A DNA stretch of 64,000 nucleotides from Streptomyces sp. NBC_01689 (GTDB taxonomy: Bacteria; Actinomycetota; Actinomycetes; Streptomycetales; Streptomycetaceae), in NCBI RefSeq assembly GCF_036250675.1, contig NZ_CP109592.1:9424001-9488000 (forward strand), read 5' to 3'. How positions within the stretch are numbered: position 1 is the stretch's first letter; the number at the start of each line of letters is the position of its first letter. The notes under the pieces were generated by a model. The model had not been told where the DNA came from. It was given only the letters and a program-made list of their open reading frames with translations, and searched no databases. A program made the translations under genes and the position numbers. Shown piece after piece: positions 1 to 64,000 of the stretch.

Positions 1-2
1 TG

Positions 3-1025
3 GTGAGCAACGAGGAGAACACCCCGGTGCACGGAGGACCGGGGTCGACCGCAGTGAGCCGCGGCGGTCGGGCCGACGCCATCGTGGTCGAGGACGTCCG
101 CCGCACCTACGGCGACCGGCGAGGCCGCCCGGCCCGTGAGGTGGTCGCGCTGGACGGTGTCAGCCTGCGGGTCGCGTCCGGCGAGGTGCACGGCCTGCTC
201 GGCCCGAACGGCGCGGGCAAGACCACGCTGTGCAAGATCCTCACCACGACCCTGGTACCCACGACCGGCTCGGCACGGGTGCTGGGGCTGGACGTGGTGC
301 GCGATTCGCGTGCCGTCAGACGGTCGATCGGGCTCGTCTTCGGCGGCGACCGAGGTCTGTACGGGCGGCTCAGCGCACAGGAGAACCTGTGGTTCTGGGG
401 GGCGATGTACGGACTGCGGCGCACCGAACTGCGGTCGCACGCGGCGGCGTTGCTGGACCGGGTGGGCCTGGCGGATCGCGCCGGGTCCCGCGTCGACACG
501 TTCTCACGGGGAATGAAACAACGGCTGCACCTGGCGCGCGGACTGGTCGGCGACCCCCGCGTCCTGATCCTCGACGAACCCACCGTGGGCATGGACCCGG
601 TGGCGGCACTGGACTTCCGCACCCTCATCGGTGACCTCCAACGCGAGGGTAGGACCGTCCTGTTGACCACGCACGACATGGTGGAGGCCGCGGCGGTCTG
701 CGACCGCGTCTCCTTGATCGACCGGGGCCGACTGATCATGACCGAGAGCACCGACGCCGTCGGCCGGCTGCTGTCCCGCTACGAGCGGGTCGTCGCCGAG
801 GAGGTGCCCCTCGACTTGATGCCGCGGCTGGAGACCCTCCCGGGCGTCGTCGCCGTACGGCACGACGCCGGCCGGGTCGAGGTCGAGACGGAGCAGCCGT
901 CCGCCACCTCATCGGTCCTCGGGGTCCTCGCGGCGGCGGGCGTCCACCGGGTCAGCGCCACGCGGCCGGATCTCGGTGAGGTGTATCTCCACCTCGTGGG
1001 CCGACGGGGCATGGCGGTGAGCTGA
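3..1025 (+). CDS. ABC transporter ATP-binding protein (drug/peptide exporter type)
   Basis: This 340-residue ABC ATPase would power export together with the two permeases that follow. The Walker A motif GPNGAGKTT lies at about residues 67-75, the signature FSRGMKQ at about 165-171, and the Walker B LILDEPTVGMD follows. The long, poorly conserved N-terminus and C-terminal extension resemble DrrA/CcmA-type exporters. The gene begins with GTG at the very edge of the window, so a start further upstream cannot be excluded. Its stop overlaps the next ATG (TGATG), indicating translational coupling. Its place in front of a candidate RiPP cluster suggests it exports or confers immunity to the product; that is inference. 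Confidence 0.9.
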   Translation: MSNEENTPVHGGPGSTAVSRGGRADAIVVEDVRRTYGDRRGRPAREVVALDGVSLRVASGEVHGLLGPNGAGKTTLCKILTTTLVPTTGSARVLGLDVVRDSRAVRRSIGLVFGGDRGLYGRLSAQENLWFWGAMYGLRRTELRSHAAALLDRVGLADRAGSRVDTFSRGMKQRLHLARGLVGDPRVLILDEPTVGMDPVAALDFRTLIGDLQREGRTVLLTTHDMVEAAAVCDRVSLIDRGRLIMTESTDAVGRLLSRYERVVAEEVPLDLMPRLETLPGVVAVRHDAGRVEVETEQPSATSSVLGVLAAAGVHRVSATRPDLGEVYLHLVGRRGMAVS

Positions 1026-1792
1026 TGTCCCTCTTCCTGGCATCCCTGCGGTTCCAACTGCGCCTCGCCCCCAGCTCACCCGGCACCCTGCAGGTCTGGG
1101 CCACCGCACCGTTGTTCACCGCGGTCTTCCTGTCGATCGCCGAGCACGCGGGACGCACGGACCTCACGTCCTACGCGATCGTCGCGCCGACGCTCATGGG
1201 CCAGTGGGCGCTGGCCCTCGGCATCGCTGGTGAACTCATCACCGAGGAGCGCAGCCAAGGCACCCTGGAGGCGGTGATCGCGACACCCTGCCGGCTGTCG
1301 GTGGTCGTCGTGGGCCGGATCTGCGCCGTCAGCCTGCTCGGGATCTCCGCGATGGTGGAGGCCTGGCTGGTCGCGGGTCTCGGCTTCGGCCGATGGATCG
1401 CCGTGCCGCACCCCCTCGTCCTGGGCGTCGCGCTCCTTGCCAACGCGGCCGCCATGGCAGGGACCGCGAGCATCCTGTCGTCGCTCTTCGTGCTGATGCC
1501 GTCCGCGCGCATCGTGCAGAACACGCTGAACTACCCGCTGTACCTGCTCAGCGGGGTGCTCGTACCGCTGTCGACGCTCCCGGAGTGGCTCAGGCCCTTC
1601 GGCCGCGTCGTGTTCCTGAGCTGGAGCGCCGACCTGTTCCGGTCCGCGCTCGACGGTGCCGCGGTCTCCCGGCCGGCCGAGCGGATCGCCGTCGTCCTGG
1701 TGCTCGGGCTGTCCGGTTATGCCATCGGAGCGTTCCTGCTGGACCGCGTGCTGCGCCGCGTCCGCCGGCTGGGGACCCTCACGCACACATGA
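1025..1792 (+). CDS. ABC-2 type transporter permease
   Basis: This 255-residue protein has about six hydrophobic segments and the pattern of an ABC-2 permease. It contains an ELITEERSQGTLE motif in the cytoplasmic loop and the late LLSGVLVPLSTLPEWL segment typical of DrrB-like subunits. The ATG lies inside the stop of the ATPase gene, and its own TGA overlaps the ATG of the second permease. The three genes are therefore one coupled transport operon, encoding a heteromeric exporter with two different membrane subunits. Confidence 0.88.
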   Translation: MSLFLASLRFQLRLAPSSPGTLQVWATAPLFTAVFLSIAEHAGRTDLTSYAIVAPTLMGQWALALGIAGELITEERSQGTLEAVIATPCRLSVVVVGRICAVSLLGISAMVEAWLVAGLGFGRWIAVPHPLVLGVALLANAAAMAGTASILSSLFVLMPSARIVQNTLNYPLYLLSGVLVPLSTLPEWLRPFGRVVFLSWSADLFRSALDGAAVSRPAERIAVVLVLGLSGYAIGAFLLDRVLRRVRRLGTLTHT

Positions 1793-2601
1793 GAGCAGAC
1801 GTGTATCCCTCCGCACTCCACCTCGTACGTTACGGATTCCTCAACGCCGCGGCCGACTTCAGGGCCACCTACACCTGGCGGAGCTGGCTGTTCGGCTGGC
1901 TCGGCCGGATGCTCGCCCAGGTGCTGTTCTTCACCGGGCTGGGCCGGGTCGTGGACCAGCCGGGCGCGGCGCGGTACCTGGCGCTCGGCAACGCGCTGAT
2001 GACCTGTGTCGTCGACACCATGGCCGTCGTCGCGACGACGAGCGGGGAACGCAGGGCCGGCACGCTCTCGCTCCTGGTGGCCAGCCCTGCCGACCCGGTG
2101 TGGGTGTTTGTCGGACGCAGCGTGCACTGGCCGGTCAGCGGAGTGGCCACCGCGCTCGTGGCCCTGTTCGGCCTCGGCCCGTTCTTCGGCGTCACGTGGA
2201 GCCCGGCGCAGGTGCCGCTCGTGGTGTTCCTGACCGTCCTCACCGCACTGGGCACCTACTGCGTCGGTCTCTTTCTGGCCGTACTGGTGGTCAACGTGCC
2301 CCGGCTGCGCAACGTGGTCTCCAACTGGGCCTACCTGGGGATGATGGCGTTCTCAGGTGTGCAGGTGCCGGTCGGCTTCTGGCCGCGAGGCGTCGGGGCG
2401 GCGGTCCAGGCGGTGCCCCTGACCCACACCCTGAAGGCCCTCAGAGCCCTCGGCGACCACCGGTCCACCGCGCAGGTCCTCACGCCCGTCCTGCCCGCGG
2501 TGCTGACCGGCGCGCTGTGGCTGGCCGCGGCGGTCGTCACGTTCAGGTGGCTGGTCGCGGTGCCCGCCCGCCGGGCGGGCACCCTGGACCTGTCCGGCTG
2601 A
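1789..2601 (+). CDS. Second ABC-2 type transporter permease
   Basis: This 270-residue integral membrane protein is the second permease of the exporter. The start is the ATG at 1789 inside an ATGA overlap with the upstream gene; a longer frame from 1393 only overlaps the upstream gene. It has about six hydrophobic stretches, a conserved RRAGTLSLLVASP loop and the late GVQVPVGFWPRGV region, both typical of ABC-2 permeases. It pairs with the 1025-1792 product and the ATPase. It meets the opposite-strand gene at 2616 tail to tail. Confidence 0.87.
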   Translation: MRADVYPSALHLVRYGFLNAAADFRATYTWRSWLFGWLGRMLAQVLFFTGLGRVVDQPGAARYLALGNALMTCVVDTMAVVATTSGERRAGTLSLLVASPADPVWVFVGRSVHWPVSGVATALVALFGLGPFFGVTWSPAQVPLVVFLTVLTALGTYCVGLFLAVLVVNVPRLRNVVSNWAYLGMMAFSGVQVPVGFWPRGVGAAVQAVPLTHTLKALRALGDHRSTAQVLTPVLPAVLTGALWLAAAVVTFRWLVAVPARRAGTLDLSG

Positions 2602-2615
2602 GCGGACGACAGCGG

Positions 2616-3317
2616 TCAGCGGCGGGCCGGACGCCCGCCGCCGACGCAGCCGCACGGAGTGTCCGTCGCCGGCCACTGCTCGCGCAGCCGCGCGGTGAGA
2701 ACCTCGGTCGCGGCGTCGACCGACGCGAAGTAGTCCTCGGTGGAGACGCCGGGCGCGGGGTCCAGGCCCAGATCGAGCACGGGGTAGGTGTGCCCGCTCC
2801 GCCCGCAGCTCAGGTCGCAGGAACTCAGCACGACCCGCACCGGCGCCGGAACGTCCGGCGCCGCCGCGCGCACGGACCGGCACAGAGCGGCCGCGGCCGC
2901 CTCGAACTCGCCCCGGGTGCGCGGCAGTACACCGACCCGGCGCCGGCCGGGCACGAGCGACGGGGAGCTGTACGCGTGCCCCTGGCAGCTGTCGTACGTG
3001 GCGAGTCGCCAGGCGCCCGTGGTCAGCGTGTCGACCAGCGGCCACACGCCTTCCTCGATGGCGGCACGCCACTGGGGGTGGGCGGGGTCCAGATCATCCG
3101 CCTCGTGGATCCCCGGCAGCCCGACAGTGTTGATGTTGCCGTCCGCGCTCCTGCGCAACCGGGCATCGCGGCGCGGCACGTCGGGCGCGTTCCACCTGCC
3201 GAGGAATTCCGCGACATCGGGCATGACATTCGGGAAACGGGACCTCCGGCCGAGCGTGCGGCAGTGCGAGAAATCCCCGTAGGGCCAGGCCGCGGTCTCC
3301 TCTTCGGTACGTGTCAA
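2616..3317 (-). CDS. Uncharacterised Cys/His-rich protein
   Basis: I do not recognise this 233-residue protein. The start is a TTG supported by GGGGAGG five bases upstream; no ATG or GTG is better placed. Features include a TYDSCQGHAYSS motif in the middle, an SSCDLSCGRSGH stretch and a C-terminal PCGCVGGG, so cysteines recur in pairs and could bind metal or a thiolate. No signal peptide or membrane helix is seen. It lies between the exporter and the sugar dehydrogenase, divergent from the latter, and so is probably part of the cluster. Its function is unknown. Confidence 0.7.
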   Translation of the reverse strand: MTRTEEETAAWPYGDFSHCRTLGRRSRFPNVMPDVAEFLGRWNAPDVPRRDARLRRSADGNINTVGLPGIHEADDLDPAHPQWRAAIEEGVWPLVDTLTTGAWRLATYDSCQGHAYSSPSLVPGRRRVGVLPRTRGEFEAAAAALCRSVRAAAPDVPAPVRVVLSSCDLSCGRSGHTYPVLDLGLDPAPGVSTEDYFASVDAATEVLTARLREQWPATDTPCGCVGGGRPARR

Positions 3318-3459
3318 AACGTCCTCCCCTTTCCGGTGGTCTGCGGTGACCGGGCGATCCTAACGGCGGGAGAACCAGAAGCGGCGAGCCTTTCGTCCCC
3401 GGCGGGCCGAGAGTGCGTATTCACGCAGCGCCGAAGACCGTACATTCCCATTCCGGGTT

Positions 3460-3474
3460 CGTATTTCCGCAATT
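3460..3474 (+). promoter_or_regulatory. Shared upstream element of the sugar dehydrogenase
   Basis: The 15-mer CGTATTTCCGCAATT lies 101 nt before the GTG at 3575. Thirteen of its 15 bases match 4921-4935, which lies 97 nt before the precursor ATG. Equal spacing and near identity suggest a common regulator site; this is inference. Confidence 0.35.
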
Positions 3475-3574
3475 CCTTTGTAGTGGGACAGGCGCTTCGG
3501 TCATCCTGCAGAACGTGCCGCATCCGCGGTGGGATCGCAGAATCCTCTTCCTCCGGACGGAAGGAGTCGGGGCC

Positions 3575-4834
3575 GTGGCGGAACAGTACGACCTCGCTGT
3601 CGTCGGACTCGGTTACGCCGGGCTGCCCCTGGTCGTCGCGGCTGCCCGCAACGGCATGCGGGTCGCCGGTTTCGATCTCGACGCCACGCGAGTCAGCACC
3701 CTGGCCCGAGGGCTCAGCCACGTGGACGACATCTCCGACGAGGAGGTCGCCGAGGCACTGGCCACGGGCTTCACCCCGACCACCGATCCGGACGTCATCG
3801 CCGGGGCGGCCGCCGTCACCATCTGCGTCCCCACACCGCTGCGCGGCTCGGTCCCGGACCTGACCGCCGTCCTGGACGCCGCCCACCTGGTGGCACCGAG
3901 ACTGCGCGCGGGAGCACTCGTGGTCCTGGAGTCGACCACCTACCCGGGCACCACCACCGACGTGCTGCTGCCCGTACTGGCGCGGCCCGGCCGGGTGGTC
4001 GGCGAAGACTTCCATCTGGCGTTCTCCCCGGAGCGCGTCGACCCGGGGAACCCCGCCTTCGGCCTGCACAACACCCCGAAAGTGGTCGGGGGAGTCACCG
4101 CCCGGTGCGCGGAGGCCGCGACCACCCTGTACGAACGCATGGTGCAGAAGGTGGTGGCCGTCAGCACTCCCGCGGCGGCCGAGCTCACGAAGCTGCTGGA
4201 GAACACCTACCGCCAGGTCAACATCGCGCTCGTCAACGAGTTGGCGGTGTACTGCGACGGGCTCGGCGTGGACGTGTGGGAGGTCGTCGCCGCGGCCGGC
4301 ACCAAACCGTTCGGCTTCCAGTCCTTCTGGCCCGGCCCCGGCGTCGGCGGCCACTGCATTCCCGTCGACCCGGGATATCTGGCCTTCAGCGGACGCTCCG
4401 CCGGCCGCCCGCTGCGGCTGACGGAACTGGCACAGGAGGTGAACGACGGGATGCCCGCCTATGTCGTGGACCGCATCGCGCGTCTGCTCAACGACCGTGG
4501 ACGCAGCGTCCGCGGCACCAAGGTCCTGCTGCTCGGCGTGACCTACAAACCGGACATCGCCGACGGCCGCGGTTCCCCCGCGGTCCCCGTGGCCGAACTG
4601 CTGCTCGACCTCGGTGCCGAAGTCCGGTTCCACGACCCCTATCTCAGGACACTGCGGCTGAACGGGCGCAGTCTGCCCACGGAGACCTCGCTCGACGCGG
4701 CGGTCGCCGACGCCGATCTCGTCGTGCTGCTCCAGCCGCACCTCGACTACGACCTCCCCGTGATCGCGGACACCGCGCCGCTGCTCTTCGACACCAGCGG
4801 CCGGACCGTGGGCGCGCGCGTCGTGCATCTCTGA
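3575..4834 (+). CDS. Nucleotide-sugar dehydrogenase (UDP-GlcNAc/ManNAc 6-dehydrogenase type)
   Basis: The 419-residue enzyme is predicted to oxidise C6 of an NDP-sugar to the uronic acid with two NAD+. The N-terminal Rossmann motif GLGYAGLP is at residues 11-18, ENTYRQVNIALVNE lies in the middle domain, and the catalytic Cys261 sits in VGGHCIPVDP, the version typical of UDP-HexNAc dehydrogenases rather than UDP-glucose dehydrogenase. The C-terminal domain has GVTYKPDIADGRGSP. The GTG start at 3575 is chosen because AAGGAG ends 8 nt upstream and the Rossmann fold begins at once. It may supply an activated sugar acid to the glycosyltransferase at 7353. Confidence 0.9.
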   Translation: MAEQYDLAVVGLGYAGLPLVVAAARNGMRVAGFDLDATRVSTLARGLSHVDDISDEEVAEALATGFTPTTDPDVIAGAAAVTICVPTPLRGSVPDLTAVLDAAHLVAPRLRAGALVVLESTTYPGTTTDVLLPVLARPGRVVGEDFHLAFSPERVDPGNPAFGLHNTPKVVGGVTARCAEAATTLYERMVQKVVAVSTPAAAELTKLLENTYRQVNIALVNELAVYCDGLGVDVWEVVAAAGTKPFGFQSFWPGPGVGGHCIPVDPGYLAFSGRSAGRPLRLTELAQEVNDGMPAYVVDRIARLLNDRGRSVRGTKVLLLGVTYKPDIADGRGSPAVPVAELLLDLGAEVRFHDPYLRTLRLNGRSLPTETSLDAAVADADLVVLLQPHLDYDLPVIADTAPLLFDTSGRTVGARVVHL

Positions 4835-4920
4835 GCACCCGCACACGGAATGACCCGGTCGGCTCCGGCTGAGAAATTCGGAAGCCCGCCGGGCCATTCG
4901 CATTGCCGGAAACGGTGGTG

Positions 4921-4935
4921 CGTATTTCGGAAATT
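4921..4935 (+). promoter_or_regulatory. Possible operator upstream of the precursor promoter
   Basis: CGTATTTCGGAAATT contains the perfect palindrome ATTTC-G-GAAAT and closely matches the element at 3460-3474. It ends 17 nt before the -35 hexamer of the predicted precursor promoter, a position suited to an activator. No cluster-situated regulator gene is obvious to pair with it. Confidence 0.35.
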
Positions 4936-4952
4936 GCGAGACCTTCATTTCG

Positions 4953-4982
4953 TTGATTCCGCGGCGAAGACGCTGGTAATTT
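4953..4982 (+). promoter_or_regulatory. Predicted promoter of the precursor gene
   Basis: The -35 TTGATT (4953-4958) and -10 TAATTT (4977-4982) are separated by 18 nt in an unusually AT-rich patch. Transcription would begin about 40 nt before the precursor ATG at 5032. The CGTTGA core is shared with the promoters at 11605 and 16746. Confidence 0.5.
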
Positions 4983-5031
4983 CATTCCGGGGAATCAACC
5001 GCTTCCCCTGTGGAAAAGGAAGAGGTACACC

Positions 5032-5187
5032 ATGTCCGAGAAGAACGAGATCTCCTTCGACGCGTTCGTCGACGCCGTGAAGTCGTACGACCTGGAATCC
5101 GTCAGCGCCAAGGACACGGCCCACTCGTCCGCGGTCTCGGTGAAGCCGTGGGAGCACGTCACCGAGCAGACCTCGGACGCCGTCTGA
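5032..5187 (+). CDS. Candidate RiPP precursor peptide, 51 residues
   Basis: This small gene encodes an acidic, soluble 51-residue peptide beginning MSEKNEISFDAFVDAVKSYD and ending KPWEHVTEQTSDAV. A GGAAGAGG ribosome-binding site lies 7-8 nt before the ATG, and a plausible promoter lies at 4953-4982. There is no signal peptide. The N-terminal half looks helical, as expected of a leader. The C-terminal half is Ser/Thr/Val/Ala-rich with a single Trp40 and nearby Glu41 and His42, plausible targets for a radical SAM maturase and hydroxylases. It has its own promoter and a strong hairpin directly after it (5204-5236), and it heads the tailoring operon. The precursor role is inferred from size, context and the maturase genes; the core boundaries are unknown. 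Confidence 0.75.
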   Translation: MSEKNEISFDAFVDAVKSYDLESVSAKDTAHSSAVSVKPWEHVTEQTSDAV

Positions 5188-5203
5188 CCTGCGTCGTCCC
5201 ACA

Positions 5204-5236
5204 CCGGCGGGCGGTTGCTCAGCGGCCGCCCGCCGG
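5204..5236 (+). terminator. Attenuator/terminator hairpin after the precursor gene
   Basis: The arms CCGGCGGGCGG (5204-5214) and CCGCCCGCCGG (5226-5236) are perfectly complementary with an 11-nt loop, starting 17 nt after the precursor stop. No long U-run follows, only CTCTCTTCC, so partial read-through into the downstream enzymes is plausible. This is the usual arrangement for making more precursor than enzyme. Confidence 0.65.
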
Positions 5237-5299
5237 CTCTCTTCCCCCCCCGCGTCGGTCCCCACCCGGGGCGGCGCCCGCACTGCGAGGTGGCTCGTC

Positions 5300-6661
5300 A
5301 TGCTCAACACGTCCCCGTGGGCGGCCCGTGCGGACCGCGAGGTGGAGTCCGAGGTCCTGATCCTCGGGGGAGGACTGGCCGGGCTCGCCGCCGGGTCCCT
5401 CCTCGGCCACCGCGCCACCGTCGTCGAGGCGCAGGAGCGTCCCGGAGGTCTGGTGCGCACCGAACGCATCGGGGACTACTGGTTCGATCGCGTCATCCAC
5501 CTTCTCTACTTCAGCCACCCTGATGTCGAGAACCGGGTGCGCGCACTGCTGGGCGACGTGCTGCAACCCTGTCCGCCCGACGCCCGGGTCGAGACCGCGC
5601 GAGGTGCGACCCGATTCCCCGTCCAGCTGAACCTGAACGGTCTGCCCGCCGAGGTGCGCACCGCGTGCCTCGAGGACCTGCGGAGCGCGCAAGAGCGGCC
5701 GGCGGCGCCGGACAACTACGAGGAACTGCTGCTGAGCTCCTTCGGCCGCACTCTGTGCGAGCTGTTCTTCTTCCCGTACAACCGCAAGCTCTGGCGGCGT
5801 CCGCTCAGCGGTCTCTCGGCCTCCGGATTCCACTGGAACCTGACCCGGCCGAGCGTCGCGGAGATCGAGCGCGGCGCCAACGCCCCCCGGCCGACGGGTG
5901 GTTACAACGCACGGGGCTGGTACCCCAGGCCCGCACGAGGCGACTGGCGCGGTATGGAGGTGCTGTCCCGTGCCCTGGCCGGCCGCGTCGGCGACCTGCG
6001 GCTGCGGCACGTCGTCACCGCCGTCGACCCGGACTCCCGCACGGTACGGACGCGCTCGCCCGAAGGCGTCACCGACTTCCACTACACGCGCGACTGCCTG
6101 TCCACGCTGCCACTGCCCACCATCGTGTCGCTGTGCGCGCGGGCACCCGCCGCCCTGGTCGAGGAGTGCGGCGACCTCCCGCGCAACCGGGTCCGTTCGG
6201 TGGCCCTCGCCGTGCGCGGGCCACGCCCCCGGGACACCGGGCACTGGCGGTACTACACCCGCGAGGACGTCCCCTTCACCCGCCTCGTCTTCATGACGGA
6301 GTTCGACCCGGACATGGCGCCCGCCGACGGCTGGGGCGTCCTCGCCGAAGTGCTCGAACCCTCCGAGGGGCCCCGCGCCTCGGACGAGTCCCTGGTGGCC
6401 GACGTCCGGCGAGGCGTCGCGGAGGTCGGACTGCTGGCTCCCGGCAGCCGGATCGTCGGATCGAGCGTGTACACCTCCGACCCGGGCTACGTCGTCTTCA
6501 CCGATGCCACCCGGGAGACCACCGCCGAAGCCACCCGGTTCCTCACCTCCCGCGGCATCACCCCGCTGGGCCGCTACGGCACGTGGACCTACTCCTCCAT
6601 GTCCCAGGTCATGGAGGAGGCGTTCGCATGGGCGGCCGAGAGCCCGGCACTGACGGCATGA
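5300..6661 (+). CDS. FAD/NAD(P)-binding protein, UDP-galactopyranose-mutase/amine-oxidase-like
   Basis: The 453-residue protein starts with a dinucleotide-binding motif ILGGGLAGLAAGSLL and the ERPGG segment common to the protoporphyrinogen oxidase, amine oxidase and UGM families. The FFPYNRKLW stretch resembles the substrate loop of UGM-like proteins. It could isomerise or oxidise an NDP-sugar, or oxidise an amine on the peptide; the sequence does not decide between them. ATG 5300 follows GAGGTGG. Its TGA overlaps the next ATG (ATGA), so it is coupled to the kinase. It lies just after the attenuator and is probably transcribed by read-through from the precursor promoter. Confidence 0.8.
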   Translation: MLNTSPWAARADREVESEVLILGGGLAGLAAGSLLGHRATVVEAQERPGGLVRTERIGDYWFDRVIHLLYFSHPDVENRVRALLGDVLQPCPPDARVETARGATRFPVQLNLNGLPAEVRTACLEDLRSAQERPAAPDNYEELLLSSFGRTLCELFFFPYNRKLWRRPLSGLSASGFHWNLTRPSVAEIERGANAPRPTGGYNARGWYPRPARGDWRGMEVLSRALAGRVGDLRLRHVVTAVDPDSRTVRTRSPEGVTDFHYTRDCLSTLPLPTIVSLCARAPAALVEECGDLPRNRVRSVALAVRGPRPRDTGHWRYYTREDVPFTRLVFMTEFDPDMAPADGWGVLAEVLEPSEGPRASDESLVADVRRGVAEVGLLAPGSRIVGSSVYTSDPGYVVFTDATRETTAEATRFLTSRGITPLGRYGTWTYSSMSQVMEEAFAWAAESPALTA

Positions 6662-7356
6662 CCCAGACAGCAGACAGGGAGATCTCCTTGCCCAGCACCA
6701 CGAACCACGGCTTCCTCGCGCTGGAGGGCGTCGACGGATCCGGGAAGACCACGACCGCACGCCTGATCGCCGAACACGTACGGGCCCAAGGGCGCCCCCT
6801 GTCCCGCATCGGACAGCACTCCTGGCTCGACCCGCAGGCGGCCCGCGTCATCATCGACGTACGCGAGGACCGGCCCCACCGCCACAGCCACCAGGACATC
6901 ACGCGGGCGTACTTCCGCGACAAGCAGCTCCAGGCCGGCGCCATCGGTCAACTCCTGCGCGACCGCAGCGTGCTGTCGGACCGGTACATCTTCAGCGACG
7001 CGGCGTACCTGGAGGTTCTCTACGGCATCCCGGCCCGCGAGACCCTGGACCGCCACCACGCGCACGGCACACTCCTGCCCGACCTCATCGTCTACCTCGA
7101 CGTCCCCGTCAATCTGGCCGCGGACCGTGTCGTCGCCCGCGGCAAGAGCATGCGGCACTACGAGAACAGCTACACCCTCGACAAGGTCAGCACCGTCTAC
7201 CGTTCCCTGCTGCTGGACGACCCGCCGCCCTACCTCCCCCCGGTCCACGTCTTCCGCAACACCACCGGTGCGCACGAGGACAGCCGGCTCCTGGACCTGT
7301 TCCGCGCGGTGGACGCCCCTCCGGCGCCCCGCCGCCAGTTGCTGGAGACGTCGTGA
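6658..7356 (+). CDS. Thymidylate-kinase-like P-loop kinase
   Basis: The 232-residue protein has the nucleoside/nucleotide kinase pattern: P-loop EGVDGSGKTT at about residues 23-32, the DRYIFSDAAYLE segment (equivalent to the DR(Y/F) motif of TMP kinases), YLDVPVNLAADRV, and a LID-like region with Arg and Lys. Length is close to bacterial TMP kinases. The start is the ATG inside the ATGA overlap; the longer frame overlapping the upstream gene is spurious. A housekeeping thymidylate kinase inside a tailoring operon is unlikely, so it probably phosphorylates a pathway intermediate such as a nucleotide or sugar derivative, or the peptide. The next gene's GTG overlaps its stop. Confidence 0.83.
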   Translation: MTQTADREISLPSTTNHGFLALEGVDGSGKTTTARLIAEHVRAQGRPLSRIGQHSWLDPQAARVIIDVREDRPHRHSHQDITRAYFRDKQLQAGAIGQLLRDRSVLSDRYIFSDAAYLEVLYGIPARETLDRHHAHGTLLPDLIVYLDVPVNLAADRVVARGKSMRHYENSYTLDKVSTVYRSLLLDDPPPYLPPVHVFRNTTGAHEDSRLLDLFRAVDAPPAPRRQLLETS

Positions 7357-8237
7357 GCCGCGTCGACGTCGTCCTGCCCTGCCACAACGCCGCGCACTGC
7401 GTCGGGCGGCAGCTCGCCGCCCTCGGCCGCCAGCGCACCGGCACCGACTGGGGACTGGTGGTCGTCGACGACGGCTCCACCGACGACCTGGCCGGTGTCG
7501 TCGACAGCCACCGGTCCGTGCTGCCCGACGACCTTCGCATCGTCACCCGCCCCCGGCGCGGGGGCACCGGCGCCGCACGCAACACCGGCGCCCGCGCCGC
7601 CCGCGGCGACCGCCTGCTGTTCCTGGACGCGGACGACGAGATCGCCGACGACCACATCGACGCGATGGCGACGGCGCTGGAACAGGCCGAACTGGTCACC
7701 GCCGGCATCGACTACCGCCGCCTCAATCCGCCCGGGGTCCTGCGCTCCACACCACCCGACCAACTCTGCGACATCCTGACCCCCAGCCTCTTCCGACCGC
7801 ATGTCCTGGGAGGCCTCATGGGCATCTCCCGCGACCTGTTCGACGAACTCGACGGCTTCGACGAGAGGCTGCCCGCCCTCGCCGACGTGGACATCTCCTG
7901 GCGGGCGCAGTTGGCCGGCCGCACCATCGGCGTCGCCGACACCGTCGTGTCCGTCAGCGTCCGGAGCACCCACCGGGGCAGATTCCGCCGCGGCAGGTTC
8001 CAGGGCCGCGACATCGTCGCCCTGCGCGCGAAATACGCCCCGCACGGGATCGCGCCGACGACCTGGCGCACGCACCTGAAGGACTGGCTGGCGCTGCCCG
8101 CGGCAGTGGCGCGCGCGGGAGTGCGGGCCGCCCCCTCCGCACTGGTGTGGGAACTCGGCTGGCAGGCGGGGGTCCTGGGCGCACTCCGCACCCCACTGCC
8201 GTCCCCCACCCCGCTTCCGACGCCGGAGACGCCGTGA
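7353..8237 (+). CDS. Family 2 glycosyltransferase
   Basis: The 294-residue GT-A-fold enzyme begins VDVVLPCHNA, has VVVDDGSTDD for nucleotide binding, the FLDADDEI segment with the DxD metal site, and a later DVDISWRAQLAGR region in the place of the acceptor/base motif. It should transfer a sugar from an NDP donor. The dehydrogenase (3575), flavoprotein (5300) and epimerase (10570) could make that donor. GTG 7353 overlaps the preceding TGA and the gene ends in a GTGA overlap with the next, so it is translationally coupled on both sides. The acceptor may be the modified peptide; that is inference. Confidence 0.87.
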   Translation: MSRVDVVLPCHNAAHCVGRQLAALGRQRTGTDWGLVVVDDGSTDDLAGVVDSHRSVLPDDLRIVTRPRRGGTGAARNTGARAARGDRLLFLDADDEIADDHIDAMATALEQAELVTAGIDYRRLNPPGVLRSTPPDQLCDILTPSLFRPHVLGGLMGISRDLFDELDGFDERLPALADVDISWRAQLAGRTIGVADTVVSVSVRSTHRGRFRRGRFQGRDIVALRAKYAPHGIAPTTWRTHLKDWLALPAAVARAGVRAAPSALVWELGWQAGVLGALRTPLPSPTPLPTPETP

Positions 8238-9385
8238 TCCCACTGTCCCGAGGACTGAACCCGCACGAGACCGCCCTGGCGGAACCCCTCGACCCGGGCG
8301 AGCCTCCATTCGAGCTGCTGCACGGCAGTCCGTCCTACATCAACGTGCTGGACGCGCTCGGCGCCTGGGAGGCGGTCCGAGCCCTGCGGGACCACACCGG
8401 CACCGAGGCCTGCGCCTCCTTCAAGCACACGTCCCCCGCCGGCATCGCGCTGGGCCTTCCCTCCGTACCGGGCGACGAGGAGTTCCTCGACTCCGGCCGG
8501 CTGCCGTCGGGACAGCTCGGACGAGCCGTCGTACGAGCCCGGAGCACCGCGCCGAAGTGCTCCTACGGCGATTTCGTCGCGGTGTCCGGACCGGTGACGA
8601 CGGAAGCACCCCTCTTCGCCCACGCCATCGGGGTCATCGCCCCCGACTTCACCCCCGGAGCGCTGGCGGCGCTGTCCCGTTTCAACGGCGGCCGGTTCAT
8701 CGTGCTGCGCGGGAACCCCGCCGGCCCCCGGTCCGCCGGGAGCACGCCGGTGCCCGAGACCCTGGAGACGGCGGGACTTCGGCTGACGCGCTCGGCGGCA
8801 CCCCTCTCCGGGTTCGCGGGCGGCGTGCGGACCGAGACCGGCACGCCCGGCCGACCGGAGGACCTGGCCGTCGCGGTGACGGCGGTCCGGCACGCGCAGT
8901 CCAACGCCATGGCGTTCGTCGTGGACGGCGCCACCATCGGTATCGGCATGGGCCAGCAGAACCGCCTGGACTGCACCCGCCTCGCCGCCGCACGGGCCCG
9001 TACCTGGCAGCGCCGCCACCACCCGGACGTCCTGGGCCTGCGTTTCCGGGAGGGCATCGGCCCGGCGGAGCGTGCCGTGTGGCGGGCACGCCTCGCCGAG
9101 GGGGACCTGACGGCCTCGGTCCGCGCCGAGCTCGCCGACGTGCTGCTTCATCCGATCGACGCCGAGACGGAACCGGACTGGAGCAGGACCCCACCACTGT
9201 CCGGAGTCACCCTGGCGGCCGACAACCATTTCCCGTTCGTCGAGGTGGTCGAGCTGGCAGCCCGTCTGGGCGTCACCCAGCTGGTCACGCCGGAGGGTTC
9301 GACGGACGCGGGCGCCCTGCGTGACGCCTGTGCCGAGCACGGTATGAGCTGGGTCGTGACCGGTGAACGATTCTTCCGGCACTGA
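8234..9385 (+). CDS. Stand-alone AICAR formyltransferase-like protein (PurH C-terminal domain only)
   Basis: This 383-residue protein is homologous to the AICAR transformylase domain of PurH but lacks the N-terminal IMP cyclohydrolase domain. It keeps GSPSYINVLDALGAW, the catalytic Lys64-His65 pair in SFKHTSPAG, IGIGMGQQNRLDCTRLA, and the C-terminal HGMSWVVTGERFFRH. Changes from the canonical enzyme include ADNHFPF in place of DAFFPF. The family transfers a formyl group from N10-formyl-tetrahydrofolate to an aromatic amine. In a biosynthetic operon it may N-formylate an amino sugar, nucleobase-like amine or peptide amine. GTG 8234 overlaps the preceding stop, and the downstream gene begins inside its 3' end. 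Confidence 0.85.
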   Translation: MIPLSRGLNPHETALAEPLDPGEPPFELLHGSPSYINVLDALGAWEAVRALRDHTGTEACASFKHTSPAGIALGLPSVPGDEEFLDSGRLPSGQLGRAVVRARSTAPKCSYGDFVAVSGPVTTEAPLFAHAIGVIAPDFTPGALAALSRFNGGRFIVLRGNPAGPRSAGSTPVPETLETAGLRLTRSAAPLSGFAGGVRTETGTPGRPEDLAVAVTAVRHAQSNAMAFVVDGATIGIGMGQQNRLDCTRLAAARARTWQRRHHPDVLGLRFREGIGPAERAVWRARLAEGDLTASVRAELADVLLHPIDAETEPDWSRTPPLSGVTLAADNHFPFVEVVELAARLGVTQLVTPEGSTDAGALRDACAEHGMSWVVTGERFFRH

Positions 9386-10403
9386 AACCGGCGAGGGCAT
9401 CCACGGCGCCGGCGCCGACAGCGGCCCCGTGGCCCGGCCGTGGCGGCTGCCCGGCTGGAAGGACCGGACGGTCGCCGCTCTCGACACCCAACTGGCCTCG
9501 GCCGGGCTGCGACGCACCGGCCCGGCCGAGGTCGTCAAACGCTGGACCCTCTCGGTCGTGCTGCGCTGTGCGACCAGCGGCGGAGTCGTCTTCCACAAGC
9601 GGTCCCACCCGTCCCTGGCACATGAGGGCCGGGTGCTGGCCGCGCTGGGTGCCCGCGACCCCGTACGGGTACCCGCCGTCGTCGCTCAGGGAGCACCGTA
9701 CGACGGCTGGTGCACGCGGGAGGTGCGGCTGAGCCCGGGCACGGATTTCCCGCAGGACGCCCGGGGCCGCGCCCTCGCCGTGCTCTCCGGCCTGCAGCGC
9801 GACTGGCTGGGGCGATCGGCCGAACTCACGGCCCTGGGCTGCTGGTCGCGCGCCCCGCGGGCGCTGGCCGACCTGGTCCCGACGGCCGCACGGCACGACT
9901 TGTTCGGACCGGCCTCCCTCCTGCCCGGCGCGCTGTCCGCACGGGAGTGGAAGCGGTTCTCCGAGGCGTGCGCCCGACTGCCGGAGCTCTGCGCCGAGCT
10001 GGCGGCGGCACCACCCGGCGTCACCCTCGTGCACGGCGACCTCCACCCGGGGAACTGGGGCATCGCGCGGGACACGGGCCGGATCGTGCTCCTGGACTGG
10101 GCGGAAGCCAGTGTGGGCCACCCCTTCCTGGACATCGCGGCCGCCTTGCGGAGCTGTTCCGACGCCGGCGCCCACGCCCGCGCTCTCGACCGGTACTTCA
10201 CGCACTGGGCACCCCTGATGTCGCGCGAGGAGTGCCGGGCGGTGTGGCGCCTCGCCGAGCCGGTGGCCGCCTTCAACCAGCTCGTCACCTACACGCGCCT
10301 GCTCGACGAGGCGGAGCCGCACGAGCGGGCGGACTGGGCGCCGCGCCTGCTGTGGTGGGCGCGGAGGGTGCCCCGGACAGTCCGCCGAGCCCGCCATCGG
10401 TGA
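9363..10403 (+). CDS. Aminoglycoside-phosphotransferase-family kinase
   Basis: The 346-residue protein carries the Brenner-type kinase motif LVHGDLHPGNWG (catalytic Asp, metal-binding Asn) followed by LLDWAEASVGHPFLD, as in aminoglycoside, choline and homoserine kinases. The N-terminal nucleotide-binding lobe is divergent. GTG 9363 lies 23 nt inside the preceding gene, so translation is coupled. Within this cluster it might phosphorylate a sugar or hydroxyl group, or give self-resistance by inactivating the product. A second member of the same family is at 14863. Confidence 0.8.
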   Translation: MNDSSGTETGEGIHGAGADSGPVARPWRLPGWKDRTVAALDTQLASAGLRRTGPAEVVKRWTLSVVLRCATSGGVVFHKRSHPSLAHEGRVLAALGARDPVRVPAVVAQGAPYDGWCTREVRLSPGTDFPQDARGRALAVLSGLQRDWLGRSAELTALGCWSRAPRALADLVPTAARHDLFGPASLLPGALSAREWKRFSEACARLPELCAELAAAPPGVTLVHGDLHPGNWGIARDTGRIVLLDWAEASVGHPFLDIAAALRSCSDAGAHARALDRYFTHWAPLMSREECRAVWRLAEPVAAFNQLVTYTRLLDEAEPHERADWAPRLLWWARRVPRTVRRARHR

Positions 10404-10569
10404 AGCGCGGCAGGCCCAACGACTCCCGATCGAGCACTGGTCGCCGCCTTCCGCATCCTCCGTCCCCGAACGGCGCTCCCCCCGGCACGACTTCGGATCC
10501 CAGGTGACGCACCGTCAATCCCAGCCCCCCGAGAGCCCTTTCCCGTCCCACCCCGAAGGAGACACACGT

Positions 10570-11571
10570 ATGTGGTCCGACACTTCCAAGGCGCAGCCCG
10601 TCCTGGTCACCGGAGGCGCCGGGTTCATCGGCAGCCGCCTGGTACGCCTCCTCGCGACGGCGGGGCACCGGGTACGGGTCCTGGACGACCTGACGACAGG
10701 CCGGGCGGAGTCGGTCGCATCCCTGCCGGGAGTCACCCTGGACCGAGGCAGTGTGCTGGATCCGGACGCGGTGGCGCGGAGCGCGCACGGCACCCGGCTC
10801 GTCCTGCACCTCGCCGGGATCGTCGGCATGCGGCTCGCCACGGGGCAGGCCGAGCACGCCTACGCCGTCGGACACCACGGAACCGCGAACGTCCTCGCGC
10901 ACTCCGGCGATACACCCGTCGTCCTGGTGTCCAGTTCGGCCGTCTACGGACTCAGCGACAGCACCGCCGCCCTGCGCGACGACGTGCCCGTGGACCGGTC
11001 CGTCCCCCTGGCCTACGACAGCGGGACCCCGGGCTACGCGACCGGCAAGTGGGAGATGGAACGGCTCGGCCGGGAAGCCTCCCGCCACCGGCCCGTGCTC
11101 GTGGTACGTCCCTTCAACGTCGTCGGGCCGGGACAGCGGGGCCGCTACGGGATGGTGCTGCCGACCTTCCTCCGCCAGGCGACGACCGGAGGGCCGTTGA
11201 CCGTACACGGCGACGGTACGCAGCGCCGCTGCTTCACGGACGTCGACCAGTTCACGCGCCGGCTGCTGGAGCTCACCGACACCGACGCCGCGTGGCAGCC
11301 GGACGCGAACGTCGTCAACATCGGTTCCACCACCGAGACGTCCATCGGCGACCTGGCCCGCCTGGTCCTCGACGCCACCGGCAGCACCGCCGACGTCGTA
11401 CACGTGCCCTACGAGTCCGTCTTCCCCGGACGCACGGACGTGACCGGCCGGGTGCCCCGCCTGGACCGGCTGACGGCCGCGGTCGGCGAGACCGAGTGGC
11501 TGTCCGCCGCCTCCCTCGTGCGGAAGACGGCACAGGCCCGGCGAGCCGGCTCGATGTCCGCCACGAGGTGA
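10570..11571 (+). CDS. NAD-dependent epimerase/dehydratase (extended SDR)
   Basis: The 333-residue enzyme has the Rossmann motif TGGAGFIG at residues 14-21, SSSAVYG at about 121-127, and the YATGK catalytic pair at 156-160, followed by RPFNVVGPGQ, as in UDP-sugar 4-epimerases and decarboxylases. ATG 10570 is preferred over the upstream GTG because GAAGGAG lies 8 nt before it. A gap of 166 nt separates it from the preceding kinase. It probably acts on the NDP-sugar acid made by the dehydrogenase at 3575 before transfer by the GT2 enzyme. Confidence 0.86.
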   Translation: MWSDTSKAQPVLVTGGAGFIGSRLVRLLATAGHRVRVLDDLTTGRAESVASLPGVTLDRGSVLDPDAVARSAHGTRLVLHLAGIVGMRLATGQAEHAYAVGHHGTANVLAHSGDTPVVLVSSSAVYGLSDSTAALRDDVPVDRSVPLAYDSGTPGYATGKWEMERLGREASRHRPVLVVRPFNVVGPGQRGRYGMVLPTFLRQATTGGPLTVHGDGTQRRCFTDVDQFTRRLLELTDTDAAWQPDANVVNIGSTTETSIGDLARLVLDATGSTADVVHVPYESVFPGRTDVTGRVPRLDRLTAAVGETEWLSAASLVRKTAQARRAGSMSATR

Positions 11572-11604
11572 CATGCGGGTTCGCGCAAGAAGAACCCCAA
11601 TTCG

Positions 11605-11634
11605 TTGACCGCATATGCGCGAGCACGAGAATCT
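11605..11634 (+). promoter_or_regulatory. Predicted promoter of the radical SAM operon
   Basis: TTGACC (11605-11610) and GAATCT (11629-11634) are spaced 18 nt, and the -35 is embedded in TTCGTTGACC. The same CGTTGA-18 nt layout occurs before the precursor and the methyltransferase operon. Confidence 0.4.
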
Positions 11635-11667
11635 TCCCGAAGACATTCGATGCGGAGGAGTCGCACG

Positions 11668-12822
11668 ATGGAACTGCAGCTGCCGGCGCCCGGGGAAACC
11701 ATCTTGGCGATGCTCAAACTCCCAGGGGAAATGTGCAATATCAACTGCCATTACTGCTATGAGCGCCGCAAGCCCTATCCCAATGCCCTCATGCTGAAGC
11801 CGGAAGTACTGCGGAAATTCCTCGGTCTGTGCGAAGGACGGCCACTGGCGGTCGAACTCCACGGCGGTGAACCCCTGCTCATCGGCCGCCGCAAGATGGG
11901 CGAGCTCTTCGCGGAGCTGCGCCGCTACGAGGGCGCCGTGACGGTCTCCATGCAGACCAACGGCATCCTCCTCGACAAGGCGTGGCTCGACTTCTTCGAC
12001 ACCGAATGGCCGGACATCGAGATCGGCATCAGCCTCGACGGCGACGAACAGGGCAACGCCCACCGGGTCGACTTCCGCGACCGCCCCACCTACCGCAAGG
12101 TCACCAAGGCGCTCGAGCTGATGGCCTCCCGGGGGCGCAACGTCGGCGTCATCGTCGTGGTCACCCGCCGTATCCTCGGCCGCGCCCCGGACGTGCTGGA
12201 CTCGCTGAGCAAGTTCGAGGCGGTCAAGGTCATCAAGCTCTCGGGCTGCCTGGACTTCAACGTGAAGACGAAGGAGTACCGGACCCCCAACCGGCAGTCG
12301 CTCCAGATCCTCAACCCCGACGGTGTGGGCATGCCCGGCTGGGCGACCACCCCCGACGAGTACGCCGACTTCCTCATCGAGTCGTTCGAACACTGGTCGG
12401 CGACCCGCTCCTACGGCTCGTACGTACTGGAACCCTTCTTCAGCGTCATCCGGTCCCTGTCCGGACTGCCGACCAGCTACACGAGCTTCAGCGACCGCAA
12501 GGAACCCTTCGTCGTCACGCTCTACCCCGACGGACGCATCGGCAGCTCCGACGAACTGAGCATGCCGGGGGCGCTGCTCGGCTCGGTGGACACCGCCACC
12601 GGGATGGACGACCTGCTCACGCTGGACAGCAACCCCCGGCTCCGCACCGACCTGTCCGCCCTGCTGAACAAGTGCGCGGGCTGCTCGCACGAGGCGTCGT
12701 GCCGTGGAGGCGCCCTTCCCGACCGGCTCCGGTTCGAAGGGACGGGCTTCGAGGAGGACTACTGCGACTACCGGCGCAAGGTCATCGACCATGTCGCCGC
12801 GGCCCTGCCGGCCGCGGCCTGA
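11668..12822 (+). CDS. Radical SAM peptide maturase with partial SPASM domain
   Basis: The 384-residue enzyme contains the CX3CX2C cluster motif at Cys23, Cys27 and Cys30 (CNINCHYC) and the SAM-binding HGGEP at 65-69. The C-terminal domain holds Cys336, Cys339, Cys345 and Cys366, a reduced SPASM set: the expected upstream cysteine (in GRIGSSDELS) and the last Cys of CX5CX3C (CRGGA) are missing, so one auxiliary 4Fe-4S cluster is more likely than two. Such enzymes install C-C, thioether or cyclophane crosslinks or epimerise residues in RiPP precursors. ATG 11668 has GGAGGAG 7 nt upstream. It is followed closely by an unknown gene and the HExxH gene, as in cyclophane-type RiPP loci. The predicted substrate is the peptide at 5032. 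Confidence 0.9.
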   Translation: MELQLPAPGETILAMLKLPGEMCNINCHYCYERRKPYPNALMLKPEVLRKFLGLCEGRPLAVELHGGEPLLIGRRKMGELFAELRRYEGAVTVSMQTNGILLDKAWLDFFDTEWPDIEIGISLDGDEQGNAHRVDFRDRPTYRKVTKALELMASRGRNVGVIVVVTRRILGRAPDVLDSLSKFEAVKVIKLSGCLDFNVKTKEYRTPNRQSLQILNPDGVGMPGWATTPDEYADFLIESFEHWSATRSYGSYVLEPFFSVIRSLSGLPTSYTSFSDRKEPFVVTLYPDGRIGSSDELSMPGALLGSVDTATGMDDLLTLDSNPRLRTDLSALLNKCAGCSHEASCRGGALPDRLRFEGTGFEEDYCDYRRKVIDHVAAALPAAA

Positions 12823-12835
12823 GAGGGCGGAACCC

Positions 12836-13813
12836 ATGTTCCTGCTTCCCGTCATCGACGACGACGAGACCCAGAACCGCTTCTGGAACGCCTCCCTGGA
12901 CGGCCGGGCCATCCACTCCTTCCTGCTGTGGGTCGAGCCGCACAGCAACGCCTGGGCCCGGCGCGCCGCGGAGGGCGCCGGGGGAGCGGCGTCGGCGGTC
13001 ACCCTCGACGAGACCCCCCACGCACTCGGCCGTGCCCTCGTCGGACTCGCCGTGAGCCCGACGGTGACCGTCGACCTCGCGGAGGCGAGCGCCGCGACGG
13101 GCAGCCCGGCGGACGGCCCACGGATCGCGGTCATGACAGGCACGGCCGAGGACGGCGCCCTCCGGCTCCGGCCGGCCGGGCAGCGGGACCGCGAGGCCAC
13201 CGCCGCCGCCCGCCGGATCCTCGACGGGGCCGGCCTCGGATATGTCCTGGACCTCGGCATAGGGGCCGTCGTCCTCGGCGACGACGGGGACGGCCTCCCC
13301 TCCGCCGGGACCACGGAGCTGTGTGACGTGGCGTGGCCCGGCCGGCCGGGTGCGGACCCGGGCGCCTTCGCGGAGGCGCTGCTCCGCGAAGGCGCCCGGT
13401 CGTGGACGAGGCAGTGGCTGCGCACCGAGGAGGCGGTGGGCACGCGCCGCGAACACCTCCCGGCGGCGGACCGGACCTGGCTCGCCGACGTCCTCGCCGA
13501 CTCCTTCGCCTTCCAGCTGTACGACCGGCTCGCGGCGCGGGAGCCCCGGGACCCGGCGTCGCCGGTGGCCCGGCGCCGGCAGGAGATCTACGACGCACTG
13601 CGCGCCCTGCGGGCCGAACTGCCCGACCGGGTGGGCCGGACGGTCGGCATGGGCATCGTCGCCGAACTGATCGGAACGACCTACCCCTGCTGGAACCGGC
13701 GGCAGTTCGCCGTCAAATCCCCCTTCGACTACATCCGCGAGATCAGGCCGCTGACGGACGCCGAGAAGGCGGAGCACCTGAGCCGGTGGGCCGCCCCCAC
13801 CGCCGTACGCTGA
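12836..13813 (+). CDS. Unknown protein of the radical SAM/HExxH operon
   Basis: I do not recognise this 325-residue protein. It begins MFLLPVIDDDETQNRFW, has an alternating alpha/beta-looking first half rich in Ala and Gly, and an Arg-rich helical second half ending QFAVKSPFDYIREIRPLT. There is no signal peptide, membrane segment or obvious metal motif. It starts 13 nt after the radical SAM stop and lies 32 nt before the HExxH gene, so it is co-expressed with both. It could be a recognition or scaffold subunit, or a further modifying enzyme. The ATG at 12836 follows GAGGGCGGAA. Confidence 0.75.
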   Translation: MFLLPVIDDDETQNRFWNASLDGRAIHSFLLWVEPHSNAWARRAAEGAGGAASAVTLDETPHALGRALVGLAVSPTVTVDLAEASAATGSPADGPRIAVMTGTAEDGALRLRPAGQRDREATAAARRILDGAGLGYVLDLGIGAVVLGDDGDGLPSAGTTELCDVAWPGRPGADPGAFAEALLREGARSWTRQWLRTEEAVGTRREHLPAADRTWLADVLADSFAFQLYDRLAAREPRDPASPVARRRQEIYDALRALRAELPDRVGRTVGMGIVAELIGTTYPCWNRRQFAVKSPFDYIREIRPLTDAEKAEHLSRWAAPTAVR

Positions 13814-13845
13814 CCGCACCCGCCCTGGAAGGACCGGGAACCACC

Positions 13846-14850
13846 ATGATCCAGACCGAGACCTCCGAGACCGCCGGACCCGACACCGCCGAGGACGGCA
13901 CGTCCACCGCGCTGCTGCGAGCCGCTCTCACCGAACGACTCGTGGAACACCGTACGGACCGCGCCCGCACCCTCGTGGCCAGCCTCCGCGAACTGGTGCC
14001 GGCGACAGACCTCACCGGCCCCGACGCGGCCCCGGACGCCTTCGACAACGCCGTTCTGCACCACGCCTTCCAGCAGGCACGGATCGCCGCACGGACCCGC
14101 GACGCCGACCGCGCGATGCGGGCCGTACGCCTGTGGCAGAACCGCGCGGCGCTGCGTGCCCGGGCCGTGCCCACGGCGGTCGGCCCCGTCCTGGTGGTAC
14201 GGGCCGAGGACTGCGCCGCCGTCGACGACGACCGCCTCGGCAGCCAGATGTACCTGCTCGAGAACCTGCCCGAGCAGGACGCGGGGGAGCGGGAACAGAT
14301 CGCACGCACCCTCAACCGGGCCGTGGACGCCGCACTCGCGGTCGGCAGCGACGTGCTGCGCTCCTCCACGGCCGTCGTCATCCGGACCGGGACCGTCCCG
14401 CTGGGCGCGACCTGCCGCAGCTACACGTTCGACTTCCTGCCGAGCACCGTCGTCCTGAACTGGACCGACGAACCGCTGCGCCTGGGCGAGACCCTCGTCC
14501 ACGAAGCCACGCACTCGTGGCTCAACGAATCCCTCGCGTCCGAAGGGGTGGTCTTCGAGGACGGCGGACCCCGGTTCCACTCACCGTGGAAGAACGAGGA
14601 CCGCCCGGTGTTCGGCATCGTGCACGCGGCCCTCGCCTTCGCGAACGTCATCCACTACCTCTCCCGCATCCAGCCGGCGAGCGACGACGGCTCCCAGTTG
14701 GCCGCCGTCCTGCGCCGACGCCTCGAGGTCGAACTGGAATCGCTGGAGATCGGCCACGCGGCAGCCTCGGAATGCTTCGACCAGGTGGACAGCGACCGCC
14801 TCCGTGCCTACCTGCGCTCCGCGGTCGCCGACGCGCGGCGCGCGGTCTGA
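13846..14850 (+). CDS. HExxH-motif protein, candidate peptide hydroxylase
   Basis: The 334-residue protein has HEATH at residues 219-223 in a helix preceded by GETLV, then FHSPWKNEDRPVFGIVHAAL with a further conserved His near 260. This layout matches the HEXXH proteins that accompany radical SAM maturases in RiPP loci (TIGR04267-type). Members have been proposed or shown to be iron/2-oxoglutarate beta-hydroxylases of peptides rather than proteases; I recall this from the literature and cannot check it here. No signal peptide is present, consistent with cytosolic modification. ATG 13846 follows GGAAGGACC. It is the third gene of the 11668-16047 operon. Confidence 0.82.
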   Translation: MIQTETSETAGPDTAEDGTSTALLRAALTERLVEHRTDRARTLVASLRELVPATDLTGPDAAPDAFDNAVLHHAFQQARIAARTRDADRAMRAVRLWQNRAALRARAVPTAVGPVLVVRAEDCAAVDDDRLGSQMYLLENLPEQDAGEREQIARTLNRAVDAALAVGSDVLRSSTAVVIRTGTVPLGATCRSYTFDFLPSTVVLNWTDEPLRLGETLVHEATHSWLNESLASEGVVFEDGGPRFHSPWKNEDRPVFGIVHAALAFANVIHYLSRIQPASDDGSQLAAVLRRRLEVELESLEIGHAAASECFDQVDSDRLRAYLRSAVADARRAV

Positions 14851-14862
14851 GGGCGGCGACCC

Positions 14863-16047
14863 GTGACGGGCCCGCCGTACCGCAACCCGGGCACACCACC
14901 CGGCCTCACCGCCGAGGATCTGCGTGACCCGGTGCGGACCCTGCTCGCCGAACCCACGGCGCGCGTACGCGACTTCGCCTGCGAACCGATCGGCTACGAG
15001 AGCTGGAGCAGAGCGAGCGACGGCCTGTACGTGGTGCGCGGAACGGCCTCGTCCGACCAGGGTGACCACACCTGGGAGGCCGTGCTCAAACAGATCCGGC
15101 ACCGCCGCTGGCAGCCGAGCCGCCATGACCTGGCCCGTCAGATCGACGACGGGGGCGACGGCCCGGGGGACTGGGCGTACTGGCGGCGCGAGGCTCTGGC
15201 CCTCGCCTCGCCGGTGCCCGGCACCGCGGCCGGCCGCTTCGCGGCGGTCCGGTGCCTCGGCATCGTGCCGCTGCCGGGAGACCGGATCCGCCTGTGGCTG
15301 GAGAAGGTGGACGGAAGGCCCGGCGACGACTGGGCGGCCGGTGAACTCCTCGACAGCGCCGAGGCCCTGGGAGGCTTCCACGCCCGCTCACAGCGGCAAC
15401 GGTCCGCCGACCGGACCTGGTGGTGCAGGCCCTTCGTGGAACAGGCCGCACTCCAGGCCCGGTTCACCCTGATCGAGCGGGCCGCGTCCGCCGCGACCTG
15501 CGCCGACCCGGCGCTGCGCAGGCTGTTCCCGCGGACGACCGTCACCGCCCTGCAGTCTCTCGCGCGCGGCCACGATCGGGCCGTACGCACGCTGCGGTCC
15601 CTGCCGGCCGGTCTGGTGCACCGGGACCTGACCCCCCGGAACCTGTTCCGGTCCGGCGGGCGCACGGTGGCGGTCGACTGGGGCCAGGTGGGGCAGGGAC
15701 CGGCCGGTGAGGACCTGGCCACCCTCGTCCTGTCGTCGGCGGCCGCCGCGCGTCTGGGGCCCGAGGACACGCTCGCCCTCGCCGGAGCGGCCGCCGCGCG
15801 TCATCGCGCGGGGGCGGAAGCGGCCGGCGGCCCGTACGACCCGGACTCCGTCGCGCTCGCGTTCAGGCTCGTGGCTGCCTACCACTTCGGACTGCCGCTG
15901 GTCCGGCTCGCCGAGCGACTGCTCGCCCGGGACGGCGCGTCCCGGCGGCAGGCGGCGGAGGACGCCGACACGCGACGTCGCGCCGACGTCATGACGACGC
16001 TGCTGGAGGCGGCACAGCCGGACCTGCGGGACCTCACGCGCCGGTGA
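14863..16047 (+). CDS. Phosphotransferase-family kinase, second in the cluster
   Basis: The 394-residue protein has LVHRDLTPRNLF with the catalytic Asp and metal-ligand Asn, then VAVDWGQVGQGPAGEDLA, which supplies the second metal-binding Asp. This marks it as an aminoglycoside/choline-kinase-fold phosphotransferase. It is only distantly similar to the kinase at 9363 and is longer at the N-terminus. GTG 14863 follows GAGGGCGG, 12 nt after the HExxH gene. It may phosphorylate a hydroxyl group introduced by the hydroxylases, or confer resistance. Confidence 0.8.
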   Translation: MTGPPYRNPGTPPGLTAEDLRDPVRTLLAEPTARVRDFACEPIGYESWSRASDGLYVVRGTASSDQGDHTWEAVLKQIRHRRWQPSRHDLARQIDDGGDGPGDWAYWRREALALASPVPGTAAGRFAAVRCLGIVPLPGDRIRLWLEKVDGRPGDDWAAGELLDSAEALGGFHARSQRQRSADRTWWCRPFVEQAALQARFTLIERAASAATCADPALRRLFPRTTVTALQSLARGHDRAVRTLRSLPAGLVHRDLTPRNLFRSGGRTVAVDWGQVGQGPAGEDLATLVLSSAAAARLGPEDTLALAGAAAARHRAGAEAAGGPYDPDSVALAFRLVAAYHFGLPLVRLAERLLARDGASRRQAAEDADTRRRADVMTTLLEAAQPDLRDLTRR

Positions 16048-16076
16048 GGCCCGCGGGTCCCGCCGGGGGTCCGCCA

Positions 16077-16152
16077 GGACCTCAGACGGTGTCCGTGGGT
16101 CGCAGCGCCGTCATGGACCTCAGAGGGTGTCCGTGGGACGCAGCGCCGTCAT
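16077..16152. repeat. 38-bp tandem duplication
   Basis: Two copies (16077-16114 and 16115-16152) differ at two positions. The second copy contains the stop codon of the phosphatase at 16120 and the first lies just beyond it, so the coding end appears to have been duplicated. Because 38 is not a multiple of three, the extra copy is out of frame. Confidence 0.85.
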
Positions 16153-16695
16153 GGACAGGCGCCCGCCCTCCAGCCGCAGCCTGTACCAGCTGCCCCGCCC
16201 CACGACCGGCGGCAGCGCACAGCCGTGGGCCGCCGCCAGATACGTCAGGACGGCGGGGAGGGTGTCTCCGTGCGAACAGGCGACCGCGTGACCGCCCCGA
16301 TGACGGGCGGCGATCTCCACCAGGGCGCCCAGGGCGCGGCCGGCCGCCCACGCACCACCGAGGGACGGGCCGATCGGCCGGAAGACGCCCTCCGTCCACG
16401 CGGCCGGCTCGCCGAACCCCCGGGCCTCCCGCAGCCGGTCCTCGTCCACCACCGCCAGACCTGAGGCCTTCGCCAGTGGGACGACCGACTGGCGGCAGCG
16501 CAGCGAGGGGCTGCTGTACACGGCGTCGACGCCCGCTCCGAACACCTCGGCCAGGACGTCGGCCTGTCGCATCCCCTCCTCGCTCAACGGACGCAGATCG
16601 TCGTGGCCTCTCCACGTCTCGCGCGGGGAGGACGAGCAATGGGGGACCAGATCCAGCACAACCGTGCACGCATTGTCGAACATACGGCGCATCAT
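16120..16695 (-). CDS. Histidine phosphatase-superfamily protein with altered RHG motif
   Basis: The 191-residue protein aligns with the SixA/phosphoglycerate-mutase-like family: LRPLSEEGMRQADVL, YSSPSLRCRQSV and the second catalytic box ACSHGDTLPA (His142) are all present. In the first box the usual Arg-His is replaced by Pro18-His19 (VPHCSS), so the nucleophilic His is kept but the phosphate-binding Arg is lost. Three ATGs lie close together at the start; the most upstream is given, and 16692 or 16683 are possible. The gene lies opposite the biosynthetic operons. It may remove phosphate groups added by the cluster kinases, if active. Confidence 0.75.
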   Translation of the reverse strand: MMRRMFDNACTVVLDLVPHCSSSPRETWRGHDDLRPLSEEGMRQADVLAEVFGAGVDAVYSSPSLRCRQSVVPLAKASGLAVVDEDRLREARGFGEPAAWTEGVFRPIGPSLGGAWAAGRALGALVEIAARHRGGHAVACSHGDTLPAVLTYLAAAHGCALPPVVGRGSWYRLRLEGGRLSMTALRPTDTL

Positions 16696-16745
16696 GCCGG
16701 GGCCCGCAGGCGGAGTCCAAGAATTAGCGGGTATCCGCAAAAACG

Positions 16746-16775
16746 TTGACCACGCCATTCCACCCGCACAAGCCT
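16746..16775 (+). promoter_or_regulatory. Predicted promoter of the methyltransferase operon
   Basis: TTGACC (16746-16751) and AAGCCT (16770-16775) are spaced 18 nt, 51 nt before ATG 16826. The -10 is weak, but the CGTTGACC -35 matches the radical SAM promoter. Confidence 0.35.
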
Positions 16776-16825
16776 GAACGGAAATACCAGCGAAGAGCGG
16801 CGGCGCCGCGAACCACGGAGTCGGT

Positions 16826-17788
16826 ATGGAATTGGTCGACAGAACACCGCAGGAAATGGCCGGAGAGTTCCTGGCGAACGGTGCGCCGTCTCTCTGGCCG
16901 GACCTCCCGCACCTCGACGGCATGTCACCGGACCGCATCACCGCGCTTCCCTCCCTGCCCTACGGCGACCCGGCGTTCAGCGGCCGCCTGCTGCGCGAGC
17001 AGACCGACACCACGACGACGGACTCCTCCCGCCCTCCGGACCTCGTCGAACGCCAACTCGCCTGGCTGCGTGCCGCGCTGCCCACCTGGCGGGCGGGCCA
17101 GGTCCACCACCCGCTGTGCGGGCCGGGAAACTACGCGACCGCCCTGCACGACCACGGCATGACCTCCTACGTCGGCATCGACGCGGGCCCCGCCGTCGTC
17201 GACCACGCCCGCCGCCGATTCGCCGGGCAGGACGACGTCCGCTTCCTGCTCGGCGACGCCCTTGACCCGGCACTGTCGGCGCCCGACAACGCGTACGACA
17301 CCCTGCTTCTCACCTACGACGCCGCCAACTTCTTCGCCCCGCACACGCTGAGGCCCTTTCTCCGGGCGCTCGTGGAACGGTTGCGCGGAGGAGGCACCGT
17401 CGTCCTCGACCTGCGGCTCGCCGAGGACGGCATCCGCGGATTCGACGAGGGACGTCAAGTCCACCGCCGCCGACACGGATCGGTCTTCCGGGACGGCCCC
17501 CACCTGCTGCTCAGCGAGGGCTTCGTCGCCGCCGGCGGAGCCCTGCTCGGCCACCGGATCATCGCCGTGGGCGAGGGCACGGAACCCCGCGAGCCCGAGG
17601 TCTTCCACTCGGTCCTGCACGTGCCGACCGCCGAACAGCTCGCCGGTCACCTCCGTTCGGCGGGGCTCGAAGTATCCGTGATCGGGCGGCCCTTCGCCGA
17701 CTCGTCGGACCCGAACCTCGCCCGGCACCTCGTCGCGGCCCACCGGCCGACCCCCACACCCCACTCACCTCCGTGGAGGCAGTCATGA
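16826..17788 (+). CDS. Class I SAM-dependent methyltransferase
   Basis: The 320-residue protein has a Rossmann methyltransferase core. HHPLCGPGNYATALHDHG stands in for motif I, YVGIDAGPAVVDHAR provides the acidic SAM-ribose residue, and TLLLTYDAANFF lies at motif II-III. The glycine motif is atypical (L-C-G-P-G rather than D-x-G-x-G). An 80-residue N-terminal extension precedes it. ATG 16826 has GGAG 5 nt upstream and opens the third operon of the cluster. The gene ends in an ATGA overlap with the metallohydrolase/Rieske gene, so the two are coupled. The likely acceptor is the peptide or its sugar, position unknown. Confidence 0.85.
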   Translation: MELVDRTPQEMAGEFLANGAPSLWPDLPHLDGMSPDRITALPSLPYGDPAFSGRLLREQTDTTTTDSSRPPDLVERQLAWLRAALPTWRAGQVHHPLCGPGNYATALHDHGMTSYVGIDAGPAVVDHARRRFAGQDDVRFLLGDALDPALSAPDNAYDTLLLTYDAANFFAPHTLRPFLRALVERLRGGGTVVLDLRLAEDGIRGFDEGRQVHRRRHGSVFRDGPHLLLSEGFVAAGGALLGHRIIAVGEGTEPREPEVFHSVLHVPTAEQLAGHLRSAGLEVSVIGRPFADSSDPNLARHLVAAHRPTPTPHSPPWRQS

Positions 17789-19395
17789 AGATCACGTTCC
17801 TGGGGCACGCGGGCGCCCTCGTGGAGGCCGGCGACGTCAGACTGGTCTGCGACCCGTGGTTCTCCGCCGGCGGCGCCTTCCTCTCCGGCTGGCACCAACT
17901 GCCCGACAACAGCCACTGCCTCCCCCTGACGTACGACGCGACCCATGTGTACGTCTCGCACGATCACCAGGACCACTTCGACGCCGAGGTGCTCAACGCA
18001 CTCGACCCGTCGGTCACCCTGCTGATGCCCGACTACCCCCTGCCGAGCTGGAAACGGCTCGTCACCACACTGCGCGGCCCGGCACCCGTGCTCCTGCGCG
18101 ACCAGGAGGTGTGGCGGGCGGGGCCGCTGCGCCTGCGCCTGATCCACTCCCCGACGCCCCGGCACCAGGACTCGGCCCTCGTCATCGAGGACACCGACAC
18201 CGGTCAGGTCGTCGTCAACCTCAACGACTGCCAGGTCGACCGGGACCAGCTCCGCGCCATCCGGCGGCTTCATCCGCGCGTCGACGTCGTGATGGCCCAG
18301 TTCTCGGGTGCCACGTGGTTCCCGTTCGCCTACTCCTTCCCCGAGCGGGACCAGGTGGAGGCCGCGGCGCGCAAGAAGGTCAACTCCATGCGCCGCTGGA
18401 CCCGTTACATGCAGGCGCTCGACCCGCGCCACGCCGTCGCGTTCGCCGGGCCGCCCGCTCTGCTCGATCCCGAACTCTCCCCGCACTTCTTCGCGGAGTC
18501 GTCCGTCTTCACCACACCCCCCGAACTGCTCGCCTGGCTGCGGGAAGAACACCCCGGCCTGGCGGAGCGCACCACGGCCCCGCTGCCGGGCGACGAACTC
18601 GACGTGGCTTCCGGCGAGTTGACCGCCGACCCGAAGATCCGGGAGGAGTTCGACTGGGACGACCTGCCGGCGTACACGGAGGCCTACGCCCGCCGGCGGG
18701 CACCCGCCATCGCCGAGGTGCTCGCCCGCCACCCCGCACCGCGGAGCAGCCTCTACGAGGAGTTCACCGCCCACTTCACCGCTCTGTTCCAGGCGGGCGA
18801 GAGACTGTGCAGGGCCGTCGACGCCGTCGTCGCCTTCGACGTCCAGGGGCCGGGCGGCGGGTTCTGGCTCGTCGACTTCCGTAGCCTGAGGGTCAGTGAG
18901 GGAAGCGGACCCACGACAGACCCGCACGACTACCGGTTCACGCTTCCCTCACGGTTCGTGCCGGACATCCTGGACGGCGGCATGAGCTGGGAGGAGTTCT
19001 TCTTCTCCTTCCGCTTCACCGCCTGGCGTCCCGGTATCGGCGCCTACAACGAGGAACTGATGTCGGTGCTGCGCTGCAGCGCACCCGACGACCTGGCCGA
19101 GTACCTCGACCGGACGGCGCAGGACCGGGAACCGGGCGAGTTCCGGCTGGAGGCCGCGAGCGGGACCTACCTGGTCTCCGACACCTGCCCGCACCTCGGC
19201 GCGCGACTCGGACCACAGGACTACGACCCGGAACTGGAATCGGTGGTCTGCCCCCAGCACGGCTGGCGTTTCGCCCTTCCGGACGGCGCCTGTTCCAACG
19301 GCCGGGCACGGCTCGGCGTCACCCCACAGTCCGCCGACCGCGACACCCCTTCGGACGCCACCCGGCGTCCCCGAGAGAGGCAGGAACAGCAGTGA
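17785..19395 (+). CDS. Metallo-beta-lactamase-fold / Rieske [2Fe-2S] fusion protein
   Basis: The 536-residue protein joins two redox-relevant modules. Residues 1 to about 260 are an MBL fold of the UlaG type with SHDHQDHFD (HxHxDH, residues 58-66) and a later NLNDCQVDRDQ segment. The C-terminal 100 residues carry a Rieske motif, Cys468-x-His470 and Cys489-x-x-His492, in CPHLGARLG and CPQHGWRF. CMP-Neu5Ac hydroxylase combines the same two modules in the opposite order, so an oxygenase with a non-heme metal site fed by the Rieske centre is a fair guess. ATG 17785 overlaps the preceding TGA, with GGAGG just upstream. It is coupled to the oxygenase at 19392. Confidence 0.85.
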   Translation: MKITFLGHAGALVEAGDVRLVCDPWFSAGGAFLSGWHQLPDNSHCLPLTYDATHVYVSHDHQDHFDAEVLNALDPSVTLLMPDYPLPSWKRLVTTLRGPAPVLLRDQEVWRAGPLRLRLIHSPTPRHQDSALVIEDTDTGQVVVNLNDCQVDRDQLRAIRRLHPRVDVVMAQFSGATWFPFAYSFPERDQVEAAARKKVNSMRRWTRYMQALDPRHAVAFAGPPALLDPELSPHFFAESSVFTTPPELLAWLREEHPGLAERTTAPLPGDELDVASGELTADPKIREEFDWDDLPAYTEAYARRRAPAIAEVLARHPAPRSSLYEEFTAHFTALFQAGERLCRAVDAVVAFDVQGPGGGFWLVDFRSLRVSEGSGPTTDPHDYRFTLPSRFVPDILDGGMSWEEFFFSFRFTAWRPGIGAYNEELMSVLRCSAPDDLAEYLDRTAQDREPGEFRLEAASGTYLVSDTCPHLGARLGPQDYDPELESVVCPQHGWRFALPDGACSNGRARLGVTPQSADRDTPSDATRRPRERQEQQ

Positions 19396-20033
19396 TCGAC
19401 TTTGCGGCCATGGAACGGCAACTGGACGAGGCGTCCCCGTCCTGCTTCCGCGCCGACCCCTTCCCCCACTACGTCTGGGAGGGAATCCTTCCCCGGGAAG
19501 TACTGCGGGCCGCCGCGGACGCCTATCCGGACACCTCCCTCATGACCGCGAAACCCGGCATCCCCCGATGGCACTCCCAGAACCTCGGCCTGGCCGGGCC
19601 GGAGCTGCGCGACGTGTGCACGGCTCTGCTCGGCGACGACCTCGCCGCGTTCCTCGCGAAGGTGACCGGGGTCGAGGGCCTGCGCACCGAGCCGGACGGC
19701 GACTGGGGCAGCTACCGTCTCGCCGGCCACGGCGCCGTCCACCACGCTCACGTCGGCTCCAACCGGCACCCTGAGACCGGCCGTCTTCGCCGGTACTCGT
19801 TGTTCACGTACCTCAGCGAGGGCTGGCAGCCGCAGGACGGCGGATGGCTCGAACTGGGCGAGCCCGCAGGGGAGGTGCCGACCGCCAGGATCCTGCCCGT
19901 GTTCGGCCGCAGCGTCCTCATCGAGACGACGGCGCGGTCACTGCACGGCATCTCGGCCGTGCGGGTGGCGCCGCCCGCCACCCGCAAGACCGTCACGGTC
20001 CACTTCTGGACGGAACCGGAGGACGGCGCATGA
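19392..20033 (+). CDS. Fe(II)/2-oxoglutarate-type oxygenase, prolyl-4-hydroxylase-like
   Basis: The 213-residue protein resembles the prolyl-4-hydroxylase/Ofd1 fold. It has HHAHVGSNRHPETG followed by RRYSLFTYLSEGWQPQDGGWLEL, then GRSVLIETTARSLHGI with the distal metal His185 and Arg198, which probably binds 2-oxoglutarate. The usual HxD pair appears as H118-A-H120, so the carboxylate ligand may be replaced by His. GTG 19392 overlaps the upstream TGA. With the HExxH and Rieske proteins it makes three possible oxygenases in one cluster. The likely role is hydroxylation of the peptide. Confidence 0.8.
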   Translation: MIDFAAMERQLDEASPSCFRADPFPHYVWEGILPREVLRAAADAYPDTSLMTAKPGIPRWHSQNLGLAGPELRDVCTALLGDDLAAFLAKVTGVEGLRTEPDGDWGSYRLAGHGAVHHAHVGSNRHPETGRLRRYSLFTYLSEGWQPQDGGWLELGEPAGEVPTARILPVFGRSVLIETTARSLHGISAVRVAPPATRKTVTVHFWTEPEDGA

Positions 20034-20046
20034 CGGGACACACGCC

Positions 20047-21045
20047 GTGAAGCACCGACGGCTGGGCCGCAGCGGCCTGCACGTGAGTGAGATCGCCTAC
20101 GGCAACTGGATCACCCACGGGGGCCAGATCGACACCGACATGGCGCTCGCGTGCGTACGGACCGCGCTGGACCGCGGCATCACCAGCTTCGACACGGCCG
20201 ACGGGTACGCGTTCGGCGCCGGGGAGGAGATCCTGGGCCGCGCCCTGGCGGGGGAGCGCCGCTCCAGCGTCGAGATCTTCACCAAGGTGTACTGGCCCGT
20301 CGGCCCGGGGCCGAACGACCGGGGTCTCTCGCGCAAACACATCATGGAGACCATCGAGGTGTCGCTGCGCCGGCTCGGCACCGACTACGTGGACCTCTAT
20401 CAGGCCCATCGCTTCGATCACGGGACACCGCTGGAGGAGACGATGACCGCCTTCGCCGATGTCGTCCGCTCGGGCAAGGCGCTCTACATCGGTGTCTCCG
20501 AGTGGCGGGCGGAGGAGATCCGCGCCGCGCAGTCCCTCGCCAGGGAACTGCACGTCCCGCTGGTCTCCAACCAGTGCCGGTACTCCGCCCTGCACCGCGT
20601 CATCGAGGCCGAGGTGATACCGGCCTGCCTGGACGAGGGGTTGGGACAACTGGCCTTCTCCCCCCTGGCACAAGGTGTTCTCACGGGAAAGTACGTGCCC
20701 GGACGGCCGCCGCCGCCCGGGTCACGGGCCACCGACTCCAAGGGCTTCGGCCGGCACTTCATGGAGAAGGTGCTGCGCGAGGACATCCTCGGACGCGTGC
20801 AGCGACTGCTGCCGCTGGCCCGTGAAGCGGGCGTCCCGCTGCCGGTCCTCGCACTCGCCTGGGTCCTGCACGAGCCGAACGTGGCGAGTGCGATCATCGG
20901 CGCCGCGAGACCCGAGCAGATCGCCGCCAACACCGCGGCCTGTGAGGTCACCCTGGACGCGGGCCTCAAGGAGGCGGTGGATGCCGTCCTCGACCCGGTC
21001 GCGCTCAAGGACCCGGAGCTCACGACCAGTCCGGGCCGCACCTGA
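20047..21045 (+). CDS. Aldo/keto reductase
   Basis: The 332-residue protein is a typical AKR of the Kv-beta/YhdN type. The catalytic tetrad is visible as Asp49, Tyr54, Lys80 and His121 in FDTADGYAFG, FTKVYW and LYQAHRFD, and the NADPH-binding loop SAIIGAARPEQI lies near the C-terminus. GTG 20047 is 13 nt after the oxygenase stop, so it closes the same operon. It may reduce a carbonyl formed by one of the oxygenases or on the sugar. The 190 nt after the stop contain degenerate GTCGGTGTT-type repeats and no gene. Confidence 0.88.
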   Translation: MKHRRLGRSGLHVSEIAYGNWITHGGQIDTDMALACVRTALDRGITSFDTADGYAFGAGEEILGRALAGERRSSVEIFTKVYWPVGPGPNDRGLSRKHIMETIEVSLRRLGTDYVDLYQAHRFDHGTPLEETMTAFADVVRSGKALYIGVSEWRAEEIRAAQSLARELHVPLVSNQCRYSALHRVIEAEVIPACLDEGLGQLAFSPLAQGVLTGKYVPGRPPPPGSRATDSKGFGRHFMEKVLREDILGRVQRLLPLAREAGVPLPVLALAWVLHEPNVASAIIGAARPEQIAANTAACEVTLDAGLKEAVDAVLDPVALKDPELTTSPGRT

Positions 21046-21231
21046 GCGGGCTTCGCCGCGTTCGCTCGGCGGTGTTGTCGGTGTTCTCGGAGTTGCCGGT
21101 GTGGGCGGTGTCGTCGGTGTTCGCCCGGTCGCTCGTCCTGGATCGGTGGGCCGGTCCGCTGCTGCCGGCCCACCGTCCGGGCGGGAACGACCGGCACGCC
21201 TTCCGCTGGACGGGCGGAACCCATAGGAAGG

Positions 21232-22560
21232 TCATCCGGAGGTGCCGGGCCGCGGCACGGGCGACTCGGTCCGCGAGAGATCCGCCAGCGCCAGGTGGAC
21301 GTGTGCCAGTTCCATGCCCTCCTCCCGGCACCAGCGCAGCGACAGGCCGAGCGGCACCCCCTTTTCGGACCGCAGCCGTATCAGCTGCCGAGCCATTTCA
21401 TAGGGCTGGTCCGAAAGAACCCCGGGCCGCCTCACATGGCTGCGTCCCTTGCTGAGCACCCTGCTGAAGGCCTTCAGCTCGTCGGCCACATGCTCCCAGG
21501 ACCGCGCGGGCAACCGAGGAAAGCCGTGAGGAGACCGATAGGCGGTCTCCGCGGTGGCGAGCACCGACGTGAGCAACGTCGGCGGCAGGCCGTGCAGGGC
21601 CAGTTCGGTGCCGATCATGCGGATGAGCCGCCGCAGCACGTACGGCCCCCCACGCGGTCCTGGAGCCACCCCCTCACCGAGCAGCAGAGAGGCGCTGCTC
21701 GACACGTCGGCCAGGAGGACGGGGTTCGGTCCGGGCGGGGCGGTCCTCCCGGCCAGCAAGTCGGAGATGGCCGTGCTCAACGGTGCGAGCAGCAGAGGGA
21801 CGGCCGACCCCGTCCCGTCCGGCTCCGATGACGGAGGGCGGGCGACGTAGGTGAGCGTGTGCTCGAAGACGATCATCTCGAACAGCGGCTGTGTGACGGC
21901 TGCCAGCCGTCCCGAGGTCCGGCGGCGCTCCACGAACTGGATGTGCGCGACGGAGACGTGACAGCCGCAGGTGCATCTGGCGTCGCAGTGCGCGAACAGG
22001 GAGCTCCGTACGGTGCGGCGGAGCGTCAGGCACGGCCCCAGCTCAGGGTCCATGCGCGGCGGGGTCTCCGGCAGACGGGTCCCGAGCGTGATGCGCCCGT
22101 GGTCGACGCCGAGGTCCAGAAGCGCGTTCACGACCCGGGAGGAGTCCTGGGGTTCCGAGCTGAGAAGGAACCTCAGTTCGGCCGGTGCGATGCCGGCCTG
22201 ACGCAAGGCCTCCCAGGAGTCGCGCAGGGCCGCGTCGTACGGGCGTAAACCTGTCCAGACGGCACCCACCGCACGGCCGGCACTCGGTGGTGAGGCGGAG
22301 GGCGGCGTCATCAGCCGGCTCGTGTTGAGAATCCACTGAAGGACGGCGGCGCCACCCGGTTCGGGCCGGGGGTAGCCGGTCAGGGACCGTCGCCAGTCCG
22401 GCGAGGCGACGGACGTGAAGAGTGTCGTTCCGCCGGTCTCGGCGAGCAGCGGCCGCGGTGGCCGACGGCGGTAGCCCCGTCGGACCAGGCATTCGGCGAA
22501 CGCCGCGGCGGCCCGGACGTCCGGTTCGCCCGCCCACCGGTGCGCGTCACTCTCGAGCAC
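21232..22560 (-). CDS. Alanyl-tRNA-synthetase-like protein without editing domains
   Basis: The 442-residue protein resembles the class II catalytic core of AlaRS. TTLFTSVASPDW recalls the N-terminal motif-1 region, LLADVSSSASLLLGEGVAP recalls the AlaRS stretch before motif 3, and RGGPYVLRRLIR at residues 303-314 corresponds to the AlaRS signature RGYVLRRIIRR. The GPCGPCSE motif is reduced to GPCLTL, and a Cys-rich HCDARCTCGCH insert (191-201) could bind zinc. There is no editing or C-Ala domain, and the length is about half of true AlaRS. It may activate an amino acid for a non-ribosomal purpose or act as a sensor. GTG 22560 is used. The promoter carries TTGACA (complement of 22621-22626) and the operator-like repeat at 22603. 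Confidence 0.72.
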   Translation of the reverse strand: MLESDAHRWAGEPDVRAAAAFAECLVRRGYRRRPPRPLLAETGGTTLFTSVASPDWRRSLTGYPRPEPGGAAVLQWILNTSRLMTPPSASPPSAGRAVGAVWTGLRPYDAALRDSWEALRQAGIAPAELRFLLSSEPQDSSRVVNALLDLGVDHGRITLGTRLPETPPRMDPELGPCLTLRRTVRSSLFAHCDARCTCGCHVSVAHIQFVERRRTSGRLAAVTQPLFEMIVFEHTLTYVARPPSSEPDGTGSAVPLLLAPLSTAISDLLAGRTAPPGPNPVLLADVSSSASLLLGEGVAPGPRGGPYVLRRLIRMIGTELALHGLPPTLLTSVLATAETAYRSPHGFPRLPARSWEHVADELKAFSRVLSKGRSHVRRPGVLSDQPYEMARQLIRLRSEKGVPLGLSLRWCREEGMELAHVHLALADLSRTESPVPRPGTSG

Positions 22561-22602
22561 TCACATCACTTCCCGTCCGCATGATGACAGAACTTCACTA
22601 GC

Positions 22603-22620
22603 AGTCACAAAACATAGTCA
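22603..22620 (+). promoter_or_regulatory. AGTCA direct-repeat operator, copy A
   Basis: AGTCACAAAACATAGTCA consists of AGTCA repeated with an 8-nt spacer. It lies immediately downstream of the -35 of the AlaRS-like gene, where a bound regulator would block transcription. It matches copy B at 16 of 18 positions. Confidence 0.55.
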
Positions 22621-22810
22621 TGTCAAGCGGTTGCTCGCCAGACTTTTTTCTCATTCCCGTATGTCTGAATGATGCGTATATATCGGGCAGGGAAACCTCA
22701 AAAAAGCCGCGCGTACTGGGCCGTAATGCGCGAGTCGCTCCACCTGGTGCACGCATTGACTGCCCGAGTCACGTCATGCCAACATCGGGCTGTCGTCAGG
22801 CAGTCAAGTC

Positions 22811-22828
22811 AGTCACAAAACTGAGTCA
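22811..22828 (+). promoter_or_regulatory. AGTCA direct-repeat operator, copy B
   Basis: AGTCACAAAACTGAGTCA, preceded by a further CAGTCAAGTC, lies 54 nt before the ATG of the exported peptide. Near identity with copy A suggests both genes answer to one regulator, perhaps the XRE-TPR protein at 23152. Confidence 0.55.
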
Positions 22829-22882
22829 TTGCCGAGCGACGTGCTTCAGCCGCTCATGAGAAACCGTCTGGGAGAGAAGCGA

Positions 22883-23068
22883 ATGATGCGATCAACTCGC
22901 CTGCTCGTCGCCGCCGTGATCCTGGGATGTTCCGCTGCCCTGGGAACGGCCGCGGCTCAGGGAGGACTGGCAGGGAGCCTGGACTCCTCCGCCGACATCG
23001 TTGTCCCGGCCCCCGCTGCTTCGCCCACCGACCTTCCGGGCAGCGACGACATCCCGCTCTGCTGCTGA
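22883..23068 (+). CDS. Small exported peptide with C-terminal Cys-Cys
   Basis: The 61-residue product has an Arg-containing n-region, a hydrophobic core (LLVAAVILGCSAALG) and a TAAAQ signal-peptidase-like site at about residues 22-26. That would leave a mature peptide of about 35 residues, rich in Ser, Ala, Pro and Asp, ending DIPLCC. GGGAGAGAAG precedes the ATG. No family is recognised. It lies between the divergent AlaRS-like gene and the convergent XRE-TPR regulator. A secreted signal or a modified peptide are both possible; both are inference. Confidence 0.65.
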   Translation: MMRSTRLLVAAVILGCSAALGTAAAQGGLAGSLDSSADIVVPAPAASPTDLPGSDDIPLCC

Positions 23069-23090
23069 TGGTTCACGCGGGAACGAGTGA

Positions 23091-23118
23091 GGGCGGCAGT
23101 GGCCTCGCACTGCCGCCC
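23091..23118. terminator. Bidirectional terminator hairpin
   Basis: GGGCGGCAGTG (23091-23101) pairs perfectly with CACTGCCGCCC (23108-23118) across a 6-nt loop. It sits between the convergent peptide gene and the XRE-TPR regulator and could end transcription from both sides. Confidence 0.7.
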
Positions 23119-23151
23119 CGGGTGGAATCCGTCATCGGATCCGCGGTGTCC

Positions 23152-24489
23152 TCAAGGGTGCGACGTCGCCGGCTGTGTCGTCAGGAACGTCTCCCGGTGT
23201 CCCATGCACCGCATGCTCTGCCGGTACGCCCACACGGCGCGTTCGTCCTCCCCGCAGAGTCGCAGGATCTCGGCCAACTCGGCCCAGGCGAAGGCGGCCT
23301 GGCGGTTGGCTTCGGACGCCTCCAGCATCAGCGCACCCCGCTCGTAGGCGACCTGGGCGGCTTCGCGGTCGCCCTGGCACAGCCGGGCCGCGGCGAGCAC
23401 CAAGTGGTTGCGGGCGTTCTGGAGACGGTGATCGGGTCCGAGCAGTTCCAGCGCGCGCTCGGCGTGGTCGATGGCGACCGCCGCGTTTCCGAGGCGCAAC
23501 TCCGCCCGGGCGAGGGCGGAGAGGCAGTACGCGATGTCGACACTGCTGCCGACCTCGCGCAGGCTGGTGAGGCTCTGGCTGAGGACGTCGCGTGCCGCTT
23601 CCGGCTGCGGAGTGTCCGACTGGAGGAGCACCACGGCATAGGCGTTGCGGAGCCTGGCCAGGGCGCGCTGGTCCTCGCCCTCCGCGTAGATGGCCAGCGC
23701 CTTCTCGATCAGCATGAGGGCGTCCGCGGTCTTTCCGTTGCGGTGCATGACCACGCTGGCGTTCCAGTACGCGGCGCCCAGCGCCCGGGAGTCGGTGATC
23801 GAGCCCGCCTGTTCGATCGCCTTGGTGGCGAGGTACGAGGCGCGGTGCATGTCGCCACGCTCCATGTAGACGCCCACCAGGGTGGACAGCAGCTCGACGC
23901 CGATGACCGTCGGCCCGAGATGCAGCTTCTCCAGCTCGGTGAGGGTGGCCTCGGCCACTTCGATGGCGTGGGAGAGGTCGCCGAGCTCTCGGTAGCACCG
24001 GCACAGCGCGATCACCGTGGTGAGCCGCGGAACCAGTTCGGGGTGTTCCAGGGAGACGGAGTGCAGGGCATCGAGGCGGACCACCGCCTCCTCCAGCCGG
24101 CCCAGATGCTCCAGGGCGCGAGCCATCCCGAGCTCCGCCTTGTAATGGATCTCCGGCTGGGAGGAGGCGCTCGCCTTTTCCTGAACGGAGCGGTACGCCT
24201 CGAACGCCGCCTGCGGGTCCCCGTTGTTGAGGGCCAACTCGGCGTAGCTGAGCTCCACTTCGAGCTCACCGGCCGAGACCTTCGCCGGATCGTCGGTCAG
24301 CTCGGAGAGCTCGCAGCCCAGACGCCGGGCCAGTTGCTCCAGCACCTCGGGGGAGGGAGTGCGCTTGCCGGCCTCCAGCAGCGAGACATAGCTCGCGGAC
24401 AGGTCCTCGCCGGCGAGGTCGGCCTGGGACATTCCTGCGGCTCGGCGCAGGCGTCGGATGCGGGCACCTACTCCATCCGAGATCTTCAC
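23152..24489 (-). CDS. XRE-family HTH regulator with TPR domain
   Basis: The 445-residue protein has an N-terminal lambda-repressor-type HTH (residues about 8-62, GMSQADLAGEDLSASYVSLLEAGKR). About ten helical-hairpin TPR repeats follow, such as ALNNGDPQAAFEAYRS and AYWNASVVMHRNGKTADAL. This architecture resembles the peptide-binding RRNPP regulators of Firmicutes and many uncharacterised Streptomyces regulators. ATG 24489 lies in a region with TTGACT and GTCA repeats that partly resemble the AGTCA operators at 22603 and 22811, so autoregulation is possible. The adjacent exported peptide is a candidate ligand. Confidence 0.88.
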   Translation of the reverse strand: MKISDGVGARIRRLRRAAGMSQADLAGEDLSASYVSLLEAGKRTPSPEVLEQLARRLGCELSELTDDPAKVSAGELEVELSYAELALNNGDPQAAFEAYRSVQEKASASSQPEIHYKAELGMARALEHLGRLEEAVVRLDALHSVSLEHPELVPRLTTVIALCRCYRELGDLSHAIEVAEATLTELEKLHLGPTVIGVELLSTLVGVYMERGDMHRASYLATKAIEQAGSITDSRALGAAYWNASVVMHRNGKTADALMLIEKALAIYAEGEDQRALARLRNAYAVVLLQSDTPQPEAARDVLSQSLTSLREVGSSVDIAYCLSALARAELRLGNAAVAIDHAERALELLGPDHRLQNARNHLVLAAARLCQGDREAAQVAYERGALMLEASEANRQAAFAWAELAEILRLCGEDERAVWAYRQSMRCMGHRETFLTTQPATSHP

Positions 24490-24877
24490 ACCTACTCCTC
24501 GGTCAACTTGACAGACGTTTCCGTCATTGTGAGCCAGTCAAGTTTAGCTCAGGGAACTGGGCCGCCCGTACGATACCAGCGAACAGGGCAAACGGGGATC
24601 CTCTTTTCTGGACGCGACCCACCGGTGTATCTGTGCAGGTGAGAAGACCTTTCTGTGACCGAAGGAGACCCCAGGGAGAGGATTTCGCGCAGCCGTCGGT
24701 TCCGTTTTCGGCACTTTTCGACTGTCGTGAAGGTTTATTGACTGCCGGTCGCGATGCCGTTTCCAAAAATGTCCTCTGATCAGGACCGCCGGGCATTCCC
24801 CCGGGCCCGCGCCCCCGCAGCCCCGCTCATCCCCCAGCCACCTCGCCACTCTTGATCACGCCGACCAAGGGAGACCT
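24490..24877. other. Divergent intergenic region, XRE-TPR and LuxR-type genes
   Basis: This 388-nt region contains no supported gene. On the minus strand, the complement of 24537-24542 gives TTGACT for the XRE gene. The segment 24523-24543 has GTCA and AGTCA half-sites spaced 9 nt apart. Nothing else stands out. Confidence 0.5.
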
Positions 24878-25336
24878 GTGCGTACGTCAGCGAACCCCAC
24901 ACCCCTGCGCCGCAGCGGCCTTCGGATGCCCGGGAGCGAACAGCGGGGCGTCCACCTCCGACCGACCGCCGAGGACCGGCTGGCGGCCGTCATGCCGCTG
25001 GACGAGCGTCAGCGCAAGCTCGTAGCCCTGCTTCTCGCCGGACACACCGACGCCAGTGCCGCGAGCCGGCTCGGTGTCAGTCCGCGTACGGTGACCAACA
25101 TCCTGCGCTCGCTCATGGACCGTCTCGGCGTCGACAACCGCTTCCAGCTGGGCGTGGCTCTCGGCAGCCGCATTCGCGTCCCCGACCGGTCGAGCCGCGT
25201 GTCCTACGCCGCCTCGTCCCCCTGCGACGGAGGACCCGGTACGGGGCCCAATCCACCTGCGCCGGTCGGCCCCGCATCTGCTGGGGCGACTTCCTCCCGA
25301 CGTCCCTCAAGGCCGTCGATCGATGCCGGGCCGTGA
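24878..25336 (+). CDS. Small LuxR-type HTH DNA-binding protein
   Basis: The 152-residue protein has a LuxR/GerE helix-turn-helix at about residues 38-95 (LDERQRKLVALLLAGHTDASAASRLGVSPRTVTNILRSL, written here as the region's key pattern). A Ser/Pro/Gly-rich tail with no recognisable fold follows. There is no receiver or ligand domain. GTG 24878 follows AGGGAGACC. It is divergent from the XRE-TPR gene and may be its partner or target. The C-terminal 50 residues have low complexity and the real end might differ if the tail is frame-shifted. Confidence 0.75.
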   Translation: MRTSANPTPLRRSGLRMPGSEQRGVHLRPTAEDRLAAVMPLDERQRKLVALLLAGHTDASAASRLGVSPRTVTNILRSLMDRLGVDNRFQLGVALGSRIRVPDRSSRVSYAASSPCDGGPGTGPNPPAPVGPASAGATSSRRPSRPSIDAGP

Positions 25337-25780
25337 AAGACGCCGTGGCCCTGCTCGGATGCCGGAGAGCCGGGAGCCGGACGAACCCTGGGCCGGACCA
25401 GGGAATCCCTCAGCGGTCTCCGTGCCATCGCAGGTCGTCGGCGGCAGGCGCCGGACGGAAAGGGGAGGGACGGAAGGGGAGGGACGGAAGGGGAGGGACA
25501 AGAGGAGACGATTGAGAAGGGACGGAAGAAGGGGGAGGGGCGGAAGGGAACTGGCGACAGCCGCCGACCAGCGGCAGACCGGACGGCGCAAGGCGGCGTG
25601 TCGTTCACGGGCTTCCGCATCCCCGTCTCGGGGGTCCACGAGGACCAGCCGCGCGGCGGGCGGTGATCGAGGACGCCCCGCTCCCTCCACGCACCGGCGC
25701 CGCGCCCGGCGGCGGACACCTGGCTGGGCGAAGCCGGTCATGGGCGCAGCTGACCGGCGATCCTCAGCCAATAATCAGGT
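25337..25780. other. Non-coding stretch with purine minisatellite
   Basis: No credible gene is seen between the LuxR-type gene and the DUF574 methyltransferase. The stretch is dominated by G/A-rich repeats on the plus strand and otherwise ordinary GC-rich DNA. Confidence 0.5.
25456..25498 (+). repeat. 14-bp purine tandem repeat, three copies
   Basis: Three near-perfect copies of CGGAAGGGGAGGGA (the first with one extra A) run head to tail. They are followed by degenerate GGAAG/GGGAGG runs to about 25555. The plus strand is almost pure purine. Confidence 0.85.
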
Positions 25781-26599
25781 CTAGGCCTTCCGGGCCAGAC
25801 CGGCCGCGATGAGGTGTTCCCAGACCGTGAGTTCTCGTGCTTCGCCGCTGTTCCACGGGTTGTCGGTCTCGTCGGGACGCCACAGTGACGCGGGCACGAT
25901 CCCGGGGTCGAGGATCTCCAGGCCGTCCAGCAGGGCGGCGATCTCCGCGTCGGTGCGCCACCGGCCGCGGCCGAAGGTCTGCTGGAGGACCTTCTCGGCC
26001 TCCTCGGTCTCCGGGTTGTTGCCGGAGCGGAAGTGGCTGACGAAGAAGTAGCTTCCGGAGGGGACGTGGTCCCGCCAGTAGCGCACGATGCCGGCCGGGT
26101 CCTCGTCGTCGTTGACGTGGTGGAGGATGGCGCTGAGGATGACGGCGACGGGACGGGTGAAATCGATGAGTTCCCGGGTGTCGGGGTGAGTGCGGATGGC
26201 TTCCGGGTCGCGCACATCGACCGCGACGACGCGGGTCCGGTCGTTGTTCTCCAGCAGGGCCCTGCCGTGGACCAGTACCTGGCGGTCGATGTCGACGTAG
26301 ACGACCCGGGATTCGGGGGCGTGCCGTTGCGCGACCTGGTGGACGTTGTCCGCGGTCGGCAGGCCACTGCCCAGGTCGATGAACTGTCGGATGCCGGTGG
26401 TCTTCGCGATCTCCCTGACCGCCCGGGTCAGGGCCGCGCGGTTGGCGAAGGCGATGGCCACCGATCCGGGCAGGTCGCGTTTGAACACGTCGCCGATCTC
26501 ACGGTCCACGGCGTAGTTGTCCTTGCCGCCGAGCAGGTAGTCGTAGACGCGGGCGATGCTCGGCTTGGCCGGGTCGATGGAGGAGCCTTCGGAGGTCAT
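25781..26599 (-). CDS. SAM-dependent methyltransferase, DUF574 family
   Basis: The 272-residue protein has the hallmarks of the actinomycete DUF574 (Methyltransf_19) family: IDPAKPSIARVYDYLLGGKDNY at the N-terminus, RQFIDLGSGLPTADNVHQVAQ for SAM binding, and VVYVDIDRQVLVHGRALL. ATG 26599 gives the usual MTSEGSSID start; a longer upstream frame is not needed. These proteins are abundant in Streptomyces, and individual substrates are mostly unknown. It appears to be a single-gene unit. Confidence 0.9.
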   Translation of the reverse strand: MTSEGSSIDPAKPSIARVYDYLLGGKDNYAVDREIGDVFKRDLPGSVAIAFANRAALTRAVREIAKTTGIRQFIDLGSGLPTADNVHQVAQRHAPESRVVYVDIDRQVLVHGRALLENNDRTRVVAVDVRDPEAIRTHPDTRELIDFTRPVAVILSAILHHVNDDEDPAGIVRYWRDHVPSGSYFFVSHFRSGNNPETEEAEKVLQQTFGRGRWRTDAEIAALLDGLEILDPGIVPASLWRPDETDNPWNSGEARELTVWEHLIAAGLARKA

Positions 26600-26864
26600 G
26601 GCGGCTATTCTCTCCCGCAACGTCGCCCGCGGACCAGGGCTTTGGGATCTTCCGGCCGACCGGGGTGCGGCAGGAGGACCTGGATGCCCGGGCCCGGTGT
26701 CCAGGCCGCGACCGGACGACGGGGTGACCGGCTTCACCGTGCGGTATGCGGATTTGGTGGATTGTGGCCGCAACCAGCATCAGAACACTGCGAGTTCACG
26801 GCGCTGAGGGTCAGGGCGCGGGCGTGACGGCAGCGACGCCGCAGGGATCGTCCAGGCCCCGGTG

Positions 26865-28232
26865 TCATCCGGAGGCGGCGCGCTTGTCACGGTTCCACTT
26901 CCACCTCCAGAGCGCCGAGAGCCGGGGGTCGTGTTCGAAGCCTGGGTGGGAGAGCGGTGCGAGCCGTTCGATCGCCTTCCCGGTGCGCGGATCGTCTCGC
27001 CGAAGGAGACCGTAGGCGGCGTCGAGCCGCATCGTGAAGTCCTCCTCGTCGAGCAGGGCCGCGAGGGCGTCGGCGACCACCGTGCCACGGTTCGTGCTGT
27101 TCGCGAGGGCCTCGGCCGTGCGGGCCCGCACCTCGGCTTCCGGGTCCCGGAGCAACTCGACGATTGCGTCGGTCAGGCCGGGGCTGACGTCGTCGGCAAC
27201 GACCAGTGTCCGGGCGGCCCGGGCACGGACGGTCCGGTCCTTGTCCCGGGCGAGCACCAGCAGCGCTGCTCGGGCCGCCGCGCCGAGTGGACGGAGGGGT
27301 GTGCCCTCGCCGAGGCCGAGCAGGAGGTCGGGGACCTGGGCGCGGACCTGCGGGGACGGGTGACCGGCGTACCGCAGTCCCACGGACGGCGATTCCCGGT
27401 GCTCCGTCTCGCTCAGGACGCGCAGCACGTCGGCGAGGACGCGAGAGTCGGCTTCCCCCTCCGTGGCCCAGGCGACGAGCAGTTCGGCGGTCTCCTTCTC
27501 GTGGGAGTTCCGCCCACTCGTCGGCGACAGGAGGTGACCGTGCAGGACGTCGAGGACGAATCGGCGATGCTCGGGATCCGGGCTGTGGCGGTGTGCCGTG
27601 AGAGCCGACCAGGTCTGCTTGCTGCGGCGTTCGTTGAGGACCCACAGGGCGGCCGACCGGTCGACATGGTCCCGGTCACCCCGTGCCATGGCCCTGGCCA
27701 CCAACTCGTCGACGGGTGTCAGGAAACGGAAGGCCCATTCCAGGGCGGTGAGGATCGCACCGTGCCCGTCGCGGACCGTGAGGCCGTCGAGCGTCACCTG
27801 CGACGCGCGAGCGTACTCGTCGTCCATCACCCATGCGCGGCACGTGGGGCCCAACCCACGTGTCCTGCGCCTGAGTTCGTTCTCCGCGCCCATCTCGTAC
27901 CAGTGCCGGGCCAGGGCGAGCAGATACGCCCTCTCCGCCTCAGGGAGGCGTAGCCGGGGCTCTCGGCCCAGCACGGCTTCCACCATCGCCGGAGAGCCGC
28001 CGTCGACCGCCCGCCTCAGCGGAGTCGTTCCGTCCGGCAGTCGCCGGTCCGGATCAGCGCCGCCCTCGACGAGCGCCTTCGCGACGGCGGCGTCGTAGGC
28101 GGTGACCGCCAGGCACAACACCGGCAGGCCGTCGTCCGTGACCGTGTCCGGGACCGCCCCCGACTCCAGCAACGCGACCACGGACTCCGTGTCTCCCCGT
28201 CGCACTGCCACTACGAGTGGTCTGCCGCCCAT
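26865..28232 (-). CDS. Ankyrin/HEAT repeat protein
   Basis: The 455-residue protein starts with ankyrin-type repeats (MGGRPLVVAVRRGDTESVVALLESGA, key motif DGTTPLRRAVDGG). It continues with HEAT/armadillo-like helices, including DKDRTVRARAARTLV and DPEAEVRARTAEALA. No catalytic or membrane segment is visible. It is probably a protein-interaction module of unknown purpose. It stands alone, with its start facing the IS3-family element. Confidence 0.8.
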   Translation of the reverse strand: MGGRPLVVAVRRGDTESVVALLESGAVPDTVTDDGLPVLCLAVTAYDAAVAKALVEGGADPDRRLPDGTTPLRRAVDGGSPAMVEAVLGREPRLRLPEAERAYLLALARHWYEMGAENELRRRTRGLGPTCRAWVMDDEYARASQVTLDGLTVRDGHGAILTALEWAFRFLTPVDELVARAMARGDRDHVDRSAALWVLNERRSKQTWSALTAHRHSPDPEHRRFVLDVLHGHLLSPTSGRNSHEKETAELLVAWATEGEADSRVLADVLRVLSETEHRESPSVGLRYAGHPSPQVRAQVPDLLLGLGEGTPLRPLGAAARAALLVLARDKDRTVRARAARTLVVADDVSPGLTDAIVELLRDPEAEVRARTAEALANSTNRGTVVADALAALLDEEDFTMRLDAAYGLLRRDDPRTGKAIERLAPLSHPGFEHDPRLSALWRWKWNRDKRAASG

Positions 28233-28503
28233 GGTCCGCCGCGCCCCCCTCTCCCAAGAACCGCCGGCCGATGAACCCGCCCCGGGGTGCCGGCTGATGC
28301 CTGCCTTGTTCCGTCACCCCGCGCACCGCATGGCGGCGGCAACCCGACGCGTGCCACGATAGTCGGCGGGATGACGCCGAGGTCTGTGCATGAGGTCGGG
28401 GCCGGTGCTCGAAGTCCGGGCCGTGGTACGGGGGGCCTCCCCCTGAGTGGTGGACACGCTGATACTGGATCTGCTTGATCCGGAGGAAGCGAGAACACCG
28501 CCG

Positions 28504-28848
28504 ATGGCGATGAAGGACTACTCAGACGAGTTCAAGGCCGATGCCGTGGCCCTGTACGAGTCCACACCCGGGGCCACCTACAAGAGCATCGCTGCCGACC
28601 TGGGCATCAACCGGGCCACCCTGCGCGAGTGGGTGCTGCGGGACCGCGAACGCCGCGGTGTCACCGCCACGGCTGCAAAGCCGGCCGTCCAACCGGGGGC
28701 GGCGGTGCCCTCCGACGCTCCGGACGAGCGGATCCGGCAGTTGGAGGCCCGGGTGGCCGAGCTCGAGGCGAGTGAGCGGAAGCTCGCGACCGAGCGGGAC
28801 ATCCTCCGCAAGGCGGCCAAGTATTTCGCCGGAGAGACGAACTGGTGA
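28504..28848 (+). CDS. IS3-family transposase OrfA
   Basis: The 114-residue protein has the HTH of IS3 OrfA proteins (YSDEFKADAVALYESTPGATYKSIAADLGI region). A leucine-zipper-like coiled coil follows (IRQLEARVAELEASERKL) and the protein ends RDILRKAAKYFAGETNW. ATG 28504 is used; an earlier GTG is less likely. OrfB starts in a GTGA overlap rather than by the more usual -1 frameshift. Confidence 0.9.
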   Translation: MAMKDYSDEFKADAVALYESTPGATYKSIAADLGINRATLREWVLRDRERRGVTATAAKPAVQPGAAVPSDAPDERIRQLEARVAELEASERKLATERDILRKAAKYFAGETNW

Positions 28849-29741
28849 TCAGCCGCTTCCAGTTCGTCGACGACCACCGGGACACCTACGAGGTGAAGCG
28901 GCTCTGCCACGTCCTGGACGTGAACCGGTCCAGCTACTACAAGTGGCTCGCCGGCGCCGAGGCCCGGGCCGCCCGGCAGCACAAGGACCGGATCCTGGCC
29001 GAGGAGATCCGCGAGATCCACGGCGAGTCCGGCGGCGCCTACGGCTCCCCGCGAGTGACCGCCGAGCTCCGCGAGAAAGGACGGCGGGTCAACGAAAAGC
29101 GGGTCGCCCAGATCATGCGGACGTTCTCGATCACCGGCATCCGCCTGCGCAGACGCGTGCGCACCACTGTCCCGGACCCGGCAGCCTCACCGGTTGCGGA
29201 CCTCTTCCAGCGGGACTTCACCGCCGCCGATCCGGGACGGAAGTACATGGGCGACATCACGTATCTCCCGCTCGCCGGCGGGGAGTTCCTCTATCTCGCG
29301 ACCGTACTGGACTGCTTCAGCCGCAAGGTCGTCGGCTGGTCCATCGCCGACCACATGCGCACCGGCCTGGTCGCCGACGCGCTACGGATGGCAGCCTCGA
29401 CCCGCGGCCGCCTCGACGGCGCCGTGTTCCATTCCGACCACGGGGCCCAATACGGATCCCGGGCCTTCGCCGGCCTCTGCGACCAGCTCGGGGTCACCCG
29501 CTCGATGGGCGCGGTCGGCACCAGCGCCGACAACGCGGCCTGCGAAAGCTTCCACGCCTCCCTGAAACGCGAGACCCTCCAGGGCGCCCACGACTATGGT
29601 GACGCCGCCACCTGCCGCCGGACCGTCTTCGCCTGGCTGACCCGCTACAACACCCGCCGCCGGCACTCCGCCAACGGCCACCTCAGCCCCAACGAATACG
29701 AACACCGACACCACACCGCTAAGCTCACGCTCGCCGCGTGA
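28845..29741 (+). CDS. IS3-family transposase OrfB (DDE integrase)
   Basis: The 298-residue catalytic subunit has an HTH_21 region (HGESGGAYGSPRVTAEL) and an rve integrase core. The core carries the DDE residues in YMGDITYL, FHSDHGAQYGS and ADNAACESFHASLK. It ends TRYNTRRRHSANGHLSP, as in IS3/IS150-like elements. GTG 28845 overlaps the OrfA stop. The frame is complete, so the element may still be active. Confidence 0.92.
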   Translation: MISRFQFVDDHRDTYEVKRLCHVLDVNRSSYYKWLAGAEARAARQHKDRILAEEIREIHGESGGAYGSPRVTAELREKGRRVNEKRVAQIMRTFSITGIRLRRRVRTTVPDPAASPVADLFQRDFTAADPGRKYMGDITYLPLAGGEFLYLATVLDCFSRKVVGWSIADHMRTGLVADALRMAASTRGRLDGAVFHSDHGAQYGSRAFAGLCDQLGVTRSMGAVGTSADNAACESFHASLKRETLQGAHDYGDAATCRRTVFAWLTRYNTRRRHSANGHLSPNEYEHRHHTAKLTLAA

Positions 29742-29923
29742 TCAATAACCGCGTGCCCACCTTCACGGGGGAAGGCCCCGGAGCCGACCAACCATCCCGC
29801 GAGCGCTCCGCACGGCGAAACCGCCAGGTCGGACGCTCGGTCGGCCGACCGTCCGGTCAGGGGGGTGCAGCGGTACCCTCCCTCGCGAAGACTCCAGCAC
29901 AGCCGGGAAGCAGACTCGTTCCT

Positions 29924-30277
29924 GTGGGCGCACTCCTGCCATTCCTGATCTTCGTCGCGATCCTCGCCGTCGTCCTGGGCTTCTTCGTATGGCTGGCATC
30001 CCGTGTGCGTCGCCGTGGCCTCGCAGGCGGGGCGATGAGTGCGGCCTTGGCCTCGTACGAGGAGGCGTTCCGTGTCACGGCCCACGATTCCCACGTGGAG
30101 ATCCGAGCTCAAGCGGAGCGAAAGGCGCCGGTCCTGTCGCCTGACGGTCACTGGAGGCGAAGCCCTGGCGAAACCGCTCGCGCGGGGGCAGAGGTCCGCA
30201 GGTCCCGTCGGCCGCGCCTTCGCCGATCACGACGCGGTCTCGGACGCTGGGTCGATCGGGCGAGGCGCGGCCGTTGA
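29924..30277 (+). CDS. Small single-pass membrane protein
   Basis: The 117-residue product has one N-terminal membrane helix (VGALLPFLIFVAILAVVLGFFVWLA), a basic RVRRR stop-transfer, then a soluble segment AALASYEEAFRVTAHDSHVEIR. The Arg-rich last 40 residues look like read-through of non-coding DNA and may reflect a lost stop. A longer frame from 29738 begins inside the IS and is not believed. The IS3 element lies 160 nt upstream and may have displaced the native promoter. Function unknown. Confidence 0.5.
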   Translation: MGALLPFLIFVAILAVVLGFFVWLASRVRRRGLAGGAMSAALASYEEAFRVTAHDSHVEIRAQAERKAPVLSPDGHWRRSPGETARAGAEVRRSRRPRLRRSRRGLGRWVDRARRGR

Positions 30278-30423
30278 CCAGCGGAGGCGCGAGCGCGGAT
30301 GACCCGCTTCCAACGCGGCGCATCTTTGCGGGTGTTCCGGTGCCGACCAGCAGATGCCGGGGCCGTCGAATGCGGAACGGGACGCGGATGCCGAGGCCCC
30401 ACCCGCGCGCCCGGTCCCGGCCG

Positions 30424-31830
30424 TCAGAGGGCGGGGTGCTGGTTTCGGACCGGGCTGAGTGTCTCCAGCAGTGAGGCGATGTGCAGGATGGTCGACTCGG
30501 CGTACCAGGCGCCGACCAGTTGCACGCCGATGGGCATGCCGTCGCTGGTCGTGCCGAACCGCATGGACAGGGCCGGAAGTCCGGTCAGGCTGAACGGGAC
30601 GGTCGTCGAACTGACGTGGAAGGGGCCGACCGTCTGGCCATCGAGGACGAACTCTCCGAGCGCGTGCTCGTGTGCGGGGATCGTCGTGACGGGAAGCAGC
30701 AGGACGTCGTGCTCGTGGAAGTACTCCGCGAAGCCGTCCCGGAGCCGCTCGACACCCTGCTCGGCCAGGACGTAGTCCTCCACGGACCTGTCGGGTGTGG
30801 CGAGCAGGGTCTTGGAGTAGGTGAACATCTCGTCCTCGTGACCTGCGGTGATCTCCTGGACGGCCGGCTTCATCTCCATGATGTGCTGCCGGGAGAAGAG
30901 GTCGAGGGGGTTGTCCCGTTCGAGAGCCGGGATGTCGACGGACTCGACCCCGAATCCCGACCCCCGCAATGCGTCGGCCGCGTTCCGCACGGTGGCCGCG
31001 ACCTCCGGGTCGACCGGGCCGAGCCCGGAATCGACCAGCCAGCCGACACGGACGCTCCGGTCCGGTGAAACGCCCGGCCCGGTGTCGTACTCGGGCGGGA
31101 GCACGGAGAACCCGTCGATACCGTCAGGGCCCGCCACCAGCGAATACGCCAGCGCCACATCGCGGACGGTGCGGGCCATGGGGCCGGCGTGCCAGTCACG
31201 GCGCGGTGCCCGCGGCCAGAATCCCGTCATCGGGATGCGCCCGTGCGTCGGCTTGAGCGCTGCGATACCGGTGTCGGCAGCGGGCCCGCGCACCGAGATG
31301 GACAGGTCGCTGCCGAGACCGAGCGGCGACATCCCGGCGGCGATGGCCGCGGACTCCCCGCCGCTCGAACCTCCGGACGAGCGGTTGAGGTCCCAGGGAT
31401 TGTTCGTCCTGCCCGTCAGGAGGTTGTCGGACTCGACCCAGTACGAGAACTCCGGGAGATTCGTCTTCGCCAGCAGGATCGCGCCCGCCCGCTTCAAGCG
31501 CGCCACGGCGGTGGCGTCCGTGCTGGGGATACGCCCCGCGAAGACCGGCGAACCGCGCTGGGTGAGCACGCCTGCGGTGTCGAAGCCGTCCTTGACGGTG
31601 AAGGGCACGCCATGGAGCGGACCCACCGGTACACCTGCCGCGAGGTCCGCGTCCGCATCCTTTGCAGCGTCGAGCGCACCGTCGGCGAGCGTCACGATCG
31701 CGTTCACGCGAGGATTGGTCGCCTCGATCCGGTCGAGGTGCGCCTGGACCACCTCGACGGAGGAGACCTTCCTCGTGCGGATCAGCTCGGCGAGTTCGGT
31801 CGCGTCGGAGTGGATGAGGGCGGTCGCCAT
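30424..31830 (-). CDS. Amidase signature family hydrolase
   Basis: The 468-residue enzyme has the Ser-Ser-Lys amidase core: the catalytic Lys in PFTVKDGFDTAG, the Gly/Ser-rich loop SSGGSSGGESAAIAAG, and the nucleophile region around DLSISVRGPAADTGI followed by ALKPTHGRIP. It should hydrolyse a carboxamide; the substrate cannot be read from sequence. Length is usual for GatA-like stand-alone amidases. ATG 31830 follows GAAGGGAA. An AT-rich promoter-like stretch lies just upstream at 31840-31870. Confidence 0.9.
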   Translation of the reverse strand: MATALIHSDATELAELIRTRKVSSVEVVQAHLDRIEATNPRVNAIVTLADGALDAAKDADADLAAGVPVGPLHGVPFTVKDGFDTAGVLTQRGSPVFAGRIPSTDATAVARLKRAGAILLAKTNLPEFSYWVESDNLLTGRTNNPWDLNRSSGGSSGGESAAIAAGMSPLGLGSDLSISVRGPAADTGIAALKPTHGRIPMTGFWPRAPRRDWHAGPMARTVRDVALAYSLVAGPDGIDGFSVLPPEYDTGPGVSPDRSVRVGWLVDSGLGPVDPEVAATVRNAADALRGSGFGVESVDIPALERDNPLDLFSRQHIMEMKPAVQEITAGHEDEMFTYSKTLLATPDRSVEDYVLAEQGVERLRDGFAEYFHEHDVLLLPVTTIPAHEHALGEFVLDGQTVGPFHVSSTTVPFSLTGLPALSMRFGTTSDGMPIGVQLVGAWYAESTILHIASLLETLSPVRNQHPAL

Positions 31831-32691
31831 GATGCAGTTCCCTTCATATCTACATATACCGCATCACTATCCAGTCGAATTTCCGCTTCGGACGGCGCGA
31901 CGCGCCGCCGTGCTGTGGAGCGGACCCGCTCCGGCCCCTCGAAGTCGGGAGGCCGACTTCGAAACGACGTCGGCCGCAGTCGGCAGACGTCGGACCCGCA
32001 CTCTTGCCGTACATGACACGATTCCAGGGGGCGGGGCCCCAGCCCTACGGCCAAGGCGGCGGAACTGTGCGACGTATGGTCGGCACCAAAGCAGGCCGGC
32101 GTCCTACTTCCTCTTGCGCGACCGGCCGCGCCCTTCCCTCGTGGCACAGGCCGCGTCCGCACGCCTGACGACCAGCCTCGATCGGGCCGCTGTCACACAG
32201 CTGCCACGCCCCACGCGCCACCGCGTCCCTCCGCATGTCACGATGCTGGCGAGCGCCCCGCCACGCACTGCACAGCACGGGGAGCTCTCGGCCGTGCGCA
32301 GCTGCTCCGCCCCCGTCGGCGGCTGCGCACGGCACCCCGTTCACCGAGGTCCAGCAGCGACGAACGGCACGCCGATCGAGGTCGCGAACACGACCGTGGC
32401 ATCGATGCCAGGGGTGATGGGCGCCGCGGGGAGTCCGCGCCCTGGTCTGCTGCTATAGGCCGTCGCCCTCGATTCAGTGAGCCACCAGGGTCGAGCAAGG
32501 CGAAGCAGGGCGGCCCCATCGTTTCCATGAGTCCCCGTTTCTTCGCCCTCGAAGGGCCGGGGGACGACGTCCGTCGGGCGGTCGCCATGAAGCACACGTC
32601 AGTCGGCACATCATCGGCCATACGTTCCGAAAATTGCTTGCAGCGCCTGCCTGGAGTGCAGACATGACAGCCTCGCTGCAGGAGATCACTC
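31831..32691. other. 861-nt stretch without a supported gene
   Basis: Overlapping long frames on both strands lack family features or ribosome-binding sites. A short AT-rich patch near 31845-31875 may hold the amidase promoter. The rest may be decayed coding DNA, since a truncated GNAT follows. Confidence 0.4.
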
Positions 32692-32967
32692 ATGGGATTC
32701 TTCGCCATCGACTGGACCGGCGAAGGCACCGACTTCCGCTCCGGACTCTGGCGGCTCGACATCGCGGACGGGCAGCAGGGCCGAGGTTACGGACGCTTCG
32801 CAGTGCAGTCCGTAGCCGGCGAGATCCGGCGACGAGGCGGCACCCGGCTGACGACCACGTGGCATCCCGGAGCAGACGGCCCAGCAGGCTTCTGTCTGGC
32901 ACTCGGCTTCCAGCCGACAGGAGAGACCAGCGGAGACCAGACGGTGGGCGTGCTGGCACTGAACTGA
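32692..32967 (+). CDS. Truncated GNAT acetyltransferase
   Basis: The 91-residue product matches only the second half of a GNAT fold. The acetyl-CoA-binding motif A, QQGRGYGRFAVQ, and the late GFCLALGFQPTGE strand-loop are present. The N-terminal strands and first helices of a typical 140-170-residue GNAT are absent. AGGAG precedes the ATG at 32692, so it may still be translated. Most likely it is a remnant. Confidence 0.55.
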   Translation: MGFFAIDWTGEGTDFRSGLWRLDIADGQQGRGYGRFAVQSVAGEIRRRGGTRLTTTWHPGADGPAGFCLALGFQPTGETSGDQTVGVLALN

Positions 32968-33142
32968 CCCCGAGGAACTGCCGCCCCAGCGCTCACGCAC
33001 GCGTTGAGCGACCCTCCGTCGAGCTCTCGGACACCTCGATGCCCGCCAATTTCGTTGAGCCCACACCCTGCCATGGTGTTGGCTGGCGGCACCGAATTGT
33101 CAGTACCGCAGGTGTCCGCTCGACTGGAGCAGGGGGTTCAAC

Positions 33143-33934
33143 GTGCAGGACATTGTTGTCGACCCGGTCGCCCACAATCGGGCAGCCTGGGACAAGTATG
33201 TCCAAGAGGGCAACGAGTGGTCGACGCCGGTGAGTTCCGAGGAGGTCGAGCGCGCTCGCGCGGGCGACTGGTCGATCGTTCTCATCGGGCGTGAGCCGGT
33301 CGACCGCTCCTGGCTGCCGACGGACCTGACCGGCAAGGACGTGTTGTGCCTCGCCTCCGGCGGTGGCCAGCAGGGTCCGATCCTCGCCGCCGCGGGCGCG
33401 CGGGTCACCGTATTCGACAACTCACCCCGCCAACTCGGCCAGGACCAGATGGTGGCGGCGCGTGACGGACTCGAACTCCGCACCGTCCTGGGCGACATGC
33501 GCGACCTCAGCGCCTTCGGCGACGCAACGTTCGACGTCGTGTTCCATCCGGTCTCCAACTTGTTCGTACCGGACGTGGCACCGGTGTGGCGTGAGTGCTT
33601 CCGCGTCCTGCGACCCGGCGGAACTCTGCTCGCGGGCTTCCTCAACCCTGATGCGTACTTGTTCGACCACGAGGCGCTCGACGAGCGCGGCGAGCTGATC
33701 GTCGTGCACAAGCTGCCCTACAGCGATGTCACGCAGTACTCCGCCGAAGAACGCGCCACGAAGTTCGGTGCGGATGCCGCTCTGGAATACAGCCACACCC
33801 TCACCGACCAGATCGGCGGGCAACTCGCCGCGGGTTTCGTCCTCACCGGCTTCGCGGAAGCGCCGCACCAGTCCAACGCGTCCGCTCCCTACATGTCGAA
33901 CTACTTTGCGACGCGGGCGGTCAAGCCGGGCTGA
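33143..33934 (+). CDS. Class I SAM-dependent methyltransferase
   Basis: The 263-residue protein has a methyltransferase core: VLCLASGGGQQGPILAAAGA as motif I, VTVFDNSPRQLGQDQ with the ribose-binding Asp, and FDVVFHPVSNLFV further on. RVLRPGGTLLAGF marks motif IV. The N-terminus HNRAAWDKYVQEGNEWS is typical of this family in actinomycetes. GTG 33143 follows GGAGCAGGG. It appears monocistronic. Substrate unknown. Confidence 0.88.
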   Translation: MQDIVVDPVAHNRAAWDKYVQEGNEWSTPVSSEEVERARAGDWSIVLIGREPVDRSWLPTDLTGKDVLCLASGGGQQGPILAAAGARVTVFDNSPRQLGQDQMVAARDGLELRTVLGDMRDLSAFGDATFDVVFHPVSNLFVPDVAPVWRECFRVLRPGGTLLAGFLNPDAYLFDHEALDERGELIVVHKLPYSDVTQYSAEERATKFGADAALEYSHTLTDQIGGQLAAGFVLTGFAEAPHQSNASAPYMSNYFATRAVKPG

Positions 33935-34066
33935 TCCAACCGTCGGGCCGACCGAGTCGGCCGCGTTCTACTAGTAGGGCCAAGGGGAGCGCTGTGCCGG
34001 ACCGACCCGCCATTGACGTATGAAGTCCTGTCGGCCCCCAGCTCCGCGCCGGGGGCCGGTGGTCTG

Positions 34067-34396
34067 TCAATTGGCCTGTTCAAAGGCCTCACGGACGTTG
34101 GCCGGGACCCGTCCGCGGTCGTTGACCTCGTACCCGTTGCTCCGCGCCCAGGTGCGCATCTCAACGGCGCTGGGGCCGTCGGCGTCGGCCCTGCGGCCTT
34201 TGCTCACCTTCGTGCGACCGGTCTTCCGGCCTGCCTGAATGAAGCGGGCAAGGGCATCGGCGAGCTCGTCGTAACTGTCCGGTGACAGATCGATTTCGTA
34301 CTTTACACCATTCAGTGAAAACTCGTGAGTGGAGATCTCCGGGTGCTCTTTACCCGTGAGGTCGTCGGTGTAGACCGTAATTGTCTTCTGAACCAT
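34067..34396 (-). CDS. lsr2: Lsr2-family nucleoid-associated protein
   Basis: The 109-residue protein matches Lsr2. The N-terminal dimerisation domain begins VQKTITVYTDDLTGKE and includes YEIDLSPDSYDELADALARFI. A linker leads to the C-terminal AT-hook-like domain TWARSNGYEVNDRGRVPANV with the DNA-binding RGR. Lsr2 silences AT-rich, horizontally acquired DNA. Streptomyces usually carries more than one copy, so this may be a secondary paralogue. ATG 34396 gives the standard start. Three 14-bp repeats lie 84-125 nt upstream. Confidence 0.9.
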   Translation of the reverse strand: MVQKTITVYTDDLTGKEHPEISTHEFSLNGVKYEIDLSPDSYDELADALARFIQAGRKTGRTKVSKGRRADADGPSAVEMRTWARSNGYEVNDRGRVPANVREAFEQAN

Positions 34397-34479
34397 AGTT
34401 GGATGGTACTCCAAATGCTCACCCATTCGATCCCGATGTTTCGAATCGCAATGGTTCCGCTCTTTCCTCATGGAGGTGG

Positions 34480-34521
34480 AGCGGACCTCTCATAGCGGAC
34501 CTCTCATAGCGGACCTCTCAG
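34480..34521 (-). repeat. Three 14-bp direct repeats upstream of lsr2
   Basis: AGCGGACCTCTCAT occurs three times head to tail (34480-34493, 34494-34507, 34508-34521; the last ends CAG). The block starts 84 nt upstream of the lsr2 ATG. It may be an operator array or a replication-slippage product. Confidence 0.8.
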
Positions 34522-34833
34522 GTGGAGCGGCGGAATTCGCCGGCCTGGTCCGTTCCCCGCAGATCGGGCGTCCGTGTCCGAGTCGCCTCGGAATGCAGCG
34601 GTCCGCTCGTCTCCGGCGCCGCGTCCGTGAGCGACAGGCTGCCAGGAGCCCTCAGGCAGTGGTGATCGCTTGACGGGAGTGCGGTGCACTGGTGTGTGGT
34701 GCCGGTGAGGCCGGGGGCGACGGGGGCGGTGAGGGATTGACCGATGTCCTGGGCGTTGGCCTGCCGATTCGCCGGAGCTCGCAGCCGTTCCCCTGGGGAA
34801 GCGGGCTGGTCCGACCCTGCCGACGAACGGGCC

Positions 34834-35049
34834 GTGCCGGCCTGGAACGAACAGACGGCCGCCCGTGGACGGGAACACGTCGACGCCAACGTGATCGGCA
34901 TCGGTGCGCGCATGCACACCCGGGAGGAGGCGACGAAGTTCGTCGAGATCCTCCTGAAGACCCTGTATTCCGGGGACGACCGCCACGCGCGGAGCATCGC
35001 GATGCTCGACCGGTACGGGACGACGGGCGAACTCCCCGAACTCCATTGA
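34834..35049 (+). pseudogene. Remnant of ribose-5-phosphate isomerase B (C-terminal part)
   Basis: The last 70 residues of this frame read like the end of RpiB: AWNEQTAARGREHVDANVIG, IGARMHTREEATKFVE, and SGDDRHARSIAMLDRY. The first two thirds of the protein, including the active site, are absent, and the 30 residues before it do not resemble RpiB. No ribosome-binding site fits an internal start. It is best read as a gene fragment. Confidence 0.7.
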
Positions 35050-35113
35050 GCCGCTCGGTCGCGCACGACAATCCCGTCGACGTCGGCGGATGTCCCCGGG
35101 ATACTGGACGCCC

Positions 35114-35860
35114 ATGGACGAGGTCGAGGTCGTGGTCGCCCATTCCGAGCGCGCCACGTTGCGGGTCGGCGACGTGTTCCTGAAGGTGGACGCCGATCAG
35201 TCGCGCATCGACGTCGAGGTCGAGGTGATGTCCCTCGCGCCGGTCCCGACCCCGGAGGTGCTGTGGCGCAAGCCGCCCGTGCTCGCGCTCGCCGCGGTCC
35301 CGGGGACGACGCTCGGGCGCCTCGGCGGACCGTCGACCGGGTCGCCGGCGGCATGGGCCGCGGCGGGCGCCGCCATCCGCAAGCTGCACGACGCGCCGCT
35401 GCCGGCCCGGGTCGGCGGGGCCGGGCGGGACATCGTCGCGCTGACGGCGGAACTCGACGACGAGTGCGAGCGCCTCGTGGCGAACGGTGTCCTGCCCGTC
35501 GACCTGGTCACCCGCAACCGCCAGGTCGCCGAAGCCGCGCTCCGGACGTGGATTCCCGCGTTCACGCACGGCGACCTGCAGATCGCGCACGTCTTCGTCG
35601 ACGGCGGTGAGGTCACCGGCATCATCGACTGGTCCGAGGCGGGCCAGGGCGACGCCCTGTACGACCTCGCCACCTTCACCCTCGGGCACGAGGAGCACCT
35701 CGACGACGTCATCGCCGGTTATGGCACCGACGTCGACCTCGACGTGATCCAGGCGTGGTGGTCGTTGCGAAGCCTTCTGATTGTTCGCTGGCTGACGGAG
35801 CACGGCTTCGACCCCTTCGCGCCGGGCTGTGAGGTCGACGTGCTGAGGTCCCGGATGTGA
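35114..35860 (+). CDS. Aminoglycoside-phosphotransferase-family protein
   Basis: The 248-residue protein has the kinase motif FTHGDLQIAHVF (catalytic Asp; the usual Asn is replaced by His) and GIIDWSEAGQGDALYDLATF with the second metal Asp. The N-lobe VGDVFLKVDADQ supplies the ATP-binding Lys. This is the pattern of small APH/choline kinase-like proteins often annotated as phosphotransferases. ATG 35114 is used; a GTG at 35090 is also open. Substrate unknown. Confidence 0.82.
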   Translation: MDEVEVVVAHSERATLRVGDVFLKVDADQSRIDVEVEVMSLAPVPTPEVLWRKPPVLALAAVPGTTLGRLGGPSTGSPAAWAAAGAAIRKLHDAPLPARVGGAGRDIVALTAELDDECERLVANGVLPVDLVTRNRQVAEAALRTWIPAFTHGDLQIAHVFVDGGEVTGIIDWSEAGQGDALYDLATFTLGHEEHLDDVIAGYGTDVDLDVIQAWWSLRSLLIVRWLTEHGFDPFAPGCEVDVLRSRM

Positions 35861-36189
35861 GGCGGCGCGAACTCGACGCGATGCCGGTGGCGGAGGGGGG
35901 CCCACGTGGGCGCCGCCATTCGTGACGGGAATCGGGTGTCTGGGCCGCTCTGGTCGGCTCGTGGCAAGGAGCCCCGCGTCGTACGGTAGAGGCATCAGGT
36001 GGCGCGCCTACGCAGCACCCGCGCCCCCAGCACCCTGGGGTGATGTCCGCCTCACGTGACTGTGAAGGGCCACCCCGCGGCCACCCCGCGTCTGCCGAGC
36101 ACGAGTGTGAGAGCGGCTCGGCGCCGTTCCCGGACGGTTTCCGGCGCGACACCTCAGACGCCTGAGAATCTCCGAAGGCAGGTAGGCCC

Positions 36190-36465
36190 ATGTCCATGTC
36201 GACCCACGTCGCCGCTGCCCTTACCGGCCTGACCCTCGCATTCGGCACCGCGGCTCTCGTCGTCCCCGCCGCCCACGCGGACATTCCCGCCTGTACCCGG
36301 ATGGCTGGCCAGGCTGGTGCCGGCGACAGCGGCAGCATCACGTCGGCGTGCCACCTCGGTGTGAGCGGCGACCTCCAGGGCTGCGTGAACGGACTCACCG
36401 CGGCCGGAGTACCAGGCGGGGCCGCGAACGGAGCCTGCAGACTGGCGGCCCACGAGCCCCGCTGA
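36190..36465 (+). CDS. Small secreted Cys-containing protein
   Basis: The 91-residue protein has a clear signal peptide (hydrophobic AALTGLTLAFGTAALVV, cleavage after VPAAHA). The mature part has four Cys (PACTRM, SACHLG, QGCVNG, GACRLA) and is rich in Gly and Ala. Small secreted four-Cys proteins of this sort are common and uncharacterised in Streptomyces. AAGGCAGGTAGG precedes the ATG. Confidence 0.75.
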   Translation: MSMSTHVAAALTGLTLAFGTAALVVPAAHADIPACTRMAGQAGAGDSGSITSACHLGVSGDLQGCVNGLTAAGVPGGAANGACRLAAHEPR

Positions 36466-37096
36466 ACCCGTCCGGAGCCGTGCTTGCGGGCGCCGCCCCC
36501 TCCCGACCGAGCGCGTGATCCCCACCGTGCCGTACGCCATCCAGTACGTGGGGGTGCGCCGCCGGGGTCGACGATGCCGGGGGGCACCGCACTTCGGCAG
36601 CAGCCGCCACACCTGGAACGAGCCGCAGCAGGCCCGCGTCGACGCCCTCGACGGGCAACGCACCCGGTCCGGCGCAGAAGTTGGCCGACCTCGACGGGCT
36701 GGGCCGGCCCGCCGCCATGTAGTTTTCGACGCGGTGGCGCCACGCTGCAAGGAGGACCGCCCGCGCCTGGCGACCGTCATCGAACGCAAGGGTGGCTGAG
36801 AGCGTTCCGGTGCGTCAGTGGGGCCCAGGCGGTTGCTTCGTGCGTCTGCGCTGGGCCCGCAGGCACCGTGGATCGGGGTCGGGGGGTGGCGGGGGCGCGA
36901 CCCGACCGTGCCGAGGCGACGGCTGCGACGGCCGCGTCCTCCGGTTTGTGGAGTTCGTGGAGAGCGAGTCCGTCACGGGCGCCGAACTCCTCGTACGGCG
37001 GCGACGACCAGGTGTGAGTCCCGCGGTCACTTCGACGTCGACATGTCTTGACCAGGGGGTTCTCGTGGTTGAAAGTGGCCGTGTTGATCGACTGGG
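36466..37096. other. 631-nt stretch without a supported gene
   Basis: Several short frames overlap on both strands, but none shows a recognisable domain or convincing start. It may contain decayed coding sequence. Confidence 0.35.
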
Positions 37097-37921
37097 GTGG
37101 GAAGTTTGACGCAGGACGCATATGTGAGCCGCTGTGAGGAGCTCTTCGCAGTGGGCGGATTCGCGCAGGTCCGCAAGGTGGCGGAAGCGGGCCTGGACGA
37201 ACTCGGGCCCGATCCCGTGCTCTACCGATGGCTCGGTCTCGCACACGCGGCGGAGGACGAGGACGACCACGACGCCGAGGCGGAGAAGGCCTACGAGGCC
37301 GGGCTCGTACGGAGCCCCGACGACCTGGGACTCCTCGTTTCCTACCTGGAGTTGTGCCTGCGGGCGGACGCGTGGACGTATCCCGGGCGCAGCCGTCGTG
37401 CGGCCTCGCTCAAGGACCGGATCGCCGTACTGGCTCCTGAGGGTTCGCCCGAGGCGGTACGGGTGGAAGAGGCGCTCAGCTGGGCGGGGCGGGGGTACTG
37501 GCAGGACGTACGCGAGAAGACGGCGACCGCGCGCGCCGAGCGGGCGGCTCTGACGTCGCACAGCGCCGAGGTCGCACAGGCCCTGGACCAAGGAGGTCAG
37601 GCGCCCGCGCATCCCGAGGACCTGCGGGCCGCCGAGGTCGCGGCCGCACTGGAACTGCTGGCCGGGCCGTGGCGAGCCCCGCTGCGGTTCATGATCCGCC
37701 ATCGGGCGGCCGCGTACGTCGCCACCTTCGTGCTGGTCTTCGTCACCAACAAGGCGCTGGTGCTGAGCGGGACGGTCTCGTACAGCGTGTGGGGATGGAT
37801 CTGGTACGTGCCCCTCCTGCTGGCCGACGCGAAGCTCCGCCAGGCCCGGCGGCTTGCCCGGCAGCGGGTGATCGCCGCGATGGAGACGCGGCACGCCGAA
37901 ACTACCGCGGCCGCGAGCTAG
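37097..37921 (+). CDS. TPR-like protein with two membrane segments
   Basis: The 274-residue protein starts with helical hairpins of TPR type (CEELFAVGGFAQVRKVAEAGL, key pair LYRWLGLAHAA). It ends with two hydrophobic segments, YVATFVLVFVTNKALVL and WGWIWYVPLLLA. A basic cytoplasmic tail follows. The GTG at 37097 is listed; a TTG at 37106 has a better-placed GGTGGGA and is a real alternative. Function unknown. Confidence 0.72.
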   Translation: MGSLTQDAYVSRCEELFAVGGFAQVRKVAEAGLDELGPDPVLYRWLGLAHAAEDEDDHDAEAEKAYEAGLVRSPDDLGLLVSYLELCLRADAWTYPGRSRRAASLKDRIAVLAPEGSPEAVRVEEALSWAGRGYWQDVREKTATARAERAALTSHSAEVAQALDQGGQAPAHPEDLRAAEVAAALELLAGPWRAPLRFMIRHRAAAYVATFVLVFVTNKALVLSGTVSYSVWGWIWYVPLLLADAKLRQARRLARQRVIAAMETRHAETTAAAS

Positions 37922-38654
37922 GTCCGGTCGACAGACACCGCGCCAGCCGATAGGGCCGTGATCATTTGTCCGAGGTGCACCTCGCGTGCGGGGGGCTGTG
38001 GGTGGGCGTCCTGGCTGTGAGGCATTCCCTCACTGCCGGGTGCCGGCTGGTTCCGCAAGACCGTGGTGATCATCTACGGGGAACACCGCAACGGTCGGCC
38101 CCCCCTCGTGGGGACGCCCTCCCCGCGAGCCCTGGGTACTGGCGACGAGCCCGCGCCCACTACCCGCCGGCACATCCCTCCGGGGCTGACCGCGGCGCTT
38201 GTACTGGCGGCGACACGGGCATCCGTTCGCATCGCGCCGGGCACGCTGTGAAGGCCGCATAGGACCACTCGGCGCAGCGTTCCGGCGGGCTCACGGGCGC
38301 GGACCACCCTGCCACGGTTGGTGGTTCGGTCGCACCGGCCGTCGCCGGGCCAGGTCCCCTTGCGGCGCCGGCCCACCCGGCGCGGTGGCGCCCTCGGGAC
38401 AGGTCGAATGGAAATGGGCGGGGCGCCAGACCCTTCTGGCGGGACCAACGGCTCGGCCCGCGAGCCCGTGGCCACAGCGTCAGCGACAGCGGCAGAGGTG
38501 CCGGTGGCGGCCGCGCACCGCGGGTGCATGGACATCCGGACCGCCCGGCTCCCGCCGAACACCCCGGGACACTCGCCCAAGGACGTGTGTATGACGGTTC
38601 ATCCGCTTAATGTCGTTATGTCAATCAACGGGACGTGAGAGGCAGGCGAGTGTC
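37922..38654. other. 733-nt stretch without a supported gene
   Basis: Only low-quality overlapping frames are seen. The last 70 nt before 38655 are less GC-rich and probably contain the promoter of the decarboxylase-like gene. Confidence 0.4.
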
Positions 38655-39389
38655 ATGCGCTTCGAGGACGTCGTCCACGCACCGAGCACACCACTGGACG
38701 CCCCGGCCTTTCCGGCGGGGCCGTACCGCTTCACCGACCGCGAGTACCTGAACATCACCTATCGGACGGACCCCGGCGCCCTGGAACGGGTCGTGCCGGA
38801 GCCGCTGCGGGTCGCGGAGCCACTGGTCCGCTTCGAGGTCATGCGGATGCCTGACGTCACCGGGCTGGGTGACTACACGGAGTCGGGCCAACTCGCCCTC
38901 GTCGAGTACGAAGGCGAGACGGGCGAGTACAACCTGTCCATGTACGTCGACAACTTCCCCGCGATCGCCAGCGGCCGGGAGATCGGCGCCTTCCCGAAGA
39001 AGCTCGGCCGGCCCCGGCTCCACGTCGACCAGGACACGCTCGTCGGCACGCTGGACTACGGCTCACTGCCGGTCGCCCGCGCGACCATGGGCTACAAGCA
39101 CCGGCAGCTGGCCATCGAGAAGGCGCGCGAGGAGCTGACGCTGCCGACGTTCATGCTCAAGAAGCTCCCGCACTACGACGGCACCCCGCGCATCTGTGAA
39201 CTCGTCCGGACCCGGATCAGCGATCTCGCGGTCAAGGGCGCCTGGAGCGGGCCCGCCCGGCTGCAGTTGATGGCCCACGCACTGGCCCCGCTGGCCGACC
39301 TGCCGGTCCTGGAGGTCGTCTCCGCCTCGCACATCCTCACCGACCTGACCCTGGGCCGCGCCCGGGTCGTCCACGACTACCTGGCCTGA
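38655..39389 (+). CDS. Acetoacetate decarboxylase-like protein
   Basis: The 244-residue protein matches the acetoacetate decarboxylase superfamily. GREIGAFPKKLGRPRL carries the adjacent lysines, one of which forms the Schiff base. YRFTDREYLNITYRTDP lies at the start and CELVRTRISDLAVKGAWSGPARLQL near the end. True Adc forms acetone from acetoacetate, but many homologues are aldolase/dehydratases. ATG 38655 is chosen over an upstream TTG-like start. It precedes a hydroxyacyl-CoA dehydrogenase by 131 nt and probably shares a degradative pathway. Confidence 0.88.
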   Translation: MRFEDVVHAPSTPLDAPAFPAGPYRFTDREYLNITYRTDPGALERVVPEPLRVAEPLVRFEVMRMPDVTGLGDYTESGQLALVEYEGETGEYNLSMYVDNFPAIASGREIGAFPKKLGRPRLHVDQDTLVGTLDYGSLPVARATMGYKHRQLAIEKAREELTLPTFMLKKLPHYDGTPRICELVRTRISDLAVKGAWSGPARLQLMAHALAPLADLPVLEVVSASHILTDLTLGRARVVHDYLA

Positions 39390-39520
39390 TCGTCGGTCGC
39401 GTCTCCCACGTCCTCACCGATCGCCGCGCCTCCCACGTCCTCGCAGCGCCCCGCGGCCTCGGGAACCGCACCTCCGCCCCACCTCCCCGTCACGTAGACG
39501 CGCCGGAAGAAGAAAAGCAG

Positions 39521-40483
39521 GTGTCCCGCATGTCCCAGAACGGCAGCATCGCCGGAATCAGCAAGGTCACCGTGGTCGGAGGAGGCGTCATCGGTGCCTC
39601 CTGGGCCGCGCTCTTCCTGGCCCGCGGCCTGTCCGTCACCGTCAGCGACCCGCAGCCGGGCGTCGACGAGGCCGTACGCACGTACGTCGCACAGGCCACG
39701 CCCGCGCTGAAGGCACTCGGGCTGGACACCACGTCGCTCACTGCGCGGCCGGCCTTCGAGCCGGACCTGGCGACCGCGGTCCGCGAGGCGGACCTCGTGC
39801 AGGAGAACGGCCCCGAGCGGCTGGAGATCAAGCACGAGATGTGGCAGACCATCGAGGGCGCCGCTCCGGCCGGCGCCCTGCTCGCCACGTCGACCTCGGG
39901 CATCCCCGCCACCGAGATCGCCACCGTCCTCAAGGACCCGGCACGGCTCGTCGTCGGGCACCCCTTCAACCCACCGCACCTGGTGCCGCTGGTGGAGGTC
40001 GTGCCGGGCGAGCGGACCTCCGAGGAGACGGTCGAACGGGCCCGCTCCTTCTACCGCGACCTCGGCAAGCGCCCGCAGGTGCTGCGCAAGGAGGTCCCCG
40101 GCTTCGTCGCCAACCGGCTGCAGGCGGCGATCTTCCGCGAGTGCGTGTACCTGGTGAGCGAGGGCGTCGTCACCATGCAGGAGCTCGACGACGTCGTCAC
40201 CTCCTCCATCGGCCAACGGTGGGCCGTCGCCGGGCCCTTCCGCTCCTTCCACCTCGGTGGCGGTGAGGGCGGCCTGCCCCACTTCATGAGCCACCTCGGC
40301 GTCGGCATGGAGCGGCGCTGGGCCGGAATGACCCAGGAGAAGGTCGCCTTCGACGAACCCACCAGGCGACTGCTCACCGAGCAGGCCGAGGACTTCGGCG
40401 GCACGGTCGACGAACTCGCCGCCGAACGCGACCGCAAACAGATCGCCGTGATGCGGGCCCTGGGCGAGACCTTCACCCCCTGA
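39521..40483 (+). CDS. 3-hydroxyacyl-CoA dehydrogenase-family protein
   Basis: The 320-residue protein has the N-terminal NAD-binding motif VVGGGVIGASWAALF, the catalytic His-Glu region VVGHPFNPPHLVPLVEVV, and KEVPGFVANRLQAA, as in HCDH/carnitine/gulonate dehydrogenases. It should oxidise a beta-hydroxy acid or acyl-CoA. GTG 39521 or ATG 39530 are both possible. Together with the Adc-like gene and the CoA-transferase remnant after it, it suggests a beta-hydroxy/keto-acid pathway that is now incomplete. Confidence 0.86.
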   Translation: MSRMSQNGSIAGISKVTVVGGGVIGASWAALFLARGLSVTVSDPQPGVDEAVRTYVAQATPALKALGLDTTSLTARPAFEPDLATAVREADLVQENGPERLEIKHEMWQTIEGAAPAGALLATSTSGIPATEIATVLKDPARLVVGHPFNPPHLVPLVEVVPGERTSEETVERARSFYRDLGKRPQVLRKEVPGFVANRLQAAIFRECVYLVSEGVVTMQELDDVVTSSIGQRWAVAGPFRSFHLGGGEGGLPHFMSHLGVGMERRWAGMTQEKVAFDEPTRRLLTEQAEDFGGTVDELAAERDRKQIAVMRALGETFTP

Positions 40484-40539
40484 CCCGCGCGCCACCCGGA
40501 CAGATCCCTCCCCACGCCACCACGGAGATCGCGGAACCC

Positions 40540-41072
40540 ATGAGCACCGACGAACTCACCGCCCGCATCCCGCGAACTCCTGCGCGGCGCCGACATCTTC
40601 TACGCCAACCGCCGCCCCTGCTACCTGGCGGAGATCGGGCTCAGCGCCGAGGAGGCCGCGGCCGTCCGACCCGGCATCATCCACGTCAGCATCCACCTCG
40701 CCGGCGAGACCGGACCCTGGGCTCATCGCGTCGGCTTCGACCAGACCGCCGGCGCGCTCACCGGCATCATGCTCATGGAGGGCGAGGACGCCATCGCGGC
40801 AGGCCCGACCAGCACACCCGCCCTGCCGTACATCAGCACAGCAGAGCCTCGGCCTCTTCGACCGCGACCACGCCCACGCGATCGTCCTCGACCCCGACCC
40901 CGCCTCCGCGCACGCCTACTTGGACCCCGACACCTTCACCGCGGAAACGCCCTGCGGCCACTACCAGGGCGTCACCGACCAGATCGTCATGCCGGGCACC
41001 CCCGGACACTTCCGCGACATCCTTCTCCCGCGCGGCAGCAGCGCCCCGCTGTGGCTTCCCCAGCCCAACTGA
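40540..41072 (+). pseudogene. Broken CaiB/BaiF (class III) CoA-transferase
   Basis: One frame reads ADIFYANRRPCYLAEIGLSA, then RPGIIHVSIHLAGETGPW and GFDQTAGALTGIM, a clear CaiB/BaiF segment. A second frame further on gives DPDTFTAETPCGHYQGVTDQ and the C-terminus of the same family. The apparent ATG at 40540 runs in yet another frame. At least two frameshifts and a large internal deletion are needed, so the gene is dead. It lies directly after the hydroxyacyl-CoA dehydrogenase. Confidence 0.75.
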
Positions 41073-41197
41073 GTATGCGACGCCCGCGCGTTCACGTGCC
41101 GGGACGAGCGGCCGGTCCGCGCGGCGCGACGACGTGTGCCGACGCTGCCGTGACGCCGCCGCTGCCGTCATGCCCGTGCCACCGTCATGCCCGCGGT

Positions 41198-42073
41198 TCA
41201 GCCGATGCGAGCTCCCGCGCCGCCCACTCGCACGCGTGTGTCGTCGGCGCGCAGCGTCACCGTGAGTTCGCCGGGGCGGCCCAGGTCAGCGCCCTGGTGC
41301 AGGGTGAGGACGGCGTCCGCCGGGACCAGGCCGAGATCACGGACGTAGGCGCCGAACGCCGCGGCTGCCGCGCCGGTGGCCGGGTCCTCGACGACCCCGC
41401 CGACGGGGAAGGGGTCACGGACGTGGAACACGGTGGCCGACTCCCGCCACACCAACTGGACCGTGGTCAGGTCCAGGCGGTGCATGAGGGCTTCGAGGCG
41501 CGCGAAATCGTAGGCGAGATCCGCGAGGCGGCCGCGCGTCGCCGCCGCGAGAACGAGATGGCGCGCACCGGCGAAGGCGATGCGGGGCGGGAAGGCAGGG
41601 TCGAGATCGGCGGCCGCCCAGTCGAGCGCGGCGATTGCCTCGACGAGGTCGACCCCGGCGATCTCCTCCATGTGCGGCTCGACGCTGGTGAGCGTGGCCC
41701 GGAGCACCCCGTCCTTCTCGGACACCTCCACCGGAACGGTCCCGGCGCGCGTCGCGAAGACCAGTTCCCCGGGACCGATCCGCTCGGCGAGGGCGACGGC
41801 TGTGGCGACGGTGGCGTGCCCGCAGAACGGCACCTCGGCCTTGGGGCTGAAGTAGCGAATGCCGTACGCCCGGTCCTTCACACCACCGAGGCCCTCCGGG
41901 GGCGCGGTCAGGAACGCGGATTCCGAGTATCCGAGGTCGGCGGCGATCGCGAGCATGTCGCCGTCGTCCAGCCCGGTGGCGTCCAGAACGACACCGGCGG
42001 GGTTTCCTCCGTCGGGGGCGCTGGAGAAAGCGGTGTATCGCAGCACCTCTGGCCTGGGCGTATTCGTCGTCAT
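41198..42073 (-). CDS. PhzF-family isomerase/epimerase-like protein
   Basis: The 291-residue protein has the diaminopimelate-epimerase-like double domain of PhzF. It contains TAFSSAPDGGNPAGVV, the catalytic Glu in LGYSESAFL, YFSPKAEVPFCGHATVATA and VEDPATGAAAAAFGAYV. PhzF itself isomerises DHHA in phenazine synthesis, but most stand-alone homologues have unknown roles. No other phenazine genes are nearby. ATG 42073 follows a divergent spacer. Confidence 0.9.
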   Translation of the reverse strand: MTTNTPRPEVLRYTAFSSAPDGGNPAGVVLDATGLDDGDMLAIAADLGYSESAFLTAPPEGLGGVKDRAYGIRYFSPKAEVPFCGHATVATAVALAERIGPGELVFATRAGTVPVEVSEKDGVLRATLTSVEPHMEEIAGVDLVEAIAALDWAAADLDPAFPPRIAFAGARHLVLAAATRGRLADLAYDFARLEALMHRLDLTTVQLVWRESATVFHVRDPFPVGGVVEDPATGAAAAAFGAYVRDLGLVPADAVLTLHQGADLGRPGELTVTLRADDTRVRVGGAGARIG

Positions 42074-42256
42074 GCTGGTGGCAACGTCTGGCGGGGGCGT
42101 GGCTGTTCCCGGGCAGGGAGGCGGAGGGCGGCATCTGTCACAACGGGCCTCTCTGTCGGCCGACTTCAGGAGTTGGCCGGTGAGAATGGAGATCCAGCGG
42201 GGCGGGGCGGGGCGGTGGCCATGGGATCGCGTCCCGGGGTGTCGGCTCCCCGACGA

Positions 42257-42982
42257 TCAGGGCCGTCGTGCCAGGAAGACGAATTCCCTTCCGGGCCGGT
42301 CAGGAGCTTCGCGCACGTCATCCAGCACAAAGCCGTGTGTGATCAGATCCCGTTCCACCTCATTCCGCTCTCGGAATCGCAGTGTCGAGTCCGAGGTCAG
42401 CACCTGTCCGTCCGACGCGAACACATAGACCTGGCGGAACGTCACGAGCGGCGCACTGACATCGAGCAACTCGACCCAGTACTCGACCGATCCGGCGCCG
42501 GGGATCTCCGAGACGCGGTACGAGTACTCGCGGGTCCACTCCTCCCAGGCGCGCGCGGCCGGATCACGGGTCTCGAAGGCCAGCCCGCCGCCGGGCCGCA
42601 GTGCCTGACGGGCTCCGCGCAGCGTCTCCTGCCACCCGCGCGGATCGACGATGGCCTGCGCCACGTTCGCCGTCATCGTCGTCAGGTCGACCTGCAGCGG
42701 CGGGAGGTCCGCCGCCTCACCACAGATCCAGCGGACGCGTTCACCGCCCGCCTTGCCGCGAGCCACAGCAATGGAGGCCGGGGCGGGATCGATCCCGACG
42801 ACCTCGATCCCGCGGGCGGCCAGGAGGAGCGCGAACACTCCCGTCCCGCAACCGATGTCCAGCACCTGACGCGCCCTGAACTCCTCAGCCATCCGAACAT
42901 ACGCATCGAGATCGCCGCGGTCCGGTTCGAGCGGATCGTAGATCGCGGCGAGCCGTGGATGCGCGAAGCAGTCGTCTACCAT
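42257..42982 (-). CDS. Class I SAM-dependent methyltransferase
   Basis: The 241-residue protein has VLDIGCGTGVFALLLAARG (motif I), VVGIDPAPASIAVARGK (motif II) and GARQALRPGGGLAFETRD. The start MVDDCFAHPRLAAIYD is typical of this family in Streptomyces; upstream codons in the longer frame are not needed. Substrate unknown. It is transcribed in the same direction as the PhzF-like gene but 183 nt apart. Confidence 0.9.
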   Translation of the reverse strand: MVDDCFAHPRLAAIYDPLEPDRGDLDAYVRMAEEFRARQVLDIGCGTGVFALLLAARGIEVVGIDPAPASIAVARGKAGGERVRWICGEAADLPPLQVDLTTMTANVAQAIVDPRGWQETLRGARQALRPGGGLAFETRDPAARAWEEWTREYSYRVSEIPGAGSVEYWVELLDVSAPLVTFRQVYVFASDGQVLTSDSTLRFRERNEVERDLITHGFVLDDVREAPDRPGREFVFLARRP

Positions 42983-43133
42983 GCCGCTGAACGTAGGGGG
43001 AGCCGGGCCCGGGAGCCAGGCGAGTTCTGCCCGAACCGCGCTTTTGGGTGCGGAAGTTGACGGATGCCAAGGCGTCCGTTTCCGGAGCGTCACGACGCCC
43101 CGAGCGCACCTCCACGGCTTCCGACGCCCTGAA

Positions 43134-43640
43134 TCAGTCGAAGAGAGCGACGAGTCCGTTCACCCAGATCGCGAGGAACGCGAGGGTCGCCACGAGGCAT
43201 CCAGCCCCCGCCAGGAAGCCGGCAACGGCGGATCCCCTGCCGTCGCCCACTTCGACAGTTGGCACGCTCTCCCGTGCGACGGCACGTCCCGTGACATGGG
43301 AGCAGTCTTCCCTGACGGCGACAAGTTGCTCTCTGGCAAAGGCAGATGGGGCGGGCGCCTCCGGGCCCCGCCACGCAAGGGCCCGCATACGCCGCTGAGC
43401 CGTGGGGTACCTCCGCTCGAAGGCGATGGTCTCGTCTGTGTCCCGGTCCTGTTCGAGGTACATCCAGCGTCCCGCTTCCGCGGGCTCTCCGTACAGGCGG
43501 TACACCTCGGCCAGACGTCGGCGGAGCGCCAGATCGTTCGGAAAGGAGGAGACCAGTCCGCGCAGGCGCTGACGCGCGACAGGAATCCGACCGGCGGCCA
43601 GGTCCGCATCGACTCGGGCGAGGGTGTCTCTCAGGGGCAT
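43134..43640 (-). CDS. DUF6584-like protein with C-terminal membrane helix
   Basis: The 168-residue protein begins MPLRDTLARVDADLAAGR and has a TPR-like helical region (ARQRLRGLVSSFPNDLALRR). A single C-terminal membrane segment, AGFLAGAGCLVATLAFLAIWV, follows. The N-terminal half recalls the DUF6584 family of actinomycetes; I am moderately sure of that name. ATG 43640 is preferred over 43682. Function unknown. Confidence 0.75.
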   Translation of the reverse strand: MPLRDTLARVDADLAAGRIPVARQRLRGLVSSFPNDLALRRRLAEVYRLYGEPAEAGRWMYLEQDRDTDETIAFERRYPTAQRRMRALAWRGPEAPAPSAFAREQLVAVREDCSHVTGRAVARESVPTVEVGDGRGSAVAGFLAGAGCLVATLAFLAIWVNGLVALFD

Positions 43641-43817
43641 GCACGCATGATCGGTTACCGCACTGATCCACGTCGACCTCATTTGTCACTCGGCACCCGC
43701 TCCGCGCCGACGGCATCGACTGAGCGTCTGACAGGACGGGACACCAACAGCCGTGGGCCGGCGGTCCTGGGCCGGAACTCCTCAGCAGCGTAAGAACCTT
43801 GCAGGCGCGGAGCATGC

Positions 43818-44363
43818 TCACCGGAGCGAGAACGACGCCTTCCGTTGCCACCGTGTTCCGTCATGGACCATGAGGTCGACCGTGGAGACATGGGCAGTTA
43901 CGGGCAGTCGGCTCTGAAGGTCGGCCTCGGCCTGTGCCAGCACGGCGTCCTCCTGGCCCTGAGCTACCGTCAGATGCGGGACGAGTTCATCGAACCGGCC
44001 GCCGAACGGTGGGGTCTCCGGCCACCGGTCCGCGATCGCTTCGGTGAGTCGGCGGAACGGAGCGGCGGGTTCGGGGACGGCGTACAAGATGCCTGGGAAT
44101 CGACCGCAGTGCCCGAACCGGGTCTCGAAGGGCCGGTGACGCCCGATCACTTCTCCGATGGCAGCGCAGGCAGCCTCGTCGATACGGCTCGCGTCGAGAA
44201 ACGGGAAGAGGACCGTGACATGGGCCGGAACACCCGCACGGGCCGAAGGGTCCAGACGCTCGCGCCATGCTCGAACAGCGAGTTCCGCCTCGGGGATCCT
44301 CACGATGAGCCCCGACTGCCCTGCCGGAAACGCCACCGAGTTGTCGTCCGTCATCGTCGGCAT
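43818..44363 (-). CDS. 2'-5' RNA ligase-like (2H phosphoesterase) protein
   Basis: The 181-residue protein shows the two HxT signatures of the 2H superfamily, HVT in AGVPAHVTVLFPF and HLT in ELVPHLTVAQG. They are about 75 residues apart, as in LigT/ThpR-like proteins. These act on cyclic phosphodiesters or 2'-5' linkages. The start is ATG 44363 or 44354. Confidence 0.85.
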   Translation of the reverse strand: MPTMTDDNSVAFPAGQSGLIVRIPEAELAVRAWRERLDPSARAGVPAHVTVLFPFLDASRIDEAACAAIGEVIGRHRPFETRFGHCGRFPGILYAVPEPAAPFRRLTEAIADRWPETPPFGGRFDELVPHLTVAQGQEDAVLAQAEADLQSRLPVTAHVSTVDLMVHDGTRWQRKASFSLR

Positions 44364-44507
44364 CCATCAGGGAGCGCGTGGCTCCGCTCCCGTCACTCTC
44401 TCCTGAACAGCGCCGCCGCTACCCCGGCAGACTGCGCGTTCCCGACCTTACGGCACTCGCGGAGTCATGTTGTACTGCGGACCGGTGTTTCGTGACAGGC
44501 TCACCGG

Positions 44508-45353
44508 ATGGATCACGCATTCGACGTTCCGCCCGCGGATGGAGAACTCCTCGACTTCGCCGTCGGCTTGGCCGCGCGGGCCGGTCAGGTGTCCGCCCAG
44601 GGCTTCTTCGGAGAGTGGGGAAGTCGCCGCAAGGAGGACGGCAGCGAGGTCACCGAGATCGACCTCGCAGTCGAAGAGCTGGTCAGGGACGAGCTGGCCC
44701 GCCGTGTGCCGGAGGACGGCATTTTCGGAGAGGAGAAGGGCTCGACCGCCGGGGTGTCAGGTCGACGATGGATCATCGATCCCATCAACGGCACCACGTC
44801 GTTCACTCGCCGGTGGCCGCTGTTCTCGAACGACATCGCCTACGAGGACGAGTACGGTCCCGCTGTCGGGGTGATCAACATGCCCATGAGCCGACAGATG
44901 GTCGCAGCCGGACGGGGGCTGGGCTGCTGGGTGATGACCGGGGAGAGCCCCGACCTGAAGTCGGGCCACCTCGCCCGAGTCACCCGGCGAACCAGCGCCC
45001 GTGGAGCGAGGACTCAGGCACTCAATCCGGCCGGCTGGCCCGAGGAGCTCCTGACGGCTCTCCATCGTCAGGTGTTCCTGATGGCGTCGATGGGCTGCAT
45101 CGTCGACCTCGTCACCGGTCGCGCGGACGCCGTCGTGATCGCCGGACCACCCATGGGCTACGAGGACGTGGCCCCTATGCCCGTCATTGTTTCGGAGGCC
45201 GGCGGCCAGGTGACGGACCTTGGCGGCGGCCCCGTATTGGAGGGCGACATGACGGTACTGGCCACCAACGGTCTCCTCCACGATGCGATCCTGAACCTGG
45301 TGGAAGGCGTGCCACGAAGCCGAGACCTGTATGCCCTCGACGACGGCGTGTAA
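44508..45353 (+). CDS. Inositol-monophosphatase-family phosphatase
   Basis: The 281-residue protein has EVTEIDLAVEELV, IFGEEKG and WIIDPINGTTSF. These are the metal-binding motifs of the IMPase/histidinol-phosphatase family, with Asn in place of the second Asp of DPIDGT. The usual WDxAA near the end is replaced by GYEDVAP. It may act on histidinol phosphate or another sugar/polyol phosphate. ATG 44508 is well supported by codon usage. Confidence 0.83.
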   Translation: MDHAFDVPPADGELLDFAVGLAARAGQVSAQGFFGEWGSRRKEDGSEVTEIDLAVEELVRDELARRVPEDGIFGEEKGSTAGVSGRRWIIDPINGTTSFTRRWPLFSNDIAYEDEYGPAVGVINMPMSRQMVAAGRGLGCWVMTGESPDLKSGHLARVTRRTSARGARTQALNPAGWPEELLTALHRQVFLMASMGCIVDLVTGRADAVVIAGPPMGYEDVAPMPVIVSEAGGQVTDLGGGPVLEGDMTVLATNGLLHDAILNLVEGVPRSRDLYALDDGV

Positions 45354-45568
45354 CACGACAGGGTGCCGACGCTGAAGTTCACTCCGCAATGGTCAGCGAG
45401 TCGCGCTCGACGTGCCGGCGCGGCCCTCGTTCGGACGAGTTCAGTCGATGCGTTGGCAGTTGGGCATCCAAGATCGCCGTTCGGAGCCGGTCTGCCCGTT
45501 CCCCAGAGGATGAGAGCCCCGTCGATGATCTGGTCGCGATGTCGTGGACGGTGCCATGATTGATCTCC

Positions 45569-46414
45569 ATGGGGACCGTAGCCGCGTTGTACCGGTATCC
45601 GGTGAAGTCCACGCTGGGGGAGTCATTGCTCTCCGTGACCGTGACGCCCGCGGGGCTCACCGGGGACCGGAGCTTCGCCGTCATGGATGACGGGGGCGCG
45701 ATCGGGAGCGCCAAGCATCCGCGCAAGTGGGGAGAACTGCTGCGCTGCCGAAGCCGGTTGACCGACAGTGGTGAGGTCCGGGTCGAACTGCCCGACGGGG
45801 TGAACCTCCCGGCGGGAGACCCCGATCTGGACGCGCGGCTGTCCAAGCTGCTGGGCCGGCAGGTGTTCGTCTCGGACAGTGCCCCGCCGGACAGCACACT
45901 GGAGCGCGCCGTGCCCGGGTACGAGGGCGGTGTCCCGGACGTCGTGCGGGCGACGGCCTCCGTGGACGGTACGGGTGAGGCGATCACCGTCGGCAAGGTC
46001 GCCGCGGGCACGTTCTTCGACTTCGGCAGAGTCCACCTCGTCACGACGTCCTCCCTGGCGGGTCTCCGCGCCCGGTTTCCCGACATCGACTTCGATCCCC
46101 GCCGTTTCCGGCCGAACCTGGTCGTCGACACCGGCAGTGGGCACGGGTTCGTGGAGGACACCTGGGTGAACTGCCGGGTCCGTGTGGGAGAGGCACTGTT
46201 TCTCGTGGTGGTGCCCACACCCCGCTGTGTGGTGCCCACCCTCGGCCATGACGAGCTGGGAGCCGATACCGCCATCATGCGTGCGATCGCCCACGCACAC
46301 CGCGTACCCGTCTTCGACCTGGGGCGGCTGGCCTGCCTCGGGGTGTACCTGGACGTACTGGAGCCAGGGACGGTACGGCTGGGTGACCCGATCACCCGGC
46401 AGGCCCCGTCGTGA
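45569..46414 (+). CDS. MOSC-domain protein
   Basis: The 281-residue protein has the MOSC N-terminal beta-barrel region (ALYRYPVKSTLGESL) and the C-terminal MOSC domain with RFRPNLVVDTG and PTPRCVVPTLGHDEL. The last contains the conserved Cys that binds the molybdenum cofactor in mARC-type proteins. It may be a Moco-dependent N-hydroxyl reductase. ATG 45569 is preferred over the TTG at 45560. Confidence 0.9.
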   Translation: MGTVAALYRYPVKSTLGESLLSVTVTPAGLTGDRSFAVMDDGGAIGSAKHPRKWGELLRCRSRLTDSGEVRVELPDGVNLPAGDPDLDARLSKLLGRQVFVSDSAPPDSTLERAVPGYEGGVPDVVRATASVDGTGEAITVGKVAAGTFFDFGRVHLVTTSSLAGLRARFPDIDFDPRRFRPNLVVDTGSGHGFVEDTWVNCRVRVGEALFLVVVPTPRCVVPTLGHDELGADTAIMRAIAHAHRVPVFDLGRLACLGVYLDVLEPGTVRLGDPITRQAPS

Positions 46415-46526
46415 TCGGGTGACAGACGGGGGACGGGGGACCGTCACCCCACAGAACGCCCGGGTTCGTGGCGGTGCCGTCCGACGACGGCGTCGACCGC
46501 CCGACTCACCTTCCAGCAGGGTGCGT

Positions 46527-47453
46527 TCAGGCCCGCTGGTCCAGGGACTCGGTGAAGAAGGTGGCGAGCTTCTCTACGGCAGGGTCCACGTACTGCTTCC
46601 TGTCGTAGAGATCCACGTGACTCGCGCCGTCGATCCAGTACAGCTCCTTGGGTCCGGTGGCCCGCTGGAAGGCCTCGACACTCATCCACGCGGTGACGGC
46701 GCGCGATCCCGCGATCATGAGCAGCGGCCGTCCGCCGATCAGGGGCACCGAGGCGAAGGCGTCGAACGTCGCCATCCTGTCGATGCTCGGCCAGGTGAAG
46801 AAGCTCGCGGAGCGATCATGCCGGCCCCTCGGGGTGCGGTAGTACTCGAAGCCCTCGGCGCCGTGGTCCCCGCCGAGGACGCGGGCTTCGTCGGCGGTGT
46901 CGGGGAACAGCACCAGGATTGGTGGCTCCTCACCTCGGGCCTCTACGGTGCGCGCCCGCGCGGCGGCGTCCAGCATCCCCTGGAACACGGCCGGATCCTG
47001 TGTTCCGTCCGCCCCCAGACGGAACTGACGGGCCACGTCGACGGCACTGACCGTTGCGACAGCCCTGATGCGGTGACCGCCCGCGGTGGCGGCGAGCGCG
47101 TAGCCACCGGAGGCGCAGATCCCCAGAGCGCCGATGCGTTCCGTGTCGACCTCACTGCGTGTGGTGAGGAAGGAGACGGCGGCCTTGAGGTCCTCGACGC
47201 GCTGGGCCGGGTCCTCCAGACCGCGGGGCTCGCCCCCGCTCTCGCCTTGATGGGCGGCGTCGAACGCGATCGTGACGAACCCCTGCTCCGCCAGGCGCCG
47301 CGCGTACAGGCCGGCGGCCTGCTCCTTCACCCCGCTGCCGGGGTGGCCGACGACGACGGCCGGACGGGGACCCGTCGCCGGTGTGTCGGGGGTGTAGAGA
47401 TCGCCGACGAGCGGAATGCCGGCGCTGTCGAAGACAACGGTGGTCTTGGTCAC
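46527..47453 (-). CDS. Alpha/beta hydrolase (YcjY-like)
   Basis: The 308-residue protein has VVVGHPGSGVKEQAAG (oxyanion region), the nucleophile elbow ALGICASGGYALA, and GASHVDLYDRKQYVD with the catalytic His. This matches the dienelactone-hydrolase/X-Pro peptidase-like group common in actinomycetes. The start is GTG 47453; the much longer upstream frame overlaps the divergent regulator and is not believed. It is divergent from the XRE regulator at 47628 across an inverted repeat, which probably controls it. Confidence 0.85.
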   Translation of the reverse strand: MTKTTVVFDSAGIPLVGDLYTPDTPATGPRPAVVVGHPGSGVKEQAAGLYARRLAEQGFVTIAFDAAHQGESGGEPRGLEDPAQRVEDLKAAVSFLTTRSEVDTERIGALGICASGGYALAATAGGHRIRAVATVSAVDVARQFRLGADGTQDPAVFQGMLDAAARARTVEARGEEPPILVLFPDTADEARVLGGDHGAEGFEYYRTPRGRHDRSASFFTWPSIDRMATFDAFASVPLIGGRPLLMIAGSRAVTAWMSVEAFQRATGPKELYWIDGASHVDLYDRKQYVDPAVEKLATFFTESLDQRA

Positions 47454-47569
47454 GGGATGCTCCGTTCTCACTGTCTCAGCGGAGCCCCGCGTGTTCCTGC
47501 AAGGCTCCGCGCCCGGTCTCGACCCGGGCACGTCCCCACGTTCGGCGCTGCCGCGGACGCGCGAAAGAG

Positions 47570-47597
47570 GCAGGTCCTTGCCCGGGAAGGAACCTGC
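47570..47597. promoter_or_regulatory. Inverted repeat between hydrolase and XRE regulator
   Basis: GCAGGTCCTT (47570-47579) and AAGGAACCTGC (to 47597) form an almost perfect inverted repeat around GCCCGGG. It lies 31 nt before the regulator start and 117 nt before the hydrolase start, and is a likely operator for the regulator. Confidence 0.6.
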
Positions 47598-47627
47598 CCC
47601 CTCACCCAGGGCTGCGCACGCGTGACA

Positions 47628-48515
47628 ATGGAGAGCATGACGTCGGCATCTGATTCCCGCGGACTCGGCGCCTTCCTGAGAGCCCGCCGAGCACAGCTGA
47701 CACCCGAGATGTACGGGCTGCCCGCGACGGACTCGCCCCGCAAGGTCGCGGGTCTGCGCCGTGAGGAGGTCGCGCGGCTCGCGGCGATCAGCGTCGACTA
47801 CTACACACGACTGGAGCAGGGCCGTGTCCGGGCGTCCGCGTCGGTGCTCGTCACCCTGACCCGCGCGCTGCGCCTCGACGACGATCAGCAGAGGTATCTG
47901 TACGAACTCGCCGGGAGGACCGACGCACGGCCCCGCCGACGGCGCCCCGCCCAGACCGTACGGCCCGCCATGCGACGCCTGCTCGACCAGCTCACCGGAA
48001 CCCCGGCCGTCGTCCTCGGCAGACGCCTGGACATCCTGGCCTGGAACCCCGCGGCGGCGGCCTTGTACACGGACTTCTCGTCGCTGCCGGCCGCCCGACG
48101 CAACTACGTGAATCCGTTGTTCACGGACCCGGTCATCCGTGGCATGCACCTGGAGTGGGAGCACGACGCCCGAGACGCCGTGGCCGCGCTGCGCATGGAG
48201 GCCGCGACCGATCCCGACGACCCCGAACTCACGCGCCTCGTAGGCAAGTTGTCTGCACAGGATCCCGACTTCCGCTCCTGGTGGGCGGAACACCGGGTGA
48301 TCAGCTCCGGATACGGCACCAAGCACTACCGGCATGGGCTGGTGGGAGATCTCCGACTGGACTGCGACACGTGGAACAGCCCCGACGGGTCGGGACAACG
48401 ACTCATGGTCCTGACCGCCGAGGTGGGCAGCCCGTCGTACGACGCACTGCGGATCCTCGCGTCATGGACGGCCGGACGACCGGACACCCACGGGGTGAAG
48501 GACCGCACCTCGTGA
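47628..48515 (+). CDS. XRE-family regulator with MmyB-like ligand-binding domain
   Basis: The 295-residue protein has an N-terminal HTH (RKVAGLRREEVARLAAISVDYYTRLEQG). It then has the MmyB-type C-terminal domain (LDILAWNPAAAALYTDF, RLMVLTAEVGSPSYDALRIL). MmyB domains are PAS-like and may bind fatty acids. Such genes are usually divergent from the oxidoreductase or hydrolase they control, as here. ATG 47628 or 47637 is possible; GGAGA sits too close for the latter. Confidence 0.88.
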   Translation: MESMTSASDSRGLGAFLRARRAQLTPEMYGLPATDSPRKVAGLRREEVARLAAISVDYYTRLEQGRVRASASVLVTLTRALRLDDDQQRYLYELAGRTDARPRRRRPAQTVRPAMRRLLDQLTGTPAVVLGRRLDILAWNPAAAALYTDFSSLPAARRNYVNPLFTDPVIRGMHLEWEHDARDAVAALRMEAATDPDDPELTRLVGKLSAQDPDFRSWWAEHRVISSGYGTKHYRHGLVGDLRLDCDTWNSPDGSGQRLMVLTAEVGSPSYDALRILASWTAGRPDTHGVKDRTS

Positions 48516-48682
48516 ACGGGACCTGGATCTCGGGAACTCGACCTCAGGGAGAGGACCCCATCTTCCCCACCGGGCACCGCGGTTGAACGTAGGACGCGCT
48601 TTCCGCCGGGGAGCGGACCGGGCGGAGCGGGTCACGAGAGGTCCGGCCTGCCTCGCGACCCGCCGCGCCCCGGACGGGCCGG

Positions 48683-49138
48683 TCAGCCGAAGGCCTTGAC
48701 CGCCTGGTAGTAGGTCCACGCGGTGCCGTCGCACGCGGTCTTCGTCGCGCCGGTGTAGTTCAGGCACACGCGCTTGAGGTCCTCGTAGAGGGCGCTGTCG
48801 AGGCGGGACTTGTTGGTGGAGAAGGTGCCCGCGGCCTTGTAGTTGCGGTAGCCGAAGTCGTGCCGTGCGCAGGAGGTGGCGAAGGGGAAGCCGAAGGGGT
48901 TGTCGGGGGAGGAGGAGCAGTAGTCCGTGGACCAGTCGAACTGGTAGGCCGCGTAGGCGGCTTGGTTCGAGCGGGCGGCCACCCAGGTGTTGTAGCTGGA
49001 CGCGCTGGTCTGCGTCCAGTTCGACAGGACCTGTGCCTTGTCGGCGGGGGCGGCGGCCTGAGCGGTGCTCGCGGCACCGACGAGGGCGACGAGGGACAGG
49101 CTGGACGCGGTGAGAGCGGTGGCGAGTCTTCGGCGCAT
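48683..49138 (-). CDS. Secreted prokaryotic phospholipase A2
   Basis: The 151-residue protein has a signal peptide (RRRLATALTASSLSLVALVG, cleavage near AQAA). The mature domain has the PLA2 active-site helix TSCARHDFGYRNY with the catalytic His-Asp pair. Its DYCSSSPDNPFGFPF loop and paired Cys match the Streptomyces PLA2 fold, which is calcium dependent. GGAGG precedes the ATG. It should release fatty acids from phospholipids outside the cell. Confidence 0.92.
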   Translation of the reverse strand: MRRRLATALTASSLSLVALVGAASTAQAAAPADKAQVLSNWTQTSASSYNTWVAARSNQAAYAAYQFDWSTDYCSSSPDNPFGFPFATSCARHDFGYRNYKAAGTFSTNKSRLDSALYEDLKRVCLNYTGATKTACDGTAWTYYQAVKAFG

Positions 49139-49431
49139 TCCACACCTCCACGAAGCTGCGGCCCGCCAGTCGGGCCGCAGGTGCATGACAATCAGGATCG
49201 GTCGGGCGGGCGCGCTTGCATAGATCTTGGTGGTTCAACGTGGAATGAATTCTGATGTGTACACAGGGGAGTTGCGGGTGGCGCCGTCCGGCGAGGTGGC
49301 GCGGGACCGACTCGACAGGACGGCAGAGTGTGTCGAGCCTCCTGCCACGCGGTGACGCACGTGGCTGCCGAGGCGTGTGTGGCAGGCGGGTCCGCTACGG
49401 TGATCGTCTCCGACGCGTTAGCATGCGTGGC

Positions 49432-50607
49432 ATGTCGGACGTATCGCCTCACCTCGAGTCATACACCCCGCAGGCCGAGCGCGCGGCGCTCGAGGATCTC
49501 CGGACACGGCTGCGCGCGACACGCTGGCCGGACGCGCCCGAGGACGCGGGGTGGGCCCTCGGCACCGACATCACCTATCTCCGTGAGCTCGTCGCACACT
49601 GGGCGGACGGATTCGACTGGGCCGCGCAGGAGGCGGCGCTCGCCCGGCTGCCCCGCTTCCGCACCCGGCTCGGCGGCCTGGGGATCCATTTCGTGCACGC
49701 GCGGGCCGTCGCCCCGACCGGTTCCGTCCTGCCTCTGGTCCTCAGCCACGGCTGGCCCGACTCGTTCTGGCGCTACTCGAAGGTCGTCCCGCTCCTGACC
49801 GACCCCGGCGCGCACGGGGGCGACCCGGCCGACGCGTTCGACGTGGTCGTGCCGGACATGCCCGGCTACGGGTATTCCGACCGGCCCACCGGTCCGCCGC
49901 TCGACTCGATCGCGGTCGCCGGTCTGTGGGCCGAACTCATGAGTGCGCTCGGCTACGACAGATTCGGCGCGGCGGGCGGGGACGTCGGCAGCCACGTGAG
50001 TCGCTACCTCGCCCTCGACCACCCCGACCGGGTCGTGGCCGTCCACCGGATGGACGGAGGGCTGCCCGTCCGCACGGTCGATCACGCCGAACTCGCCCCC
50101 GAGGAGCGCGAATGGTTCGACGAGGTCGCGGCCTGGGGCGGGAGCGAGGGAGCCTACGGTGCCATCCACCGTACGAAGCCGCAGACCGCCGCCGTCGGAC
50201 TCACCGACTCGCCGGCCGGTCTTGCCGCATGGATCGTCGAGAAGCTCCGGGCGTGGAGCGACTGCGACGGACACGTCGAGCGGAGCTTCACGAAGGACGA
50301 GATCCTGACGAACATCACCCTCTACTGGCTGACGGGCACGATCGGTTCGTCGATGCGGATGTACCACGCGAACGCCGCGATCCCGCCTGGGCAACTGGCC
50401 CGCCGGGTCGAGGTGCCGTCCGGCTTCTCGCTGTTCCGCGGCGACATCGTCCGCCCGCCGAGGGCCTGGCTCGAGCGCACGGCGAACGTCGTGTATCTCA
50501 ATGAGCCCGCACGCGGCGGTCACTTCGCGCCGTTCGAGGAACCTGAGCTGTACGCGGAGGAACTGCGGGCGTTCTTCCGCCCGTACCGAGCGCCCGCGAT
50601 GGACTGA
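49432..50607 (+). CDS. Epoxide hydrolase (alpha/beta hydrolase with EHN domain)
   Basis: The 391-residue enzyme has the N-terminal EHN region (ALEDLRTRLRATRWPD, with WAQEA-type segment), the oxyanion HGWPDSF, the nucleophile Asp in GAAGGDVGSHVSR, and the catalytic His in RGGHFAPFEEPELYAEEL. It should hydrolyse an epoxide to a diol. ATG 49432 gives the common start; ATG 49423 is in frame and possible. Confidence 0.9.
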   Translation: MSDVSPHLESYTPQAERAALEDLRTRLRATRWPDAPEDAGWALGTDITYLRELVAHWADGFDWAAQEAALARLPRFRTRLGGLGIHFVHARAVAPTGSVLPLVLSHGWPDSFWRYSKVVPLLTDPGAHGGDPADAFDVVVPDMPGYGYSDRPTGPPLDSIAVAGLWAELMSALGYDRFGAAGGDVGSHVSRYLALDHPDRVVAVHRMDGGLPVRTVDHAELAPEEREWFDEVAAWGGSEGAYGAIHRTKPQTAAVGLTDSPAGLAAWIVEKLRAWSDCDGHVERSFTKDEILTNITLYWLTGTIGSSMRMYHANAAIPPGQLARRVEVPSGFSLFRGDIVRPPRAWLERTANVVYLNEPARGGHFAPFEEPELYAEELRAFFRPYRAPAMD

Positions 50608-50690
50608 GCGCGCCGCCTCCCCCCTCTCCCTGGTGACCGATGAACGGACGGGAGGGAAGGCCCAGGGGGATCGTCTTCCTGCCGGGCGAA

Positions 50691-51482
50691 TCACGGACGG
50701 GTGGCGGGGGCTTCTCCTGTCTCTGGCGGGTTCGCCGTTGCCGTGCCCGTGCCGGCGGCGGGAATCCTGCTGTGGATGTCCTGGAACAGGTTCCGCATCG
50801 CCATACGGAAGATCTCCGCCTGGTGGTCACCGAGGAACGAGGTGTGTCCGAACACCTCCAGGACGACCATGCCGTGCATGTGTCCCCAGGCGCTCATCAC
50901 GAGAGCGGTCGCGGCCGGAGGCAGTTCCCGCACGCCGGTCGGTGGCAACTGGTCCAGATAGGAGAGAAGTTCGGCCGAGAGACCAGGGGCTTCCGCAGCC
51001 GCGAGCTGGGCGGTGGTGAACCCCGCGAACATCTCGCGCTCGAAGATCGCGCTCATCCGCCGCACGGCCTGGGTGGTCGGGCCCTCGACGGGAGCCGCGT
51101 AGTACCGCAGCGGGGTCCCGTAGAGAAGCTGGAAACGCTCGGGATGAGCGACGGCCCACTGGCGGTACCCCTCGGCCGCGACGAGCACACGCTCCCCGGG
51201 CGAGCCGTCGGGGACGGCGTCGACAGCGGCCTGCACGGCTTCGGCCAAGGCGTCGTAAGCCTTGACGATGAGCGCCGTGACGAGCTCGTCCCGGCTCGGG
51301 AAGTAGTGATAGAGCGCCTGCACGGTCATGCCCAGGCTCCGCGCGACGGCGCGCAACGACAGGGCGGCGGGCCCGTGTTCGGCGATCTGGTGCTCAGCCG
51401 CCTCCAGGATCTCCCGCGTTGCCGCCGCCCGCCGCCGGTCGCGCAGTGACATCGGGGCGGCCATGACTTCCTCAGTGGACAT
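50691..51482 (-). CDS. TetR-family regulator
   Basis: The 263-residue protein has the TetR HTH (AATREILEAAEHQIAEHG, LSLRAVARSLGMTVQALYHYFPSRDEL). A C-terminal ligand domain with HPERFQLLYGTP follows, as in the WHG/TetR_C_13 group. It is oriented away from the MMPL exporter at 53457, the classic regulator-exporter layout, but an ISAzo13-family insertion now separates them. ATG 51482 is used. Confidence 0.9.
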   Translation of the reverse strand: MSTEEVMAAPMSLRDRRRAAATREILEAAEHQIAEHGPAALSLRAVARSLGMTVQALYHYFPSRDELVTALIVKAYDALAEAVQAAVDAVPDGSPGERVLVAAEGYRQWAVAHPERFQLLYGTPLRYYAAPVEGPTTQAVRRMSAIFEREMFAGFTTAQLAAAEAPGLSAELLSYLDQLPPTGVRELPPAATALVMSAWGHMHGMVVLEVFGHTSFLGDHQAEIFRMAMRNLFQDIHSRIPAAGTGTATANPPETGEAPATRP

Positions 51483-51700
51483 GCGACGACCGTACGGCAG
51501 CAACTCCATGCGCGGCGGCCGAAGTTGTAGACTGTGAGAAAAATCTGACACTGCCAAATCTTCCTCCGTCTCACTAGCGTCGTGTCGGCGACGGGATGCG
51601 CCATCGCATCCGCCCCGGCCGGGACGAACAGGCGCCGTGCGGGCCCGCATCGGGCCCGCTCCGGGCGCCGGTTGCCTGATCTTGTTCCACGCAAGGACGC

Positions 51701-53445
51701 GAAGGGCCCGCAGAGAATCAACATGCTGATTTGGTCTCCGTGGGGCTGCTGTTTGCGAGGAACGCGGTGACGTCAGCGGGTGTCCGGAACCTGGCTGTCG
51801 AGGATGGAACGGTGTAACCGTGCTCGGAGAGGAGGGGCTGGACTTGGCGCACGGCCCTGGTAAGGGTGCTGCCGTTGACTCCGAAAAGCTGGGCGAGCAG
51901 GTCTCGGGTGCCAAGTTTGCGCAGGTAGAGCACGGTGGCCAGCACCCTGTCGGCGGTGGTCAGCCTGTCCTGGGCCCCCGCACCGCGAGCGCGGATGCGT
52001 TCGCCTCCTCTTTGCTGGAGCCGTGCCTGCTCACGTAACTCCTCCAGCTTCTCGGCTAGTTGGTTGACGAGCTCGTCCAGCGCTGGTTCGGGCATGCCGG
52101 TCAGCTCCGGGTTGCGCAGACATCCCCTGCAGGGCCCCGGGGGCGAGCATCCGGCTGATGCGTTGGCGTTGTCGCGAGGCTGTGGGTGGAGGGTGTAATT
52201 CCAGTCGCCGTGGAAGCGATGCCGGTGCAAGGGCAGAGCATCGATATCGCTGTCGGTGACCTTGATGCCAGTGTCGTAGGTGCCCGGGTCGAGTTCGGCG
52301 TGGACTCTCAGCCCGGTGCGGGTGGTGGTCGCCGCGATGCTGTTCACGATGACGTCGTGGCTGGTCAGCGGGCGGCCTCGCCAGTTCATGCTGATGTGGG
52401 AGAACAGCCGGTGTTCGATCTTGTTCCACTTCGAGGTGCCCGGCGGCATGTGGCAGACCGTGATGTCCAGGCCCGTCTCGGCGGCAAGGGCTGAGAGTTC
52501 GGTCTTCCAAGCGCGGGTGCGGTATCCGTTGGACCCGCCGGCGTCCGCGGTGATCAGCAAACGGGTGGCGGCAGGGTAGTCGTGCCGACCGCGGGCCTGC
52601 CACCAACGGCGGATGGAGGCAACAGCGAACGCTGCGGTGTCATGATCGGTGCCGACACTGACCCAGCCGGTGTTCGCGGCGATGTCGTAGATCCCGTACG
52701 GGATCGCCTTTCCCGGTCCCTGCCGGTCCAGGAAATCGTGCGTCTTGACCAGCACCGGCTCACCGGCAGGCCGCCATTGGTGGCCCGCGTTCTTGTAGTC
52801 GCCTACCAGCTCCTTCTTCTTGGTGTCCACGCTGATCACCGGCTGTCCGCCGTCGATGTGCTGGCTGGCCCGCTCGTTGATGTAGCGGAACTGGGCGTCC
52901 CGGTCCGGGTGTTGCTTGCCCTCGATGGTCTTGGCACCAGCCTGCAGGCTGAAGCCCTCCTCACGCAGCAGGTCCCCGACCGTGTCCGCACTCACCCTGT
53001 GCCCCTGGCGGGAGAGCTCAGCCGCGAGATTCCTGGTCGACTTCACCGTCCAACGCAACGGCGACATCGGATCGCCTCGTTCATCGGGTTCCACCAGTGC
53101 CAGCAGTGCGAGCCGCAGCCCCGGATCAAGGTCCACGGCCTTCTTGCGGCCACCACCGGGCCTGCGTACCCGGCCCAGAGGTTCGTCGCCGGCCTCCAGC
53201 TCGCTCACGCCCTTGCGGACCGTCGTCTCACTGACCTCGGCCGCCCGGGCAACCGCCCGGATACCACCGTGCCCCAGGACCCGGGCCTCGGCCCCCATCA
53301 GCAGCCGCCGCTGCCGCTCATCAAGGTGCGGGAACAACACCCCGAACTTCACAGCGAGTTGACTTCGGACCTCATCGGAGACGCTCATACCACAACAACG
53401 AGCCGCATCACGGGAAGCAACACCTTGATTCTCTGCGAGCCCGAA
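51701..53445 (-). mobile_element. ISAzo13-family insertion sequence
   Basis: Inverted repeats GGGCCCGCAGAGAATCAA (51704-51721) and TTGATTCTCTGCGAGCCC (53425-53442) match at 17 of 18 positions. They are flanked by GAA on both sides (51701-51703 and 53443-53445), a likely 3-bp target duplication. The element carries one intact transposase. It inserted between tetR and the exporter gene. Confidence 0.82.
51718..53388 (-). CDS. ISAzo13-family transposase
   Basis: The 556-residue transposase has an N-terminal HTH (RAVARAAEVSETTVRKGV). Its catalytic core has DDE residues in VISVDTKKKELVGDYKN, LLITADAGGSNGYRTRAW and NKIEHRLFSHISMNW. A C-terminal 150-residue extension contains CSPPGPCRGCLRN and a second HTH-like region. 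It is longer than the simplest members of the family. The frame is intact, so the element may be active. Confidence 0.9.
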   Translation of the reverse strand: MSVSDEVRSQLAVKFGVLFPHLDERQRRLLMGAEARVLGHGGIRAVARAAEVSETTVRKGVSELEAGDEPLGRVRRPGGGRKKAVDLDPGLRLALLALVEPDERGDPMSPLRWTVKSTRNLAAELSRQGHRVSADTVGDLLREEGFSLQAGAKTIEGKQHPDRDAQFRYINERASQHIDGGQPVISVDTKKKELVGDYKNAGHQWRPAGEPVLVKTHDFLDRQGPGKAIPYGIYDIAANTGWVSVGTDHDTAAFAVASIRRWWQARGRHDYPAATRLLITADAGGSNGYRTRAWKTELSALAAETGLDITVCHMPPGTSKWNKIEHRLFSHISMNWRGRPLTSHDVIVNSIAATTTRTGLRVHAELDPGTYDTGIKVTDSDIDALPLHRHRFHGDWNYTLHPQPRDNANASAGCSPPGPCRGCLRNPELTGMPEPALDELVNQLAEKLEELREQARLQQRGGERIRARGAGAQDRLTTADRVLATVLYLRKLGTRDLLAQLFGVNGSTLTRAVRQVQPLLSEHGYTVPSSTARFRTPADVTAFLANSSPTETKSAC

Positions 53446-53456
53446 GGAGATCGTGC

Positions 53457-55694
53457 GTGTTTGAACGCATAGCCGAACTGGTGATCCGCCGGTCCCGGCT
53501 GGTACTGGTCGTCGCCGCAGCGGCCATGGCCCTCATGGGAGCCGTGGGCGCCGGCGCGTTCGGCAAGTTGCTCGGGGGCGGCTACGACGATCCGGCCTCC
53601 TCGTCCAGCCGCGCCTTGGAAGTCATCGACAAGAAGTTCGGCGGGGAGACGAACCTCGTCCTGCTGGTGCGTCCGTCGGAGGGCCGCGTCGACGCACCGG
53701 CGGCCCGGCACACCGGCCTCGCCCTGGTGGCCGAGCTCAAGAAGGAGCGAAACCTGGGGAACGTGGTCTCGTACTGGGACACGTCCAGCGCCGATCTCCG
53801 TTCCCAGGACAGTCGTGAGGCACTGGTGCTCGCCCATGTGAAGGGCGACGGCACCGAACGGGACGAGAACGCCAAGGCCGTCATCGACGCCTACGCCGGA
53901 TCGTACGAGGGCACACTCGCGGTCCGGGCCGGTGGCGGCGCCGCCGTGACCAGCGAGATGGGGAAGCAGTCGGGTGAGGATCTCGTGCTGGCCGAGTCCA
54001 TCGCCGTACCGCTCACGCTGGTCCTGCTCCTGCTGGTCTTCGGGAGCGCCGTCGCGGCGCTGCTGCCCCTGGCGATCGGAGCCATCGCCATCACGGGCAC
54101 GTTCGCGGAACTCTTCGTGCTCGGCAGCGTCACCGATGTCTCCGTCTTCGCGGTCAACCTCACCACGGCACTCGGCCTGGGTCTCGGCATCGACTACGCC
54201 CTGCTGATGGTGAGCCGCTTCCGGGAACAACTCGCCTCGGGGGCGAGCGTGGACGACGCGGTCCGGCGCACGGTGAGCACCGCGGGCCGCACCATCGCGT
54301 TCTCCGCGGCGACGGTCGCCGCGGCGCTCGGAGCCCTCCTGGTGTTCCCGCAGTACTTCCTGCGCTCCTTCGGCTACGCCGGCGTCGGTGTCGTCGCCAT
54401 CGCCGCCGTCAGCACTCTGTTCGTCATGCCCGCCCTGTTCGTGGTCCTCGGCCACCGCGTCAACAGCGGTCGGCTGCCGTGGGCGAAGCCCCGGCGCACC
54501 GACACCCGCCTGCCGGCGTGGGGACGGCTCGCCCGCACCGTCATGAGGCGCCCGGCACTCACCGCGCTCCCCGTGCTCGCGGTCCTGCTGCTGGCGGCGA
54601 GCCCATTGCTCGGAATCTCCTTCGGCACACCCGACGAACGCGTGCTGCCCGAGGACGCCCACAGCCGCCAGGTCGCCTCGGCACTGAGGAAGAACTTCAA
54701 CGGCAGCGACGACGCCGCCCTCCACATCGTCATCGACAAGCCGGTCGGCGACACCCCGTTGGCGTCCTACGCGGTCGCACTGTCCGAACTCGAAGGCGTC
54801 GTCCACGTCGAGACGAGCACGGGCACCTACGCCGAGGGACGGTCCACGGCGACGGGCCCCGGCAGTGCCGCGCTCGGCCGCCCCGGCGCACAGCAGATCA
54901 ACGTGGTGAGCGGCCTGCCGCCGAAGTCGACGCAAGCGCAGCGCCTGGTCGACCAGGTGAGGGCGGTCACCCCGCCCGCCGGAACGCGGCCCTTGGTGGG
55001 CGGAACCGACGCGGTACTGGTCGACGCCAAGGACTCCATCGCGGGGAGACTCCCGCTCGCGGTCGCTCTGGTCGCCCTCACCACCTTTCTCCTGCTCTTC
55101 CTGTTCACCGGCAGCGTCGTGCAGCCGCTGCGCGCGCTGGTCCTCAACCTGATCAGCCTCGGAGCCACCCTCGGCGTCATGACCTGGATCTTCCAGGACG
55201 GCCACCTCTCCTCCCTGCTCGGCTTCACCGCGCAGCCGATGGAGGTGTCGATGACGGTCCTGATGTTCTGCATCGCCTTCGGCCTCTCGATGGACTACGA
55301 GGTCTTCGTCACCAGCCGGATCAAGGAACTCCACGAGTCCGGCGAGGACAACGAGTCGGCCGTGGCCAACGGACTCGGGCACACAGGACGCATCGTCAGC
55401 GCGGCCGCCTGTCTGCTCGCGGTGAGCTTCTTCGCCTTCGGGACGGCCAAGCTCAGCTTCATGCAGATGTTCGGACTGGGCAGCGGACTCGCCGTCCTCA
55501 TCGACGCCGTGGCCGTACGCGGCATCCTCGTACCCGCCGCGATGCGCGTCCTCGGGCGCTCGGCCTGGTACGCGCCCACCTTCCTGCGGAGGTTCCACGC
55601 ACGGTACGGCCTCAGCGAAGGCGGACCCGGGCACACGGCTCTGAACGAGCCCGCGGCTGAAGCCTCGTACGCGAAGAGGACGACGGAGGTCTGA
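53457..55694 (+). CDS. MMPL/RND-type exporter
   Basis: The 745-residue membrane protein has the two-fold MMPL pattern. The proton-relay helices are LGLGIDYALLMVSRFRE and FGLSMDYEVFVTSRIKE, and each half has a large extracytoplasmic domain and about six membrane segments. AAGGAG lies 7 nt before GTG 53457. The IS right end is only about 14 nt before the start, so the ribosome-binding site is the first native sequence left. It probably exports a lipid or drug under TetR control before the insertion. Confidence 0.92.
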   Translation: MFERIAELVIRRSRLVLVVAAAAMALMGAVGAGAFGKLLGGGYDDPASSSSRALEVIDKKFGGETNLVLLVRPSEGRVDAPAARHTGLALVAELKKERNLGNVVSYWDTSSADLRSQDSREALVLAHVKGDGTERDENAKAVIDAYAGSYEGTLAVRAGGGAAVTSEMGKQSGEDLVLAESIAVPLTLVLLLLVFGSAVAALLPLAIGAIAITGTFAELFVLGSVTDVSVFAVNLTTALGLGLGIDYALLMVSRFREQLASGASVDDAVRRTVSTAGRTIAFSAATVAAALGALLVFPQYFLRSFGYAGVGVVAIAAVSTLFVMPALFVVLGHRVNSGRLPWAKPRRTDTRLPAWGRLARTVMRRPALTALPVLAVLLLAASPLLGISFGTPDERVLPEDAHSRQVASALRKNFNGSDDAALHIVIDKPVGDTPLASYAVALSELEGVVHVETSTGTYAEGRSTATGPGSAALGRPGAQQINVVSGLPPKSTQAQRLVDQVRAVTPPAGTRPLVGGTDAVLVDAKDSIAGRLPLAVALVALTTFLLLFLFTGSVVQPLRALVLNLISLGATLGVMTWIFQDGHLSSLLGFTAQPMEVSMTVLMFCIAFGLSMDYEVFVTSRIKELHESGEDNESAVANGLGHTGRIVSAAACLLAVSFFAFGTAKLSFMQMFGLGSGLAVLIDAVAVRGILVPAAMRVLGRSAWYAPTFLRRFHARYGLSEGGPGHTALNEPAAEASYAKRTTEV

Positions 55695-55723
55695 TCGGGC
55701 CGGTTGGGCCGGACCGCGCGCGC

Positions 55724-55753
55724 ATGCCCGCCTCCTCGAGTGGAGGCGGGCAT
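55724..55753. terminator. Bidirectional terminator hairpin
   Basis: ATGCCCGCCTCC (55724-55735) pairs perfectly with GGAGGCGGGCAT (55742-55753) across a 6-nt loop. It lies between the convergent MMPL and VOC genes. Confidence 0.75.
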
Positions 55754-55866
55754 CGGCGTAGGGAGGCGGGCACCGTCGTGAGGAGAGTCCCGGCGGCAAC
55801 TCGTCCCGACCAAGGGGTGGTCGGTTGCGCTGCCGCCCCTTGTCCTGCCGTCTCTCGCCGGTGTGC

Positions 55867-56265
55867 TCAGCGAGCGAACTTCTCGACGGCGTCCGGTGTC
55901 ACGGGGGTGAAGAAGTTGACCAGATTGCCGTCGGGGTCGCGGAACAGGAGCGCGCGGTTTCCCCAGGGCATCGTGGTCGGCTCGTTGACGAAGTCCTCGA
56001 CGAAGCCGGTCAGGTTCTTGTACGTGCGGTCCACGTCGTCCACGAGGAACTCGATGATGACGCTGTGGTTGTCGGCCGGCCGGGCCGAACCGGGTGCGAA
56101 CAGGGGGACGGTGCGGGTGCTCCCGATCGCGAGCGTGGCCGAGGCCGTCCTGATCTCGGCGAAGTCCTCGTTGGCCCAGTCGGCGGCCACCCCGGTGGCA
56201 CGCTCGTAGAAGTCGACGAGACGGGCGACGTCGCCCGTGATGACGCGGACAGAGACGAAGTTCAT
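55867..56265 (-). CDS. VOC-family (glyoxalase/bleomycin-resistance-like) protein
   Basis: The 132-residue protein has the paired beta-alpha-beta-beta-beta modules of the VOC fold: VSVRVITGDVARLVDFYE at the start, and WGNRALLFRDPDGNLVNFF with the metal-binding acidic residue at the end. AGGAGA lies 7 nt before ATG 56265. It is divergent from the WYL regulator at 56357 and shares a palindromic operator with it. Confidence 0.88.
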   Translation of the reverse strand: MNFVSVRVITGDVARLVDFYERATGVAADWANEDFAEIRTASATLAIGSTRTVPLFAPGSARPADNHSVIIEFLVDDVDRTYKNLTGFVEDFVNEPTTMPWGNRALLFRDPDGNLVNFFTPVTPDAVEKFAR

Positions 56266-56310
56266 GGGAGTTCTCCTGGTCGATCGGTGTTGCTGATCGC
56301 AGGCTGCCAC

Positions 56311-56339
56311 CTATACCGGGCAGAATCCGCCCGGTATAG
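56311..56339. promoter_or_regulatory. Perfect palindromic operator between VOC and WYL genes
   Basis: CTATACCGGGC (56311-56321) and GCCCGGTATAG (56329-56339) are perfect complements with a 7-nt spacer. The site lies 17 nt before the regulator and 45 nt before the VOC gene, and its TATA-like arms overlap the probable -10 region. The WYL regulator is the obvious ligand. Confidence 0.75.
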
Positions 56340-56356
56340 GGAGGATACTTTCGAAC

Positions 56357-57364
56357 ATGCCTCGACCCATTGCTCGCGTCCTCACCCTCTTGGAGCTTCT
56401 GCAGTCGGGCGGCATCCGCACCACGGCCGGTCTCGCCGAGCGACTGGGCGTCGACGAGCGGACCGTGCGGCGCTACATCGACCACCTGCTCGACCTCGAC
56501 GTACCCGTCGAGTCGGTGCGTGGCCGCCACGGCGGATACCGGCTCGCCCCCGGGTACCGCATGCCTCCGCTCATGCTGACCGACGACGAAGCGCTGGCCG
56601 TGCTGCTGGGGCTGCTGGCGGCCCGGCGAGCCGGCCTGACGACCGCCATGGGCACCGCGAGCGAGACGGCGGCCGCCAAGATCCGGCGCGTCCTTCCGAA
56701 GCGGCTGGCGGGAAGACTCGACTCCATGTCCGACTCCCTCACCTTCACCGCCCGGCCCGGCGAGGCGGTCCCCTCGGATTCGACGGTGCTTCTCTCGATC
56801 ACTGACGCGGTCCGTCACCGACGGCCGATCGCGATCCGGTACACCGCGGCCGACGGCCGGCACAGCGAACGCACCGTGCATCCCTACGGAGTTGTCGCCC
56901 ACGCGGGCAAGTGGTACCTGACCGCCGCGGACCTCACGGCCGACGACGACCGGACGTTCCGACTGGATCGCATCACCGAGATCAGGACTCTGCCCGGCTC
57001 GTTCGAACCACCCGCCGGACTCGACCCGGCGAAACGTGTCCTGACGGCGCTCGCCACGGCTCCGTACCGGTACGAGGTGACGCTGCGGGTCCAGGGGAAC
57101 GCCGAGGAGATCGACGCCCGACTTCCCGCCGGGGTCGCGGTCGTGCGGGAACTGTCGTCGGACCCGGGCGACGCGAATCTTGAATCCGAGCGGTGGTGTC
57201 TGGTCGACCTGCGGGTGGAACGGCTCGACTGGCTCCCCGCGGTACTCGCGTCTCTGGACATGCCGTTCCTCATCGAGCGGCCGGACGAACTCCGGGTCCT
57301 GGTGGTGGAGTTGGCGGAACATCTCGCACGGTCGGCACGGCGCGCTTCGACGGGTGGCGGGTGA
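56357..57364 (+). CDS. YafY-type HTH/WYL-domain regulator
   Basis: The 335-residue protein has an N-terminal HTH_11 (RVLTLLELLQSGGIRTTAGLAERLGVDERTV, key residues RRYIDHL). A WYL domain follows (PIAIRYTAADGRHSERTVHPYGVVAHAGKWYL), then a C-terminal WCX-like region. WYL domains often sense nucleic acid or small molecules. It is divergent from the VOC gene and probably represses it through the palindrome. Confidence 0.9.
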   Translation: MPRPIARVLTLLELLQSGGIRTTAGLAERLGVDERTVRRYIDHLLDLDVPVESVRGRHGGYRLAPGYRMPPLMLTDDEALAVLLGLLAARRAGLTTAMGTASETAAAKIRRVLPKRLAGRLDSMSDSLTFTARPGEAVPSDSTVLLSITDAVRHRRPIAIRYTAADGRHSERTVHPYGVVAHAGKWYLTAADLTADDDRTFRLDRITEIRTLPGSFEPPAGLDPAKRVLTALATAPYRYEVTLRVQGNAEEIDARLPAGVAVVRELSSDPGDANLESERWCLVDLRVERLDWLPAVLASLDMPFLIERPDELRVLVVELAEHLARSARRASTGGG

Positions 57365-57458
57365 CTGGTGAGGAGAGACGGGGAGACCGGCGACAGGAGT
57401 TCGGTGGCGCGCGTGAGTGGTTGTCCGTAGGCGGGTCGGGCGTGCCGCGCGGCTCGGG

Positions 57459-58178
57459 TCAGGTGAGTGGTTCCCCGCCGTCGACGTGGATGGTTTCTCC
57501 GGTGAGGAACGTGCTGGTCATGGCGAACAGCACCGCGTGGGCGATGTCGTGCGTGGTGCCGATCCGCCGGACCGGGTTACGGGTACGGATATCGGCGAAA
57601 TACTCGGCCTTGCCGTCTTCTCCGAAGGCGTCCCAGGCTCCGGTGTCGATCACCCCCGGTGAGATGGCGTTGACGCGGGTGGGGGCGAGTTCCAGGGCGA
57701 GGGAGCGGGTGAGGGTTTCGGCCGCGGCGTTGGTGATGGCCACGGCCAGGGTGCCGACCGCGATCTTCGCAGCGGCGACACCGGAGAAGAGCGTGAGCGA
57801 CCCGGAATCGGGGATGCGGGGGGCCAGGTGTTTGGCCAGCATCAGCGGGCCGATGACCTTGATGTCGAGGGAGAGTCTGACTGCGTCGCGGTCCAGGTCG
57901 GCGATGCGACCGCGTGCGCGGGCCGACGCGGTGGAGACCACGTGGTCGACCGTGCCGAGTCTTTCGCCGAGCGCGGCGATGGAGGTTTCGTCGGTGAGGT
58001 CGACGGTCTCGGCGGTGATCCCGGGCTCGTGTGCGTAGGCGTCGGCCAGAGCATCGTGGTTACGGCCGGCGGCTGTGACGTCAGCTCCTGCGTCTCGGGC
58101 GGTGACGGCGATGGCGTTGGCGATTCCTGCGCCTCGCCCGATGACCAGGACGGTCTTGCCTTCCAGGGGTCCGGTCAT
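57459..58178 (-). CDS. Short-chain dehydrogenase-like protein with altered active site
   Basis: The 239-residue protein has an SDR fold: the nucleotide loop VLVIGRGAGIANAIAV (TGxxxGIG altered to GRGAGIA), SLTLFSGVAA, and the C-terminal FLTGETIHVDGGEPL. The YxxxK catalytic pair is replaced by TLAVAITNAAAE, so it may not be a normal oxidoreductase. ATG 58178 is used. An inverted repeat lies upstream at 58327-58354. Confidence 0.82.
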   Translation of the reverse strand: MTGPLEGKTVLVIGRGAGIANAIAVTARDAGADVTAAGRNHDALADAYAHEPGITAETVDLTDETSIAALGERLGTVDHVVSTASARARGRIADLDRDAVRLSLDIKVIGPLMLAKHLAPRIPDSGSLTLFSGVAAAKIAVGTLAVAITNAAAETLTRSLALELAPTRVNAISPGVIDTGAWDAFGEDGKAEYFADIRTRNPVRRIGTTHDIAHAVLFAMTSTFLTGETIHVDGGEPLT

Positions 58179-59017
58179 GGCGCGGTCCTTTCGGGCGGGG
58201 GCGGGTGATGGGTGGTGGTTGAGGGGCGTACTAGGGGGAGTGCCTGGGGGCTGGTGAGGGTGTGGGGGCCTGCCCGGCCGCGTGGTGTTCGCTGCTACGT
58301 CCCCGTGGAGTTGGCTGTCCAGTATATAACCTGTCGCGATGAGATGAGAGGTTAGATCTTGTCGGGGTGGGCGTCGGGTGATCAGTGAGCATGTAGCGCG
58401 GGCCGGGTGCTGGCTGCGGGGCGGCTGCCGCCGGTGCCGGGTGCCGGGCCGCGGGTGGGTTGGCTGGGGTGGTGTGGGTGTGAGAGGTCCTGACAAGGGC
58501 GCCGGACGTGTCTGCGGGTGACCAGGCACGTGGCGAGGCCGAGGGCGGTCGGCGTTCCAGTGCTCGGAACGGCAGCCGTCGTCCTCCACCTGCACTCATC
58601 CTGCGACCGGAGGTGAAGTGGCGCAGTCGAGGTGGGGCGACGACTGACCCGCGGGCATCGGCACGAGTTCACCGAGGGCCCGGCCCGCAGGACAGACCCT
58701 CATCTGACCCCGATGCTGCCCGGCTCCTTGCCGCTGGGCAACTGGTCGCTGTGCCCACGCCTCCGACCCCGCCGCCAAGAACGTGATCTTCCACGCCAAG
58801 CAAACGCCCCACCACCAAGCCGCTGTTGGCACTGCTCGACAGTCCCGTCACGGCCGAGACCCTCTTCACCTCAGTGGCGACGCCCGTCGGACCGGCAGCC
58901 GGCAGCCTGCGGCCCGGTGCCCTCGGACGGCGACTTCGTTAAGGACTTGGTTGCGTTGGTCCAGGTGGCCACTGCGCTGCACGATTCTCTATCCCCTCCT
59001 GGCTCACCCCCAGGAGC
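58179..59017. other. 839-nt region without a supported gene
   Basis: Only overlapping Pro/Arg-rich frames are present and none has a recognisable domain. It contains the inverted repeat at 58327-58354 in an AT-rich patch, a probable promoter of the SDR gene. Confidence 0.4.
58327..58354. promoter_or_regulatory. Inverted repeat upstream of the SDR gene
   Basis: TAACCT (58327-58332) and AGGTTA (58349-58354) are complementary, 16 nt apart, inside the only AT-rich patch upstream of the SDR gene. It is a possible operator. Confidence 0.4.
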
Positions 59018-59884
59018 TCAACCAAACAGCTCCAGCCCGTTCCAACCGCGCCCGTCGCCCGTCGCCCACGCCTCCAGTAGCTGCCGGGCCTCGGTCTCAG
59101 GGGCGGCCAGCCAGACACTCTGGGAGCCGCCGTGTGTCGGCACGTTGGCCTCGTCCCAGTCGACCCGGCCCCCGCTGCAGCACGCGCAGAGCGTGTGGAA
59201 GCTGCTCGCCGGCTCGGCACCGAAATCCTGCGCGAAGAATGAAGCCACCAGGGCGTCGATGTCGGATGCATCCGCCGCGCTTACGGTCACATGCAGCGTC
59301 GGCAGCGAAGAGCTTTCAAAAAGCAGCAATTCATCGAAGACTGTGACGCTCTGGCCGTTGTACGTCCGCTCGCCCGTCGGCTCCCCATCGTGCACGACGA
59401 TCTCACCGAAGCGACGGCCTTTCGTGGCGGGTACGTTCATCACTCGGCCTCGGGTGGGACAGAGCCGCTGGATCCAGACGACCTCGCGCTCACCACCCGT
59501 GTCCAGCCGCACGCACGCGGGGCCGAAGGCACCGTTGATCTCCCCCTCGCCCTCGGGCATCGGGATCCCGAAACCCTCCCAGGCGTCACGGGCGGTCGCC
59601 CAGTCACGCTGGATCGTGGCAGCGACCCCCAGGTTCCAGAACGCCGGGTCCTGCTCACCGCGGGGTGAGCGGGCGGCAGCCTCACGGCCGAGTTCATGGG
59701 CCTTCGCCCAGTTGCGCAGAAACTTGTGCGCCAGCGCAGCGTCGTACCACCACATCGCGCTGAGGTCCTCGTCCGGATAGTGGGCAAGGACCTGCTCGTA
59801 CAGCTCGGCGGAACGCAGCCACTCCTGCGCATCCCACATCTCACGAGCCCGTTCCAGCACCTGCTTGGCCTCGGACTTCTCCAT
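59018..59884 (-). CDS. TPR-containing protein
   Basis: The 288-residue protein begins with TPR-type repeats (AREMWDAQEWLRSAELYEQVLAHYP, FWNLGVAATIQRDWATARDAW). A beta-rich domain of unknown type follows, containing a CACCSGG motif that may bind metal. No signal peptide is present. It is a single-gene unit. Confidence 0.8.
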   Translation of the reverse strand: MEKSEAKQVLERAREMWDAQEWLRSAELYEQVLAHYPDEDLSAMWWYDAALAHKFLRNWAKAHELGREAAARSPRGEQDPAFWNLGVAATIQRDWATARDAWEGFGIPMPEGEGEINGAFGPACVRLDTGGEREVVWIQRLCPTRGRVMNVPATKGRRFGEIVVHDGEPTGERTYNGQSVTVFDELLLFESSSLPTLHVTVSAADASDIDALVASFFAQDFGAEPASSFHTLCACCSGGRVDWDEANVPTHGGSQSVWLAAPETEARQLLEAWATGDGRGWNGLELFG

Positions 59885-60151
59885 GCCCCTGCCCCTCCCT
59901 CTGACCAGGGCAGGAGTCTCGCACGACGACTGAAGCGTGCTGGGAGGGGGTGCCCAAAAGGTTGCGTCCAGGGGGTGTTGTACAGGTTCGACCTGACCCG
60001 CCTTCTGAACCGTGGCTCTGTAGAGATCCGTTACCGATGGGTGTACAGGCCCCCGCGCTGCCCCGACTCGTGCGGCCCGCTACACCTTGAGCCGGACCCA
60101 CGAAGGTTGTGCCGTCCGCCGGCAGGTCAGGCAACCTCCCAACAGCTAGGC

Positions 60152-60523
60152 TCACGCGGCGAAATCGCGAACTCCCTTGGATTGCCTGATGTGTAGAAGG
60201 GTCGCTCCGACGAGGCAGGCAGCGGCCCCCGCGGACAGGAACGCCCGGTTGGAGCGCCAGGACAGAACGGACCACGTCGACTGAGCTGAGAGCACCGATC
60301 CCGTACTCAGCCAAGATCCGGCCGAGAGCAGAGACAGTGAGGATCCGATCGAGCCGACGGACAGCGAGCTTCCGATCGACCCGACTGAAAGGGCGGAACC
60401 GACGGAGCCGATGGACAGCACGGATCCCACTGAACCGATGGACAGGATGGAGTCCTTCGACCACAGGGACAGTACGGAGCCCTGTGAGGCCGGCTGCGAT
60501 CCGGCGGAGAATCTATTCCTCAT
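60152..60523 (-). CDS. Decapeptide-repeat protein with C-terminal membrane segment
   Basis: The 123-residue protein consists largely of a 10-residue repeat of the form S-x-L-S-x-G-S-x-G, about five copies (VLSIGSVGS, ALSVGSIGS and so on). Leu and Gly recur at fixed spacing, suggesting a short beta-helix or solenoid. A hydrophobic segment AFLSAGAAACLVGATLLHI lies near the C-terminus. AGGATGGGA precedes ATG 60523. Function is unknown. Confidence 0.7.
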   Translation of the reverse strand: MRNRFSAGSQPASQGSVLSLWSKDSILSIGSVGSVLSIGSVGSALSVGSIGSSLSVGSIGSSLSLLSAGSWLSTGSVLSAQSTWSVLSWRSNRAFLSAGAAACLVGATLLHIRQSKGVRDFAA

Positions 60524-61322
60524 GTTCCCATCCTGCCCGTCCGCCGCTACGTGCGTGCCGTAAACGACTGGCACACGCGGGGCGCCGCCGGCAGCATTGC
60601 GTCGCCGTCGACGACCAGGAAGCTCAGACCGTGAAAGAGCTCGAGACTGTGTCCCAGCGGTCGGGCCATTGCGCGAACAAGTCGGCGGATGTCTCCGATG
60701 ACGGGCGGTTGGCCGAGCAGCCTGCCGACGTGGCCGTGCTCACCCGGTGAACCGGCTGCTTTGCCAGCCGGGGCAACGGCCCTCACCCTCGCGGCCGACC
60801 GTCACTGGACGGAAACGGTGCGGGGGTGAGGAAGCGCGCTCACCGACCGGGCAACCGGTATCCACGACAACGAGTACCGGGCCTCCCGATCGGCGGCTGA
60901 CTCCGCAGGCATTCCCCGGAGGTCTGGGGCCGGCCTGATCGGTGCCTGGGTCTTGCGGCCTCGAGCGTGGTGGTGGTCATGCAGGGGTCTCAGCGCGGGC
61001 CTCAGTTCGGACACCTCGTGCCGCGCGTTCCAGGGACCTGCCGATCTGCCCGCAGCAGGGACTCGCGTGCCTCGCCGGGTTCATGGGGCGCAGGGGGCTG
61101 CGAGGCCGGCGCGTTGTGACGGGCGTCACCTAATTGTTATGGCGGATGACAAATAGCGCCTCCCGCGCTCTGGGCAGAGGGTCCGGAGCGCCGTAAGTTC
61201 CCGCTCACAACATTCGATCCGGGCCGCCCGACACCCGCCAATTCCCCGAGAGCGCGCTCCTCGGCTTCCCGACCGCGCTCGTACGTCCGGTCTCCGGCCG
61301 TCACATCAGAAAGGACCCTGCC
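60524..61322. other. 799-nt region without a supported gene
   Basis: Several short frames exist but none has recognisable features. The last part (about 61125-61165, with AATTGTTATGG) is AT-richer and may contain the promoter of the sugar transporter operon. Confidence 0.45.
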
Positions 61323-62414
61323 ATGCGCAAGGGACTCCTGCTCACCGCCGCCTCAGTGGTACTGGTCAGTTCGCTCGCTGCCTGTGACGACTCCTCGTCG
61401 GGCGGCACCGGCTCCGGCTCCCACGTCAAGCCGAAGATCGGCGTGATCCTCCCGGACAGCAAGTCCTCCGCCCGCTGGGAGACCGCGGACCGCAAGTACC
61501 TCTCCGAGGCGTTCAAGGCGGCGGGCGTCGACTTCGACATCCAGAACGCCCAGAACGACAAGCAGCAGTTCCAGACCATCGCGGACCAGATGATCACCAG
61601 CGGTGTGAACGTCCTGGTGATCGTGAACCTGGACAGCGGCACGGGCAAGGCAGTTCTGGACAAGGCCAAGGCGCAGGGCGTCGCCACGATCGACTACGAC
61701 CGGCTCACCCTCGGCGGCTCCGCCCAGTACTACGTGAGCTTCGACAACACCGAGGTCGGCAAGCTTCAAGGCGAGGGCCTCAGCAAGTGCCTGAGCGACA
61801 TGAAGGCCAAGAAGCCCATCGTCGCGACACTCAACGGCTCGCCGACGGACAACAACGCCACCCTCCTCGCCGACGGTTACAACGGCGTCCTCGACCCGAA
61901 GTACAAGTCGGGCGACTACGTCAAGGGCCCGGACCAGTCCGTCCCGGACTGGGACAGTGCTGAGGCCAGCACCATCTTCGAGCAGATGCTCACCAGCGAG
62001 CCCAAGATCGGCGGTGTGCTCGCCGCCAACGACACTCTCGGCAACGCGGCCATCGCCATCCTGCGCAAGCAGCACCGCAACGGCGAGGTCCCGGTCACCG
62101 GCCAGGACGCCACGGTGCAGGCCTTGCAGAACATCCTGGCGGGCGATCAGTGCATGACCGTCTACAAGGCGGTCAAGAAAGAGGCGGACGCCACGGTCAA
62201 GCTCGCCGTCTCCCTGGCCAAGGCCGAGAAGGGCGAGACGAACGCGACGGTCGAGGACCCCGAGGGCAAGCGCAAGGTCCCGTCCGTGCTGGAGACACCC
62301 GTGGCCATCTACAAGGACAACGTCCAGGACGTCGTGGACGACGGCTATGTCACCAAAGCGCAGCTGTGCACGGGCAAGTACGCCGCCCTGTGCACCAAGG
62401 CCGGCATCAAGTAG
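61323..62414 (+). CDS. Sugar ABC transporter substrate-binding lipoprotein
   Basis: The 363-residue protein has a lipoprotein signal with lipobox LAAC (Cys21). It then has a periplasmic-binding type 1 fold of the xylose/ribose group: PKIGVILPDSKSSARWE, VLVIVNLDSGTGKAV and GVLAANDTLGNAAI. It should capture a pentose or related sugar. GAAAGGACC precedes the ATG. It heads an operon with the ATPase and permease that follow. Confidence 0.93.
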   Translation: MRKGLLLTAASVVLVSSLAACDDSSSGGTGSGSHVKPKIGVILPDSKSSARWETADRKYLSEAFKAAGVDFDIQNAQNDKQQFQTIADQMITSGVNVLVIVNLDSGTGKAVLDKAKAQGVATIDYDRLTLGGSAQYYVSFDNTEVGKLQGEGLSKCLSDMKAKKPIVATLNGSPTDNNATLLADGYNGVLDPKYKSGDYVKGPDQSVPDWDSAEASTIFEQMLTSEPKIGGVLAANDTLGNAAIAILRKQHRNGEVPVTGQDATVQALQNILAGDQCMTVYKAVKKEADATVKLAVSLAKAEKGETNATVEDPEGKRKVPSVLETPVAIYKDNVQDVVDDGYVTKAQLCTGKYAALCTKAGIK

Positions 62415-62532
62415 CCCAGCCCGGCTGCTCGGACCGCTGCCCCTGGTCCGGCCGACCCGACCGCGGTTCCCGGGGCTCCGCCCGGCCCGGACCCGGGACC
62501 CGCGACCTCCCGATCACAAGGAGCCGTCTTCC

Positions 62533-63309
62533 ATGACAGCGACCCCGATCCTCCAACTGCGCGGGATCGACAAGAGCTTCGGCGCCGTGCAGGTGCTGCA
62601 CGACGTGTCCTTCGACGTCCATCCGGGAGAGGTGACCGCTCTCGTCGGAGACAACGGCGCGGGCAAGTCCACGCTGGTCAAGTGCATCGGCGGGATCCAC
62701 GCGATCGACGGCGGCGCGTACTGGTTCGAAGGTCAGCAGGTCCAGGTGCACGGCCCCCGTGATGCGGCGGCCCTCGGCGTCGAGATCGTGTACCAGGACC
62801 TCGCGCTCTGCGACAACCTCGACATCGTGCAGAACATGTTCCTCGGCCGCGAAAAGCGCCGCGGGCTCGTCCTGGACAACACCACGATGGAGGAGATGGC
62901 CACCCGGACCCTCGAGGGACTGTCGGTCCGCACCGTCAAGTCCATCCGCCAACAGGTCTCCAGTCTCTCCGGCGGACAGCGGCAGACCGTGGCCATCGCC
63001 AAGGCCGTGCTGTGGAACAGCAAGGTCGTCATCCTGGACGAACCGACCGCCGCACTCGGTGTCGCTCAGACGGCACAGGTCCTCGAACTGGTCCGGCGCC
63101 TGGCCGACAACGGTCTCGCCGTCGTCCTGATCTCCCACAACATGAACGACGTCTTCGCGGTGTCCGACCGGATCGCCACCCTCTACCTGGGCCGGATGGC
63201 CGCTCAGGTCAGCACGTCGGACGTGACGCACTCCCAGGTCGTCGAACTCATCACCTCGGGCCGCAGCGGAGACCTCGGCCTCGCCCACAGCAACGGAGTC
63301 ACCACATGA
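62533..63309 (+). CDS. Sugar ABC transporter ATP-binding protein, single-domain
   Basis: The 258-residue ATPase has Walker A GDNGAGKST, signature SLSGGQRQ and Walker B VVILDEPTAALG, with the H-loop LISHNM. Unlike RbsA/XylG it has only one nucleotide-binding domain, as in FrcA-type transporters. ATG 62533 is used. The stop overlaps the permease ATG. Confidence 0.93.
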   Translation: MTATPILQLRGIDKSFGAVQVLHDVSFDVHPGEVTALVGDNGAGKSTLVKCIGGIHAIDGGAYWFEGQQVQVHGPRDAAALGVEIVYQDLALCDNLDIVQNMFLGREKRRGLVLDNTTMEEMATRTLEGLSVRTVKSIRQQVSSLSGGQRQTVAIAKAVLWNSKVVILDEPTAALGVAQTAQVLELVRRLADNGLAVVLISHNMNDVFAVSDRIATLYLGRMAAQVSTSDVTHSQVVELITSGRSGDLGLAHSNGVTT

Positions 63310-64000
63310 CTGCCGCAGTCGCCCCCGAGAAGCCGGAAATGCCGCGTGGTCCCGGTCAGCCGAAGAAGAACGGAGCGGGCAAAGCCGCGAGTCTGCGCTC
63401 GGTCGCCCGGAACTATGTCGATCGGGTGAGGGGAGGCGAGCTGGGCGCCGTCCCCGCCGTACTCGGCCTGATCGTCCTGTGCGTGTTCTTCGCCGTCCTG
63501 CGTCCGGTCTTCCTGTCCGAGCTGAACTTCGCCAACCTGCTGACCCAGGGCGCGGGCAGCATCGCCATCGCCATGGGTCTGGTCTTCGTCCTCCTCCTCG
63601 GCGAGATCGACCTGTCCGCCGGTTACGCCAGCGGCGTCTGCGCCGCCGTCCTCGCCATTCTGCTCACCGAGCACGGATGGCCCTGGTACGGCGCGGTCGG
63701 TGCGGCGATCCTCACCGGCACGGTCATAGGCCTGGTACTCGGCCTGCTGGTGGCGAAGGTCGGCATCCCCTCATTCGTGGTCACGCTGGCAGCCTTCCTC
63801 GGCTTCCAGGGCATCGTGCTGATGCTGTTGAAGGAAGGCACCAACATCTCGATCCGGGACGAGACGATCCTGGCCGTCGCGAACAACAACCTTTCCCCCG
63901 CGCTGGGCTGGGTCCTGCTCGCCGTCAGTGTCGGGGCGTACGCGGCGATCCAGTTCCGGCAGAGCCGCAACCGCCGCCGGCGCGGGCTCGCCCCAGATCC
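63306..64000 (+). CDS. Sugar ABC transporter permease (partial, runs off the window)
   Basis: The first 231 residues show a cytosolic N-terminus of about 45 residues. Membrane segments of the RbsC/XylH family follow, including the conserved GEIDLSAG loop and VAKVGIPSFVVTLAAF. ATG 63306 lies in an ATGA overlap with the ATPase. The end is outside the window. Confidence 0.93.
   Translation, partial: MTAAVAPEKPEMPRGPGQPKKNGAGKAASLRSVARNYVDRVRGGELGAVPAVLGLIVLCVFFAVLRPVFLSELNFANLLTQGAGSIAIAMGLVFVLLLGEIDLSAGYASGVCAAVLAILLTEHGWPWYGAVGAAILTGTVIGLVLGLLVAKVGIPSFVVTLAAFLGFQGIVLMLLKEGTNISIRDETILAVANNNLSPALGWVLLAVSVGAYAAIQFRQSRNRRRRGLAPD

Follow-up and report, generated by a model that had tools for sequence, protein, structure and literature searches.

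Does a 51-residue open reading frame in a Streptomyces chromosome encode the substrate of the many enzymes whose genes surround it, and what would these enzymes make of it? The stretch that was analyzed, here called the window, comprises 64,000 nucleotides of Streptomyces sp. NBC_01689 (NZ_CP109592.1, positions 9,424,001 to 9,488,000, forward strand). We conclude that the cluster is very probably the maker of a heavily decorated small peptide built around an invariant Thr-Ala-His-x-Ser motif. With a probability of roughly 0.8, its product is a RiPP of a class for which no description was found in the open papers searched, in which a short precursor carrying TAH[S/T]S is modified by a radical SAM enzyme and an aKG-HExxH beta-hydroxylase.

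Gene content and extent of the locus

The genes from the exporter to the regulator are as follows (coordinates, strand, assignment).

3–1025, +, g01: ABC exporter ATPase, DrrA-like (PF00005, 2.3e-30; TIGR01188, 253 bits, under the cut-off of 312)
1025–1792, +, g02: ABC-2 permease (PF01061; syntenic)
1789–2601, +, g03: ABC-2 permease (PF01061; syntenic)
2616–3317, -, g04: putative radical SAM partner domain, a separate gene here (YDSC.GH invariant in nine sequences)
3575–4834, +, g05: nucleotide-sugar dehydrogenase (TIGR03026, 385.8 bits; cut-off, 189.8)
5032–5187, +, g06: precursor peptide, 51 aa, with FDAFVDAV in the leader and the core TAHSSAVSVKPWEHV (conservation, TAHxS homologues)
5300–6661, +, g07: FAD enzyme, UDP-galactopyranose-mutase-like (best PDB matches, 3.3e-24; Pfam Amino_oxidase)
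6658–7356, +, g08: thymidylate-kinase-like P-loop kinase (PF02223, 1.8e-17)
7353–8237, +, g09: GT2 glycosyltransferase (PF00535, 3.7e-27)
8234–9385, +, g10: stand-alone AICAR-formyltransferase domain (PF01808, 1.1e-32)
9363–10403, +, g11: APH-type phosphotransferase (PF01636, 2.7e-14)
10570–11571, +, g12: SDR sugar-nucleotide epimerase/dehydratase (PF01370, 4.3e-33)
11668–12822, +, g13: radical SAM/SPASM enzyme (CxxxCxxC kept; AuxII cysteines C336, C339, C345, and C366)
12836–13813, +, g14: aKG-HExxH-fold protein without HExxH (predicted fold shared with g15; REGAR at the site)
13846–14850, +, g15: aKG-HExxH peptide beta-hydroxylase (TIGR04267, 63.4 bits; cut-off, 40; HEATH at residue 219)
14863–16047, +, g16: APH-like kinase, by motif only (HRDLTPRN, DWG)
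16120–16692, -, g17: histidine phosphatase (PF00300, 3e-18)
16922–17788, +, g18: methyltransferase (PF13649; type D homologue, 38% in L062)
17785–19395, +, g19: MBL-fold, SCP2-like, and Rieske protein (PF13483, PF25451, PF00355; HDHQDH and Rieske motifs)
19392–20033, +, g20: 2OG-Fe(II) oxygenase (PF13640, 9.4e-10)
20047–21045, +, g21: aldo/keto reductase (PF00248, 8e-69)
21232–22560, -, g22: 442-aa protein with no assigned role (no match in the S. galbus stretch)
23152–24489, -, g23: HTH-TPR regulator, the last conserved gene (PF01381, TPR; conserved in all four species)

The 51-residue precursor proposed in an earlier note is present as g06 and is strongly conserved in four other species. The exporter (3 to 2601) and the radical SAM maturase named with it were also found, and family profiles recovered all of the GT2, sugar-nucleotide, formyltransferase, and thymidylate-kinase-like genes; g15, g19, and g20 correspond to its HExxH, Rieske/MBL, and 2OG-type enzymes. 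The coupling of genes into operons is supported by eight neighboring pairs that overlap by 1, 4, or 23 bases. The three types of oxygenase that had been listed are all there, but a fourth, JmjC, is encoded upstream of the window; its gene is usually present in type A loci and was not found in the HM190 stretch.

The interval from 3 to 21045 that had been assigned to the cluster contains real genes but is too short. The cluster starts up to 4.5 kb upstream of the window, where a JmjC oxygenase, a weak nucleotidyltransferase match, an M16 peptidase, and a weak GNAT match are encoded, and 4-base overlaps link the successive genes for the M16 peptidase, the GNAT protein, and the exporter. Downstream, it ends with g23, and window genes past this regulator had no matches in the 18 kb beyond g23 in two species. 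Gene order was the same as in the window in four further Streptomyces species (type A loci), with g01 being 82% identical in G024. No g22 turned up in the stretch from S. galbus, so this gene does not belong to the core.

Several first assignments could be refined. The best solved relatives of g07 are UDP-galactopyranose mutases, and for this reason an amine oxidase was rejected. The kinase-like g08 falls below the TIGR00041 cut-off for dTMP kinase (70.7 versus 83.25 bits), g10 keeps the KH, QSN, and GQQ.R motifs when aligned to PurH, and g16 matched neither Pfam nor PDB entries.

Conservation of the precursor peptide across related loci

At 98 to 100% identity in the four other Streptomyces species, g06 is conserved above every enzyme of the cluster. 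Relative to the window, its gene carries 4, 9, 6, and 4 silent codon differences in these species and only 1, 0, 0, and 1 nonsilent ones. Together with the shared gene order, this supports the RiPP reading, a RiPP being in general terms the product of a short gene-encoded precursor conserved beside maturation enzymes, as found here. No precursor family matched g06.

Relatives with other tailoring genes (types B and C) were found in 22 of 392 sampled Streptomyces genomes, one of these loci being truncated, and a type D relative occurs in one genome of another family (L062). All 21 complete type B and C loci and type D encode a short peptide that contains TAH[S/T]S and has a leader similar to that of g06; most distant precursors were found with the pattern TAH.S, and the motif is independent evidence only for L034, L037, and L062, where gene calling came first. 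Leaders are alike across the types, with F..(V/L) followed by AV or near-AV. The earlier note had suggested looking for conserved co-occurrence around the peptide, and this holds in four further species, in 21 of the 22 more distant Streptomyces loci, and outside the family as well, which further supports the RiPP reading. No NRPS or PKS family was present among the proteins scanned. Because the core enzymes are accompanied by a homologous peptide and such assembly lines are absent from the scanned proteins, the designation as a candidate RiPP cluster stands.

Common to types A to D are the peptide, the radical SAM enzyme, the aKG-HExxH hydroxylase, and a thymidylate-kinase-like protein (Thymidylate_kin in each type). 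Profile comparisons between types are partly circular, the set used for type A having included the type D sequence. Types B to D also encode a NUDIX protein. Nucleotidyltransferase-like proteins lie below the Pfam cut-off in type A and above it in type D; the one in type C was recognized by eye only, has no Pfam match, and has no profile match to the type A NTP_transf_5 protein. A type C PEP mutase was rejected as a phosphonate enzyme: it reads EDS, and EDKxxxxxNS, the motif of phosphonate-type PEP mutase, is not present.

Proposed maturation and competing readings

The radical SAM enzyme g13 retains CxxxCxxC and the AuxII cysteines and lacks exactly the four AuxI cysteines, with T272, E279, S294, and A349 in their place (ligand positions as named in PMC5491770). 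The AuxI cysteines are missing in all five type A enzymes and present in all seven type B to D enzymes that were aligned. The best solved relative of g13 is ChlB, and no curated cut-off was reached among its best 25 of 55 NCBIfam matches. Judged by sequence comparison, g04 is a system-specific partner domain of this enzyme: its homologue is fused to the radical SAM C terminus in all six type B and C loci with open reading frames read. No homologue was found in type D, so g04 is not universal. It had no family match as a PqqD-like recognition domain, its predicted secondary structure mixes helix and strand, and no PqqD-like fold was among the matches listed, an absence that carries no weight. 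For TYW3 there was a fold hint only; profile searches gave no useful match, and PF02676 had no match in the genome of this strain at E ≤ 10 and none in the Pfam scan at 0.01.

The hydroxylase g15 matches ChlH (8.3e-4), and one HExxH enzyme from each of the four types A to D scores above the TIGR04267 cut-off. Its sister g14 is a system-specific partner; it does not match TIGR04267, REGAR replaces its HExxH, it shares the predicted fold of g15, and it is likely noncatalytic. Neither the type B 210-aa nor the type C 253-aa protein gave a convincing profile match to g14. The fusion of g04 homologues to the radical SAM enzyme, the HExxH scores across the four types, and the fold shared by g14 and g15 all support the RiPP reading.

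Each chemical step set out here is our reading of what was observed, namely the families of the genes, their synteny and conservation, the motifs lost, and the folds predicted, and from the enzyme families we infer a cross-link, a hydroxyl, a sugar, a phosphate, and a formyl group. Helped by g04, g13 would cross-link the core, most simply between the His31 imidazole and the Ser33 side chain to give a His-x-Ser cyclophane of three residues; Trp40 may take part as well. Paired with g14, g15 would then beta-hydroxylate the invariant His, as ChlH does at His and Asp of an already formed cyclophane (PMC12636437); ChlB and ChlH are the best solved relatives of g13 and g15, which supports this reading. 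The 2OG and MBL-Rieske proteins may oxidize the peptide further, as may the JmjC protein encoded upstream, and g18 may add a methyl group. An unusual sugar nucleotide, probably in furanose form, would be supplied by g05, g12, and g07, and its sugar moved onto a hydroxyl by g09. Phosphate may come from the thymidylate-kinase-like and APH-type enzymes, and a formyl group from g10. Leader removal would fall to the M16 peptidase encoded upstream, and export of the product to g01 to g03. Oxidative steps differ between loci, since the type A 2OG gene is unrelated by profile to those of types B and D and the JmjC gene was not found in HM190.

Several observations count against this explanation, among them these differing oxidative steps and the missing g04 homologue in type D. 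The purine-synthesis-type formyltransferase g10 has no explained role in the pathway, g13 stays below the NCBIfam cut-offs within the matches given above, and types B to D carry no homologues of the sugar or formyl genes (none for g05, g07, g09, g10, or g12 at E ≤ 1e-4 in 24 stretches).

The product might instead be a small molecule, with one or two residues such as His excised from a peptide scaffold, as for pyrroloquinoline quinone (PQQ) and mycofactocin. In their cores, the types have only TAH[S/T]S in common, the families of many tailoring enzymes act on small molecules, and an M16 peptidase is present, PqqF being of this type. However, type A precursors with only 71 to 75% overall identity still keep AVSVKPW and HV after TAH[S/T]S, more than a one-residue donor needs, and we regard excision as rather unlikely. 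The segment that bears on this choice is TAHSSAVSVKPW. Where the peptide is cross-linked can also be questioned: a Trp stands at H+9 in 24 of the 25 precursors tabulated (the search pattern fixed T, A, H, [ST], and S, and the leader filter dropped L035 and L038, whose precursors are in the alignment), and a second His follows two residues later (WEH or WQH) in all five type A precursors aligned, which would allow a W-x-H three-residue cyclophane in place of a link at TAHxS. None of the six aligned precursors of types B and C has that His, and in type D, Met stands in the place of Trp beside a radical SAM enzyme 51% identical to g13. A link at Trp was thus lowered as a universal one, and we hold it to be unlikely.

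Two further proposals concern the accessory genes. The AICAR formyltransferase and the thymidylate-kinase-like enzyme could be self-resistance copies of targets, as separate PurH-like and Tmk-like genes lie elsewhere in the genome; yet identity to these is just 34% for g10 and 30% for g08. The kinase-like gene recurs in types A to D, and the formyltransferase was detected in type A alone; we consider resistance improbable. That the peptide is incidental and the several sugar genes make an unrelated glycoside is highly implausible, given a peptide conserved with its maturases across species and families and the type B to D stretches without matches to g05, g07, g09, g10, and g12. As an extension of the RiPP reading, the class might comprise peptide-borne nucleotide mimics, with the His imidazole as the base and the kinase-like enzyme phosphorylating it. 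This idea would account for the nucleotide-type enzymes gathered around a TAHxS peptide, but we consider it a long shot, as we do the corollary that the sugar part is formed by oxidized, cross-linked neighboring carbons or by a transferred furanose. The nucleotide-type set consists of thymidylate-kinase-like proteins in types A to D, NUDIX in B to D, nucleotidyltransferase-like proteins in A, C, and D, and the AICAR formyltransferase in A.

Relationship to known systems

Among the titles and openings of abstracts listed for the open papers searched, none describes a TAHxS precursor; most subscription papers lay outside this search, and a prior description is possible. Likewise, no paper in the open literature searched combines a radical SAM enzyme, a thymidylate kinase, and a precursor peptide, or a galactopyranose mutase with a RiPP. 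New here are the AuxI loss of g13, the HExxH-less g14, the type B and C fusions of g04 homologues with the radical SAM enzyme, and the mutase-like identity of g07. If the RiPP reading is right, one invariant core carries at least four natural sets of decorations, giving access to unusual peptide chemistry. The loss of AuxI with AuxII kept was judged very unlikely for several SPASM enzymes in PMC5491770, and the role of AuxII is called unclear in PMC9012708. Relatives that are about 51% identical, come with the same core motif, and carry both ligand sets or AuxII alone offer a natural test of the two roles. With g14, one may ask whether pseudo-enzymes serve as partners when peptides are hydroxylated.

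The FxsB, YhhB, and DynA maturases belong to the same radical SAM/SPASM superfamily as g13, which scores 108, 117, and 102 bits, far below their curated cut-offs of 370, 445, and 450. Mycofactocin and PQQ share with this locus a short precursor and a radical SAM enzyme, and g09 resembles the GT2 enzyme MftF (73.9 bits; cut-off, 280). However, g13 scores only 32.7 bits for the mycofactocin radical SAM enzyme, whose cut-off is 265, and PqqE is not among its best 25 of 55 NCBIfam matches. Biphenomycin-type pathways reportedly use an aKG-HExxH peptide hydroxylase, BpmH, of the g15 type (PMC12257519 and PMC12636437); in contrast to them, no MNIO family occurs among the proteins scanned here.

Closest is the combination of a radical SAM enzyme and an aKG-HExxH hydroxylase acting on a peptide, as in ChlB and ChlH, and in ChlB, too, all four AuxI positions lack a cysteine when it is aligned to the type D enzyme. 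The ChlB/ChlH pathway of Chlorogloeopsis (PDB 9gm3 and 8s5f) was reportedly described by Morishita in 2024, as cited in PMC12636437. In a comparison of the enzymes, both activities are fused in ChlB, whereas here the radical SAM enzyme, the HExxH-less sister, and the HExxH enzyme are separate proteins. The Streptomyces cluster adds about 20 further genes to these Chl-type enzymes.

Gene content and limits of the cluster

We assigned 23 genes (g01 to g23), spanning positions 3 to 24489 of the window (G000:C1:9424001-9488000 in a genome of 9.96 Mb), whose close relatives are Streptomyces records. The gene list of the earlier note proved correct in substance when all 23 window genes and four upstream genes were scanned against Pfam, and g01 to g20 against NCBIfam. 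The 51-residue peptide (g06, 5032-5187) had no family match in either. The proposed span of 3..21045 does hold cluster genes, but the cluster also extends downstream to the HTH-TPR regulator g23 and upstream of the window.

Genes upstream of the window (upstream stretches L004 and L005)
L004 15453-16436, minus strand: JmjC oxygenase
L004 16530-17573, minus strand: protein with a sub-cut-off NTP_transf_5 match
L004 18007-19224, plus strand: M16 peptidase with an HVLEH motif
L005 3221-4006, plus strand: GNAT-like gene (sub-cut-off match)

The NTP_transf_5-like, M16 peptidase and GNAT-like genes and exporter gene g01 were kept in all three species examined (genome G024, HM190 and S. galbus). The JmjC gene was found in G024 and S. 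galbus and not in HM190, and nothing farther upstream matched in the comparison with relatives. Among the 32 window genes past position 20000, regulator g23 was the sole match to the 20 kb that cover g23 itself and about 18 kb past it in HM190 and S. galbus. An S-adenosyl methyltransferase gene (25781-26773, minus strand; PF04672) lies past this conserved boundary, outside the cluster.

With regard to tailoring, g07 is UDP-galactopyranose-mutase-like, and its combination with the nucleotide-sugar dehydrogenase g05 and the SDR g12 suggests a furanose-form sugar nucleotide. The formyltransferase-like g10 and three orthologues keep the KH, QSN, GQQ.R and C-terminal R.F.H motifs of a PurH alignment; the S. 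galbus orthologue reads KHTSPTG at the first. Elsewhere in the genome are a PurH-like gene 34% identical to g10 and a Tmk-like gene 30% identical to g08.

Close and distant relatives

A search of 392 Streptomyces genomes with the radical SAM enzyme (g13) yielded 25 genomes at E<=1e-40. Three (the own genome, G024 and G378) encoded 93-100% identical enzymes, and the other 22 matches were 39-47% identical. Scanning named genomes revealed four carriers of the window's version, type A: S. rhizosphaerihabitans, S. minutiscleroticus, Streptomyces sp. HM190 and S. galbus. G024 held all 23 genes in the order and orientation of the window; in the remaining three species, every gene through g21 was present from the start of the stretch (g02 or g04), and g22 was not found in the S. 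galbus stretch. The co-occurrence around the peptide that had been proposed as a check was thus seen, in order, in four other species. Across these, identity was 98-100% for the peptide, 93-94% for the radical SAM enzyme and about 60-94% for other genes; peptide codons carried 4, 9, 6 and 4 silent versus 1, 0, 0 and 1 non-silent changes. Protein searching added four peptides (P0002 to P0005), 72-92% identical. Matching values suggest that P0002 (longest contig 7099320) and P0005 (70593) share contigs with g04 or g14 homologues.

Around each of the 22 distant radical SAM loci, 16-20 kb were fetched and types assigned by gene content, with families taken from one example each. This gave seven type B loci, 14 type C loci and one truncated type B remnant.

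Genes of types B and C
Type B (7 loci): NUDIX, 210-aa protein, 2OG, thymidylate-kinase-like, protein-kinase-like, beta-lactamase-like
Type C (14 loci): nucleotidyltransferase-like (by eye), 2-hydroxyacid dehydrogenase, TylF, NUDIX, PEP-mutase-like, thymidylate-kinase-like, 253-aa protein

A TAHxS precursor and g04, HExxH, 2OG and thymidylate-kinase-like genes were present in 21/21 complete loci. No precursor was found in the remnant (L058, G028:C476), in which a radical SAM fragment directly adjoins the beta-lactamase-like gene and the middle genes are absent, reflecting decay or an assembly gap. In L054, the g04 match lies about 1.7 kb from the radical SAM match rather than next to it, and in L055 the radical SAM match contains one internal TGA. 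All 14 type C clusters carry a PEP-mutase-family gene (in L037 at 13202-14071, minus strand, with PF13714 at 4.9e-44), for which phosphonate-like or other C-C chemistry within a peptide pathway is possible. The PEP mutase motif is EDK.....NS; the L037 protein reads EDS.....NS.

Outside the genus, searching 396 genomes of the phylum with g04 (E<=1e-10) returned the own genome alone, and searching 394 genomes of the class with the radical SAM enzyme (E<=1e-70) returned the own genome, one further type C locus (L063) and G784, from another family. With so few matches, the peptide class is uncommon among the sampled genomes beyond the genus. G784 represents type D, with the precursor MATKPDFDAFVQAVRTFELDDATIEATAHTSAVQAEVMEQVRTRLETPSA followed by homologues of g14 (30%), g08 (45%), g13 (51%), g15 (42% over 91 residues) and g18 (38%), and also carries a 2OG gene, a TylF gene, a NUDIX-kinase fusion and a C39 peptidase-transporter. 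No g04 was detected there at E<=1e-4; at the same threshold, g05, g07, g09, g10 and g12 had no match in any of 24 type B-D stretches searched. A type D nucleotidyltransferase (L062:10375-11469, minus strand; PF01909) matches PqqD weakly at its C terminus (19.7 bits versus a cut-off of 23.4); such a domain would couple nucleotidyl transfer with binding of the leader.

Precursor motif and radical SAM cysteines

Besides the start, F12, T29, A30, H31, S33 and W40 were invariant among 11 aligned precursors. Those of L034 (type B) and L037 (type C) came from gene calling, prior to any motif search. The type D precursor, likewise gene-called, kept TAHTS and a similar leader and not the Trp, which stands at H+9 in 24 of 25 tabulated precursors.

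In g13, CxxxCxxC occupies residues 23-30. Aligning five type A enzymes with three of type B, three of type C and one of type D showed that all five lack exactly four cysteines present in the seven others (window T272, E279, S294 and A349), while keeping C336, C339, C345 and C366 (window numbering). When the type D enzyme was aligned with the anaerobic sulfatase-maturating enzyme, the lost four corresponded to C255, C261, C276 and C330, and the retained set fell at C317, C320, C326 and C348. PMC5491770 lists these cysteines as ligands of auxiliary cluster I (AuxI) and auxiliary cluster II (AuxII), respectively.

Proposed product and known systems

Since the core His is invariant, an HExxH hydroxylase occurs in each type and the radical SAM enzyme is related to ChlB of Chlorogloeopsis, we propose that the radical SAM enzyme would form a His-x-Ser cross-link in the core and the hydroxylase a beta-hydroxylated His. 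PMC12636437 describes His and Asp hydroxylation by ChlH on a preformed cyclophane. Taken as a whole, a peptide-derived product modified by the radical SAM and HExxH enzymes is probable (about 0.8). A cross-link exactly at His31-Ser33 is somewhat less likely than not, the chances of glycosylation are about even, and phosphate and formyl groups are more weakly indicated by the gene content.

The cluster enzymes fall in known superfamilies. The literature searched did not yield the precursor class, this combination of genes, the HExxH-less sister (g14), or an AuxI-less variant inside a class otherwise with AuxI ligands. The nearest relatives of the type A radical SAM enzyme seen within this class retain the AuxI cysteines. 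Of the relatives with solved structures, ChlB is the best match to g13. In an alignment with the type D enzyme, ChlB too has cysteines at the AuxII positions and none at those of AuxI; the AuxI-less state is therefore not unique to type A.
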